DNA from: Periplaneta americana
Taxonomy: Eukaryota; Arthropoda; Insecta; Blattodea; Blattidae
Length of the DNA stretch: 64,000 nt
Assembly: GCF_040183065.1 (NCBI RefSeq)
Contig: NC_091124.1
Location: 69,449,001-69,513,000 of the forward strand
Direction: 5' to 3'
Below the pieces are notes generated by a model. The model was given only the letters and a program-made list of their open reading frames with translations, was not told the origin of the DNA and ran no database searches. Positions 1-64,000 of the stretch are shown here, piece by piece (position 1 is the stretch's first letter; each line of letters begins with the position of its first letter). The position numbers were made by a program, and so were the translations under genes.

Positions 1-571
1 CCACCCATAAAGATACTATTTCCATCGATATCTCGTTTTTTTTTTTTCAAAATTTGTGACTGAAGCCCTTTCTGCATGGGGCGATTCATTTATCAGTACA
101 TCAAAACGGAGTTTTATGCTGTTGGCAGCTGAAAGGAACAGTACTGATCGTAATGAAAGATCAGTTACAGATGTTCGATGTCTGCCTTTATTAGAGTTGA
201 TAATAGAAAACAGTTACTCACAAATATAAATGTTGAGCCAAACATAGCAATCATTTTCACAGCCAGCCTGTGTAGTCGTGGATATTATTGCTGAGGTTTA
301 ATCTTGTGAAACTCAACCAGATTAGTAGTATTATTCAAACGGTCTTTAGCCCTTAAGGCCACATTGAAGCTCAATAATTATTCAAATCAGCTTTACAGGG
401 AGTTATACCTGAAAGCTAGATTTGCATAATACACTCCACTGTTCGTTAACAAAAAAACACAATTCAAGTGACACAGAGTTAGTGTGCACTCAGTGTTGGT
501 TGTTTGACTGTTGTCAGCCCACTTTGAGGTCTGTGAATACAAATGGAGAAATTGAGTCGGGGCCTGGTAGA
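1..571. other. no gene recognised
   Basis: AT-rich sequence with no convincing exon, repeat or RNA gene that I can identify. Confidence 0.5.
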
Positions 572-660
572 GTTCTTGCGTAGCGCAGTTGGTAGAGCCT
601 TGGCACGTTTAGCTAAAGGTTCCGAGTACGACACCCGGTCCGGGAGCAATTTTTTCCCTT
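572..660 (+). repeat. tRNA-derived SINE head or tRNA pseudogene
   Basis: An A-box-like stretch (TAGCGCAGTTGG) is followed by a B-box-like stretch (GGTTCCGAGTACGACACC) and a short T run. The order matches a Pol III internal promoter, but the T arm is imperfect and no clean cloverleaf forms. The downstream GAGCAATTTTTTCCC resembles the sequence after the tRNA-like unit at 42412, so the two probably belong to one SINE family. Confidence 0.5.
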
Positions 661-1042
661 GAAATTATTCATAATTGTATTATTTTTCTGTAAATTTACT
701 TTTTAACAAAGAGGTTTTACAAGTTTTTCCTGCCTATTGAATAAACGCCATTCTTCTATGAACAAAATTGTATTACAAAGTTACAGGTTTTACAAACCTT
801 TCCTGGCTTTTGAATAAACTGCATTTTTGTAAACAAAATGGTTTTACATTTTTGTATAAACTTACTTTTGAACAAAGTTGGATTACTTACAAATCTTTCT
901 TTGCTTTTGAATAAAACCTACTATTTGTTTTAACAAAACAGTATTATTATTTTTCTATAAACTTACTTCTTAACAAAGTTAAAGGTTTTAAACAAATATT
1001 TTCCTGGCTTTAAAAAACCCCATTATTTTATCAACAAAATTG

Positions 1043-1108
<66 letters not shown>

Positions 1109-1710
1109 TCTATAAACTTACTTCTTAACAAAATTAGAAATCTTACAAATTTTTCCTGGCTTTTGAAAAAAAAACCATATTCCTTTATGAACAAAATTGT
1201 ATTACAAAGTGAGAGGCTTTAGAAATCTTTCCTGGCTTTTAAATAAACCCCATTCTTTTATTACTAAAATTTTATTATTATTTTTCTACAAACTTACTTC
1301 TTAACAATGTTAGAGCTATTACAAATCTTCTCCGGTTTTTTTAATAAATCCCATTGTTTTATGAACAAAACTGTGTTATGTTTTTCTATAAACTTACATC
1401 TTTACGAAGTTAGAGCTCTTACAAAATTTTCCTGGCTTTTGAAGAGACTCCATTCTTTTGTAAAAAAAATTGGTATTTTTATTATTTTAATAAGCATGTT
1501 TCTTGACGAAGTTAGAAGTCTTACCCATTTCCCTGGCTTTTAAATAAATCTCATTCTTGTATGAACAAAATCGTATTATTTTATTTCTTTAAGCTTACTT
1601 CTTCACAAAGTTAGAGATTTTACAAATAGTGCTGACTTTTAAATAAATAAAATTCTTTTATGAATAAAATTGTATTGTTATTTTTCTGTAAACTTACTTC
1701 ATAAACAAGT
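660..1710. repeat. degenerate minisatellite, about 100-bp units
   Basis: About nine to ten diverged tandem units, each running from AAACTTACTTCTTAACAAAG through a TTTTACAAATCTTTCCTGGC-like stretch to AACAAAATTGTATTATT. Recognisable unit starts lie near 687, 858, 957, 1112, 1288, 1388, 1490, 1590 and 1690. Units differ by substitutions and small indels, so the array is old. Its short open frames are repeat artefacts. Confidence 0.8.
1044..1107. repeat. (ATT)n microsatellite
   Basis: About 21 uninterrupted ATT units, expanded inside one unit of the surrounding minisatellite. Confidence 0.95.
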
Positions 1711-2287
1711 TTCAGGACATTCAACTCTTTCTTTACTTCAATTAATCCTATATATGAGAAAATGTGTAGCATTTCAGGTGAGACTCGTTTTTTTATGTGT
1801 AATTAATTTTTGTGAAACTGAAAGACACACAAAGAGCGCGTCTGTTCATCAGCCTCACTGAAAAAAGGGCAATTGTATTCATCTCACGTTGTCGCAAGGA
1901 AATTGCAATCAAGTCATCATTCCCCCTCTGAAACTAGGGAAAGTTAACAGGATACTGTAATTCTCGTATTTCTTAATTCTTCACTCAGATAGATAAACAT
2001 TCCTATTAACTTTTCTACATAATTATCGTTTTGTTTATTTTGCAGTAGGCCTAACATACCTCTTCGAGAAATGAGCAATTCGGCGAGAACCACCAATACC
2101 AATACGATTACGCACCAGGGGTCTACATCTACGTATTGTGGAATCCAAAAGCCAGTTCTTTACAACAGAAGAGTAGCAACATCCTTCATTGAACCATAGT
2201 TTGTACTTCGGATTTCTGCAAAAAGGAAGTTATATCCAAGTCTATTTTTGGGAAACGTAAGTGTTATACAAAAAGAGGAAAGCTACC
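1711..2287. other. no gene recognised
   Basis: AT-rich sequence without a supported gene. Confidence 0.45.
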
Positions 2288-2485
2288 GGCGTAGCTAAGC
2301 TTATCCGAGGTTGCATTCGAGCGTGGGCTCCAATCCCGTTTGAGCGGATTATCTGATTGGGGTTTTCCTCAACTGTAACACGAATGTCATGGCGAATGTT
2401 CGGACTCATCTCTCCAAATACATCTCTCATCATCAGTTTGATCGACGCTAGATAACCTGGTAGTTGACACAGTATCGTTTTATTA
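2288..2485 (+). repeat. SINE, plus orientation, diverged
   Basis: A decayed tRNA-like head (GGCGTAGCTAAGC) leads into GGGGTTTTCCTCAACTGTAA and a terminal GACGCTAGATAACCTGG, GTTGACACAGTATCG. The body and end match the better preserved SINEs in this window (46887, 8646). Confidence 0.65.
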
Positions 2486-2645
2486 AAAAGTGACAGGGGA
2501 CAGGAAATCCCTATGATAGTATGTAACGTCTATACGGAAATTAGAGTAATGCAATTACCCATAGGATAAATAACAACAATTTGCTATAAGATTTAAGTGT
2601 GCCTAATGAACGAAATGAAAAAAGTTATGAATAACAGTCAATCCT

Positions 2646-2650
<5 letters not shown>

Positions 2651-2686
<36 letters not shown>
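2651..2686. repeat. (AAT)n microsatellite
   Basis: About 12 AAT units directly upstream of a SINE head. Confidence 0.9.
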
Positions 2687-2687
<1 letters not shown>

Positions 2688-2689
2688 GG

Positions 2690-2868
2690 CGTAGCTCAGT
2701 CGGCTAAGACGCTTGCCTGCCGATCCGGAATTGCGCTCGGGTTAGGGTTCGATTCCTGCTTGGACTGATTAATAATATTATAGAACTTTCGGTGCTGGAT
2801 TCTGCACTCTTACTCAGAAGAACCATAGCAGTTGATAAAGCGCCGTAAAATAACCCAATTACAACCCC
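2690..2868 (+). repeat. tRNA-derived SINE, plus orientation
   Basis: The A box GCGTAGCTCAGTCGG and B box GGGTTCGATTCCTGC are clear. The body shares ACTTTCGGTGCTGGATTCTG and the end shares GTTGATAAAGCGCCGTAAAA with other SINEs here. The central part is shorter than in the 46887 copy. Confidence 0.8.
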
Positions 2869-3282
2869 AAACTTACCCTTTCAAATAAGATGCTGAAATG
2901 TCTCTTATTCTGTCCAGAGTATAAATCCACACGTTTTATTTAGTTATGGAACACTTTAATTAGTGTTTACTTTGTCAATGAATTTGTGTAATTGCTTATT
3001 GCCAATTTTAGGTGGTCAGTTCTTATGGTTGTCTTGATGTAGACCTACTGCCGACATAACAGCGTCCCAAAAGAAATAATGGAGTGGAGCCACTTTCAAA
3101 TGGCGTAATTGCGTCCTATTTGCTGTGTACATGATGTTGCATACAACTTAAAAATTGCGCAAAATGCGAGTGGCGTGCAATTTTTCAAAATTTTCAAATT
3201 GCACGATTGCTTACATTGAGCAACTCAACATTTTGCACAACTCGACATTGCAAGCAAGTTAAGTTGCATCGTGGAGGAAGAA

Positions 3283-3530
3283 AATGTTATGTTTTATTTA
3301 ACGACGCTCGCAACTGCAGAGGTTATATCAGCGTCGCCGGATGTGCCGGAATTTTGTTCCGCAGGAGTTCTTTTACATGCCAGTAGATCTACTGACATGA
3401 GCCTGTCGCATTTAAGCACACTTAAATGACATCGATCTGGCCCTGGATCGAACCCGCAACCTTGGAGTACTTTTAGATCAGACGTGCTCACGGCGGACAT
3501 ATCGGCCAATGGGCGCCCGGTGTAGGAGAC
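3283..3530 (-). repeat. tRNA-derived SINE, minus orientation
   Basis: Read on the minus strand this is the family of the copy at 40217: a B-box-like GGTTCGATCCAGGGCC head, a TTAAGTGTGCTTAAATGCGA body, and an end at GCGAGCGTCGTTAAATAAAA. The head-side boundary is uncertain. Confidence 0.75.
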
Positions 3531-3621
3531 GGGCGGGCGTAGAAAACCTGTTGTACATGTAAACAGAGTGTCGCGCACTCATATCTATCGTAAACAAGCA
3601 GTAACATCGCTGGCGATTTGT

Positions 3622-3747
3622 ATTACTCGACCAAGGCGAGTGGAGCCGCGGGCGTAATGTGAACTATCGCGATGCGGTATTATGAACGCAGGAACAGTAG
3701 CGCCACGGCTGCGGGCTGTAGGACTCCACTGGCCTTGGTCGAGTAAT
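3622..3747. mobile_element. short palindromic MITE-like element
   Basis: A 126-bp unit whose arms are inverted repeats: ATTACTCGACCAAGGCGAGT at the left and its near complement ending GGTCGAGTAAT at the right. No coding capacity. I could not define a target duplication. Confidence 0.6.
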
Positions 3748-3775
3748 GACTAGATAGATCTACTGATACAGTATT

Positions 3776-3899
3776 TAGTGTTTATTCATTTAAGCGGGTA
3801 GAGATAAGGCTATCAGGTCTTCTTTTCCCATTTACCAGGGTATTACAACTACAATAATAATAATACAATTAAATTAAAATTACAATTCATATTAAATGT
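3776..3899. repeat. LINE-tail-like fragment
   Basis: Contains GGGTAGAGATAAGGCTATCA and CTTCTTTTCCCATTTACCAG, matching the motif at 16808-16855. Both look like the reverse complement of the 3' end of one LINE family. Confidence 0.4.
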
Positions 3900-5332
3900 A
3901 TAATTAAGTGCAATAAAATCGAAGTACTAAAACATTACTTGATTAATAAAGACTGGACAATTTATTATAGAAGTTAAGAACAAAGGAATGCATTATTGTC
4001 ATATTTAAAAGTGAATGTGGGTATGTAGGTATGTACGTAGGCCTATGTTCTCTATACAAATCTACACGCTTTGACCGATATGTGCCAAAATTTGCACATT
4101 TAACCTCCATACCATGGGATTAACATAGAGGTTCAGACGGCTGTCCCACACTGGTTCCCATCCCAGGCGGCAGACTTCTACGACACAAGAATACAAACGT
4201 TGACCCCACTGTATGACAAATGTCTCATTTCCGATGAAGAATATGCTGAAAAATAGCTCAACAATTGCTGTATCTGTTCTAATAAATCTTTCCATGAAAT
4301 TGTGTTTTCTTTCTGTAAACGGCTCCGGGGAAACTTACTTTCTGAGGGATCCTCGTAATTGCGCTCGAGTGGTCAAAATTTGTATAAGCACTTGTTTTGA
4401 CATTATTAACATGGTGGAAGAAAAATAATAACTTTTTTACCTGCCTACATGAGAATGTTTGCTTGTTTGACGCTAGATAACCATAGCAATTGATCAAGCA
4501 TCGTAAAATAATTAATTTAAAAAAGAGTAATAACTTGTAAGTATTCTGTAAACAGAGTCCGGCAGAAAAGCAGGCGATTAAAATAGACTGTTATTAACTT
4601 TGAATAATTATTTATTTTTGACCTCATATTAGTAATAAATTCAGAAAATATCAAGTTTGATATACAGAAATTCCTTTTCTTTCAAGGAGCTTAGTTTTTA
4701 CTTGTTCCCTTGGGTAATTACTGGTTTCAACTGACACCCATTCGTTCTGGTGGTAACGTCTAGTCGTAACTAGAACATAAATTGTTGTATGATCATTGGC
4801 AGACGTTGCAAATATTGACTACGGCTAACTAAGATTTTGAAATTCAATTTACACATTCGGCACATTAGTAAGTCTCTACATTTACATTATATATTACATG
4901 CCTTTTCTGTGTAAAAGAACTGAGCAAGCATATTTAGCAGTAACAAAAATCGCCGTCACTTGTATTAGCTTACTAATAACAGTGGTTATGCATGGCTATG
5001 CTGCAGTTTTGCACAACCATCGATAAAATTTCATTAGGTACTATTTATTCTTCGATAACTACGTGAAGTGTACATTTATATCAGTACGCCATTAAAGGAC
5101 AAGCACCCTTACATTTCTGAGGATCAGTTGTGAGTAGGCGTAATCTTGATCTTAGTCGATTACTCATGGAGACCAGTCGTTTAAGTCCTTATTTCCCATG
5201 TGTTTTCTGTGAATTGAGAAAGACATTGTGCGGCTCGCGACAGGATCATCTTGGCTGTCTGCGCATGCTGTTGATAAAAAAGTAATTTTCATTGCAGCTT
5301 TCATCCAACTTAATAGGCCTACATATTTACAA
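3900..5332. other. no gene recognised; SINE end near 4465-4515
   Basis: No supportable exon. A SINE 3' end (GACGCTAGATAACCATAG, then GCATCGTAAAATAA) is present near 4470-4515. The rest is unassigned AT-rich DNA. Confidence 0.45.
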
Positions 5333-5576
5333 GACCGTAACACAGTCTACTATATACAGTCGCGAAGCTTGAGGTGGTTTTTTGCAAATCTCGTGATAAA
5401 GCGCTCCAAGCGGTTAGCAACTAGAAACAATAGACTGTCCATGGTCGACTTTGGACTGTGTCGTATTTCTATCGAGTGCTAGCTCGTTGCGTATTTCACA
5501 TTAATGCTTATGAAATGTTCGTTATTGGTTGTAATGAAAATGTTAATGGCTAAAATATAATAATTGGAATAATAAT

Positions 5577-5723
5577 ATGGGACAAGGAGGAGACGTTTGC
5601 AGTGCTATAAATTGTAGCAACAGTAAGAGAAAGAGGCCAGAGTTATCCTTTTTCCGATTTCCGAAAGATTCAGAAAGGTTCCTGGGTTTCCACAAGAATG
5701 CTGTGCAGAAACAAAACTCTTAA
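5577..5723 (+). CDS. THAP zinc-finger fragment of a P-like transposase
   Basis: A 48-codon ORF beginning MGQGGDVCSAINCSN and continuing PELSFFRFPKDSER. The C-x4-C pair followed by a basic stretch and 'FFRFPKD' is the N-terminal half of a THAP DNA-binding domain, which in P-type transposases recognises the element's own ends. The second Cys/His pair and the rest of the transposase are absent: after SER the frame runs into unrelated residues and a stop. It may be the first coding exon of a once-longer gene whose downstream exons were deleted. It sits inside the inverted repeats at 5342 and 6653. Confidence 0.7.
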   Translation: MGQGGDVCSAINCSNSKRKRPELSFFRFPKDSERFLGFHKNAVQKQNS

Positions 5724-5860
5724 TTTTGAAGTTCTTTGTGACTGTTAGAATACATTATATCCTTAAATTTCACAATGAAATGTTTCAATCTAACCGAAAG
5801 GACATTAGATACCGGTTAAAGTTCTGTTACTTAGGCTGCTAAATTTCCAGAGAAATAAAG

Positions 5861-6190
5861 GTTAGGTCTACTTTTTTTTCAGAGGATATATTTTTAATTG
5901 TAGCTATTAATTTTGTTATTATTTTTATGTGTTATTTTACTAAAGACGTAGAAGAATTAAGTTTGTTTTAATGAAATGTATTGATCAAGTTTTATTTTCA
6001 ATTCTGGTGGGATTATTATTGCTTAGGCCTACTTTTTTCTTCAAAGGATATGTTTTTAATTATAGCTGTTAATTTTGTTGTTATTTTTATTTGTTGCTTT
6101 ACTAGAGACGTAGAAAAAGTCTGTTACAATAAAATTTATTGATCACGTTTTATTTCCAATTCTGGTGTGATTATTATTGCTTAACCTCAT
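5861..6190. repeat. tandem duplication, about 160-bp unit x2
   Basis: Two diverged copies of a segment running from TAGGTCTACTTTTTT through GAGACGTAGAA to TTGATCAAGTTTTATTTTCA. The second copy starts near 6024. Both lie inside the P-like element. Confidence 0.75.
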
Positions 6191-6925
6191 CCCACTTTGT
6201 TAACTACGTAAGCCTACACTACAAGTACCGGTACACGTAAGTTACTCCATTAATTCATATTTCCATTATTATTGTTGTAAAGAGAAATGCAAATTAATAT
6301 TTATTGGTTTCATAGTTAATTATCGCTATAATCTTGAATGAGTGAAGCTATTATAGTAAATTTCAGTTCGTTTTGCACAAACAAAAATTATATTAACTTA
6401 TTTCTTGCAGGTATCTTCGAGTTTATGGTGGAATTTAATATACTTCATTAAAATAATAAATTAACTTTATGCATTTAAGGAAGGTGTTAATTTTTCCAAA
6501 AGAACACGACAACGAAAGTGTAACATATTTTGTCGGCTGCTAGGAGAGAGATCTGCGATGATGAGGCGATAGTAGCGATCCTAGTGGTGGGCAACTACCC
6601 ATGTTTGCACTTTTACTACATATTGAGCTTCGCGACTGTATATAGTAGACTGTGACCGTAACTTTATATCTCGTGTGCGAGTGGTTGTAAACAGGTCGAA
6701 TTAGTGTTGCGTTGCGTATTTATTTTTAAACTGTAGTGAACAAGGATTTAAATCTTATGAAGCTAGGTGTATCTTCATAGAAGTTCCTTCATTTTCCGCT
6801 TATAGGTGGAGTGTGCTAGTTATAACGATGGGAAGAAACTGATAATGATAAGTGTTGCCAATCTGACAATTTAAACAGATATCATGAATACTTATTATTT
6901 ACAGGATATGTCAGTTTTATAACGA

Positions 6926-6926
<1 letters not shown>

Positions 6927-6977
<51 letters not shown>
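6927..6977. repeat. (ATT)n microsatellite
   Basis: About 17 ATT units. Confidence 0.95.
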
Positions 6978-7110
6978 GAACTGTAAAATTATCTTTTTGT
7001 ATAGCCAATTCACATAATTTCTGTCGAAGATAAAGTAGCCATATTAGGTACTTTTCTTCAATTGATCAGTAATTAGATGTTGGCAATCCTGTTACGTTTG
7101 AATCTATCTA

Positions 7111-7572
7111 AAAGCCAGGTTATGAACCGACGAAACAGGAAGTAGTTGGATGGGCGAGAGGAAAGTGCGGGTTAGAGGGGTAGCCTGTGCAGTGATGACA
7201 CGTTGTGTGTGGGGGATGGAGGGGAGAACGAGAACGGAGCTTTTCATTGGACCTCGCGTGAAAATGTCGTCTGCTAACGAAAATCTGGCAACGGAATCAC
7301 GGAGACAGTGTAGCCAGTTCATTTGCAATACCACGTGCATTACGAGTCGCATTTCGTACCAGCGTCATTAGCTCGTGCTTTCTTAAAAACAGTAATTTTA
7401 ATTACTAGTATTGTGGATAGTGTTATCGAGAACTATATACAGTAGTTATTTTAAACATATCGGTGACAAACGCTGAACACGCTTTGAATCTCGCCTCACT
7501 ATGTGGCAACAGAGCTCAGAAAGAGAACAACAAAACGTTGCTTCCGGTTTAGTCGGTTCATAACCTGGCTTT
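7111..7572. mobile_element. MITE with TA target site
   Basis: The left end AAAGCCAGGTTATGAACCGA is repeated inverted at the right end, and the match runs on for about 30 bp. TA dinucleotides flank both ends (7109-7110 and 7573-7574), fitting a Tc1/mariner-type non-autonomous element. There is no transposase. Confidence 0.7.
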
Positions 7573-7625
7573 TAGCAGTAAACACAGACCGTTGTTGTGA
7601 GAAAATCAATGCCTGGAGAAAATAC

Positions 7626-7626
<1 letters not shown>

Positions 7627-7663
<37 letters not shown>

Positions 7664-7718
7664 CAACAACAGAATTGCCAGCACTCCGGCATTTGTTTCT
7701 TTTTTTTTTTTTTTTTTT
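7627..7718. repeat. (AAT)n/(AAC)n tract and nearby T run
   Basis: About 12 AAT units pass into AAC units near 7660. A run of about 20 T follows at 7699-7719. Confidence 0.9.
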
Positions 7719-8452
7719 TTCAAATAACTAGATTTCTAGTTTTATATGATCGAGGGAACCAATAAAAACCCTGATCAGATGGTCGGCTCCGGAATCTAAG
7801 ATTCATGAAGCATTCAAATGTATGTCCTGCAAAACATACTGGCGCTAAAGGAAAATATTATATCGGGGCATCTGGAATCTCTACGTGTTTTTTTGTACAT
7901 GAAGTTCATTCTCACTACAGGAAAGGAATGTCTCAATTTGATACATTTATAGGATTTCATTCTTGACAACGGTTTGTTAATAAATGATATACTTATTAAA
8001 CTACTTTTGTAATAAACTAAAATAAATAATTAAATACATGTGTTATAAAATAAAATTAAAAAATGTATATAACATATTTTTAAATTAAATAATCCCTAAT
8101 GAAAACAGCTGGCTGCGGCAAAATATTACTTCACATATGACTAAGGGATATAGAAAGTTTCATGTTCATTGGTTTTATAGATTTCTTAGAGAAAATAGTC
8201 TACATAATTATTATAGTTTGTTATGAAAATTAAAAATTTCGATAATCAAGGCAAGTGGTCATAAATTAAAAAAATGGAGTTAAAGAAGCACAAGTTTTAA
8301 ATAAATATCCCAAAATTCAAGTTCCTAGCTCGGAAAATGCGGAAGTTATAAGCAATATGATATGATGTGTAATTTTTCATTCGTCTCTCCATAATAATAT
8401 AAGAAGAGAACATAAAAATGTTAATAATGGATATCCAGAAGATCGTGTTTTA

Positions 8453-8645
8453 TTGGTTATTTTACGACGCTTTATCAACTGCTAAAGTTATTAAACATCT
8501 GAATGAGATGAAGGTGATAATGTCAGCGAAATAAGTTCAAGATCCAGCGTCGAAAGTTGCCCAGCATTTGCTCTTAATGGGTTGAGTGAAAACCCCGGAA
8601 AAAACCTCAACTAGGTAACTTGTCCCAGGGTTTGAACCCGGGTCA
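8453..8645 (-). repeat. tRNA-derived SINE, minus orientation, 5' truncated
   Basis: Ends GGTTATTTTACGACGCTTTA on the plus strand and reads back through ACCTCAACTAGGTAACTTG to the B-box region GTTTGAACCCGGG. The A-box part of the head is missing, where the next SINE begins. Confidence 0.8.
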
Positions 8646-8892
8646 GTCCACCGCTGTGAAGTAACGGTTAGCATGCCTGACCGTGGAACTAACGGGCCCG
8701 GGTTCAAATCCTGGCTGGGACAAGTTACCAGGTTGAGGTTTTTTCCGGGGTTTTCCTCAACCAATTAAGAGCAAATGCTGGGTAACTTTCGGCGCTGGAT
8801 CCTGGACTCATTTCGCCGGCATTATCACTTTCATATCATTCAGACACTAGATAACCATAGCAGTTGATAAAGTATCGTAAAATAACCCACTG
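8646..8892 (+). repeat. tRNA-derived SINE, plus orientation
   Basis: The head CCACCGCTGTGAAGTAACGG has a B box GGGTTCAAATCCTGG. The body is GGTTGAGGTTTTTTCCGGGG and the end GTTGATAAAGTATCGTAAAA. It is nearly complete and head-to-head with the SINE at 8453-8645. Confidence 0.85.
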
Positions 8893-8899
8893 AAAAAAC

Positions 8900-8953
8900 C
8901 GGGCCCGCTCGTTTAACGGTCAGACATGCTAACCGTTACTCCACAGCTGTGGA
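8900..8953 (-). repeat. SINE head fragment, minus orientation
   Basis: The reverse complement reads CCACAGCTGTGGAGTAACGG, the same head as the neighbouring SINE, cut after the A box and anticodon region. Confidence 0.6.
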
Positions 8954-8954
8954 C

Positions 8955-9225
8955 AAGACAGTGTTGAACCACTTTGTAAAAAGAAAATTGATATGGTACG
9001 AATGTATGGAAAGCATAACAGACGAGGGTCTCATAAAGTAACATATTGTTTATCTCCAAGATGCCGCAAAAGGGGAAGACCAAGAAACACCTGGATAGAA
9101 ACCTGGATAGATGTGAAAAGAAAGACATGTAGGAACGCGGACTAGAGAATGGACACTGGCAATGTCGAAGTAGATCAAACATGGACTGCATGGAAATAAG
9201 GAAGGCTCGGATCCTTATGTAATTA
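8955..9225 (+). mobile_element. LINE fragment, ORF2 C-terminus
   Basis: Translating in shifting frames gives KRKLIWYECMESI, then CRKRGRPRNTWIETWID. This is the 'RR.L.W.GH' and 'GRPR.TW' signature of the C-terminal part of many RTE/Jockey-type non-LTR polyproteins. The copy carries stops and frame changes and is dead. Confidence 0.6.
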
Positions 9226-9365
9226 CATATTTATTGCATTCCTTTACTTGTAGACTACTGAAAATGTCAAATGTCGGCGATTTGTGGTTTTGATATGGTT
9301 ATAGTTGAGTTTAATTTTACATATTCTTAGTAATATTACATATTTTACATCTATGTAAAGAATGT

Positions 9366-9505
9366 AGTCCACCGGAGTAACGATCAGCGTGTCTGACTGT
9401 GAAACGAGCTGGCCCGGGTTCAAATCCTGGTTAGGGTGTTTTCTGGGTTTTCCATCAACCAATTGAAGCAGAATTGCCGGGTAACTTTCGACGTTGAACT
9501 TTAAC
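9366..9505 (+). repeat. tRNA-derived SINE, truncated
   Basis: The head GTCCACCGGAGTAACGATCA and B box GGGTTCAAATCCTGG run on through GGGTTTTCCATCAACCAATT, but the 3' third of the family consensus is missing. Confidence 0.75.
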
Positions 9506-9654
9506 GGTGCGGCGTGCTGTACTTGTACAAGAGCGCGGCTGTTCGCTACCCAACATTCACAGAATAGGTGTGGTAAGCACAATAAGCCTTTGTCTGCAGT
9601 GCAAACCTTCGGGTCCCTCCTCAGTTCAAAAGCAAAAAAAAAAAAAAAAAAAAA
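9506..9654 (+). repeat. A-tailed retroposed fragment, unidentified
   Basis: A short non-repetitive stretch ends in an A run of about 18, which suggests a retroposed transcript. I do not recognise the source. Confidence 0.3.
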
Positions 9655-10481
9655 GTAATACTTTTTTTTACACATCTAGGCAATTAGGCCTATTGAGTTT
9701 TTTTATTATTTATTAAATTCGTTTTATTTTTCAGAGTAAAATATTGGATTTCTTTTTCATATATACTTGGAGATAAATCTTAACGTTCCTGTCTCATAAC
9801 ATCGTATAGAAAATATTTCAATTTCGAAAGCTGGCTTAGGAGAATAGTTCTTTTAAAAACAGAAATAAACATAAAACTAGGGATTCCAATCCTTTGTCTG
9901 TAAAAAAACAGTGATTCGGAGTGCCTCAACTCTATACATTTGCACTAATGCTTTCTCAAAATCTGGGATGGTCAGGTGCGCCGGTCATTTAACTTTGTTA
10001 CAAACAAATTGAAAGTACGCTATTAGCGAGGGGTTTGAGTCGGGTGTCAGTTAAGTCAAAATATATTGTGTGCGACATAAAATATTTTTCTAGGGAATCT
10101 TAAGGCACAAGAAAAGCTTGTGGCAGAGACAAGTTGTATTTGTAGGCTACCTGTACAATTGACAAATCGATTTTGCAGGCTGCATCCTTCCACTTCAACT
10201 GACCAGTTAAACAGTGACAACATTTTTTGTGAATTTAATGCATTAACAAATAATGACTTTAAATTACATATTTTATTAATATTACATATTTCCCCGGTAT
10301 TTACTACATTTTATGTACTTATTTCGCACCTTGATGTTACATAAAAATCCGCGTCCTAGAAATTAGAGTAAGCGCTGAAAAATTGTAGAAGTGTTTGAAA
10401 CTAAGTAAGTAGGCTAATTTTAACATTGCATTGAATTTTTGAAGGGGGTATTTAATTTATAATCTCTAATGTTCCTATTGT
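9655..10481. other. no gene recognised
   Basis: AT-rich sequence with no supported feature. Confidence 0.45.
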
Positions 10482-11167
10482 ATGAAATGGAAATATAAAA
10501 ATTGGAAATTTATCTTTTCAAGAAATGGAAAAATTCAAATACCTGGGAGCAATAGTAACAAATATAAATGATACTCGGAAGGAAATTAAATGCACAATAA
10601 ATATGGGAAATGCCTGTTATTATTCGGTTGAGAAGCTTTTATCATCCAGTCTGCTGTCAAAAAATCTGAAAGTTAGAATTTATAAAACAGTTATATTACC
10701 GGTTGTTCTTTATGGTTGTGAAAATTGGACTCTCACTTTGAAAGAGGAACATAGGTTAAGGGTGTTTGAGAATAAGGTGCTTAGGAAAATATTTGGGGCT
10801 AAGAGGGATGAAGTTACAGGAGAATGGAGAAAGTTACAGAACACAGAACTGCACGCATTGTATTCTTCACCTGACATAATTAGGAACATTAAATCCAGAC
10901 GTTTGAGATGGGCAGGGCATATAGCACGTACGGGCGAATCCAGAAATGCATATAGAGTGTTAGTTGGGAGGCCGGAGGGAAAAAGACCTTTGGGGAGGCC
11001 GAAACGTAGATGGGAAGATAATATTAAAATGGATTTGAGGGAGGTGGGATATGATGATAGAGACTGGATTAATCTTGCTTAGGATAGGGATCAATGGCGG
11101 GCTTATGTGAGGGCGGCAATGAACCTCCGGGTTCCTTAAAAGCAAGCAAGCAAGCAAGTAAGTAAGT
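10482..11167 (+). mobile_element. LINE 3' fragment (RT C-terminal part)
   Basis: A 5'-truncated non-LTR retrotransposon. The long frame at 10525-11082 encodes EKFKYLGAIVTN, then LYGCENWTL, RRLRWAGHIAR and GRPEGKRPLGRP. This is the post-catalytic region of a LINE reverse transcriptase polyprotein; the YADD catalytic box lies upstream and is not included. The frame ends early at INLA, whereas the sister copy at 29614 reads on as QDRDLWRAYVRAAMNLRVP, so this copy has a nonsense change. The 3' end is a tetranucleotide tail of AAGC then AAGT units. The large ORF is a relic, not a host gene. Confidence 0.85.
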
Positions 11168-11468
11168 AAGTAATGTTTCTTTGTCACTAATAGAAATTGA
11201 TTTTGATTAAAAAATAAATTCACTCGTTTCTCGTGGATCGACCGTTGTCAAATCACTGCCTGCTGTGTGTCAAATACTGAATACAATGCGTAGTTTTTTT
11301 TTTTTTGTATACAAATATTATGGAGTGCAGTTACTGTAGGCCTATTCCAAAACTGTACTGTAATGCGTTCATATTAATTAATTAATCTCACTAACCCGCT
11401 AAATTGCCCTTAAATTAATTACGATAGTGTTTCATCATAATCATCATCACCCGCATTCTAGATATTAG

Positions 11469-11721
11469 CCTAGATCATATATGTAACAGATAACTCCTCG
11501 CTACGTTAAAATCGGCAGCACTTTGAAGAGGACAACCGCCAGGATCGCCACCCGTCCGCCGTAAACGAACACGAGATAGCAGCACAGTCGCTAATGCAAT
11601 TCAAATGGGTATTATGACGTGACTCCTTATGTAACAACTAGATGGCAGCGTAGTAAACCTGACAAAAGTTGTTAACCTCAAAGCCTATAACCCCGACATA
11701 TCTGTTACATATATGATCTAG
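11469..11721. mobile_element. MITE with 8-bp target duplication (hAT-like)
   Basis: Inverted ends CTAGATCATATATGTAACAG (left) and the complement at the right. GATATTAG flanks both sides (11461-11468 and 11722-11729). An 8-bp duplication with short inverted repeats fits a non-autonomous hAT-type element. No coding capacity in 253 bp. Confidence 0.75.
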
Positions 11722-11729
11722 GATATTAG

Positions 11730-12500
11730 GTTAAATGGCCTATTACGTACTGTTTTAAAATTGTTAAGACAAATAAAAGTTTTTTTTTTTCAGAATACTA
11801 TTTTTATTTGTTTAGTATGCTGTGTCTATTGACAACCCTTACTGAAGGGCAGCTACCCTTGTGGGATTTATATATAAGCGTTAAATATTCGCACACATCA
11901 CAAATGTTACGAATAAATAACACGAAGAATTAATTCATGTTAATACAGCTACTACAAAAATACATACAGCCATATAGGCCTGGGTCTTATCATACCACAC
12001 ATTACTACTATCAAAGCCTCCTAAAAGATATTTAAAATATCGTCCTCGATTATTGCCTTGTGATCGCCTGCTCGAACGCATCCATGCATCCGATGGCTAA
12101 ACATGTAACATGACTAGAAAAAAATTGTCGCTAGATGGCAGATTCTAACGGCTAATGAAATCGCTTCTGGATAGGTCCTATGCATTATGTTCGTAGTACC
12201 TACCTATTTGATTACAATATTACTTTGTTTCGCGACTCTAATAGCTTTTTCTTCCTCTTCGTTAATCCATTATATTATTTGCTCTTGAATGAACAAGAAA
12301 ACCGGAAAACTTTTGTGTGGAACTTCCTTACATTACTAAGTAAAGGATTCACGAATTTATCCACAAGAGTTTCTGACGCAAGTTTCTGATGTTTATTATT
12401 CCTAACACAGTTCAATATTTCATACTGGCATAAAATAGATACGTTTTTTTTTTTCTTCTTCTTCACAGTTTGGAGCAGACATACGGATGAACATATAAGA
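11730..12500. other. no gene recognised
   Basis: Unassigned AT-rich DNA; the open frames here have no family resemblance that I can see. Confidence 0.4.
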
Positions 12501-12502
12501 TA

Positions 12503-13032
12503 GGCGCTCACTTGTCGAAAAAAATCGTTCGTTGCGTTCGGATTTTTATTATAGTATCGCTCATTGTAAGCATTTCAGAATGAATAATCAAATGGTATTG
12601 TAATTTACCGCTAGAGCACATTATTTCATTGTAGTGTTCTGAACTGAGCCTGGATATAAAATGAATAGTTCTGTAACTTAAACTATGAAGGACATAGGTT
12701 AATTTAGTATTTTCTCAGTCTCATCCCATATGTTCTTTCTCCATATTACATTGCTTTAATTCTAATTTCATACTGTTGAATTTAATAAAATAACCTACAC
12801 CTTCAATATTACCACCATTGGAGGCCTTGCAATCGATATAATTTGCCATGACATTCTATATTTCGATCTTGGCCCATACAGAAATCCGTTTAGAATTCTC
12901 GCAAGAATTCTGATCGGAATCCAGTCATGCGGACAGAGGTGACATGGCCAAGTGAACAATGCTCCATTTAAAATAATGCAAAGAATAAAAACCTGAACGT
13001 GGCGTACGGATTAATTCCGTTAAGTGAGCGCC
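12503..13032. mobile_element. MITE with TA target site
   Basis: Ends in GGCGCTCACTT and its inverted copy AAGTGAGCGCC, with TA on both flanks (12501-12502 and 13033-13034). The 530-bp interior has no transposase. Inverted repeats beyond the first 11 bp are weak. Confidence 0.55.
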
Positions 13033-13034
13033 TA

Positions 13035-13427
13035 CCTTTATAGTATATGTTGTGCTGCTTCCTACCATTTCAGCGAAAGCATTGATAGAATGGTCTTATG
13101 AGCAGGCAGTATAAGCAGTCATTGGATACGTTCAAGCAGGCAGTGGTGATTATAATTTGTGATCTTGTATGAAGAACAATTCAAAATTTTACGCTTGTAG
13201 ATTGAGATCATTAATACATAATGGAGATTGTTCATACAAACAGATAAAACAGCGTGCAAGAAGGAAAAGTGAATATTTAGAAGAAATATATTACTTTTAA
13301 ACTGGTACGAAGAATACCCCACTCTCGGATTTTATTATATACGTTACTTACGAAACACGTTTAATATAAAAACTTTCTTTATAATCATTCCGAAGTAACA
13401 GCAAGATCTTACAATCATTCAAGCACG
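13035..13427. promoter_or_regulatory. UBA1-A 5' flank
   Basis: This stretch precedes the UBA1-A start codon. It is AT-rich, with TATA-like words near 13335-13370, but I cannot place a transcription start. I see no similarity to the DNA upstream of UBA1-B. Confidence 0.35.
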
Positions 13428-16400
13428 ATGGAGAATGAATGTGCTTCTTACCAAGAAATTGACGAGGGATTATATTCAAGACAGCTTTATGTATTGGGTC
13501 ATGATGCTATGCGTCGGATGGCAACATCAGATGTTCTTATTTCTGGACTTGGAGGATTAGGGTTAGAAGTGGCCAAAAATGTAATTTTAGGTGGTGTGAA
13601 ATCTGTAACATTGCATGATGAAGCCGTATGCCGGATCGTTGATTTGACATCCCAGTTCTACCTTACAGAATCAGATATAGGCAGGAACAGAGCTGAAGCA
13701 TGTTTTCAACAGTTATCAGAATTAAACAGGTATGTACCTATAAAACCTTACACTGATCGACTTACAGACGACTTCATAAAACAATTTAAAGTAGTAGTTC
13801 TGACCAGTAACACCCTAGAAGAGCAGTTAAGAATTGCAGAAGTAACTCATGAAAATGAAATAGCCCTCATTGTCGCAGATACCAGGGGTTTGTTCGCCCA
13901 AATATTTTGCGATTTTGGAAATAATTTTACTGTCATCGACACCACAGGTGAAAGTCCAATTTCAGCTATGATAGCAAGTATATCTCACAACTCAGAAGGC
14001 GTAGTTACCTGTTTTGAAGACAATCCTATTGGATTTGAAGATGGAGACTACGTGTCGTTTACAGAGGTGGTTGGTATGACCGAATTAAATGGTTGTGAAC
14101 CAAAAACGATTCGCGTATTGGGTCCGTATATGTTTAGCATTGGTGACACAAATGGATATTCTGAGTACATACGGGGTGGAATCGTTACACAGGTGAAGAT
14201 GCCTAAAATTTTACATTTCAAATCCCTTAAGGATTCCCTTAAAGAACCAGAATTCGTTTTAACAGATTTTGCTAAGACTGAAAGACCTTCACAGATACAT
14301 TTAGCATACAGCATCCTACACAAATTTATTAAGCAAAATGGAAAGGGACCGAAACCTTGGAATCAAGAAGATGCTAATGAATTTATTTCTCTTGCTAAAA
14401 CAGCAAGTCTAAATGGAAGTAATGATGTAGAACTTAATACCAGTTTATTAGATATGTTTGCCAAAGTTTCAGCTGGTGATGTGCCTCCAATCAACGCTAC
14501 AATTGGAGGAATTGTGGCGCAAGAAGTCATGAAGGCCTGCAGTGGTAAGTTCAGTCCAATATACCAATGGCTCTACTTTGATGCACTAGAATGCCTTCCG
14601 TCTGATGTGTCTGTGATCACGGAAGAGAGTTGCAAAGCTTCGGGAACTCGCTATGATGGCCAGGTAGCTGTATTCGGGAGTGTATTCCAACAACGTCTTG
14701 GCTCACTGAAATACTTCGTGGTTGGAGCCGGTGCTATTGGTTGTGAGCTGCTGAAGAATTTTGCAATGATGGGAGTTGGAGCTTCGGAAGAAGGACAGGT
14801 AACTATTACTGACATGGATCTGATAGAGAAATCAAATTTGAATCGACAGTTCCTCTTCCGTCCTTCAGACGTTCAGAGACCGAAATCTGTATGTGCTGCA
14901 AAAGCAGTAAGACGCATGAATCCTGCAATCAATGTTATTGCGCATGAGAATCGTGTAGGCCAGGAGACGGAACGAATTTATGATGATGCTTTTTTTGAAA
15001 ATCTAGACGGAGTAGCTAATGCTGTAGATAATTTAGATGCTCGCTTCTACATGGATCAGTGTTGTGTGTACTACAGGAAACCTCTACTTGAGTCTGGTAC
15101 TCTGGGCACAAAAGGAAACACGCAGGTTGTAGTGCCTTTCCTCACTGAATCATATAGTTCCTCCCAGGATCCTCCTGAAAAAAGTATTCCAATCTGTACT
15201 TTGAAAAATTTTCCAAATGCTATTGAGCATACTTTGCAATGGGCTCGGGATGAATTCGAGGGTTTATTTCATCAAGGAGTGGAGAATGCAGCAGAATACG
15301 TGACAGATCCAATGTTTGGAGCTCATATATTAAAATTGCCCTGGCGACAAGCATTAGACATATTACAATCTGTTAAAGAAATTCTCGTTGATCAACGTCC
15401 GACGTCATTTAAGAATTGCGTCCATTGGGCTCGCTGTTATTGGGAGAAACAATATAATAATCACATTCGTCAAATCTTGTTCAATTTCCCTCCAGATCTG
15501 CTCTCATATGAAGGACAGTTATTTTGGTCTGTACCCAAGCGTTGTCCAACACCTCTAGAATTTTCAGTAAGCAATCCACTCCATATAGATTACATATTTT
15601 CAGCTGCTAATTTAAAAGCTGAAGTTTACGGAATACCACAGAACCGAGACCGGAAAGCAATTGTAGAAATGTTGGAAGATGTTATTGTTCCTGATTTTGT
15701 TCCTATTTCTGATGATGAAGTTTTGCTAAAGGATTCGCACATGCAAGTGGATACAAGCGGTGTTGGTAGTTTTTCTGATGATGAACTCCTTAGCATTCTA
15801 AGAGAGTTACCTCCTCGAGCAGAAATTAAGGATCTGAGACTAAAACCTTTGGTATTTGAAAAAGACGACGATGACAACTTACATATGGACTTCATTGTAG
15901 CTGCATCCAATCTTCGAGCTACTAATTATGATATTCCTCTTGCAGACCGCCACAAAAGTAAACTAGTTGCCGGAAATATCATCCCAGCCATTGCCACCAC
16001 TACGTCAGTGGTTACAGGTCTTGTATGCCTTGAGCTGTATAAGCTCATGCAAGGCTTTAAAACAACTCAACCATTTAAGAATGGCTTCGTTAACCTCGCT
16101 TTGCCCTTCTTTGCTTTCTCTGAGCCTCTTCCGCCGTCTAAGATGATATATTCTAAAAATGAATGGACACTTTGGGACAGATTTGATATTGAAGGGGAGC
16201 TAACATTACGAGAGTTCTTAGACTTCTTCAAAACTCAGTATAATTTGGAAATAACCATGCTTTCACAAGGTGTATGCATGTTGTACTCATTCTTTATGAC
16301 TGAGGGAAAGTCTTCAGAACGTATGAATCTGCCCATATCAGAAATAGTAGCAACGATAAAGAAGAGGAAGTTGGAAAATCATATCAGATCATTAGTGCTA

Positions 16401-16475
16401 GATCTAATCTGTAGCGACCAAGATGGAAATGATGTGGATGTTCCATATGTTCGTTACATCCTTCCTAACAAGTAA
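13428..16475 (+). CDS. UBA1: ubiquitin-activating enzyme E1, divergent intronless copy (UBA1-A)
   Basis: Encodes 1015 residues in one uninterrupted ORF. E1 adenylates ubiquitin with ATP and captures it as a thioester before passing it to E2s. Visible order: inactive adenylation domain from [15 protein letters not shown] (residue 11); first catalytic-cysteine half-domain with [11 protein letters not shown]; active adenylation domain with nucleotide loop GAGAIGCE (residue 433) and [10 protein letters not shown]; catalytic Cys590 in [18 protein letters not shown]; and a C-terminal ubiquitin-fold domain ending [11 protein letters not shown]. The start is the first ATG, 10 codons before the conserved block. 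The basic leader seen in UBA1-B (PPAKKRK) is missing. Near the Mg site it reads AVDNLDAR and DQCC where UBA1-B reads ALDNVDAR and DRRC; the acidic residue is kept. The intact frame and conserved catalytic residues argue for function. Lack of introns suggests a retrogene origin (inference). Confidence 0.95.
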
Positions 16476-16615
16476 ATTTAAAAGAGTTGTTGGCCATATG
16501 CCATTGTTTTCTTTTCAAAATTATTATTGTGTAAAAAGACTGAGTAATGAAGATCGTTATTTATTTTATATTTTCACTAAATGTGCATGATTATTTGTTG
16601 TATACAGTTATATTC

Positions 16616-16621
16616 AATAAA
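16616..16621 (+). terminator. polyadenylation signal for UBA1-A
   Basis: AATAAA lies 141 bases after the stop codon, in an AT-rich 3' flank, and is the first canonical signal there. Confidence 0.6.
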
Positions 16622-16744
16622 CAAAATATGGCTATTGACGTGATACATTTCTTCAATATGTATAATTCTAAGTATTTACATCATTCGAATGTGTGAGTAA
16701 TTGCAATAGTTTGTATACTTCTGTGATAATACAGAGGAGGAAAT

Positions 16745-17134
16745 GACATGTTTGTTTATTTATTTATTTATCTATTTACCTGTTTGTCTGTCTATTTATT
16801 TATTTATTCTGGTAGAGTTAAGGCCATGAGGCCTTCTCTTCCACACTACCAGAAGTGAAATACACAATGAAACAATGACAAAAATAGTAATATTAATAGT
16901 CATATTTAAATATAAAAATCATTTGTATGCACATTAATAAGCTTACATATACGGTAATGAAATAATGACGAAACATGATACATAATTAAGTGATTTACAA
17001 TTCATATTCTAATTCTACTTTATGTGTTTGTATGCAATGACAATGTATACAAACACACAGAATAACCTATAGAAATCGGCTAACACTCACAAATCAATTT
17101 CGTGTAAAAGTATGTAATTCTTAATTTTTAATTT
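16745..17134 (-). mobile_element. old LINE-like 3' tail, minus orientation
   Basis: A TTTA-type repeat (16746-16806) adjoins CTGGTAGAGTTAAGGCCATG, which recurs at 3795. On the minus strand this reads as a LINE 3' end with an AAAT-type tail. It probably continues at 18755-19031, split by the younger LINE at 17135-18740. Confidence 0.4.
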
Positions 17135-17244
17135 TTAGTTCGATTCTTGGCATCTCTCAGTGCAGTCCCTACCTGGAGATCTGATCGAGGGACTATTTTA
17201 CCTCCCGAGAATTTTACACTGAGGGACTCCATGAATCGTAAGCA

Positions 17245-17766
17245 GTGAAAAGTATAGTGGACTGCGTTGGTGTTAATGCAGCTTCTGTGGGATCAGATAT
17301 CACGACAATGCGTCTGTTTTATAATGCTTATATACGATCAAAATTGACCTATGGATGTGAAATATGGGGAGGAGCATCAGCAACTCATCTACAAAAAATT
17401 TCTGTTCTTCAAAACTCAGCCTTAAGATTATGCCTAGGAGTACCAAAAACCACATCAACTGTTGCCCTAGAAATTGAATGTAATATTCAACCAATCAGAC
17501 ACTATATATTACAAAAGGATCTAAAAATACATTTAAAATTGCAAGCCTCATCCAGATCTCAGATGTTCTTCAAACTGACAGATGATATCCTGTGTAATTT
17601 CTATAAAATAAAAAAAGAAGAAATACCAATCTATATCACAGACACACTCATTGCTAAAACTCCAGTTGTGAACAAAATTCCTCCAAGGAAATGGGTGATT
17701 CCAGAACATAGCATACAAATTCCAGGAAATCATTCCAAAATGAAGCTCCATACATTCTTAAGTTAG
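17245..17766 (+). pseudogene. LINE reverse-transcriptase C-terminal part
   Basis: An open frame of 173 codons without a real start. It reads SKLTYGCEIWGGAS, then LQNSALRLCLGVPKTT, the 'thumb'-side region that follows the catalytic domain in LINE polyproteins. It is one coding unit with the RNase H frame that follows six bases after its stop. The catalytic YADD region is absent because the element is 5' rearranged. Confidence 0.8.
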
Positions 17767-17771
17767 TTGCC

Positions 17772-18674
17772 ATGGAACTACTTTGCAGCACATACAAGGA
17801 CCATCTTCAAATTTATACAGATGGATCTCTAAACCCTAATAATGGGACATCAGGAGCAGGGTATTATATTCCAAAATATCAAGAAAGTTATTTCATACCA
17901 TGTTCATCCTCCTTCAGTCTTGACACTGAATTGCTAGCTATTGATGCTGCTCTTCAGTGTGTTACTCAAATTTCTGAAAAATCTATTTGCATACTTACCG
18001 ACTCCAAGGGGGCTATATTTAATATAATTAAATATGTACCAAACCTATATGCACATAGAATTATTCCAATTCAGAAACAACTAAGTAATCTAAAAGAACT
18101 CCAAAAGGAAATAACATTTCAATGGATACCTGGTCATTGTGGTCTACCTGGAAACGAGAAAGTAGATAATATTGCAAAACAAGCAACATATTTGCAACCA
18201 AGACCTCTTCAAGTGATATCTCTATCCAGTCTTTTTGCTTCAGTCAAGTCTCATTTTACAAACCTATGGATTAAAAATTGGCTCTCTTCTGACAAAGGAA
18301 AAATTTTACAATCTGTACAAAAGAAACCAAATGACCTGGAAATGCACAAAAACTTGCCCAGACATGTTCAAACATTTTTAACAAAAGCCAGAACAGGTCA
18401 CATTGTTACACAATTGTACCTACACCAATTTCACATTTCTGATAATCCTACTTGTCTGTGGTGTAATAATCATGATGAAGATCTGGAACACATTCTTCTA
18501 TACTGTCCATCCATAAACCACAAAAGAAGTAAATTAAAATCACCAGTACCAGTTGCAGAAGACACAGCCCTGCAGTATATATTGACTACACCCCAACTCT
18601 GGCTACTAGCAACAGGCATCTATAATGAACACCGATCAAAATACCCCTCATTTCTCGTGAAAAACAACAACTGA
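17772..18674 (+). pseudogene. LINE RNase H domain with C-terminal zinc knuckle
   Basis: A 300-codon frame. RNase H acidic residues are visible in order: IYTDGSL, DTELLAIDAAL and LTDSKGA, then WIPGHCGLPGNEKVDNIAK with the His loop and last Asp. Near the C-terminus CLWCNNHDEDLEHILLYC gives a C-x2-C-x7-H-x4-C knuckle. In I-clade LINEs this RNase H removes RNA from the new cDNA hybrid. All catalytic positions survive, so this copy is young, but it is cut off from a working reverse transcriptase. Confidence 0.88.
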
Positions 18675-18754
18675 ATAGACTACAGTGGACTTTATGTTGT
18701 CAGCAAACAGCTGGATACATTAAGAAGATTGATTGATTGATTAATTTTTAATTT

Positions 18755-19031
18755 AAATTGATTAACCTTTCGGCAATCCTTGACATAACGAGACAAGGAG
18801 TTCCAAAGACAACAAACTGTCACTGTGAAAGCGGATGAATAGAAAGAGGTATGATGACAAGGAATGGATAGTAAGGCCTGATGTTGATTCCGTAACGTTG
18901 TAAGATATTGAAAGCGAGTTCTCAGATATTTTAAAGTAGAAGTGAGTAATATTCTAAACAGAACAGATGAAAAATGTGCTGTTCTCTGCTCCTTTAGGCG
19001 GACCCATGAAAAAACTTCAAAAGATGGCGTT
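18755..19031 (-). mobile_element. continuation of the interrupted old LINE-like repeat
   Basis: Resumes after the 14-bp duplication of the inserted LINE. On the minus strand it has fragmentary frames (GINIRPYYPFLVI) resembling a retroelement C-terminus. Assignment is weak. Confidence 0.3.
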
Positions 19032-19179
19032 ATATGGGCGGGTTGGCTGCCAAGTGGTGTACGTCCAAACTGCTATGTTTTCAGGGGAGCAAATTTAAAG
19101 TTTGCAATTCACTATAAATTCAGAATTGTATATGTCTTGGGTAAATAATGGCTTGGCAATAAGTGGAACATACATACTT

Positions 19180-19717
19180 TCAATTAGATGTTATAAATCT
19201 ATCTTGCAACTGTTTTAACTACCTCAAAAGTGAACTTTTCAAAGTGATGATCTCGAAAAAAATAATAGCGTTCCCCTAAATGAAACAAAAATAAATTGAG
19301 AAAGGAAATGTGATTGAATAAAAGTTGAAAGCCTATTCAAAAACAGAACTGTTGTTTATTGTTAAGAAACACAAACAAAAATGAACATTGAAAAGAACAA
19401 AATGAAAATTCATAAGATATCATCTGATATCATGATTTCGTCAACTTATCAATTAGATGTTATAAATCTATCTTGCAACTGTTTTAACTACCTCAAAAGT
19501 GAACTTTTCAAAGTGATGATCTCGAAAAAAATAATAGCGTTCCCCTAAATGAAACAAAAATAAATTGAGAAAGGAAATGTGATTGAATAAAAGTTGAAAG
19601 CCTATTCAAAAACAGAACTGTTGTTTATTGTTAAGAAACACAAACAAAAATGAACATTGAAAAGAACAAAATGAAAATTCATAAGATATCATCTGATATC
19701 ATGATTTCGTCAACTTA
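19180..19717. repeat. perfect 269-bp tandem duplication
   Basis: Positions 19180-19448 repeat immediately at 19449-19717 with no difference that I can see. It is either a very recent duplication or an assembly artefact. Confidence 0.9.
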
Positions 19718-19738
19718 TTCGTCCTCATCGGAAACAGT

Positions 19739-21070
19739 TCAAGGATCAGAATTTAAGCCAAGAAAAAAAGAATGGTGACAAGGGGGTATAAACTGCAATA
19801 GATCCCTTATATCTTTTTTCTTTGCTTTTGTGACGAACCTTCCATCAGGGTAAGTCGTTTGAAGTTGATGCCGAGTCAGGCACATTGACGGTTGCCCAGT
19901 TCTGTCACGACCTTTTCTCAAGTCAAGGCCTTCGAACTCAACTATTTCGTTCAGATTTTCTTTATAAAGGATAAAGGTTCCATGCACCTTACTGTACTTG
20001 ATATGACGCATTTTCAGCCAGTTGCTTTCATTTCCAGCCAGATTTTGTTTTCTCTTCGTGACACTGTTGAAGACCTTTGATTGTCAGAAAATCTTGACGT
20101 TGCCTCTCATGAACTACAAACTTATTGGTATCACGTTGTACCAATCTTTTGGTACATAAATGGTTTTATTTTTACTGGCAGTTTCAACACACCAAAAATG
20201 ACCATCGTTGGAAAGGTATGAATGTCTCGAAATCAAAAATTTTTGTTCAAAGGTTTCGATGTCATTGTCCTGGACAGAACATTACGCAGAAGTGTGAGGG
20301 CTACATTCAAATTTCGATTCTGTCCAGAACAAGAATCGGACTAAATCACAATATGCTTTATAGCTAGTTTAGAAGACAATATTTCTTGAAGTGAATAAGC
20401 AAGGATGAGGCAATCTCCAGGGAGCCCCCAGCTACAATAGCTTCATCCCAACAATAGAAATATCCCGTTTTACTTTTCATATCATTAATGCCAAAGTTAT
20501 AGACGTATAGGTTTCTTTTGTAGTAAGCATCACTGACTGTCAGTATTGGGAATGGAAGGGCCTTCTGTATATCCATGGATATCACGTACATTTCAGTATT
20601 AGGATTGGAAGAATCACGCTTCATACATTTATGGGCTCTCTCAGCTTTCCTTAAATGTAGTCCATGGGTTGTCTCCTATGTTGCTTTTTTTCCACTGTGA
20701 GATTTGTATCCATTTTCCTGATTTTGTAAGAGACACAATTTTTACAAGTATATTTTTATATTTTCTCGGTTTTTGTAAGTGTAAGTTGAATTGTGTATTA
20801 AAAATGTTACGATAGTAACTTTCTTTTACAAACTCCCTATTTCCCTTAAGGCATGCTTCTTTGTACAAATCATACATCTTCCGAATGTTCAGAAGAAGAC
20901 TCAAGTACTTCCTGTTTACATTATCATTTCGGGTGTAGTGCGATTCACTAACAGGAAAACTGTTTATATGCTCTTCAATGAAAGCTATTTTATCTGGGTC
21001 TGTCTTACGTGGATTAGGCTTGCGCCCTCTCAAGTCCTACCAGGAGGTTTGCCTTCTCTATAGTTTTTCA
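19739..21070 (-). pseudogene. transposase of DNA transposon 1, decayed
   Basis: Three minus-strand pieces in order. The N-part (21033-20641) reads RGRKPNPRKT, INSFPVSESHY, YLSLLLNIRKMYDLY and YYRNIFNTQFNLHLQKPRK. The middle (20624-20364) has MDIQKALPFPIL, AYYKRNLYVYNFGINDM and WDEAIVAGGSLEIAS. The C-part (20011-19739) ends DIRDLLQFIPPCHHSFF. Together they follow a family common in arthropod genomes as 'uncharacterised protein': Arg-rich linker, ESHY block, YKRQLW-like block, an SDxCxGQN catalytic-looking motif (only CPGQ survives, near 20270), then a DLLQ.IPP end. A frameshift just upstream of RGRKPN and several stops break it. Position inside inverted repeats supports a transposase role. Confidence 0.7.
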
Positions 21071-21610
21071 AAGCTCGCGACAGTCTCCTATCACTCACTT
21101 GTTTCACATACAGACTACGTTATTTACAGTCGTGAGCAACTTGCACTTAATATGAATGGTTCATATACAGGCTACGTTATTTTATTCTTGAACAACGCTT
21201 ACCTAATAATAAGAATGTTTGGAACACAACAGAGTAAACAATGTCCACAGGCGGCGACAGCACAGAATCTGTGTGCTGATAACATTGGCAGGAGCACTTG
21301 GACGTACACCACTTGACTGCCAAGGCGCTCAGTAATTTCGTTCAGTGTAACAACATTCTGCGCTATTTTGTGAGTGAACTATTGAACTTGGACACACAAA
21401 CTTGTCGGATACACAGAACTGGATGTCTAGTAACTATAAATGGTGTTGGTTCATTTTTCAATTTTTGTGACTTACACCACTTGGCAGCCAACCCACCCAT
21501 ATGTTTTGACCATTGAAACCTTAGACGATATTGCACTCACATAAAAAGGTTTAATAAAGCTATGTATTTAATTTTAAAATAATTTATTTTGTGACTATCT
21601 TGCGGGACGA

Positions 21611-21659
21611 ATGGCGGAAGGCAGTAGAGCAGCTGCGGGCAGTAAAGTGCTTCTTATTG
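21611..21659 (+). CDS. possible orphan first exon
   Basis: A GC-rich island in AT-rich DNA encodes MAEGSRAAAGSKVLLI and stops at a canonical donor (ATTG/GTAAGG). The ending 'SKVLLIG' resembles the beginning of a nucleotide-binding fold (E1-like or small GTPase). I found no following exon in the window, so the gene would need very long introns or this is chance. Confidence 0.3.
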
Positions 21660-22134
21660 GTAAGGCTGTAAATACGATGTTATTGAATTTTATATACAGA
21701 GTAAGTATTATGATAATGTTAAGATTAACTCTTGAGTTAATAGCATGCATGCATAGTAATGTAAGAGAAGCTTAAAAAATTATAACTTTGCTTTATATTT
21801 ACCAGGTCAATGAAATAGCAAGTTTCGCATATATACCAAATCTTACAATCTTTGGAAATGATCCGCGAAAATACAAACTTGTTTTTAAGAGTGTAAACTC
21901 TATGCTATTTTTGCGTTTTCTCTGTTTCGGCTTCAGTTCACCTCTTCAGCTAGGGAAAAGTGTGACGACAAAAATCTGTCGATCACTACCCTAGGACAGA
22001 GTGGAGAAGGAAAGATCTCTAACGAGAAATTCCAAGTTGTATGAAAAATGTTTATTGGGAACATTGATTCTGTGATGATTAAGAAATTGTCTTTACGAGA
22101 GGAAAGAAAAAATAAAGATACTATTGTTGGCTGC
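21660..22134. other. no gene recognised
   Basis: AT-rich spacer between two DNA transposons with no supported feature beyond the candidate donor at its left edge. Confidence 0.4.
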
Positions 22135-22739
22135 GATCAAAACTTCGTAACTCCAAAATTGAAAATTTTACAGGAGAAAGAAATAATATTACTGTGACTA
22201 GGTTTTTAAAGCAAAATCGATGCTGTTTTGAATTTAGCAACCGAAATATTATACATTAAATTAAATGTACGATATTAATATACACTGTAAATAATATACA
22301 TTTGTGTGTGGTGGAGTTACGAGTTCTTGTTACTATTTAGAACTTTGAATTTAGGTGATTTTTACTAAATGAACACACTTCTTTCGAATACTTTATGTTC
22401 TTTTAATTAATACGTCACCCAAACATCGCAAGATGAAGATTACATTTGTAAACTCAATAGTTGTTCACAACTTTATGCGATGCCAAATTAGTAAGTGACT
22501 ACACTTTAAGTGGAATAAAGGCATTTATATATTTTATGACAAATTTATAGATGATAATACAAAAATGAGTACAAATTTTAGAGATAACCATTATACAAAA
22601 TTAAAAAAAAAAAAAAAAAATTAACACAAACGAAGACAACTTTCAATTTTATTTTTCCCAATTATATAAATATTTGTTATTTGTTGTGTTGAGATTTGTA
22701 CAAAATTAAATACTTCCCACTAAATTGTAAGAAAGTGTC

Positions 22740-23844
22740 TGTTTAGGTTTTGCAGGCAGTCATGAGGCAGGGAGTCGTAGAATACATGAAAATCATAGGG
22801 CATAATTTTATTATTTGCTGCAAGTAGGTGAGATGACTCTCAATTTTAATTTTGGGAGGATTTGTATAAAGCTGTGGTACAGACACATTTTCTCTGTTCT
22901 TTGACATCCTTTTGGGACGAATGCTCTATGCATAATTGAACAGTTGGATTTCCTGGTATTGAAATAAGTCGAATAGAGAAGTGCCACGAAACTTTGCTAT
23001 GTGCTTTGAAGAAGTCATGGTGAAGATATTACATGATATATGGCTAATTTTTTGTCTGGCAGTTTTACATGCTTCAACATACATTGCAAGTATGTAAATT
23101 TGCCAGTTGCTTAATTTTCTTTATATTGTAGAGTGAACAGAATCACACTCCATTTGAGTGTAACCTCTCTCAAGAAACTCCTGAACAATTACCATGTTTT
23201 TTTTCATGGTTAAGATGATTAAAACATTTCCTAAAATATTATTTCTATTTTGGTAAGTGCATCCATCACTATACAAAATTACTTCATCTTGAGGTACTTC
23301 TGTTTCAATAAACTTTACAATTATACTGGCAAATTAATCAGAATTTAGTATTTAGTATAACTTCAGCCTCATGCCATTGATAACAAAATACATCCTTTCA
23401 TTGTAAATCAAATTGTGTAAAGTTATGCAGTTTTACTTTCGTCGTTATAGTACAGAGCTGAGACATGGAGAGATGGGGATAGAAGTACAGCCTGCAAGTC
23501 AATAGTCAGTACTCTAGTAGACGTACTCCCATTCATTTTTTGTCTTCTTCCTTAGACTTTCTTGCTTCATCATTCCTAAGAATATGATACCGGTATTGAT
23601 ATTTTTCATCATCAATATTTCCTGCATCACGAGAGCAGTACAAATCACAGTGTTCTTTTTTTTTTTTAGGTGAAAATAGACTTAAATTTTGTTCCTTAAA
23701 CGCATCCACAAATATATTTATTGAGATCTGTGATTTTGTTTTCTGTACTGCATGTCTCATGTTCACTGTAGAGGACAGCTTTACATCGCCAATAGGTTCA
23801 AGATATATTTTACTGAAAGTAGATTGGCAATAATAGAACTCCAA
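22740..23844 (-). pseudogene. transposase of DNA transposon 2, C-terminal part
   Basis: From 23844 down the minus strand reads NLSLFSPKKKKEHCDLYC, YRYHILRNDEARKSKEEDKK, then (near 23290-23120) VKFIETEVPQDEVILYSDGC directly followed by TYQNRNN, and further RGYTQMECDSVHSTI. The order (PKK.xCxxC block, HI.RN.EAR helix, YSDGCTYQNRN, MECDSVHSTIE-like motif) matches the family in transposons 1 and 4. The Asp of SDGC and the Asp/His of ECDSVH are plausible catalytic residues of an RNase H-fold transposase (inference). An in-frame stop follows HSTI, and further stops make it inactive. Confidence 0.72.
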
Positions 23845-23964
23845 TTTTGGTAGCTCAAAAAAAAATGAGTATTCATTCTTAAGTCGTTACTCTTTTGACT
23901 ATTTACAGTTTCTTTGTTCTGATGGGTAGATTTAGATTTAGGTCCCATTTCTTACAGACCATTT

Positions 23965-24990
23965 CCATATGGAAAATGTGTTAAGGAACAAGGTTTTGCA
24001 GACTTCCTGTCTTTTACCGTCAACACATTCCAATCTTCAACACAGGAAATTCTCTTCAAAATATGTGACTGGTTCTCAGTCAATAAATTAGTATTAAATT
24101 GTAGCAAAACTAACATAATTCAATTTAAATCCTGTCCAAAATCAACCTCGCAAGTTTCTAGCGCAATAATTAACAATAGATCCCTATTAGAAACAACAAC
24201 AACAACCAAATTTCTTGGCTTAAAAATCGATAATGTGTTAAATTGGAAAAATCATATTAAAGAAATTACCCCCAAACTAAACTCAGCATGTTTTGCTATT
24301 AGATCTATGCAAAAGATAGTAAATATCAATACCTTAAAAACAATATACTTTGCATACTTTCACTCGGTAATGAGCTTTGGAATAATATTTTGGGGAAATT
24401 CCACAGATAGTAACATAGTAACAGTATATTCCTATTACAAAAAAGAGTAATAAAATAGTAGGTGCCAAATCTAGGGAATCTTGTAGGACTATTTTCAAAA
24501 AACTACAAATAATGCCCATGGCTTGTCAGTATATCTTTTCATTAATAATCTTCCTCTTATGTAATCGTGAAAACTTTGTAACTAATTTAACAGTTCATAG
24601 CATTAATACACGTCAAAAAATTACTTTCATACTCCATCGGCAAGTCTATCGTGCTATCAAAAAGGAGTGCGTTATATGGCAGTAAAAATTTTTAATAGCC
24701 TCCCTATCGATATAAAAAATTAAACTCAAAACATAAGATTATTTAGGGCCAAATTAAAGAAGTACCTAATTTCTCACGCCTTCTATTCTGTAGGTGAATT
24801 CATGACATTCAATAATGCTTCATGAAATTGATACTAAAACTTTGTGTTGTACTAGTAGACTACATTGCAAATCTCTTCTGTATATATTTCATCTAGACTG
24901 TGACTATAAATTAAGACTTTATAATAGTATTAAGTTTTTTGACTTGTTCCATATTCTAGCTGTAAAGCAATGTATGAATACCATGGAATG
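23965..24990 (+). mobile_element. LINE fragment (CR1/Jockey-like RT C-terminus)
   Basis: The plus strand encodes SVNKLVLNCSKTNIIQFK, TKFLGLKIDNVLNWKNHI, LNSACFAIRSMQKI and YFAYFHSVMSFGIIFWGNS: the region after the catalytic box in CR1/Kiri/Jockey-type LINEs. Several stops follow. It continues through KKLQIMPMACQYIFSLII-like sequence to a tail with AATACA repeats. It sits inside DNA transposon 2. Confidence 0.75.
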
Positions 24991-25079
24991 TTAATAAATA
25001 CAATACAATACCGGTACAATGAAAAATAATTGTGCATAGAATAAAATTGATTTGATTATTCTGAATCTCCCCTTCGACG

Positions 25080-25793
25080 CTGGACTGGGATATAAATCTA
25101 GAAGTCTAATTACAAAATGTTTTTTCCTCCCATGACAGATTATTCCAGAAATTTTCGAAAAATTGCCTTTTGCTGATTTTCTTAAATTATTTCACAAAAC
25201 CTGCTTTTTTGCATTAAGTACATGAATATTTCTTTCCGCCTTATATCTCCATTTTCCTGCCTCATCTTTCGCCAGTTTCATGTAATCTAGTCCTTTCATT
25301 CGTTGTTTCTTGTTGACTGTCACTTTCCACTTATCACCTTTCTTAGTCGCATCCTGATTTCTTGTATATTTAGTTCTGCCGCTTTATTGCTAATAGTAAA
25401 TGAAAAAAAATATAGTTTCAGTACATTTCAACAAACCATAACAAAATAATATATACCAATGCAGCAAGAATTTATTTCAAGTGACACTCACTTCGTCCAA
25501 GTTTATCTTCCCTCCATTTGCGTTTTCTGATTCACCTTCGCTCGAAATGGTATTATTTTTGGCACATAGTTTTCATCACAATTATCGTCAGTGGATTCCT
25601 CTTCACTGCTGTAAGTCATATCAACCTTGGTATTATTCCTGAGTTGAACGGAGGTATTGCATATTAAGATGCTTGTAACAGGATTTTTTGCAATATCTCC
25701 ATTGAGTGCAGACACACTTTCTGAAGTATTGTGTTCTGTACCGGTAACACCGAAGTTTGCAATGGAACCATAATAACGGAGTTTTATATTCAT
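25080..25793 (-). pseudogene. transposase of DNA transposon 2, N-terminal part
   Basis: The minus frame from 25793 gives an acidic stretch (SSEEESTDDNCDENYVPK). After a putative intron (GTGAGT near 25495 to TTTACTATTAG near 25387) come GRTKYTRNQDATKKGDKWKV and NKKQRMKGLDYMKLAKDEAG. The acidic patch followed by a basic 'GR.R.NxDxWK..NK.QR.KGLxY' block is how this transposase family begins. Stops and frame changes show that it is dead. Intron boundaries are tentative. Confidence 0.5.
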
Positions 25794-26120
25794 CTTGTTC
25801 TAAATAAAAAGAAAGTAATTAATTAAAGAAATTATTTATTTATTCATTCATTTATTATTTATTTGTATTTTAATAAAAATGTAATTTCAGTTTCTATTAT
25901 TACACCACCTTAAAGTACCAATCTGAAATAACTTCGAAATTTTGCGTATTATTTCCATACAGTGCAGGCACAATTTCTGAATTATTGTGTTCTGTAACCT
26001 CAAATTTTGCAGCAGAACCATAATTATTCTCATACTGATCATTAGAGAATATAATATTTTAACGTTAACGTAACATCAGTCACAGTGACTTGTATGTCAG
26101 ATTGTCTGCCAATTGTCAAT

Positions 26121-26305
26121 CAGCATGGTAATTAAAACCTTGTAATTTCCAACCTAATGGACTTCCGGGCTTTTGAGTCTGAGATTAAGAGCAATGAAAA
26201 CCTCGTAATTCTAGTCTGCTGGAGATCCGAGGTTTTGAATCTCAGATTAAGAGCAATGAAAACCTCGTGATTCCAGTCTGCTGGAGATCCGAGGTTTTGA
26301 GTCTG
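26121..26305. repeat. 62-bp tandem repeats with hairpin potential
   Basis: About 2.7 units, each with AAAACCTCGTAATTC and, about 20 bases later, GATCCGAGGTTTTGA. The two parts are mutually complementary and resemble the transposon end motif. Confidence 0.8.
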
Positions 26306-26644
26306 ATATTAAAGGCTAAGGAGATATGAAGTTTTTGTAAAAGGTTAATTTGTGGCTTCTGTAAGACTTGGAGTTACAAGGCTTTAATAGATCATGAGCA
26401 TGTTATTTGTTGCCAGATAATGGGAAGAAAAAAACGATTTTACTTGTAAATGGAGTTACGAGGTTTTGATTTCCGACTGACGCTATGATACTTATGTCGT
26501 AGTAATATATCAGAACTCTTTTCAAAAAGTATAGAGACGCTAATAGATCTCGTCATTCAAAGGAATGCTTATTTTGCCTACCCGAAAAATATTTTGTTGA
26601 GTATGTTAACCGATGAGAGAAAACATTTGAGTATGGTAGCCTAG

Positions 26645-27574
26645 TTGCACAGACGGCCAAGTCCATTTTTTCGAAAGTGGGGAGTTAAGAGTTATTCTTA
26701 TGGAAATTTATACGTGGAATCCAAATTTGCTACTATTTTCTGTCAAAAGCGTTCGGAAATGTGTTAAATTACACTTTAAAAACAAACCTTCGTTACAAAG
26801 ACGGCCCCCTCCTAAGTGTATGTATGACAATAGCCGCCAACTCCATGCGAAACCAATCAGAGGCTTGAATTAGGTCATGTGACTGAGCAGGTGGTTGTGG
26901 GAGATGGGAGAGTGTGTTAACCATACTAATTCTAAGGTGTTAATAACATTGATTCCTTTTTGTTCTGTGCAACAATGTTGAAAAGCAATAACTTTACTTT
27001 CAAACTATCAGTGAATTTCTGCAGTGTTTTTTATAAATTGTAATGTGAAATTACTTTCTATTAAATGTATGTTTATAACATTGATTTCTTTTATTCTGTG
27101 TAACAATATTGTAATGCAATAACTTTACTTCCAAAGAGTCAGTGAATTTCTCCAGTGTTTTCTACTTATTATGTTGGAATTTTTTCAAATCAGTTTCATG
27201 TGGTTGCTCTAATATAATGTACTTTTCTTAAAATAAATAGATTTCAGTTTATTCTTAAAGAGATAAAAGATATTGAAATTTTTAAATCACTCTGTTTCCC
27301 TATTCAAACACATGGATTGTGTTGTCATTTATTTTACAAAAACAGCCACCTCCCATTCCTATTCTTTGTTACAAAGCTGGCCAAGTCCATTATTATTTTT
27401 TAATTATCTCATTATATATGGAAGAAGAAATATTTAAATTAAGCAAATTATTTATTCTAAGTTGCCAACATATTGTAGAAAAAAATTCAACTTTCTGAGT
27501 TGGCTTAAACAAACTAAAACAGTTTTTGGCCTATACTGAAAATTTTTGACAAATGGACATGGCCATCTTTGTAA
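26645..27574. mobile_element. DNA transposon 3, non-autonomous, CTAG target duplication
   Basis: Left end TTGCACAGACGGCCAAGTCC and right end (inverted) TTACAAAGATGGCCATGTCC are flanked by CTAG at 26641-26644 and 27575-27578. The 'GTTACAAAGACGGCC' motif recurs near 26790, 26830, 27340 and 27370. A diverged ~130-bp duplication (26939-27045 and 27071-27175) fills the middle. There is no ORF of note. Confidence 0.72.
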
Positions 27575-27578
27575 CTAG

Positions 27579-28711
27579 GTTACTCATATGAGGACTAGGA
27601 CTGCGACATATCCTTAAATCCTGAAAAGAGAAAAAAAAAAATTATACAAGACAATTCCAAATTCCACCAATTAATTTCACAGCTATGGACTACAGTAACA
27701 TGATTGATTAGCAGAAAACTGAAATAACCGAACCTCCTATTTTAAAATATATTTTTAATGAAGGTTTGTAGTTGTTTAGTGAGCAACAACCAACAACAGT
27801 GGTACAATTCTCAAGATTTCTCTGCCACACACAATTGGTGGAATGATGTGTGTGAAATTAATAATAGAAGCTAGAATGTCTGTTTTAGGATCTGACGCAA
27901 GAGATGGTTTCATCTGAGCCAGAATCAAATCCAGACAGTATCTGCCAAGTTTTGAAACTAAATAAAATTTTCAAGTACTTTGAAGGTTTGGGTTGCTGTA
28001 GTTCGTCCAATTTAGAATGTTTTTGTGTTAATGTAAATTAAATGCAATAAAATGTATTTTAAAAAAATCATTTGTGCTTATTCAGGTGAGTCTAAACTAG
28101 CATGAACTATCAGTGTTGCATGCTAAGCCGGGAAAAATATGTAAATGGAAGGTGACAGCATTTAAACGATAACTCAAAACATATTTAAGATAATATCTTA
28201 ATGAAATTTTGTATGCATATAAAGTTCTGTCATATGAACAACATAGGCTGCAGTAAAATATTTAAGGTAGAATTTGGGTAGAATGAATAGTTTTTTTTTT
28301 TTTTTTTAAAGAAATTAGTATAAAATAAAAAAAAAATATAAAAAATATTTTGAAAACTAACACCTAACACGTTAGAGATTTTACTGTATGTTGTAGACAT
28401 GTTTATTAAAAATAGATCAAATGAAGAATTACGTCAAAATTAAAATATTTGAGTAATTTATCATTGAAACGCTGCCTGGCTGGAAAAAAATTTAAAAAAT
28501 GTTTCATAGCCTATTTATTAGGTTTTCAAAAACATTACAATTATTTATTGATGTACAGACAGTGTATTTCAAGCATGCCAATTTTTGTTTTCAGAGAATA
28601 TATAGATTCCGAGAAAAAAAAAAGTTGAAATATAGTAAAATGATAGTGAACTCCCTCCTTAAGTAAAGGTTTGGGAGTTGTTTTCTATTCTCACTGGAAG
28701 AAAGGTAATTC
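27579..28711. other. no gene recognised
   Basis: Very AT-rich DNA with poly-A and poly-T runs and no supportable exon. Confidence 0.5.
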
Positions 28712-29356
28712 GTGGATCTAAACCAAAAGGGACTTTCGAGCAGTCAGTGGACGCAAGCCATTAAGATGAACTGTAATACAATACCTGTACGTACTCTCCC
28801 TGGTAGAACTCTTGACTCAACCCATTGCAGAAGATGCGACGAGCAAGAAACGCTTCCTCACGTCTTGGGTTTCTGCCATCATGGAGAATTGCTCCAAATC
28901 AACAGACATAATACGGTTCGTTCTCTCATCGCATCTTCAATCCGTCAGAATGCTTCCTATGAGGTTTATGAGGAGGTTGGCTGCGTCTCTTCTGATGGCT
29001 CTACTAGACGTGCTGATATCATCATAATTGATCGGCAAAAGGGTAAGGGTGTCATTCTTGATCCCACAATCCGTTTCGAGATGCACGAGCAATAGCCACA
29101 AGAGGTGTGTCGTGAAAAACGAGTCATATATGAGCCTTGTTGTCAGCATCTTGGAGCACAATACCACATCACACATTGGACAGTTTTTGGGCTCATGTTC
29201 GGTGCCCGTGGCACGATCCCACGAGAAACTTTAAATCAACTTAAACAATTTAAAATTTCTGATGCAACGATTAATGCCATAGGATCTCATGTGTTAAAAT
29301 CATCCTTAGCTATTATTAGTAATCATTTGTACCCAACAAACTTTTATTGTAAATGA
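28712..29356 (+). mobile_element. LINE fragment with restriction-like endonuclease domain
   Basis: The plus frame encodes CRRCDEQETLPHVLGFCHHG with RHNTVRSL (a CCHC zinc motif), then TRRADIIIIDRQKGKGVILD and PTIRFE, a PD-(D/E)xK-type core. This is the C-terminal endonuclease of R2/R4/NeSL-type LINEs, not the AP endonuclease used by the others here. A stop falls after RFEMHEQ; the reading resumes as VCREKRVIYEP and ends LYPTNFYCK. The 5' portion, including the reverse transcriptase, is missing. Confidence 0.8.
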
Positions 29357-29599
29357 TTTCCTATGTTTTCATATCATTTATCTTAATGTTTTCTTTTTCC
29401 TTTCAAATTGTCACACAATTGGTTTTCATGATTATTTTTTATGAATTGATTAGCAGGCCAATCTTTTCGAACCCTTACTTAGGGCGGATTTTTTTTTTAT
29501 TTATGCATAGGCGGTAAATGATTCTCTTTTCTTCATTAACGTCCGCAGCCTGTTCAATATTCTTCTCCGTCCTTATTGCTTCTAACTTCAAATACTTAT

Positions 29600-30071
29600 T
29601 TACTTACTGACGTTTAAGGAACCCGGAGGTTCATTGCCGCCCTCACATAAGCCCGCCATAGATCCCTATCCTGAGCTAGATTAATCCATTCTCTATCATC
29701 ATATCCCACCTCCCTCAAATCCAGTTTAATATTATCTTCCCATCTACGTCTCGGCCTCCCTAAAGGTCTTTTTCCCTCCGGCCTCCCAACTAACACTCTA
29801 TATGCATTTCTGGATTCGCCCATACGTGCTACATGCCCTGCCCATCTCAAAAGTCTGGATTTAATGTCCCTAATTATGTCAGGTGAAGAATACAATGCGT
29901 GCAGTTCTGTGTTGTGCAACTTTCTCCATTCTCCTGTAACTTCATCCCTCTTAGCCCCAAATATTTTCCTAAGCACCTTATTCTCAAACATTGGTCGTGC
30001 CAGAGAATCAGTCCCATTCCGAGGCTTATTTGAAGGATTCGTAACAAGTTGTTTTTTACGGTGATGGGTCT
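29600..30071 (-). mobile_element. LINE 3' insertion with foreign 5' end
   Basis: A ~20-bp target duplication, CTTCTAACTTCAAATACTTA, flanks it (from 29578 and from 30072). The minus strand carries ENKVLRKIFGAKRDEVTGEW through AYVRAAMNLRVP (29991-29614) and a TTAC-type tail, the family of the 10482 copy but without its nonsense change. The last ~75 bp before the right duplication (29995-30069) do not match the LINE sequence upstream of ENKVLRK in the other copies. Confidence 0.8.
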
Positions 30072-30093
30072 TCTTCTAACTTCAAATACTTAT

Positions 30094-30806
30094 TAAAACT
30101 CTAATATCAGTTTCTGTGTTCCAGCTTCGAGACACACGTAATACAATTTTATTGAATTGGAAATGTTTACACAATCATTTGAAATTCCCACGTCGTCATC
30201 GATATATATTCATTCCTTGCAACAATTCTTTAACCATGTCTCTTATCAGAGTCTTACTGAACACACATCACATTGATGCTCGTTCGAGTTATTATCGATA
30301 CCGTTATACTTCAACCACCGCCGTTGTTAACAACGAGACGCTAGGCGAAGGGATCCAGACGGCGGTGACTTCAACATTGTATTGTGATTGTATGTTACCA
30401 GCCATCTGTTGGGAGAATGTCAAGACTACAAGTGCATACAATGGCAAATTTATATTTCAAACTTACAAATATGTCACTTACATTTGAATTGACATCAGAA
30501 TTTAATATAGAATATGAATACATTTACAACAACTAGAATAAACGTGAACTTTACACAAATTATCTTAAACATCTGCAATGTTATATTTATATAAAAGGTG
30601 GAATATTGTGCAAGCTATATTATATAGATAGGTGAATTTTTCATAACAACATAACTTCCGCTATACGGAATTGCCATACACGCTTCAATTGTCTTCTTTC
30701 TACTTGGGGGTTGAGTAACTGCCTCGCATACCATAATCAGAAAATAATCAGTGGAGCGACTTTATCTTCTAAACCAAATTGGCTGATAAAACGGCCTTTG
30801 TGTCCG
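30094..30806 (+). promoter_or_regulatory. UBA1-B 5' flank
   Basis: Intergenic DNA before UBA1-B. The E1 reading frame is open upstream to 30711, but that stretch begins at TTG and lacks E1 similarity. It is 5' UTR or promoter. I cannot place the transcription start. Confidence 0.4.
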
Positions 30807-33800
30807 ATGTCTAGTGCTGAAGTGGTGGACAATTCCGTTGATCCTCCAGCCAAGAAGCGGAAACTTGCTACAGGAGACTCCACTGCAGCGAAATCCGTTT
30901 CACAGGCTATTTCAGACATGGCGCAGAATGGATCATCGCATTCTAACGAAGAGATCGACGAAGGGTTGTATTCAAGGCAATTGTATGTGTTGGGTCATGA
31001 TGCTATGCGTCGGATGGCAACATCAGATGTTCTTATTTCTGGGCTTGGAGGACTAGGAGTGGAAGTGGCAAAAAATGTGATTTTAGGTGGTGTAAAATCG
31101 GTGACACTGCATGACGAAGCCGTATGCAAGGTCGCAGATTTGACATCTCAATTCTACCTTACAGAATCAGACATCGGCAAGAATAGAGCTGAAGCTTGTT
31201 TGCCGCAGTTATCGGAGTTAAACACGTATGTACCTACAAAATCTTTCACTGATCGACTTACGGATGACTTCATAAAACAGTTCAGAGTAGTAGTACTGAC
31301 AAACAGTACCCTAGAAGAGCAGTTGAGAATTGCAGAAATAACTCATGAAAATGATATAGCTCTCATTATTGCAGATACCAGGGGTTTGTTCGCCCAAATA
31401 TTTTGTGATTTTGGAAATGATTTCACTGTTGTTGATACCACTGGGGAAAGTCCTGTTTCTGCAATGATAGCAAGTATTTCACAGGAAGCAGATGGTGTAG
31501 TAACTTGTCTAGATGATACACGTCATGGGTTAGAAGATGGAGACTATGTGACCTTCTCAGAAGTTCTTGGTATGACCGAATTAAATGGTTGTGAACCAAA
31601 AAAGATTCATGTATTGGGTCCGTATACGTTTAGCATCGGTGACACAAGTGGATATTCTGAGTACATACGGGGTGGAATCGTTACACAGGTGAAGATGCCT
31701 AAAGTTGTACATTTCAAATCCCTTAAAGAATCTCTTAAAGAACCTGAATTTATATGCACAGATTTCAGCAAGTTTGATAGACTCTCACAGTTACATTTGG
31801 CGTACATTACCTTACACAAGTTCATTGAACAAAGTGGGGAAGCTCCCAAACCCTGGAACCAAGAAGATGCAGATGCCTTTGTTTCTCTTGCTAAAACAAC
31901 AAGTTTGTCTGGTGGAAATGACGAAGAGCTCAATAATGAATTATTGGAAACGTTTTCCAAAATTTCAGCTGGTGATGTGCCTCCAATCAACGCTACAATT
32001 GGAGGAATTGTGGCGCAAGAAGTCATGAAGGCCTGCAGTGGTAAGTTCAGTCCAATATACCAATGGCTCTACTTTGATGCACTAGAATGCCTTCCGTCTG
32101 ATGTGTCTGTGATCACGGAAGAGAGTTGCAAAGCTTCGGGAACTCGCTATGATGGCCAGGTAGCTGTATTCGGGAGTGCATTCCAACAACGTCTTGGCTC
32201 ACTGAAATACTTCGTGGTTGGAGCCGGTGCTATTGGTTGTGAGCTGCTGAAGAATTTTGCAATGATGGGAGTTGGAGCTTCGGAAGAAGGACAGGTAACT
32301 ATTACCGACATGGATCTGATAGAGAAATCAAATTTGAATCGACAGTTCCTCTTCCGTCCTTCAGACGTTCAGAGACCGAAATCTGTATGTGCTGCAAAAG
32401 CAGTAAGACGCATGAATCCTGCAATCAATGTTATTGCGCATGAGAATCGTGTAGGCCAGGAGACAGAGAGAGTTTATGATGATACTTTCTTTGAAAATCT
32501 AGATGGGGTAGCTAATGCTCTAGATAATGTGGATGCTCGCATCTACATGGATCGGCGTTGTGTGTACTACAGGAAACCTCTACTTGAATCTGGCACTCTG
32601 GGCACAAAAGGAAACACGCAGGTTGTAGTGCCTTTCCTCACTGAATCATATAGTTCCTCCCAGGATCCTCCTGAAAAAAGTATTCCAATCTGTACTTTGA
32701 AAAATTTTCCAAATGCTATTGAGCATACTTTGCAGTGGGCCCGGGACAGCTTTGAAGGCTTATTCCGTCAGGCAGCAGAGAATGCAGCGCAGTACTTGGC
32801 AGATCCGGCATTTGTGGAGCGTACACTGAAGTTACCTGGTGTTCAGCCACTGGAAGTCTTGGAATCCGTGAAACATGCTCTTGTGGATCATCGTCCAAAT
32901 TCATTTGAAGATTGTGTTGCTTGGGCACGATGTTACTGGCAGGAGCAGTACAATGACCAGATTCGACAGCTGCTGTTCAACTTCCCTCCAGATCAGCTAA
33001 CATCGAGTGGCCAGCCTTTCTGGTCAGGACCAAAGCGTTGTCCTACACCACTGGTATTTTCTGTGGATGACCCGTTGCACATAGATTATATTCTTGCAGC
33101 TGCAAACCTGAAGGGTGAAGTGTATGGAATTCCACAGAATCGGGATAGAGAAGAAATTGCAAGAATGGTACAAGATGTTGTTGTTCCCGAATTCATTCCA
33201 AAATCTGGAGTGAAGATTGCAGTAACAGATTCTCAAGTGCAAGTTTCGAATGGTGCAGGAAATGTTGATCATGATCGCATCAATCAATTGCAAAAGGAGC
33301 TACCTTCCAGGGAGGAATTGAAGGGACTGGTAATCACACCATTAGAATTCGAGAAGGATGACGACACTAATCTGCATATGGACTTTATTGTTGCCTCTTC
33401 CAATCTCCGTGCTGCCAACTACAATATTCCTCCTGCAGATCGCCACAAGAGCAAGCTTATCGCAGGCAAGATCATCCCTGCCATTGCCACCACGACTTCG
33501 GTAGTCGCGGGTCTTGTGTGTCTTGAACTGTACAAACTCGCACAAGGATTTAAGACATTGGAGCCCTACAAGAATGGCTTCGTCAACTTAGCATTACCTT
33601 TCCTCGGCTTCTCTGAACCCATTGCTGCACCCAAGATGAAGTATTATGACGAAGAGTGGACACTTTGGGATCGTTTCGAAGTGTCTGGAGAGTTAACGCT
33701 TCGAGAGTTCCTGGATTACTTCAAAGAGAAGTTCAACCTAGAGATCACCATGCTGTCACAAGGTGTGTGCATGCTGTACTCGTTCTTCATGGCCAAGCCC

Positions 33801-33968
33801 AAGTGTGTGGAGCGGATGAGTCTGCCCATGTCTGAAGTAGTGAAGAAGGTCTCCAAGAAAAAACTGGAACCCCACGTTAGGGCCCTGGTGTTCGAGCTGT
33901 GCTGTAACGATAATGATGGAAATGATGTCGAGGTTCCTTACGTTCGCTACACACTTCCTGATAATTAA
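30807..33968 (+). CDS. UBA1: ubiquitin-activating enzyme E1, canonical intronless copy (UBA1-B)
   Basis: Encodes 1053 residues from the ATG at 30807 ([10 protein letters not shown]), close to the ~1058 of vertebrate UBA1. The open frame extends upstream to 30711 but only through a TTG. The N-terminus has a basic, NLS-like PPAKKRK at residues 13-19, then [15 protein letters not shown] (residue 50), the first cysteine half-domain ([11 protein letters not shown]), the active adenylation domain with GAGAIGCE (from 472), [10 protein letters not shown] and ALDNVDAR, the catalytic Cys629 in [11 protein letters not shown], and the ubiquitin-fold domain ending [11 protein letters not shown]. All motifs are canonical, so this is probably the main cellular E1. 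Same strand as UBA1-A, 14.3 kb downstream of it, with only mobile DNA recognised between them. No intron interrupts the ORF; a 5' UTR intron cannot be excluded. Confidence 0.96.
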
Positions 33969-34222
33969 TACGGTGTGGTAGAGTGCCTGCCAGTAACTCG
34001 CTTCGCCACGGGACTTGCACGTGTGTATGATGGTTTAAAACTTTGAACATACAGTGTGCATTTGCTGCCTGCACAGGTGTGCAGTGGTTTTCAGATTCTC
34101 ACAGGAACTTATTTCCCCCAATGTCTTTTATGTATCATTCTTCACCTTCTGTGAATTTTCCTGATAAAGGCAGGGATTGTAGTGCTGTTTGAATCGTCCT
34201 TTATACCAGAATGAAATGTTTT

Positions 34223-34322
34223 GATCAGTTTGTTTCAAAATCGTTGCGATCAGTTTGTTTCAAAATCGTTGCGATCAGTTTGTTTCAAAATCGTTACGAT
34301 CAGTTTGTTTCAAAATCGTCAC
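34223..34322. repeat. four 25-bp tandem repeats in UBA1-B 3' flank
   Basis: Four units of GATCAGTTTGTTTCAAAATC plus five bases (GTTGC, GTTGC, GTTAC, GTCAC), about 255 bases after the stop, probably in the 3' UTR. Confidence 0.9.
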
Positions 34323-36343
34323 ATGAAGCTTGACAATAGGATGGTAGAACTGTGCTTTCAGTTTAGGTCCATTAACCTAATTATCTCTTTTTCTACAGAA
34401 GTGAGTTAAGATATGTGATCTTATATGGTTAAGTCTTAAATTAATGCAACAATGAAGCATTTTTACAAGTGTTGATTTCAATTTGTCACTTAGTGAATTC
34501 TTAACTTATCATAGTACGGTATATTCTTTTGTCATTTTATAAGTTCTTTTATGCAAGGTCAAAAATAGTTGAGTACTTTAGATCATCCATGAACTGTGCT
34601 ATGTATTTGTTAATAGTACAATTGTGAAGTAAGAGATTTTTAAACATGAATTATTTATACTGAAAATCTTTGTGTTTTTTCTTTACGTTTGAGATGTAGG
34701 CTAATTTTCATGATGTAGGGAAAGTACAAGATCTCTGCTGTCAGTTTGTAATTTAAATTTAAACCGTTTAAAATACGATTGGAAATTTCAGAATTGTATA
34801 TTAATAGTGTTGCTTCAGAATCACACGAAAAAGAAAATGATATTAAAAAGGAATTACATCTAAACAATTATTTTCTGTGTTGGTATACTAAGTAATATTA
34901 TAAATCTCATAGCCTGTTATGGTTTAGTGAAAGTTTATTCCACAGACAGTTGCCTTATCTCGTGGAGCATTTCAGCATTATATTTCTTTGCTGTGTAGTT
35001 TACATGAAAATCAGTGCAAAATGCAGTTTTTCCCTATAAGTAACTTAGTAGTAAATGTTATAGTTTATATTTATATATGCAGTTTCAGAGTCTAGATGTG
35101 TGTGTGATTTGATGTAATTTTGCAAGCAGATGATATGCGTGTTTGGGTTAACACTTAATTTTGAATTCATAACTAATATAATAATATGATCATTATGAAA
35201 TACTTGTTTGAAATAAATTCTTGGAGTGAGTTTGAATTTCATTGAGGTTGATAACATAAATTGATACTTATAAAATGGAGTATACATATATGTAGATTAA
35301 GAGTTGGCTCTTAGAAACCTGATACACATGTAAAAATGTGCATATCATGATGTTAGGAATATTAATAGCAAATTTAAAACAGTAGCTATGTTTTAAAAAG
35401 TAAATAAAATTGTTCTCTAGAATTCGTTTGCTGCTAAGTAAATTTTTTTTCCACCATAAGTTGATTTTATGTAAGTTATAATATTATGCAGTTTAATCTA
35501 CTTATATCTATGTATGACCAAATAGTCTATTAATATTCGTAACTTGCGTGATGAAACTGAATACTCTAAACATAATGTGAATGAAATTGCATAGCTATTT
35601 TCAAAGAACAGAAGTGTGTGTGTGAATGCTGGAGACGTGAGGTATGGTAACTGTCAAGCAGGTTTCAGCAATATTAGTGAAGTATAAATTCGTTTATACA
35701 AGTAGAAAAACACTGTGATGCTGAAGGTTGATGATATTCATGCATTTTAATCAAGTGATAGATGAAGTATCTCTTTGTAAATTAACACGCAGTGTTCTAA
35801 TCACATGCTGGTATGCCATTGTTTATTCACACTGTTCTGTATTAAAATTAATCAAAACCATGCGTTGTTTATTTTCAGATAACCTTTTGTAAATTATTGC
35901 AGACATTTTGTACTGCATTTTCACTCAGTTCCTTATACATCTCCTTTCATTTCGTAAATATAAGATTTTGCTCACAGTCCTAGATTGTAACAGTCCTTGT
36001 TTTATTAGGTGAGTAGTTTATAATGGGTGAGCATGGCATGAATTTCGTGGTCACAGAACATATGCTGCTCACTGGTCAACAACAAGATTTCTCAGTTAAA
36101 CTTGGAGCAGTAGAGTGACTTTCTAACAAAATACTACGAATTTATATTTTTAAAGTGTTACATACTCACCCATGTCATGCAAGGAGATGCTGAAACTGTC
36201 AATCTAAATGCACATGTTTATTGGTGATTATATGAGATGGTCTGCTAGAAAAGGAAAATTGAAATGGAAAATAATAGCCTTGGCCTAATTGTTCTATTTC
36301 TGAACAAGTGATCGATTTTTTATGATTCATATGTTTGTATTTT
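34323..36343 (+). other. probable long UBA1-B 3' UTR and flank
   Basis: AT-rich and free of recognisable repeats, unlike the surroundings, which suits a long 3' UTR. Candidate AATAAA signals occur near 35213 and 35403. I cannot choose between them. Confidence 0.35.
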
Positions 36344-36573
36344 TTATTGGTTATTTCAGAATGGTTTATCAACTGTATGATTATCTAGTGCAGGAGTGAG
36401 ATGAAGATGATGTTAGTGAAAGGATTCCAGGATCCAGCACCTAAAGTTACCCAGCATTTGCTCTTAACGTGTTGAGGGAAAACCTCGGGGGGGGGGGGGG
36501 GGGAGAAAAAAGCTCAACCAGGCTTTGAACCTGGGCCCACTCATTTCACAGTCAGACAGCTCTTTAACATCTT
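36344..36573 (-). repeat. SINE, minus orientation
   Basis: Matches the 46887 family reversed: TTACCCAGCATTTGCTCTTA, a GTTGAGGGAAAACC body, and GGCTTTGAACCTGGGCC for the B box. A run of 17 G (36487-36503) has expanded in the body. Confidence 0.75.
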
Positions 36574-37074
36574 TCTCAGGATTAATGGGAATTTCCTACA
36601 TTTTCATATAAGAGGCTGTGAAGTTGTTGAAACCATATATAAAATTACTGTGGTGCAGTAAGTTAAACTGGGCAATCCATTATTTGGGAGTAGATTTTGT
36701 GAATGGATTTTGAGTAAAGTGCATGATTGAGAAATTGATCATAATCTCATTTTGTTTTCAGACGAAGCTTGGTTCCACTTAACATGGATATGTTAGCATG
36801 CAAAACAAAGATACTGGAGTTCGAAAAATCTAATCTGCTCTATGAGGAACCCGTTCATGACCAAAAAATTGGAGTGTGATGTGCACTTAATGGTAACAGC
36901 ATAGTAGGCCCAATTTTTTTAAAGGAACAATAGTGATAAATATGCAAAACATTTTGCAGCCCTTTCATGCTGAATTAACTATGTGCGAACGCAGTTTCAC
37001 TTCTTTCCAGCAGTATTTGACAGTAGTAGTGTCATCACTAACAACATATTATGGCTCTTCTTGATCCTGCAGTT
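36574..37074. other. no gene recognised
   Basis: Unassigned sequence without a supported feature. Confidence 0.4.
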
Positions 37075-37077
37075 ATT

Positions 37078-37374
37078 GGCTGCGTTCAGCTGGGACAGCA
37101 CTGAACGCCTTGCTGGCCAACAGCGCTGAAATAGCGGGCACAATTTTTCGTAGCAAAATTTTTTTTTTTGCTGCAAGCCTGCTGCTAGCCAGCGAAAGTG
37201 GAGGGGGTAGGCAACAACCAATGGTATCATATATTCTGGAGTAGGCGAAACAATAGCAGCGTGTTTCTTTGTAAACACAGCGGACATTTTGCAATGGTCG
37301 TTCAGGACCTCACAGCTGCTGTAACTCTGCAAAAATGAATAGCTGAATTAGCGCTGTCCCGGCTGAATGCAGCC
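37078..37374. mobile_element. MITE, PIF/Harbinger-like
   Basis: Ends GGCTGCGTTCAGCTGGGACA (left) and, inverted, GGCTGCATTCAGCCGGGACA (right). ATT on both sides gives a 3-bp duplication (37075-37077 and 37375-37377). The 297-bp interior has no transposase. Confidence 0.7.
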
Positions 37375-37739
37375 ATTGTCTTAGGGGAATATTAAAAGAA
37401 AATATACAGACCAAAACACACAGCTTAGACGAACTAAAGAATAGCATCTGTTGAAAGATTAATTCAATATCTCAGAGAGAACTGATAAATGAAAAGTATT
37501 TTGTTAGACAGTCACTCCAGTACTGCAAGTCTGACCGCAAAATCTTATTGCCAGCCAGCCTGGAGCATATCCATCATGGCCTTGAAATTTATGCTGCACT
37601 CACATTTCACAGATAATTGCTCATTGAATATTTATAATTACCACAATCTCTATCATATGATGAAGCTGGTGGCTCCTTAGAAAAGAATGGAAATACAGAA
37701 TATACTGGTACTTACGTCGATGTTTGGGTTGATTACGTG

Positions 37740-37905
37740 GTATGATTTTTTTTGGAGATTTTTCCCAACTATAAGGCGACTGTTAGGTGATCAACAATAA
37801 TATTCTTGGTGTCATTTTGCCAAATATATTGTCACCAATTCCACTGGCACTAGATAACCTCGCAGTTGATACGGTATTGTTTAATAACAGATACTTAAGT
37901 CAACA
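37740..37905 (+). repeat. diverged SINE body and tail
   Basis: Ends CACTAGATAACCTCGCAG, TTGATACGGTATTGTTTAAT, matching the shared SINE 3' end. The head is not recognisable. Confidence 0.5.
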
Positions 37906-38392
37906 AAGAGAAAGCAAAACATTAAATTCACTTCACAATCATCAAAACATATACCCCTAGAATAATATTGACGTTAACTCCCGAAAATTGAATTTTGAGT
38001 TGCAGGCAGTTTTGTAATCTTTATTTAACCCTCTATCAATCAGTAGAACTGTCGTATCTCTAAGTTGAAGTGCAGAGTCTGCAGGACTCATACTGATACT
38101 TGGTAATCCTGATTTTCATACGACTTTGAAATGTTTATCTTGCATTTACTCAAAACTAACTTTTGATAGTTAGGACAGTATCAATTTAAGAGTACGATAT
38201 GTGCACTTTGGTTGTCTTAGGTATGAATAACTAACTCTGCTTCCAGCTTAAGGAAATAATGAACACAAAATTCAACTCTATCTTGTCTATGAATCTGATA
38301 GGTGAATTTAATGTAATTTTAACACAAAACCTGTGAAAGTAATTCAGAACAAAATTTCACCAGCAATGAGTTGTAGATGTATCTAAAACTGA

Positions 38393-38506
38393 TTGAATCG
38401 AAAAGATTGCCTGTGAGCATGTGGGTAGAAAAGTAAACTTTCACATGAATTGAATCGAAAAGACTGCCTGTGAGCATGTGGGTAGAAAAGTAAACTTTCA
38501 CATGAC
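38393..38506. repeat. 57-bp tandem duplication
   Basis: Two copies of TTGAATCGAAAAGATTGCCT plus 37 bases (38393-38449 and 38450-38506), nearly identical. Confidence 0.9.
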
Positions 38507-38522
38507 TGTTAAAAAGTGGGGA

Positions 38523-39359
38523 GAAGATAGATTCCATTTGGATGCCCAATTAATGATATTATTTACAGCTGTTTGTATAACTCTTAATGATTTGTTTCGA
38601 TCTTTGTTCGTAGCCCATACTGCATAAATACTTATTTTTACCTCAGGTGGAACAACATCAGATAAGTCATGTAACATTATATTAAATAAATTTGGGCTTA
38701 AAACAACCTTGAGGTATATCACCTGTAATTTTTTTGGATAAAGATAAATGATTATTTACTGAGGTTTGAATTGTTCGTTCATTAAGAAACAAATGTAGAA
38801 ATCTTAGCATTCTGCCTTTGATACCAAGTTTCATAGATTGTAATAAAATGGATCTGTGTGGAGTATTATCAAAAGTGGCTTCAAAGTCTATCATTACAGC
38901 TAATGTGGTCTTATTTTCTGTGAAACCTTTATAAATTTCTTGAGCAAAATATAATAGAGCTTCAGTTGTGCCACATGATGGCCTAAAGCCAAACTGATAT
39001 GGGCTTAAAAGATTGAAAGTTTCAAGTCTCCAGGTTAATCTTCTGTGAACAATGCGTTCCAGTAATTTAGAAATGCAGGATGTTAAAGATATCTGTCTAT
39101 ATGATTTAGGGTCCAATTTGTCTTTACCTGGTTTGAGAATAGGAATTACAATTGCATTTTACCAGTTGCACAAGACACAGCCCTGCAGTATATATTGACT
39201 ACACCCCACCTTTGGCTACTAGCAACAGGCATCTATAATGAACAATCAAAATATCCCTCATTTCTCGTGAAAAACAACTGAATAGACTATAGTGGACTTT
39301 ATGTTGTCAGCAAAAAGCTGGATACATTAAGAAGATTGATTGATTGATTGATTGATTGA
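38523..39359 (+). mobile_element. RNase H-type LINE, 5' inverted insertion
   Basis: TTAAAAAGTGGGGA flanks both ends (38509-38522 and 39360-39373). The left ~630 bp are minus-oriented reverse transcriptase: SYRQISLTSCISKLLERIV, LSPYQFGFRPSCGTTEAL, IDFEATFDNTPH, DIPQG, then LSPNLFNIMLHDL. The right ~205 bp are the plus-oriented 3' end (TSFLVKNN-like, then a GATT tail) shared with 17135-18740. The region that should hold the YADD box reads ISIYAVWATNK, so the catalytic pair is deleted. The frame also shifts after DIPQG. Confidence 0.85.
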
Positions 39360-39373
39360 TTAAAAAGTGGGGA

Positions 39374-40204
39374 ATCATTCATGTAAAATGTTGATATATA
39401 CAATATTCCTCTAAGTAACATTTCTCCATTAGAATGCCTCATGACTAGTGTTTAGAATTGCATGCACTAAGGACCCTAAAATATGTAGGCCTTCTAAAAA
39501 CTAAAGAACTGGCAAACTTACCATAGTATAGAATCCCACGAAAAACAAAACATTAGCTACATAAGGAAAAAACATTCACCTAACATCTTATCGACTGTTG
39601 CTAATTTAATTAAAACCAATTTGATACAGACAATTCATTTTCTTTCATGACTACGAAATTTTCTGACATAATAATCTTTTCCATGTTTTTAGGATCCAAC
39701 TTGTTTCTCCTGTCCTTAAAAATAAACGTGTAGAAAAGTTCTTTCTACATCACATGAAGTAAGGGGACAAAACGTATAATCTGGTAACGCAATAGGATTA
39801 ATGTGCACATTGCTGTCATATCCTTGAAACACGTTGCTAATTTCCTTCATCTTCAGCCCATTCTTTACTGTATCTGAGATGCGTTTTCAAAACAAAATTT
39901 ATTTAGGACTCTTGATTTGACTTGTGGAATACATACAAACTACTGAAATTGGGGAGAAAACACTGTTTTTTAATTTGCACAAACCAAAATGGCAGACCAA
40001 CTCATTGAACATCACAACATCCTCTATATTAGAAACAATAAATCAAACATAGACCCCTGCCAACTATAATGTACACTAAAGTCTACCCAAACATTCACAC
40101 CTTAAAATCGTTAAAATGAAAAGTATTGCTTTCTGCTCAATTTTATTAAATTTACGTATTCACAAAGTCAAATCAAGGAGTTCTGAATAAATTTTGTTGA
40201 GAAG
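39374..40204. other. no gene recognised
   Basis: Unassigned AT-rich DNA. Confidence 0.45.
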
Positions 40205-40216
40205 ACTTGGCGTCAT

Positions 40217-40445
40217 GTCGACCTGGTTGGCAAGTTGGTATAGTGCTGGCCTTCTATCCCCAAGGTTGTGGGTTCGATCCCAGGCCAGGTCGATGGCATT
40301 TAAGTGTACTTAAATGCGACAGGCTCATGTCAGTAGATTTACTGGCATGTAAAAGAACTCCTGCGGGACAAAATTCCAGCACATCCGGCGATGCTGATAT
40401 AACCTCTGCAGTTGCGAGTGTCGTTAAATAAAACATAACATTTAT
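40217..40445 (+). repeat. tRNA-derived SINE with target duplication
   Basis: Flanked by ACTTGGCGTCAT (40205-40216 and 40446-40457). The head is TGGTTGGCAAGTTGGTATAG with B box GGGTTCGATCCCAGG. The body is TTAAGTGTACTTAAATGCGA and the end GCGAGTGTCGTTAAATAAAA. It is intact and probably the youngest copy of its family here. Confidence 0.9.
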
Positions 40446-40614
40446 ACTTGGCGTCATCCAAAGTAAATAATTATTACAAAGTCTAGAAAACAGTTTTTGC
40501 TGTGAAAAGAATGTATGAAAGATGTTAGTGTTGAAATATGTTCATAAATGTACGAACAACATGCATCTGTCATTAAATTAAATATGAAACATGTAATTAC
40601 TTACAAATAGCTTT

Positions 40615-41515
40615 TAGAGAACTCGGAGGTTCATTGCTGCCCTCATATAAGCCTGCCATTAGTCCCTATTCTGATTAATGTAACCCCTAGCATCATTCCA
40701 CCTCCCACAAATCCATTTTAATATTATCTTCCCATCTACACCTCGGCCTCCCCAAAGGTCTTTTTCCCTCCAGTCTTCCAACTAACACATTATGTGCATT
40801 TCTGGATTTGCTATATGCCCTGCCCATCTCAAATGTCTGGATTTGATGTTCGTAATTATGCCAGATGAATACAGTGCGTGCAGTTCTGCATTGTATAACT
40901 TTCTCCATTCTGTAATTTCATTCCTCTTAGCCCCAAATATTTTCCTAAACACCTTATTCTCAACACTCTTAATCTCTGTTCCTCTCTCAAAGTGAGAGAC
41001 CAAGTTTCATAACCATACAGAACAACCGGTAATATAATTTTTTTTATATATTCTAACTTTCAGGTTTTTTGAGAGCAGACTGGATGACAAAAGCTTCTCA
41101 ATCGAATAATAATGGGCATTTCCCAAATTTTAGTCTCCATTTAATTATCTCCCGAGTGTCATTATTTGTTACTCTGGCTCCAAGATATTTGAATTTTTCC
41201 ACCTCTTCAGAGGATAAATTTCCAATTTTTATATTTTCATTTCATACTATGTTCTGGTCACATGTAATCATATACTTTGTCTTTTCGGGAATTACTTCGA
41301 AACCTATCTCTTTACTTCAAGTAAAATTCCCTTGTTTTTCCTAATAGTTTGTGGATTTTCTCCTAACATATTCATGTCATCCGCATAGACAAGCAGCTGA
41401 TGTAACCTGTTCAATTCCAAACTCTGTGTTTTTCTGGACTTTCCTAATGGCATATTCTAAAGCAAAGTTAAAAAGCATTTCCTTGGTTTAGCCTGCAGTA
41501 AATTGGAAAATGACC
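40615..41515 (-). mobile_element. LINE 3' part including RT catalytic box, decayed
   Basis: On the minus strand the catalytic motif appears as QLLVYADDMNMLGENPQTIR (near 41400-41341), followed by MITCDQN, a VEKFKYLGARVTN-like stretch, ENKVFRKIFGAKRNEI, RHLRWAGHIA and GRLEGKRPLGRPRCRWEDN. It is the family of the 10482 and 29600 copies but longer and older, with small deletions and frameshifts. Confidence 0.8.
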
Positions 41516-42411
41516 CGACATGTAATTACTAAGTTTAATTAAAATATCCACCTCCAATACAAATACACATTTGCGTATATTTCTCATCACTACTCATGAT
41601 GTAGACAAACTTCACGGTCTAGCCTTGGGGTATGAACAAATTGAGGATGGAAGACTGGTTGGGAGAGTAGCAGGGAGTTTTGGTGGGGGAAATGAATCAC
41701 TAGATTCATATGACACCACACACATTGACTCATGGCTGGTTACTTTACTGCTCGCTTATCAGCAAGAGATAGGTAAGCTCCATGAATAACGTCCGTCATT
41801 CTTTCTGGCTTGTAGTGCAAGTCTCAGCTTGTTGGAGAGGTGATTGTGGGTGGTCCATGGACCAGTTGTCAGTGGCAACTTTTCTAATTGCTAGAGACGA
41901 CTTATATTAATTATTTGTAACTTACTGTAGCATTTGTTCTTTTTAATTTACATTAATTTGTGTTTTATTTTAGACTACATGCATTTGGTTAAGTCTTGAA
42001 GCATAACTCTGAAACCAGTAAAGATTAACTACATAAAGATTAATTTTTGGTCCTACAGAGTTTATCTGTTATGGTAACAAGGAGAAAAATTCGCTCTGGT
42101 GCTCAATTGAGTGTGCTCCTTTTATAATGGCAGTTCACTTAATACAGGGGTCATCAGCACAGAGCACGCTGGGGCTAGCTTCTCTTACCCGCGGAAAACA
42201 CAGTGCACTATAGTGCTCTCGTAGCTGCTAGCGGGTATGCTATCTCTCCCTGTTGTATGACAGTGCACATGGGATGGCACCGCGTATCCATTGCACATTT
42301 CAGTGAGTGCTGACGACCACTGACTTAGTGTATGTCGAACATGGAGTAAGGCCACAAAGAGAAGAACACTAGAGGAGGGGATTCGACCCGGTGCTGTGGA
42401 TTGAACTTTGG
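41516..42411. other. no gene recognised
   Basis: An open frame at 41571-41789 (GRVAGSFGGGNESLDSY) has no family resemblance that I can see. Otherwise unassigned. Confidence 0.4.
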
Positions 42412-42490
42412 TGTAGCTCAATGGTTAGAGCGCTTGGTATGTAGAACCAAGGACCCGGTTTCGATCCCCGGCACTGGGGCAAATTTTTCT
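42412..42490 (+). repeat. tRNA-like unit (SINE head or tRNA pseudogene)
   Basis: A box TAGCTCAATGGTTAGAGC, anticodon arm CTTGG/CCAAG, B box GGTTTCGATCCCC, then TTTTT. The anticodon would be GTA (Tyr), but the acceptor stem is held mostly by G-T pairs, the T stem has a mismatch, and no Tyr intron is present. It is therefore more likely a tRNA-derived repeat than a working gene. Confidence 0.5.
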
Positions 42491-42771
42491 CCTCTAATAA
42501 CAATGTAAAGATTAAACTTTTAAAAGTAATTTTCTTTCTTTCTCAACATTTCTCTTGTCTTGACTCCTCCTCATCTAACGTGAAAAACAAAAAATGTTCC
42601 CACTTACCAACTTTTGAAGGTGTAAAAAATGCCAATTTTTTTCTATGCTTCCCTTAGACACTGACCTATCAAAAAAATTAGAGCACAGCTGATCATATCT
42701 TTAAAACAAGATCTTTCAACACTAGAAAGTTGTCTCATCTGAGGTGCCAGATATCAAAATGGGCTATCTGA

Positions 42772-42807
<36 letters not shown>

Positions 42808-42935
42808 AATGAGTTATTGACGTCATTGGCAAGTTTGAGTTGAAGACTTTACACAGTGAAAGGTTCAGTTTCAAAATGGTTTATTTTGGACGTGTAAAAT
42901 GCATGGAGAAAATCAGTACAATAGATCAAAATGGG

Positions 42936-43248
42936 TCCGGCGTCGTGGTCTAAGGCATCCTGCCTAGGACTCGCGTTACGGAATGCGCGCTGGTTCGAGT
43001 CCTCATGGGGGAAAAAAGGTTCTCATGAAATTTCGGCTAGTATATGGGACTGGTGTCCACCCAGCATCGTGATGCACTTGGGAAGCTACAATAGGTAGTG
43101 AAATCTGGTTATGCAAACCAGCTATAACAGCTGGGGGGGCTCATCGTGCTAACCACATGATACCTCCATTCTAATTAGATGATCATCCACCTCTACTTCG
43201 GCATATGGCTGTGGTCGGCCTTGGCCCTTCGTGGACTGTAGCACCACA

Positions 43249-43308
<60 letters not shown>
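42936..43308 (+). repeat. tRNA-Leu-like SINE with (ATT)n tail
   Basis: TAGATCAAAATGGG flanks it (42922-42935 and 43309-43322). The head GCGTCGTGGTCTAAGGCATC has a long variable arm and B box CTGGTTCGAGTCCTC, like a class II (Leu/Ser) tRNA. The tail is about 20 ATT units. Confidence 0.9.
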
Positions 43309-43310
<2 letters not shown>

Positions 43311-43661
43311 GATCAAAATGGGATGTGCCACCTGTTATTTCAACAAAACAAAATGGGCTATATTTCATATTGTTACATTATATTTCCAGAGCGCACGAAA
43401 CAAAATGGTCTATGTTTGCCAAAGTTTCTGGCATATTTTTCAGAAAACTAACATGGTTGCGTCCTTAGTTATACATTAATTATACGTCTAGACTTCTCGT
43501 GTACGTTTGTATTTTCTATATATGTAAATATTATTACATGGTCTGTATTTTACTATATATTAATATTATTGTGCTGAATGAACAATCTTCAATTTTGTAT
43601 AACTAAACTGAACTGCGCCCGAGCACGAGGTTCTGCTCTTTCTGGCTGCAATGCCTAATGT

Positions 43662-43915
43662 GTTTTTTTAAGTAGGTTATTTTACGACGCTGTATCAATA
43701 TCTCAGGTTATTTAGCATCTGAATGAGGTGAAGGTGATAGTGCCAGTGAAATGAGTCCGGGATCCAGCACCAATAGTTACCTAGCATTTGCTCATATTGA
43801 GTTGAGGGAAAACCCCGAAAAACCTCAACCAGGTAACTTGCCCTGACCGGGATTCGAACCCGGGCCACTTGGTTTCGTGGCCAGATGCGCTAACCATTAC
43901 TCTACAGGTGTGGAC
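43662..43915 (-). repeat. tRNA-derived SINE, minus orientation
   Basis: CCTAATGT flanks it (43654-43661 and 43916-43923). Reversed, it gives a GTCCACACCTGTAGAGTAAT head, a GGGTTCGAATCCCGG B box, a GGTTGAGGTTTTTCGGGGTT body and the shared ACAGCGTCGTAAAATAACCT end. Confidence 0.9.
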
Positions 43916-44209
43916 CCTAATGTAGTGTAAACCTAGTGTATTAAATAAATAAATTTGTTCTAATTTATAAGACAAGGACTGTTTTGCTATGAAAAAATTG
44001 ATCAAAACTACTATGCTCCCAAGTTAAATTTGCGTCCTGTCAATGCAAGAGACGAGCCCTAGTAGCTCGTTGTTAGTATAAAACTTGCTGTTTCGTCTGT
44101 GAGTGAGGCCATGTTACAAGAGATAATGAAATGAGTGGGGGTAATGTATATAATGTGTGTAAGAAATACTGTGCATAATATTAATATTAGTAATGTTAAT
44201 TTATGAATT

Positions 44210-45250
44210 ATGATAATACTACGTCAGACAGAAGATTACAGGCTATGACTGCTCAACGTATTCATCTGCTGAAAGTGAAAAGTTTTTATGAAATCAAGAA
44301 TGAGATGTCTCCAGGCCTTCTCACTTTGATTGTAGCAGAATTTGACATTTCCACGTCTTCTTAATCAAGCAACATATTAAGCCAGGCAATATTACATGTA
44401 CAATGAAGCAGTAGTCGAGCAGAGCCAAGACAAAATGTTGAGACCAGATAGTATATTTTTTGTACACATGGTTAGAACATGAGGCTTCTAAAGGAAATGT
44501 TGAAGTTGCATCTGTTGTTCATCATAGACTGACATGTAATGATATGAATGGAACTGAGAAGATTCTTCTGGTCTCAGATGAATGAGAGACACAAAAATAC
44601 TATTATGATATCGATAATCTGTTGATGGTTCTACAATGAAGTTCCATCATCCCTGAAATATGACGGGGCCTATTCTCTGATATTGGACACAGTTTTCTAC
44701 CCTGTGACAGGGTATTCGGAAAAGTGGATAACCAAATAAAAAAGAAGAGGTAATTCTGTTACCAGAAGAATATCATATCACTGGGAAACATGCAACTGTA
44801 ATCAAGGTTGGCAATGAAGAATGTCCAATCAATAAGTGGAAGAAATTTACAAAAAACATGGTGAAATCGACCAGTGCCCTTCCATTCAAGATCTCAGAAG
44901 TTAAAAGTCTTTTTTTTCCATCTTATTTAAAGGAGAAGCAAGTTTACGCTTTTACAGCAATCAATATTTACCATATGGACTATGCAAATGAGGAAAGTGT
45001 TCCCATAGGGTATCAATACATCACTGGAACTATCAATCCATTAAGAATCATGCATGTAGAAGCATTATTATAGAAACATTTTGGATTGTTCTGGGAAGGA
45101 GAAGACCATACACAGATAAACCTGCAAATCCATATGACCGGAATGTGCCAGCAAACGAACAAGATAGAGAAGAAGATGCTGATGACCTTGACACATGCTT
45201 TTACCATCTTAAAGATCCCTGTGGACATGTTTGAAGAGTGTTTTTGTTAT
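44210..45250 (+). pseudogene. transposase of DNA transposon 4, decayed
   Basis: Plus-strand pieces in shifting frames read MTAQRIHLLKVKSFYEIK, AEFDISTSS, QATY and ARQYYMYNEAVVEQSQDKM (the 'YY.RQ..MYNF.VVE' block), VASVVHHRLTCNDMNGTEKI, NTIMISI, then GHSFLPCDRVFGKVDNQIKK and EEYHITGKHATVIKVG, INKWKKFTKNM and ALPFKISEVKSL. The hallmark GHSxLPxDRxFGxxE..I.K block and the WK..K end place it in the same broad family as transposons 1 and 2, in a separate branch. A frameshift after QIKKK and several stops inactivate it. Confidence 0.62.
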
Positions 45251-45660
45251 AGTTTTCGTAAAACCTTGCAATTATTCTAATAATTTACTAAAAGACTTCC
45301 AGTTCTTTATGTTGTTTTGTAACTATTTTGGGAATAGTGCTGTTAAAAAATAGAATAAAACTATTTTCAAATCTTTATTTTAACGAAATCATGTTCAAAA
45401 ACATAATTAGATCCAGTATATTGTAAAATTAGAGTAACGAGTTTCAAAATAAATTCATCAAAATGGGATAACAAAATTTAAATTTTCTTACAAAACAAAT
45501 ATTTGGACACTATGATTTGAATAAACATGGTAGGCATGTTTACTATTGACGTCTTTATTAATTAGAGCTATTACCACATTTGTATCTTTCTTGTATGAGA
45601 TATAGGATATTCTTGCACTTTTCTTAAAATTTATTTTCAATAACATAGCCCATTTTGATC

Positions 45661-46179
45661 TTGGATGCCTTATCTGCACTTAACCACTCAGAACGTCATT
45701 GCTCTATAAATGATCATAAGTTTCCCAACATAGCAGCACAATTACAGAGGAAAAATATGACTGATGGATGGTTAAATATTTCCTACTGTTAAGTACTTAT
45801 AGTGTTTTTGTCCTAACAATGAACGACCGAACACCACAAGTGCCTGTAACTCAGTACAAAGGATGGATTGAGGATTGTGTAGAATTCGAACCGCTTCTAT
45901 TTCTACGTTCATGGGTGTAATTCATGTTGCCATGATCTAGTCAGCACTCCTGGATTGGTGCTGGATTTCTTTCCACTCTGGTCAGGTAAGGGGTGAATAA
46001 AAAGTATGAAACACTGTTTGTAGCTTTCCTATTTTTAATTTTTATGAAGAAATTCTGACTGATGCTTATGAATTAGATATGTTTTACTTGCCAAGGTTAC
46101 CAGCAACTCGCAAAAACTGGAGGACCAGGATTTCGTTTTTTTGTTAATCTCCCCTAGGAGAACTGGCTTCTCTGTGCCT
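45661..46179. other. no gene recognised
   Basis: Unassigned sequence without a supported feature. Confidence 0.4.
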
Positions 46180-46615
46180 CTGTGAAATCATTAGAACAAC
46201 ATTAAATGGAAAACGTAGACAAGACCCTGTTACGTCTCTAAAAAATACTCTTTGTACCGACACTTTCGTAATGCAGTGAATCATGGACTGTGGTAAGAAA
46301 AGAAGAAATTAAAATGGAAATTTCTTCGGAGTGTGTAATGTACAAAAAAATGGATAAAATAAGAAATGAAAATATAAGAGAATCTCTAAATATTTATTTA
46401 AATAAATGATAAAATCAAAGAAAATAGACTAAAATGGAAACAATACATTGACCAAATGGAGAAAGGTTTGTCTAAACAAATAACAGTAGGTACATTTATA
46501 TAAACCAAAAGCGAGAAGGAATATCAGTAGGCACACCTGTTAGAAGATAAACTGATGCCTAAACAGGTTGTCAAGCTTGTATTTAAAATAATGATGAAGA
46601 AGAAGAAACTCTGTA
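46180..46615 (+). mobile_element. LINE 3' remnant
   Basis: Reads KEEIKMEISSECVMYKKMDK, IRNENIRESLNIYLNK, then RLKWKQYIDQMEKG, the C-terminal pattern of a LINE polyprotein (compare 60243-60715). It ends in a GAAGAA-type tail and is broken by stops. Confidence 0.55.
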
Positions 46616-46767
46616 TATAAAAGTGAAGAAAGTATGTTTAACATGTTTTCAAAAACTATGTTGTTCAATTATAGTGTGTGCGAAGGAGTTTTTTTTAACT
46701 TGTACCATACAGTACACTTACTATTTCCCAATTTTGGATTCTTCAGGTCTCAAATTGTAGAAAATCA

Positions 46768-46834
<67 letters not shown>
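46768..46834. repeat. (GT)n(AT)n microsatellite
   Basis: About 8 GT units passing into about 25 AT units. Confidence 0.97.
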
Positions 46835-46836
<2 letters not shown>

Positions 46837-46886
46837 CCTTTTTTAAACTATTATGTTAAAATTTCCTCAAAATTATAATCTCAATG

Positions 46887-47134
46887 GTCCACACCTGTGG
46901 AGTAATGGTCAGCGAGTGTGGCCGCAAAACCAGGTGGCCCGGGTTCGAATCCTGATCGGGACAAGTTACCTGGTTGAGGTTTTTTCCGGGATTTTCCCTC
47001 AACCCAATACGAGAAAATGCTGGGTAACTTTCGGTGCTGGACCCGGACTCATTTCACCGGCATTATCACCTTTTCATTCAGACGCTAAATAACCTGAGAT
47101 GTTGATACAGCGTCGTAAAATAACCCAATAAAAA
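46887..47134 (+). repeat. tRNA-derived SINE, nearly full length
   Basis: AATCTCAATG flanks it (46877-46886 and 47135-47144). Head TCCACACCTGTGGAGTAATG, B box GGGTTCGAATCCTGA, body GGTTGAGGTTTTTTCCGGGA, end GTTGATACAGCGTCGTAAAA. It is a good reference copy for this family and lies about 250 bases upstream of LIG1. Confidence 0.92.
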
Positions 47135-47383
47135 AATCTCAATGCAGACCTACAGGTAGCCATCTAACAGCTAATTTCGTAATAAGAAATCATAGTGATT
47201 CAGCACGGAATTGGGACGTGTGTATTAAATAAATGTGTGATTGTTAACATTTTTCATTTTGATTACTTTTTAATAACATTATCTTTAGTTTACTATTCTC
47301 AGAGATTGGTGTAACTTCTCAGCGTGTGTAATCTGGCAACACTGTCGCGGGATTGCGAGATATTGTGTCATCTTGTTGAAAGC

Positions 47384-47391
47384 GCGCGAAA
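47384..47391 (-). promoter_or_regulatory. E2F-type site at the LIG1 start
   Basis: GCGCGAAA (TTTCGCGC on the other strand) matches the E2F consensus and directly abuts the LIG1 ATG. Replication genes are classic E2F targets; use of this site is inference. Confidence 0.5.
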
Positions 47392-47408
47392 ATGCAAAGA
47401 CAAATTAC
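47392..47408 (+). CDS. LIG1: LIG1 exon 1 (17 nt)
   Basis: Encodes MQRQI and two bases of Thr6. The donor is AC/GTAAGT. It carries the first half of the PIP box. Confidence 0.8.
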
Positions 47409-50400
47409 GTAAGTAGTAAGTTAATTTATTTTTATTAATATGCGAAGATAAAAATTAACAATGAATTGCTTTAATGTTAATTCGATAAATGCCTTGCAGA
47501 AAGTATTTGAAAAATATTTTTGTACTTTGTTTGAGAAAGTTTTATGAAAGAACAATGTTTGTTGAGGTTATGTAAGTAAATTTGATTTATCCAACAGGTC
47601 TTTCTTTAAGAGCGCACCCGAAAAATCAGAAAGGGTAAATGGAAATGAATCGACAAAAATTGAAAGTGGGTATGTTGTTTGTTAAATTGTGGATACGGTA
47701 GTATGTTTCACTTGCCGTGGTTGTGATATCACTATGATTAAATCTTGTAAACCAAGGAATGTTTGGTTTTTCTTTACATCTGTCGTTAATCATAGATATA
47801 GAAGTAATGCACTACCTATTTGTGGTAAGGCAGCAATTACAAGATGTTTGACCGCATCAAATAACATTTGGTTGTATTTAAAACCAGTGAACGTATGTTT
47901 ATCTTGCTGCCCACCTAGCAATCCAGATGGATCAGAAGCAGTCAGAAAGGACTCTCCAGTTAAAGTGACACCCTCGACAAAGAAAAAGAGGCGTAGAGTT
48001 CTGAGTGACAGTGATGAAGATGAGGGAACTTCCGCAAGGTTTGTATTATAATGTTACTGTCATTGATAAAAAGCAAAAATCATTGTCTAATTCTAATTAC
48101 CGTAGGCCTATAAGTTCTGCACTGTAAAAAGTGGGAGGTAGGTCTAATTCTCCAGATTAACTCTAGGCCTACCACGGAGACACTTTTTTTTTTTATAAAG
48201 CTTTCAATTTGCCGACAGGTCTAGGATGAATTTCTAGTATTGTACATGGTTCTTTTCTCCAGTTATTAATTCTGAATCTCTTGCGGAAGTGGTACAGTTA
48301 ATCTGGAGAATTACCAAGATATTTATCTGTATATCTTTATAGTCCTGGACGAATTTCTAGTATTGCGTTCTTAATGTTACCATATCGTTGGCTAAGAAGC
48401 GATACTTTGTATCTACAAAAAATGGCCATTTGGTGTAACTACATTATTAGGAATAACTACGTTATTATTATATTTACAAAATTGGACAGTTAACTAATAT
48501 TTTGTCCAGAAATATATGTAAAAAGTTGTCTATTTTGAGAGAAATTAGTTTTTAAAACAGTTTCCTGACCCAACTGCAAGTTCACATATATGATATATCA
48601 CTTCTTAGCCATCGATATGTACAATAAGAATGAATAATTATATAGTCTGCTGCCCTAGTAATTCTTCTTGGACCTTCCACGTGCTACGTTGGTAACATTG
48701 TGATATCTTCTTGGGTAGGGAAACGTGAGTGAGTCTTGTGAGAGTGGTACAGTTAATTGGGTAAAGATAAAGTCAACCCCATGACAGGCCAAATTGGTCC
48801 AGAGGGTGGCGAGAGGTTAAGACTCTCGTCTTTACAGACAATCAGCATTTAATAACAGTAGGGATGTCAGTCCTATGTGCCTGCCGCCTTTACCCCCTAG
48901 GAAATGCCCCTGGTACTTATTCCTGTTAGAGGCTTAAGTGGGCTCCAGGATGAAAGTGCGGCCGGAAGGATTAGATCAATGGAAAAATCCATGACCCCCA
49001 TCAAGAATCGAACCCACTACCTTTCAGCTTGTAGTGTTATGCCCTAACCGCGACACTACTGTGCACCCCAACAGTTAATTGGGAGAATTACAAAAGTAAA
49101 ATTAGCATTGATTCGAAAGTCATGCACAAGACCTGCCTGTCTATTTGAGTTGCGGAGATATTGAGAATTAAAAAGTTTAAATAGGCCTACAGTAATGTTA
49201 TATTGGGTAAACTTTACTTACTGTCAGTCATTGTCGGTTTCTTATAAGACTTTCTCACACAACTTTCCAACAATTAAATTTGCTATATATCGACCCATGG
49301 AATCCTCATTTTGTCTATAGAAGTCCATACATCCGAGTTTCCTAGTTCCTCTCGAATTTCATCTAAAGCCTGCAGCATTTATACAGCTTTATTATTTAGA
49401 CTAGCAATTATACATTAGACTATCTACTGAAATAGTTTTAGCTCCTTGTATCACTATTAGATTATTATTTACTTGTTCTCAGATAACAATGGAAATTAAA
49501 AATGAGATAATATATTATTTAAATTTTCCATACCTTTGCATATGACCTTGGTAGATAATTTATTTTCGCAAGGTCGATGGATCTGGAACATTATTTTTTG
49601 TGTATTTCTCTAGAAATACTTTTAATCCAGGATTTGCTAACTTTTCGAAAGGTATATTTGCTCCTACAAAAGCATAACTTAACACAAAACCATAAAGAAT
49701 GCATTTGGTGCTTGTTGAGGTGGTGCATTGACAAATGATTGTATGCACCATGTTTTGGTTAGTTGCCTCTGTTTCATCTTTGCTATATGTGAAGCTGAAG
49801 CGGTATGTTGGTCAACTTGAAATTTTTTTGAACACTGAATCTGCAAGTAAAATATAAATCAATATTTTGTTAATGATTTATTATTTTTCTTTTTAATGCC
49901 GTGATGATCTAGAACTAGTGATTATCAGATGAACTGACTGGCCTGCACACCAGACACTGACCAAATACACAAATTCACATGCAATATGTTCAAAGTGGAC
50001 GGAAATAATATTTTCTAAAATAGGTCTATATTATCCTAAATATTTAATTTGTAGTAAAAATATTAATACTTACATCTTTATTGCAACAATCACAATAAAT
50101 TACTTCACCATTTGTTCTAAGATATTCTTTTCCCTTGATCCACTGTGCCACAAGATCTCTTCTCAAACATTTAATCGGGGGCATTACAGCACTTCATAGA
50201 TCACCACAGAACACAAATACAGTAGCTAATTCACAGAACACCTGTACATGTAGCCTACTACAGACCTTCTACCTATCTACCTTTCCAAATTAAAAGCATG
50301 TTAGGGGAAGCATGTTAGTGCTATTGTCGCCAAACTACAAAGTATGGGAGGGAGCAGAAGAGGCATCCTTCTAATAATAATTTTAGCCTCAGGGTAAGAC

Positions 50401-53400
50401 TTGTATAGATCAGGAGTTGCGGGTGTGGAATTCCAGTGTGACAATACAATGAGAGGATTAGCTGGTAAAGTTCAAAGTCCTCAAGTAGAAACCGTGCAAA
50501 CCATTAGCATTTCGCTTATATTTTTCAGTACATACACTCAAATATTGTAAGCTCAGAAATACTAAACTTTACAAGGCAACATTTATAAAATGCAGTTTGA
50601 TGTGATTTAACATAAAATTTGCAATAAAACTATAAAAATGAACGTGATATGCAACATAAACCTCAAAATATGCATTATTAAACCTAAAATCTAAAATTAT
50701 GCATGAATTTATCCCTGAAAAGGCCAAAACATGCAAATATGCACGGAAAAAGTATACATATTTCGAATCACTAAGCCATGAAATGGATATTTACAAAGTT
50801 TGAGAACTGTAGCAAGCTTATATAAAAAACATGCATTTGAATTGAAGTCCTGTCTCTACTTATCACTAATTCCACTAATGCCAGATAACTGTGCAGTTGA
50901 TTCAGTGTCATTAAATACCTAATAAAAAATTATTCATTGTTCTATATACACTTTTAACACTTACATAATCACCAACTAACTTTGTAACTTCTTTACTGTG
51001 TTAATGTTAGAAATTTTACATGGCTGACTAGTTTCGAAGTAACTAGGCTTTGGACAATGAAGAAAACCACTTCGAAACTAGGCAGCCAGGTAAAATTCCT
51101 CATATTAACACACTGAAGAAGTTACAAAGTTAATCAGTGAAAAAAATTACCTTTGTTCATCAGATAGTTGCCTCTGTGGTCTCATGATACATTTTTCTAC
51201 AGAGTCATCTGTGTGCAAAGCAGGAAAACCAATAACTTATTGAAGGAACCGGCTAATAATTTTTTCCTGAAGGCCTTCGGTTAGAGATAGGATTCTTTTT
51301 TATGACATCCTTTATCTCTTCTTTCCATCTGAAGACTAGGATTTCTTATTATCACCAGCTTCATGGCTTAGGCCTTGTCAGTCCTGTTCCATCTCCAGAG
51401 ATCTTCATCTTTTCCTCAGGCTTCCAAGTGATTTCTGGCCTCTAGACTTGTAGGCTAAAGCTCTTTTATCCCCTCCTTGAAAAATCCATCCCTTTAGCCA
51501 AGTTTGAACCTGAGTACTTCGAATCTAATAGCAATCATCGGATCACTGAGGATGACTCACTCATTCACACATACGTATTATTCCTCCTGGATTGGCTTAA
51601 TGTGTTCAACTTAGTCATAGCCTCCATGGACTACCTGGATCTTTATTTCCTCTGAGTTGATAGTAAGATGTTTGTTTTGAGATTCTATCTTTTTTTTACT
51701 TGGTCATTTAACGACGCTGTATCAACTACTGGGTTATTTAGCGTTGATGGAATTGATTAAAGCGAGATGAGGCTGAGGATTTACTTTACGGTTGGGGAAA
51801 ACCTCGGAGAAAACACAACCAGGTAATCACCCCTAGCAGGAATTGAACCCATGCCCGAGCACAACTCCAGATCAGCGGGCAAACATGCTATTGCCTGAAC
51901 TACTCCAGTGGCTTCTATCATTGTTAAATATCATCATCAGCAGCAGCAGCAGTTTTGACTATATGGTGTCTCTTTATCTTTCTTAACCCTCAACTGGTAT
52001 CTATGGGTCAATATAGACCCATATTGCTTGATATCGTAATGTACACTTAAAAAGCGATACCAGTTGAGGGTTAAGAATTTCCCCTATTTTCTTTTTTCCG
52101 GGTAATCTTCATTTCCTGTCCTTGAATCTCAATGTCCCATTCCACATCATCCCTCCAGCACATCATTGGTCTTTCCACTTCTTGTTAGCTCTCTGGCCTG
52201 GCAACAGCACTTTATCAATTGTTTGATCAACATTCAGTTGCAGCTTGTGTCTAGCCCAATGTATCCTGTTGATTCTAATGTACAGGGCAAGTTAAATCTA
52301 AGGGGCTGACATTCGTGCTGTTCTTGCCATCTAACGACACTACTCGTACAGTGTGGCCAGTGATATGTTGCATAACTAGCGAATTATTCAGTTAAGGAAA
52401 TGAAGATAATATCTGAATTTCAGAGCAGTTGCTTGTCTTCTTCTGTATAGACAGCTACTAAAGCACTGAGGCATGAATGGCCCATTGTGCGCCCCATAAA
52501 CTAGAAATCAACATAAAGAGATCAGAGAGCAGTTGTTCAAAATGTCCTCCATTACTTTCTATACACATGGCACAGCAATGTATGTATGAAGTTCTTGAAT
52601 GCTTGCTGGAGCTCATCGCCATGTACAACTTTTTTTCTTATCGAGACAGGAACCTGTTTGTTATCACTTACGAAATATTTTAACAACACATTTCGATGGT
52701 TTTGGTAACCTTTGAAAAGTGCTGCCGAAACTTATGTAGGCCTAAACACACCTTGTGTGACTTCTTCAGTACATATGTTTCAACAACAAGAAAATGCGTT
52801 GCTGTATTGTGTATCTAACCTTGTCTATACACATTTCTCAATATAGTTCAGACAATTAACTAACTGAGATTGACAATGTAAAGTGCGAACATGGTGTGAT
52901 TGAGAATGTAAAGTTCGAACGTGGTGCAACAATTGGTAAAGAAAACCCACATATTGTGCCCTGGCTGACCTTAAAGTAAATGTAAGGTGTTGACTTTCTT
53001 ACCAAGCTGTGAGATTGCTGTGTGGCAATTAGTGTGTTGAGTTCTCCTGACCTCATATATAGTGTCCCAAAACTTCATACATTGCTGCGACATGTGTAGA
53101 GAACATAATGGCAATTAGTGTGTTGAGTTCTCCTGACCTCATATATAGTGTCCCAAAACTTCATACATTGCTGCGACATGTGTAGAGAACATAATGGCAA
53201 TTAGTGTGTTGAGTTCTCCTGACCTCATATATAGTGTCCCAAAACTTCATACATTGCTGCGACATGTGTAGAGAACATAATGGCAATTAGTGTGTTGAGT
53301 TCTCCTGACCTCATATATAGTGTCCCAAAACTTCATACATTGCTGCGACATGTGTAGAGAACATAATGGCAATTAGTGTGTTGAGTTCTCCTGACCTCAT

Positions 53401-56400
53401 ATATAGTGTCCCAAAACTTCATACATTGCTGCGACATGTGTAGAGAACATAATGGCAATTAGTGTGTTGAGTTCTCCTGACCTCATATATAGTGTCCCAA
53501 AACTTCATACATTGCTGCGACATGTGTAGAGAACATAATGGCAATTAGTGTGTTGAGTTCTCCTGACCTCATATATAGTGTCCCAAAACTTCATACATTG
53601 CTGCGACATGTGTAGAGAACATAATGGAGGACATTTCCGTAAATAAATAATTCGTTAGTTACGCAAAAGAACACTTTCCAGACTATAGTTTCATGAGACG
53701 GCAAGAATGTTATCCGTGAGAGCTGGTGATTTGCTTGCTAGACTGTAGCGCTCACCAAGCGATGGCAGGAGTGCTAGTCTCTTAGGTTTGACTCTGTATT
53801 TAACCACTTCTAGTGCATGATTATTGATTAATTAATCATTTCTTTTGCCACTCTTTGTTTATTCGTAGCATGTAATTTTTATGTTTATTTTTATATGTTT
53901 GGGTTTTATAATAATTATAATACAAGTATACATTCTGAAAGATTAATCATCTTTCATCTTCTTCAGTTCATCACCACCACCAGAGAAGAAAGCATCTGAG
54001 TCTCCTTCGAGTCCTGGAAAGAAAAATAAGAAAACTAATGTTTCTCCTAAAGGAGTACCACGAAGAAAAACAGGTGCGTGTATATTGGTAATAAATATAC
54101 AGGGTGATTCACGAGGAAAGGTAAAAAATTTAAGATGTGAGTTCTGAAGTCATTCTGAGTCAAAAAGTTCATATGAATATAGGTCTGTTTTCGAATGGTT
54201 ACGGAGATATGGCTCTTTGATTTCACAAAAACTTCTGAGATTCCATTGTACTAACTCGCATTTAGAACAGATAACAGACAAATTTAAAGTTTATAGTCAC
54301 GTATGCATACATACCTAATATTCTAGATGTCGGGGTCGATGTTTCCATACATTTTCAAAGATACCTCCTTCTGCTTCAATGCACTGTTGCGCTTGGGCGT
54401 GAATTGCATTCATTGCTCGGGAGAGTAGCACATAGCTGTTCTTTATGCCACATCCAAAATACGGTCGATTAGTGCCTCTTTCGTTTCCCCCTCCCTTTGC
54501 TATACCAAGTCTTTCATTCAACCCCATAGACAGTAAGTACTCTTCGATATGGCACCCTTCTGTTCGGAAGGCTTCATTCATATTCAGCGACAGCACGCAA
54601 GGAACTTTCATCGCACAAACCATAAACATATACAATATCGGCGTATTCTGTAGTCGAAAATTTACAAGGCATCTTGAAAAACACAACTTAACACTTCCGA
54701 TAACTGCTGTGAATTGATGATAGTGTAGGCTATTTGTGTTATCTGTGGGTTCTGTGTCATTACATCAGACAAGAGCAGGCAATTGGACATTTGTAATGCC
54801 CCACCACCCAGTTTGTTTCTCTTATCTCCATCGCTCACAATGCAGATTCCAATGTTACGTCATTTATTGCGATCTTGACCTCGTCTCATGTCAGCAGCAT
54901 ATGGTAACGTCTGATTCACATTGGGGCGAGACTTTTACCAAAAGAAATGCATCTAGCTCTGCCATCGTTCGAAAACAGACCTATGTTCATATGAACTTTT
55001 TCATTCAAAATGATCTAAGATATTGTATCCTAAATTTTTTACCTTTCCTCGTGAATCACCCTCTATATAATCAAGTCTGAAGAGACATTCAGATTTGTTA
55101 TATAATTATGATTAGGGTCATTCCACAGTAACTCATGTTACAATCAGACACATTTTTAAACTTATTAGATAAATTTGTGTCCTTCACAAGCTTCAGTATT
55201 ATTATGTGGTTAAAATACAATTTTATTGTTGCATGGAGATAGTGGTTGTACTTTCGAATCACGCCTAGAACTTGAGTTTGGTGTATTTGTGTTTTTTAAT
55301 AATAATTCCTAAAAGAAAGAGAAGGCATACATACTGGTAACTGATCATTTGAGAGATTTGATATATGTGCAGTTTCCTCAGGAATGAAAGAAGGTAAGTT
55401 GACAATGACTATGTATGAAGAGAGTTACATTGTTTATTTCTTCATATATTCCACATGGACAGAATTATACTATGTTGGGAGACAAGTAAGATCAGAATTT
55501 AAAACATTTTAATAGATAGATTTCTAGTAGTTGGCATATAATATACTCTTCAGTATTTGATCACCACGAGCTAGTGATTGGTCACTGCATTTTCTTAATA
55601 GCTAAATTTAAGGTTTTGAATCTTAATAATCGAAAACCTCCTCGGAATAAGGATGTAACCAACAACACTGTAATTCTTGTTTCAGGGGAAGGGAAAATAT
55701 TTTCAGGGGCATATTTAATTAGGCTTATGTTTACTATCACAACCATTTGACTGAACAAGGATACAAGTTTATTCAGCCATTGAACACAATAATTTATTGT
55801 CATAAATAAATGCTTTAAAATTACTTTTTCCCCTTACTTCACATATTTGAAGAATCTGATGTTACATCCTTGAATTATTTTATGAAGATGAACTGCTAAA
55901 AATCATCTTTGTTTTCAGTCTGAATGCAGCAATTACATACTTCTGAATTATGTTTTCAGTTCTCATTTATATTTTTCCAGGTTTTATAAGTAGTTTACTA
56001 CGTTTTCTGTTCTGATTTAAGCTTGTATTTTGATCTCTTTAATAATGCGGTTTTCATTGCAAAGTGTGACACTTTATTGCTGAAATTGTCCCTTTCTTAC
56101 CAGGCAGTCTGTTTAAACGTTCTGCAAAAGATTTATAAGTGATCAGTCTTCATAATGTATCCAGCTGTTTGCTGACAACATAAAGTCCACTATAGTCCAC
56201 TGTAGTCTATTCAGTTGTTGTTTTTCACGAGAAATGAGGGGTATTTTGATCGGTGTTCATTATAGATGGCTGTTGCTAGTAGTCAGAGGTGGGGTGTAGT
56301 CAATATATACTGCAGGGCTGTGTCTTCTGCAACTGGTACTGATGATTTTAATTTACTTCTTTTGTGGTTTATGGATGGACAGTATAGAAGAATGTGTTCC

Positions 56401-58684
56401 AGATCTTCATCATGATTATTACATCACAGACAAGTAGGATTATTGGAAATGTGAAATCGGTGTAGGTGTAGTACCCTCTCGTGGGTACTCACCTTGTCGT
56501 GGTGAGGGGGCTTAAACTTGTTGTTTAAGCTAACACGTAACAAAAAGGTACCCACATATGCTGCATTACCACCAATGCAGTCCCACTATATTTTTCACTG
56601 TTTATATTCATGGAGTCCCTCAGTGTAAAATTCTCCAGAGATAAAATAGTCCCTCAATCGGATCTCCAGGTAGGGACTGCACTGAGAGATGCCAAGAATT
56701 GTACTAAAGTACTTATTTGAAACACCAAAAGTCACACCGTCCAGTGAATCAGAGCCAAATTTAATATTGAAAAGAACCATATAATGAGACAAAGAGGCAA
56801 ATATAATACCAAAAGGATTGAAGTATGGTGTGAGTCCAATGCAGAAGCAAAATTCGTTCTCTATAATATAAAAAATGAGGCTAAAAAGAATAAATTCCAT
56901 GTCTCATTGGGTAGTACATTTAAAGACCGAGAATTAAAATGAAAAGGCAACAGTAACGAAAAAGATATAGACACTAAAAATTTAGAATGGAACTCTAAGT
57001 CTTTAAGAAACAAAATGGATTTATTAAAGCAAGAAGTCCAGGACAAAAAGCCTTCTTTAATATGCATACAAGAATCTTTTCAGATTGCTGGTATTTTAAA
57101 ATTTTACAAATTTGCTGACTACAAAATTTTTAATCTGTTTCGTGAAGATAGAGGGGGTGGAGGTGTTGTTACCATGCTCCACAATTCCATTCATGTAATT
57201 GAATCTAAACAACAATTTAAAGGCCAAATTGAATACATTAGGACAAAATTATTACTTCAAAATAATATTTCATTTTCACTTGTCAATGTATATATACCTC
57301 CAGCCCTAAACCTAGTAATAAATTTATAAGTGATGTCATCCATCGAAAGTTTGTCTTGGTGACAGCTGTTAATTTCTTAAATAAATCATTTTTTAATTTC
57401 TGTTGTATTATTTATTTATAAAATTTGTTTGTAAACGATTGTAAAAGTTACCAGTATGGACATTGTAGGAGCAGTTCATCTAGTGGTTTCTTTTTTATTG
57501 ATGTTTAATTCTCACTTACGATAATGAACACATTCAAATTTTAATGAATTTGAGTGTTGTATCAGATGTGTGAAACCCAATAATAGTCTTACATGCTCTA
57601 TTGTTATTGCTTTCACTTTCTATGTTGTTAATTCAGTTGTTCAGTTTTGGAAAAAAAGTTATCTTATGGAGCCTTGTTAACTTGCTAAACCATACTTTGT
57701 ATCAACTCTGGAAATGTGATCTCATTGCACGTTGAGAGAGCAGATTATATATATTACTGTATAACTGTATAATATTTGGTTATGGTTACAGCTCCAGCAC
57801 CAGATAGAGGAGCAAAGGAGCTTCTTCCGGGTATTGCCAAAGTAATTGAAGCAAATAAGGCATCCCAGACTCAAACCAAGGATGATGAAGATGTCAGAGA
57901 CAAAGATACAACTCATGAAAATCAGGTACAGTTATTTCTTTGTCAATGTTGCATTATTATGATTTTAACTTTGTTAAAATAGTATAGACTAAAAATGTTT
58001 TGGATCACACAAACTGCTTCACCTATCAACAAGGCATCAGTGGATATGGGTTTCTTTAAAATGCTAATATAAGTTTCCAGAGTAATTTCTGAAAATGTGT
58101 ATTTTCCTGAATCACACTCTATGTTTTTAGAACTCGTCTTACGAACTTATTTTCTTGGTGACTCTTGTCACTGAATTTCCTAGATCCTCTTTAGATCGTA
58201 TATGTCTATATTTTTGTGGTACCTCAATTCATGTAAAACTTCTACCTCGGGACTAGGAGAGATGGCAGTGTACAACTTCTAATCACTAGATTGTATAACA
58301 ATATACCTGGGTTAAATCCCAAATATCTCCGCATTGCATATGAAGAGAAGGCATATGTCACTGTTGATAGTGATTCGGCTGTCGGATGGGGACATTAAGC
58401 CTGGCGGCCCCCTTGGTGCTATTCGACAGGAGTAGGCTATGTGCTGGCACCGGGTTTCCCCTTCTCCCTTCCTCATCTTCATCATCATCACTCATTCCAG
58501 ACACTACACTACGAACACTAACAAATACATTCACCCTAGTGCACGACATAACTCTCCACAGATACACATCATGTACAGTGTGACCTGCCGAAGTGGTGTA
58601 CAACTAGAAAATGGGTCACAGTTCTGCCATCTATCCGCATTATGCGGAACCCAAATCACGCAGGTGAAGTGGGTGGGCATTGGG

Positions 58685-58758
<74 letters not shown>

Positions 58759-61700
58759 TCACAGCCTAAGATATAAAGGATATCATCACGTGTAACAATT
58801 TTTGCTAGAATTGGACTCTAAAAGCTATTACTCTTGTATTCTTTGAGGATATTCCGAAATTTTAAATTATTATTATTTAACTTATGGACCATCTGATTAT
58901 CTGTAAATAAAAGTATTGTAAAATATAGACCCATTTTATCTTTTTTAAGTTCGTCTGTAAATTCTGTGTCACATCTGTATAGCTTTGTCGGTGCAGAAGT
59001 TACAAAGTGTAGAAGAATGAGGGAATCCATGCCTTATTCTGTGATTAATTTCAGTGATCATATTTATCCAACTTTTGTAATGTTGAAAAGGAAGAAGCTA
59101 TCTAGAGTTTTACTAGATGTTGTAGTAATCCTCTATCTCTTAAAATCTAAAACTGATATACAATAAATTTGTTCACTTCATTGAACACTAATCTAAAAAT
59201 GCAAAATATATAGGCAAGTTGAACTTTCGGTTTTTATTTCAAATTAACCGAACTGAAATAAGGAAAAGATTTATCCATATTTTGACATATACTGGGTGAT
59301 TATAAAGGGGTTGTAGACAAGCAATTTGAGGTAGAGAACTCAGGGTCGCTGAGGAAAAATATCTGAGTCACCAGTTGTCAAAGTTGTTTACATTTGATAC
59401 TCGTAACCCAATATTAAAATGAAACAGGAGTATGGAATGGTATGGGATGGTTTCGGACCTTACTAGGGATTGGATGACGCAAAACTATACAGAATTAATC
59501 AACTGTTTTTTCAAAATTAACTTTTACAGAATCTGTAAAATTGCCGGCAAATAATGAGACAGTGCTTCACTACACTGCTTTTGTTTCATCCTAATTTGTT
59601 ACTTGTTTTGTCTATGGACAAAATAACTAGAGCTGACTTTTTAATGTTACAACAGCATGTTTAACTTTACATTCCTTAAGTTAAAAAAAAGTACCTGCTG
59701 AAGTTTGAATGTTTGATCTCATCTTCTGACAGAAACCATCTACAATGTTTACCGATTGTGGCACAGAGACATAGAATATTGTATCGAACACATTTTCAAA
59801 TATACCGCTGTACCACAAGCAGGTTCAATCTGTGGCGTACTAGCCCAAAAATTATTTCACGCCGTTACGAGCAAGTTTGAACCCGCAGACCTCTAGTTGC
59901 CTATCTCAAAGTACTTACCTAGACCCCTTCACAACTCCTTGAATTCTGAAACACCCGTATGCCAGTTCCTGACGTCACTGTAAATGTATACCTCAGAAGA
60001 GTGCAGGAGAAATTTTGTTACAATGAATTTAATTCGTAGCTATCCTGGATGATCAAGTGATTTTCATTTCTGCTTTAATATACAGTGCTTTCATTTTACA
60101 AGAAAACTAGGTTACAGCGGAACCCTGGCATACGCTTTCCTGCGTGTCATGCTTGCACCAGCAAGAAGCATGTTCTGTTATTACTGGGAAATCAAGACAT
60201 TAACAACTACAGAATAAAATGAGTCCACGAATTTAAATTCTTCTTCTTCCTATCACGTATTAGGTCTGGTGTCCTATTATGGTCTCACTCTATCATTTTA
60301 GTGGATCTTGTTCCTAAAGGGCGGTAATTTAGTGCTTGGCATGGTATTCTTGTTCTAGGCATCCTGAGTATACGATGTTTCCATTTCTGTCTATAATTTT
60401 TTATTTTCCCTAAAATTGGATCAATATTTAATTCTTTCGAAATATCCACATTTTTCTTCTTGTCTAATCTAGTGTAGCCAGCAGTTCTTTTTAAAAACTT
60501 CATTTCATTGGCTGTGTTTCGATGTTCACATTTATGTATAGTCCAAGCTTCACTTCCTTATTCCATATATGAGAACAGATGTCGTCAGTGTTTTATAGAC
60601 TTTAATTCTTGCATGTTTTCGGACAAGAGAAGGTTCGAAAATGTTATTAATGGTATTCATTGCATAGTTTAAGTAATTCAGTTTTGTAGAAATATCTTTT
60701 TCTTGTTCGTAGCTCAAATGATAACCACGAATTTAAATTATATTATTAAAATACATGTATACAGGTTTATTATTCACATTTATTTCAGATACTGTTGAAA
60801 ATGACCTCCTTGCACAGTAAGACATGTCTCACATCGTTTAAACAAATTATTTGCCACTTTCTGTAATTTCATTTCGAAACGCAAGATTTTGTAGGAATGC
60901 AAGAGTCATGATATTTACGAGCAAATTACTGAACGCATCTTCTATAGTTATCTCTTTTTCACGTAACTTTTCACCAAATAAATTTGGTGTTTAACCATAT
61001 ACTTCATTTTCTAATCAATTACTGAATAAACAAGCAACAGTCACACACATGTTCCAGTATAATTTTCAGAAGCAACTAACTGCTGAGATGTTTTGTAGAA
61101 CTGGCTTCCCACATTGCATTCGGGAGAGCAGAAAGTTGGCCGGCAGCAGAATGATGCGAAGTTTCCTTGTAAAGTGAGAGCACTGTATAAGATTATTGAG
61201 TCAAACTTTGTTAAGGGCACTGGATTTATAAGAGTGATAATAATCCTTAGCATTACTTCCTTTGGAAGAGCAATGAATCCCCGGGAGTCCCATTAAGTAG
61301 ATCTAGGACTTCCAATGGAGTCCTGCCGCTGAATGAGATAGTTCCAAGCAAAATATCGCTGACCATTTCTCACTCCTGTCAAATTACTTCTCCCGTATTA
61401 TAATGTAATGAATTTGATTTAATGGGTCCTGCTACCACCTACAAAATGGAATTTGCTAAAAAGGGAGAAAGAAACTCATTGTAGTTCCTTAAAATTTAAG
61501 AAATATGTGCTTTAAAATGAATCAATCAATCTTCTTAATGTATCCAGCTGTTTGCTGACAACATAAAGTCCACTGTAGTCTATTCAGTTGTTGTTTTTCA
61601 CGAGAAATGAGGGGTATTTTTATCGGTGTTCATTATAAATGCCTGTTGCTAGTAGCCAAAGTTGTAGTGTAGTCAGTATATACTACAGGGCTGTATCTTC

Positions 61701-64000
61701 TGCAACTGGTACTGATGATTTTAATTTACTTCTTTTGTGGTTTATGGATGGACAGTATAGAAGAATGTGTTTCAGATCTTCATGATGATTATTACACCAC
61801 AGACAAGTAGGATTATCAGAAATGTGAAATCGGTATAGGTACAATTGTATGACAATGTGACTTGTTCTGGCTCTTGTTAAAAATGTTTAAACATGTCTGG
61901 ACAAGTGCTTGTACATTTTCAGGTCATAAAATTACATAGAATTGGAATATATCAGTCCCCTAACTGCCCATTGTGCAACTCAAACCAAGAAATGGATTCG
62001 GAACACCTCAAAATCTGTGCTTCAGTGGCTGGTCATGATAATATCTTTGAAAAATATTGGAGTGCAAGAGGTCAAATGACTTTATTGTCAAACGCCTGGC
62101 ATTCGAAAACAACAACAACAACATTTTCAGGTCATTTGGTTCTTTTGTACAGACAGTAAAATTTTTCCTTTGTCAGAAGAGAGCCAATTGTTGATCCATA
62201 GGTTTATAAAATGAGACTTTACTAAAGCAAAAGGACTGGATAGAGATATCACTTGAAGAGGTCTTGGTTGCAAATATGTTGCCTGTTTTGCAACATTATC
62301 GACTTTCACGTTTCCAGGTATATCACAATAACTAGGTATCCATTGAAATGTTATTTCCTTTTGGAGTATTTTTAGTTTACTTAGTTGTTTCTGAATTGGA
62401 ATAATAATGAAAAGTGGGCGAAAAATTTCAATACAGAATAAAAAGAAAAGCTTCTTTTTTATGTATACATCATTCACCCATATGTTCGTCAGTCACCCAT
62501 ATGAAACCAGTTGTGTAGACCAATTTACCGACAAAGTTGTTGCCCAGGGTGTGCCATAGGAGGCTGGTCTACGCTACACCCATGATGAGATGAGATGATA
62601 TGATGAGCTGGAGCTCCCAGAGAAAACTCCTGTGTTACCTGGACCATAGGGTTGCCCAACTCAAGTTAAATTGGGAGTACACCGGAGATCGAGCCCAGGT
62701 CCACAGGATTATAAGTCCAGCGCTCTAGCCACTAGACCACCGTGATGGCATAAAACAAACCTCAAATAAAAAAAAAACATTTTAACAAATTTACTATTCA
62801 GGATCTTAGTTGACCATATTGAAGGCATTGAAAACAAAATACCAATCTGCTAACCACGAATTGCATTGTATATTTCAGGAAGCTTCACCCAGTAAGGAGG
62901 AAAAAAGTGAAAGTACTAATCATACCTCAGAAAATATGGAGAAAGAGGAGACTGCTGAGGAGTGTCAAAATTTGAAAGAAAATCATGTAAAGGCAGAGGA
63001 TAAATCAGATGAAATGGACACCAAAGAGATGAATGGAAAAGAATCACCATCAAAGAAACCAGTTCACAGCTTTTTTGGTAAGAATTTTACAATCAATATT
63101 TTCCAAGAACGGATATTTCTTTCAAACAGTTTCGTAAGTAGTAAAATCTCATTTTAATGTCCCTGTCCTTGATTTTAAGGAATGATTTCTAAAGTTCGAG
63201 AAGCACTCCCATAGAAACATTGTAATTGATTCTGCTTTAAGGAGTCCCACTTAAGGAAAATTCCTCTTTTAAGGATTACATTAGAATGAATTTTCCATTA
63301 CACAATCTATTGTAGAGAAATTCCGAACCTATTCCAAACTTTTGTGATCTATTTCTGTCGAGATATGGTCACACTTTTGAAATTCAAGGAGAAAATTCAG
63401 TACCCATATTTAAAATCATTTAAACAGAAGCCTTTTCACGTTGGAAAGCAGATGGCAACTAACATCTCCATATACTTTGCATTGTGTGATAAGTATAAAA
63501 CTGAATATGCGGCATCTTTTCTAACATCTTTGCACATGAGCAATTTCACAAGATAAACAGGCATTCATGATTATTTTTAAGATTTTGACAATGCATGAAA
63601 ATATATCGTTCTCTGCTAAAATTCATTTTGATGTGAGATAGAATAATACAATCCAATTTTCAATTGAATTTACTGACTAGTTTCATATAAAGATTTTTTG
63701 TTTTTATTTATCTATTGGCCTAGACTATTTTCATATGTTTATATTTTTAAATTAAATGTAGAACTGTTTGGCTTTCTGACTTGATGGCATTTTTCATTGT
63801 ATTTAAACATTTAATGATATGTGTGGGTGTTGCTCATTGACCACAACATGCAAAGATTTATATGGTAGAACTGAACTTCACAAAATGTAAATGATTTTGG
63901 ACATGAAATATTTTCTATATTAGTTCCAATACATTTGTTGTGAACAATCATTTCTGAAATAGAATGTGTAAAGCCTATGCATTGAATCCCCTTTCAGATG
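47392..64000 (+). CDS. LIG1: DNA ligase 1, N-terminal exons (gene runs off the window)
   Basis: Six exons spliced at GT/AG sites with consistent phase: 47392-47408, 47598-47669, 47919-48038, 53967-54073, 57792-57925 and 62879-63077, with a possible seventh starting at 63998. Together they encode about 216 residues. The protein opens MQRQITSFFKSAPEKSER, a PCNA-binding PIP box (Q-x-x-I-x-x-F-F) at the very N-terminus as in animal LIG1 (human MQRSIMSFF). A basic/acidic patch KKKRRRVLSDSDEDE (NLS-like) follows, then low-complexity Lys/Ser/Glu-rich sequence and a second SFF motif. LIG1 seals Okazaki-fragment nicks with ATP on PCNA-loaded DNA in the nucleus. The DNA-binding and catalytic domains lie beyond the right edge. 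The call rests on the PIP box and domain style, since this region is poorly conserved in sequence. Confidence 0.8.
47598..47669 (+). CDS. LIG1: LIG1 exon 2
   Basis: Acceptor CCAACAG, donor GG/GTATGT. Encodes TSFFKSAPEKSERVNGNEST then KIES; the first base completes Thr6 and supplies the FF of the PIP box. Confidence 0.8.
47919..48038 (+). CDS. LIG1: LIG1 exon 3
   Basis: Acceptor GCCCACCTAG, donor AAG/GTTTGT. Encodes NPDGSEAVRKDSPVKVTPS, then KKKRRRVLSDSDEDEGTSA. The basic run is NLS-like and the SDSDEDE run is a likely CK2 target (inference). Confidence 0.8.
48762..49070 (-). repeat. tRNA-derived SINE in LIG1 intron 3
   Basis: ACAGTTAATTGGG flanks it (48749-48761 and 49071-49083). The head is at the right; reversed, it reads AGTGTCGCGGTTAGGGCATA with B box GTGGGTTCGATTCTTG. 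Its body (TGCCTGCCGCCTTTACCCCC on the plus strand) differs from the other SINEs, so this is a separate family. Confidence 0.88.
49084..49539. other. LIG1 intron 3, unassigned
   Basis: Intronic AT-rich DNA with no supported feature. Confidence 0.4.
49540..50184 (-). pseudogene. hAT-like/BED-finger gene, two exons, broken
   Basis: Exon 1 (50184-50074) encodes MPPIKCLRRDLVAQWIKG then EVIYCDCCNKD and meets a GTAAG donor. Exon 2 starts after TACTTGCAG at 49840 with IQCSKKFQVDQHTASASHIA and KMKQRQLTKTW. The C-x2-C ... H-x5-H spacing is a BED-like finger. After FFMVLC the frame shifts to YAFVGANIPFEKLANPGLK, FLEKYT and PDPSTLRK, and shifts again to NYLPRSYAK. This arrangement is common in hAT-derived families that arthropods carry in many copies. 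The two frameshifts mark it as dead. Confidence 0.6.
50185..50972. other. LIG1 intron 3; SINE tail near 50874-50930
   Basis: Mostly unassigned. ATGCCAGATAACTGTGCAGT and TTGATTCAGTGTCATTAAAT near 50880 are a diverged SINE 3' end. Confidence 0.4.
50973..51138. mobile_element. foldback (palindromic) MITE-like element
   Basis: The left arm AACTAACTTTGTAACTTCTT and on to CTAGTTTCGAAGT is matched, inverted, by ACTTCGAAACTAGGCAGCCA and on to AAGTTACAAAGTTAATC. The arms are ~70 bp with a short spacer and can form one long hairpin. Confidence 0.7.
51690..51912 (-). repeat. tRNA-derived SINE, minus orientation
   Basis: TTCTATC flanks it (51683-51689 and 51913-51919). Reversed, the head is CACTGGAGTAGTTCAGGCAA with a GGGTTCAATTCCTGC B box. 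The end is the shared ACAGCGTCGTTAAATGACCA type. Confidence 0.82.
51987..52070. mobile_element. 84-bp piggyBac-like mini element
   Basis: Perfect 15-bp inverted ends, CCCTCAACTGGTATC, with TTAA on both sides (51983-51986 and 52071-52074). TTAA duplication and ends starting CCC are piggyBac hallmarks. Only ~54 bp separate the ends. Confidence 0.8.
52283..53796. mobile_element. palindromic mariner-like element
   Basis: Ends CAGGGCAAGTTAAATCTAAG (left) and, inverted, a diverged copy at the right (CTTAGGTTTGACTCTG), with TA on both flanks. Long arms are also inverted relatives: GTCCTCCATTA..TTCTATACACATG near 52540 mirrors CATGTGTAGAGAACATAATGGAGGAC near 53600. Both arms read outward as the C-terminus of an IS630-type transposase (CIESNGGHFE on the minus strand at the left, HNGGHFRK on the plus strand at the right). 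The core transposase is missing. Confidence 0.65.
53024..53625. repeat. 86-bp satellite, seven units
   Basis: Seven copies start at 53024, 53110, 53196, 53282, 53368, 53454 and 53540, each beginning GGCAATTAGTGTGTTGAGTT. I see no differences between units. The repeat amplifies part of the right arm of the mariner-like element. Confidence 0.95.
53967..54073 (+). CDS. LIG1: LIG1 exon 4
   Basis: Acceptor CTTCTTCAG, donor ACAG/GTGCGT. Encodes SSPPPEKKASESPSSPGKKN then KKTNVSPKGVPRRKT. Phase fits exons 3 and 5. Confidence 0.75.
54100..55063 (-). mobile_element. mariner-like element with long inverted ends
   Basis: Ends CAGGGTGATTCACGAGGAAA (left) and its inverse (right) stay similar for about 105 bp. 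TA flanks both ends. A minus-strand frame (54686-54315) ends QQCIEAEGGIFENVWKHRPR, the C-terminus of an IS630/mariner-type transposase. The catalytic core is deleted. It begins 26 bases after LIG1 exon 4, inside intron 4. Confidence 0.78.
55066..56130. other. LIG1 intron 4, unassigned
   Basis: AT-rich intronic DNA with no supported feature. Confidence 0.45.
56144..57321 (-). mobile_element. RNase H-type LINE, 5' inverted, with AP-endonuclease start
   Basis: ATTTATAAGTGAT flanks it (56131-56143 and 57322-57334). From 56144 to ~56471 it is minus-oriented and matches the 3' end of the 17135 LINE. From ~56472 it is plus-oriented 5' region: TACCCTCTCGTGGGTACTCA, then coding LEWNSKSLRNKMDLLKQEVQ, SLICIQESF and EDRGGGGVV. 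That is the N-terminus of an AP endonuclease, with the Glu of 'CIQES'. The coding piece ends at the right duplication. This is a twin-primed insertion. Confidence 0.85.
57335..57791. other. LIG1 intron 4, unassigned
   Basis: AT-rich intronic DNA leading to the exon 5 acceptor. Confidence 0.4.
57792..57925 (+). CDS. LIG1: LIG1 exon 5
   Basis: Acceptor GGTTACAG, donor CAG/GTACAG. Encodes APAPDRGAKELLPGIAKVIE and on to DKDTTHENQ. Ends in phase 0. Confidence 0.75.
58320..58756 (+). mobile_element. LINE 3' UTR-like fragment with (CA)n tail
   Basis: GATTCGGCTGTCGGATGGGG and ATTAAGCCTGGCGGCCCCCT are GC-rich, unlike the neighbourhood, and resemble a conserved LINE 3' UTR. It ends in about 35 CA units (58686-58756). 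The exact clade is unknown to me. Confidence 0.5.
58757..59287. other. LIG1 intron 5, unassigned
   Basis: AT-rich intronic DNA with no supported feature. Confidence 0.4.
59288..59959. mobile_element. possible degenerate mariner-like MITE
   Basis: A left end like CTGGGTGATTATAAAGGGGT and a right end (inverted) like CGGGTGTTTCAGAATTCAAG with TA flanks. The arms match only loosely, so this is tentative. Confidence 0.3.
60243..60715 (-). mobile_element. LINE fragment, ORF2 C-terminal part
   Basis: The minus strand reads YEQEKDISTKLNYLNYAMNT, IFEPSLVRKHARIKVYKTL, then EMKFLKRTAGYTRLDKKKN, YRQKWKHRILRMPRTRIP and NYRPLGTRS: the post-catalytic region of a LINE polyprotein. It is disrupted between the two parts. 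Confidence 0.72.
60716..61523. other. LIG1 intron 5, unassigned
   Basis: No supported gene or repeat. Confidence 0.4.
61524..62400 (-). mobile_element. RNase H-type LINE 3' part, interrupted
   Basis: Minus-oriented copy of the 17135 LINE: an AATC-type tail at 61524, the C-terminal coding end, then (beyond the insert at 61929-62119) RNase H sequence IIPIQKQLSKLKILQKEITF and WIPSYCDIPGNVKVDNVAKQ. The catalytic-loop His of GHCG is changed (SYCD), so this copy is defective. Confidence 0.8.
61929..62119 (+). mobile_element. short LINE 3' fragment nested in another LINE
   Basis: ACATTTTCAGGTCAT flanks it (61914-61928 and 62120-62134). It encodes HRIGIYQSPNCPLCNSNQEM, DSEHLKICASVAGH and ARGQMTLLSNAWH (a CPLC...H...C knuckle plus C-terminal tail) and ends in AAC repeats. 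It is a different LINE family from its host element. Confidence 0.85.
62500..62755 (-). repeat. tRNA-derived SINE, minus orientation
   Basis: Reversed, the right end gives GGTGGTCTAGTGGCTAGAGC (A box) and GGGCTCGATCTCC (B box). The body (GAGCTCCCAGAGAAAACTCC on the plus strand) is unlike the other SINEs, so this is another family. It lies about 120 bases before LIG1 exon 6. Confidence 0.75.
62879..63077 (+). CDS. LIG1: LIG1 exon 6
   Basis: Acceptor TATATTTCAG, donor TTTG/GTAAGA. Encodes EASPSKEEKSESTNHTSEN, a Glu/Lys-rich stretch, and ESPSKKPVHSFFG. The closing SFF parallels the second SFF motif of vertebrate LIG1 (SSFFTPRK). Confidence 0.78.
63078..63997. other. LIG1 intron 6
   Basis: AT-rich intron between the exon 6 donor and a CCCCTTTCAG acceptor at the window's right edge. 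No repeat recognised. Confidence 0.55.

Follow-up and report, generated by a model that had tools for sequence, protein, structure and literature searches.

Three elements, E1, E2 and E3, in a 64,000-nt stretch of the Periplaneta americana genome (the window; contig NC_091124.1, positions 69,449,001 to 69,513,000) very likely belong, as decayed copies, to three lineages within a single large group of cut-and-paste DNA transposons, whose transposase would comprise Pfam domain DUF7869 and the region upstream of it and would act by the mechanism proposed below; a fourth element, E4, would be non-autonomous and similar in style. Because DUF7869 relatives sit in multi-copy inverted-repeat elements with exact 4-bp target-site duplications (TSDs), the domain is very probably a DDE/D transposase of cut-and-paste elements that make 4-bp TSDs. 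The original prediction that this 'uncharacterised' protein family is a transposase is well supported by its many copies, their common inverted-repeat ends and 4-bp duplications, long open frames and a predicted RNase H-like core.

Inverted ends are present at all four places where they had been proposed, and across many copies the elements end at common terminal inverted repeats (TIRs) with recurring 4-bp duplications. Multi-copy alignment upheld the predicted ends of E1 (19036..21498, minus strand; TIR GGGCGGGTTGGCTGCCAAGTGGTG) and its ATAT flanks at 19032-19035 and 21499-21502; 8 of 10 other copies with ends read carry an exact 4-bp TSD. The alignment moved the ends of E2 outward by 14 and 15 bp from 22139-26467, to 22125..26482 (minus strand; TIR consensus of copies CGTCGGYYGGCGATCAAAACC), which places the supposed GATC/GATT flanks inside the TIR. 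The true flanks, CTAT at 22121-22124 and 26483-26486, form a perfect, non-palindromic pair, and exact 4-bp TSDs are found in 17/19 copies (15/17 counting distinct copies). E3, formerly bounded at 42756-45656 by TATC/GATC, likewise extends 15 bp further at each end, to 42741..45671 (plus strand; TIR of copies GAGGCGCCCGAGATCAAAATGGGCTATGTC); TATC/GATC lies within the TIR, and the true flanks, ATCT at 42737-42740 and 45672-45675, are again perfect and non-palindromic. Both ends could be read in 12 other E3 copies, and all 12 carry an exact 4-bp TSD. In E4 (26629..27585, unstranded; TIR starts GAGTAGCCTAG), CTAG/CTAG is also internal to the TIR, and the true flanks, ATTT/ATAT, differ; flanks match in 5 of 10 copies, judged by eye. 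The flank pairs first offered as evidence were thus right for E1 and wrong for E2, E3 and E4.

The best-surviving alternative concerns the name of the group and is compatible with the proposed mechanism: we think it fairly probable that the elements are Sola (nearest Sola2) in the Repbase sense and that DUF7869 is the catalogued Sola transposase under another name. Sola is described, in the passage concerned, as having a DDD transposase, 4-bp TSDs and sizes of mostly 2-9 kb (PMC10741241), and a passage on Sola2 chimeras in amoebae describes their duplications as AT-rich and of the form AWWT, ATAT and AAAT among them (PMC3627910). The TSDs seen among E1 copies (ATAT, AAAT, AATT) and those of most E3 copies fit this AWWT pattern, whereas the E2 lineage differs in favouring NTAT (TTAT, GTAT, CTAT) and also shows CATT and ATAA, and AGTT and ATCT occur in the E3 lineage. 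A 4-bp TSD is moreover not exclusive to Sola, as a text on IS481EU also gives '4 bp TSD'. The elements share AT-rich 4-bp duplications, kilobase size and inverted ends with Sola, Sola2 especially, as these passages describe them; membership of Sola, which had been the first guess, is compatible with the duplications, a likeness at the level of published description. That DUF7869 transposases instead form a superfamily of their own, missing from the accepted eukaryotic DNA transposon superfamilies, is unlikely in our estimate; it would draw on a shared transposase and 4-bp stagger combined with termini that are unlike one another among lineages (CGTCG, GAGG, GGGCGGG). No paper on DUF7869/PF25273 was found in the open-licence literature, a scope that says little about Repbase. 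Pfam states no function for the domain, which is here placed inside transposons.

The protein blocks proposed to be shared are present in all three elements, on the strand of each, in broken frames. In E1 (all minus strand) an N-terminal piece with SFPVSESHY, NIRKMYDLY and FNLHLQKPRK (20641..21036) is followed by a first-Asp block (ISMDIQKALPFP) with YYKRNLYVYNF and GGSLEIASSLL (20364..20675), a second-Asp block in another frame (SDSCSGQNRN; 20236..20340), a third block, also in another frame (RHSYLSNDGHFWCVE; 20117..20281), and a C-terminal piece (19739..20083). The E2 pieces (minus strand) are an N-terminal piece with QNLSLFSPKK (23533..23886), the first-Asp block in another frame (LTIDLQAVLLSP; 23444..23548) and the second-Asp block YSDGCTYQNRN with the third block QMECDSVHSTI (23121..23333). 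E3 (plus strand) retains a block in the region of an invariant Glu (WLEHEASKGNVEVAS; 44457..44537) and, in two frames, the third block GHSFLPCDRVFGKVD with the ensuing C-terminal piece (44664..45073). Nested insertions interrupt E2 and E3. A high-copy LINE-like fragment in E2 (approximately 24021..25011, plus strand) accounts for 39 of 40 scored matches of a whole-E2 DNA query, at 93-96% identity, and besides itself the query matched only this piece. E3 contains a SINE-like insertion between two AGATCAAAATGGG (approximately 42936..43309, plus strand) and an unstranded interspersed repeat (approximately 43664..43916), with similar stretches at 46886-47136 and 8646-8898.

The E1, E2 and E3 proteins are true relatives. 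Two blocks common to E1 and E2 reach local scores of 58 and 48 (shuffles: 95% point 45, maximum 49), and in tblastn the middle piece of E1 finds the corresponding E2 frame, 23548-23444 (E 0.024). For E3 the window alone gives scores at chance level: 45 against E1 (shuffle 95% point 46), and 35 against E2, under the shuffle median of 37. E3 belongs to the family because two open-frame copies, L087 and L088, match its DNA (~81%) and align with the other members. Two protein searches of the 3.23-Gb assembly, in which 150 of 1456 and 150 of 2595 candidate places were scored, revealed a multi-copy family with many near-identical, dispersed copies, each bounded by TIRs. Open frames span 425-800 aa in the 20 aligned relatives, rows that are not independent since several form near-identical pairs or triplets. 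Eighteen of these 20 match PF25273 (DUF7869) at E <= 0.01 (best 1e-14); L087 (29.1) and L044 (28.9) exceed the curated cut-off of 26, and L040 (22.7) and L043 (18.9), from E2-type lineages, lie below it. The match appears only with these longer open frames: the window fragments alone gave chance-level matches in Pfam, PHROGs and NCBIfam. Constraint is hardly visible, with dN/dS of 0.45-1.20 across eight close pairs. Family relatives were not found in viral contigs (five queries), prokaryote genomes (one query) or phages (one query), and a sequence search of the PDB gave no convincing match, solved transposases included.

The structure prediction, of middling quality (pLDDT 73.4, pTM 0.57), agrees with the fold expected at the outset: the core is predicted to be RNase H-like, with the Asp of the SDGC motif directly after the fourth strand. 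Foldseek alone returned one match at E <= 0.001, to NurA, poorly superposed; the matches listed in the fold comparison all fall on one domain, residues 135-431 of the model. Conserved acids (L087 numbering) are D272 (20/20), D355 (19/20), D400 (19/20) and E407 (18/20), with 75-82 residues between the first and second Asp. In the model, three of them sit in the expected secondary structures, making D272, D355 and either E407 or D400 candidate active-site residues. Likeness to retroviral integrases and mariner transposases is at the level of the fold only, with 8-12% identity in three compared rows, and mariner makes a 2-bp TA duplication, as against 4 bp here. Upstream of DUF7869 lies a conserved C-x2-C...H site.

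We propose that this site is a possible zinc binder, that the upstream part assists in holding the element ends, and that the RNase H-like core would use the candidate acids to cut at the outer tips of the TIRs. The cut ends would then be joined to AT-rich target DNA at positions staggered by 4 bases, which would yield the 4-bp duplications, and defective copies could be mobilized in trans by relatives. It is very improbable that DUF7869 is instead a passenger and another element protein the transposase. Passengers of this kind have a precedent in Fanzor1, which a passage of PMC3627910 describes as carried in several transposon superfamilies. In the 3.08-kb L087 element, however, the next longest open frame encodes 113 aa and overlaps on the opposite strand; moreover, the DUF7869 protein is the sole protein common to lineages with different TIRs, and its core has the predicted RNase H-like fold and three conserved acids.

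Still less probable is a reading of the duplications as chance, or of the copies as having spread within larger repeats or segmental duplications. ATAT is palindromic and frequent in flanks, and L017, L018 and L022 have flanks in common and therefore arose by duplication; the remaining flanks, however, vary from copy to copy. Including the window copies, flanks of the same copy agree over 4 bp in 9/11 (E1), 16/18 (E2) and 13/13 (E3) cases, compared with 5.0, 4.5 and 2.8 for flank pairs from different copies, the excess for E1 being modest because ATAT is common. Same-copy identity at other lengths is absent at 3 and 5 bp and occurs once at 6 bp, within an AT repeat. In one set, 25 of 27 loci extend to a common tip and two (L010 and L038) diverge earlier; among 21 further loci, 10 yielded no TIR pair. 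In L139-L142, the palindromic AATT adjoining the TIR could itself belong to the TIR. An identity of the proteins as domesticated host genes lying by chance beside inverted repeats is scarcely credible: long open frames are present and a few could be host genes, but the numerous near-identical, dispersed copies all end at TIRs.

Placing DUF7869 in a transposase gives a Pfam domain of unknown function a testable role, for which specific candidate residues for catalysis and the precise ends of the elements are named. In annotation, 'uncharacterised proteins' of this kind could be recognised as transposon genes, not host genes. If the proteins are unrelated to Sola transposases, the classification gains a superfamily. 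The activity of one lineage may be recent enough for testing, because its copies are near-identical (L087 and L088, 98.9%).

Decayed copies of one uncharacterised protein family had been predicted in three transposons with inverted ends, E1 (19036-21498, minus strand), E2 (22125-26482, minus strand) and E3 (42741-45671, plus strand), and the blocks are present, scattered over broken frames. E1 and E2 share a first-Asp block (ISMDIQKALPFP and LTIDLQAVLLSP, score 58) and a second-Asp block (SDSCSGQNRN and YSDGCTYQNRN, score 48); the shuffle control has its 95% point at 45 and its maximum at 49. Within the window E3 stays at chance level, scoring 45 against E1 (95% point 46) and 35 against E2; its membership is settled by L087 and L088, E3 copies elsewhere in the genome, each with a 586-aa open frame.

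In an alignment of 20 open-frame proteins, 18 match Pfam PF25273 (DUF7869) at E ≤ 0.01 (best 1e-14), with L087 and L044 above and L040 and L043 below the curated cut-off. D272 and E321 (L087 numbering) are conserved in all 20 rows, which include near-identical relatives, D355 and D400 in 19 and E407 in 18; D272 and D355 are separated by 75-82 residues, D355 and E407 by 47-51. An invariant D-x-C-x2-C motif, together with an invariant H further along, may bind zinc. dN/dS is 0.45-1.20 over eight close pairs, a ninth being not computable. We searched the 3.23-Gb, 91-contig assembly (the window is C8:69449001-69513000 therein) with protein queries from E1 (103 aa) and E2 (70 aa), scoring the best 150 of 2595 and of 1456 candidate matches, respectively; open frames of 450-800 aa hold a number of the listed matches. 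With at least 150 matches per query, the family does not consist mainly of single-copy genes in this genome, a finding that would have counted against the transposase reading.

The ends of E1 were placed correctly in the original prediction. In a DNA search 31/71 rows (self included) extend to query 1774-1779, but the query itself stops there, so the edge is demonstrated by the flanks: 4-mers are identical in 8/10 copies with both ends fetched (ATAT six times, AAAT, AATT) and differ in L071/L072 and L079/L080. Seven further loci retain only query 3 to ~229 and 1418 to 1779, a coverage as in a non-autonomous derivative. At 19180-19717 E1 contains a perfect (100% identical) 269-bp tandem duplication, although E1 copies diverge by ~5-17%; it either arose recently or is an artefact of the assembly.

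The other edges required correction. Similarity among E2 copies continues 14 bp beyond the edge first drawn (22139-26467) to a tip like ...GCCAGCCGACG, reached in 25/27 aligned loci including the window copy, and then ends; L010 and L038 diverge before it. Twenty copies were completed with the other end, and 19 are readable at both (L026 has no readable 5' end). Flanking 4-mers are identical in 17 of these (ATAT ten times, TTAT four times, GTAT, CATT, ATAA) and differ in L015 and L016; since L017, L018 and L022 have common flanks, the count over distinct copies is 15/17. The right ends of E3 copies coincide 15 bp further out than the predicted edge (42756-45656), at ...CGGGCGCCTC or close variants, with identical 4-mers in 9/9 completed and 3/3 longer copies (ATAT, AATT, AAAT, AGTT). 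At the true ends the window copies read CTAT/CTAT (E2) and ATCT/ATCT (E3), not GATC/GATT and TATC/GATC. A short way left of E3, ARAGORN calls a tRNA-Tyr (gta) at 42407-42480, a gene or a tRNA-derived repeat. The CTAG assigned as flank to the non-autonomous E4 (26629-27585) is internal, because its TIR starts GAGTAGCCTAG. The E4 window copy is flanked by ATTT/ATAT, and by eye the 4-mers match in 5/10 copy pairs, two of which depend on assuming mutated first TIR bases. Its GAG start resembles those of E3 and L139-L141.

As a control, we paired left and right flanks taken from different copies, including window copies and removing L018 and L022 as duplicates of L017. Observed 4-bp matches exceed the different-copy expectation in all three elements: 9/11 versus 5.0 (E1), 16/18 versus 4.5 (E2) and 13/13 versus 2.8 (E3), bearing out the predicted 4-bp duplications over many copies. 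The E1 excess is modest, with few non-palindromic flanks behind it (1/2 match). No same-copy match occurs at 3 or 5 bp in this set, and the single one at 6 bp lies in an AT repeat. Where the left flank is non-palindromic (16 copies), the right flank is a direct match in 13 and a reverse complement in none.

In 22/24 E2 subfamily copies (counted apart from the window copy, the more distant L010, and L032, whose stop is TAG) the second-Asp motif is broken by the same TAA (SDECT*QNRN). Median pairwise identity is 0.960 (range 0.927-0.998; 22 copies, L010, L015 and L016 excluded). The simplest reading is a defective master amplified in trans. Close to E2's right end, three 62-bp units in tandem (26147-26332) repeat AAAACCTCG-type TIR motifs and are possible transposase binding sites.

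Ends were also read in other lineages. L039-L042 (frames of 589-800 aa) carry the TIR CGTCGTTAAGATAGC, its right tip altered in L042, and TTAT or ATAT duplications, 4/4 as read. A scan of 21 loci found TIR pairs in 11 and no pair in 10. By our reading, seven of these pair-bearing loci show a 4-bp duplication: AATT in L139-L142, palindromic and perhaps part of the TIR; GTAT in L066 and in L033, where it sits inside a tandem repeat; and ATAT in L043, at both of two nested pairs. The remaining loci are ambiguous (L131/L144) or cut by the locus end (L137/L145). The L043 pairs (1514-5567 and 1612-5417), with CGTC tips and adjoining ATAT, surround one 644-aa frame, and are one element inserted near another's end or a composite.

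Elsewhere in the window lie two single-frame ubiquitin-activating enzyme E1 gene copies (UBA1-like), retrocopies or a duplicated intronless gene: 30636-33968, a 1110-aa open frame with full Pfam domains, and 13446-16469, whose translation shares 79% identity with that frame across ~1008 aligned residues. A strong inverted-repeat pair ~1 kb apart at 54095-55068 (ATATACAGGGTGATTCACGA...) is probably an unrelated transposon.

In a literature search, which says little about Repbase, DUF7869 was nowhere called a transposase; the kind of element, a 4-bp-TSD (target-site duplication) DDE/D transposon, is already known. A second-hand account gives Sola a DDD transposase, a 4-bp TSD and a length of mostly 2-9 kb (PMC10741241), and AWWT duplications are reported for Sola2 elements (PMC3627910), a pattern that E1 and most E3 copies show and the E2 lineage does not quite. 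By likeness in these TSD and size features, the superfamily would most likely be Sola, as originally guessed. We conclude with high confidence that the DUF7869-type family is a transposase.
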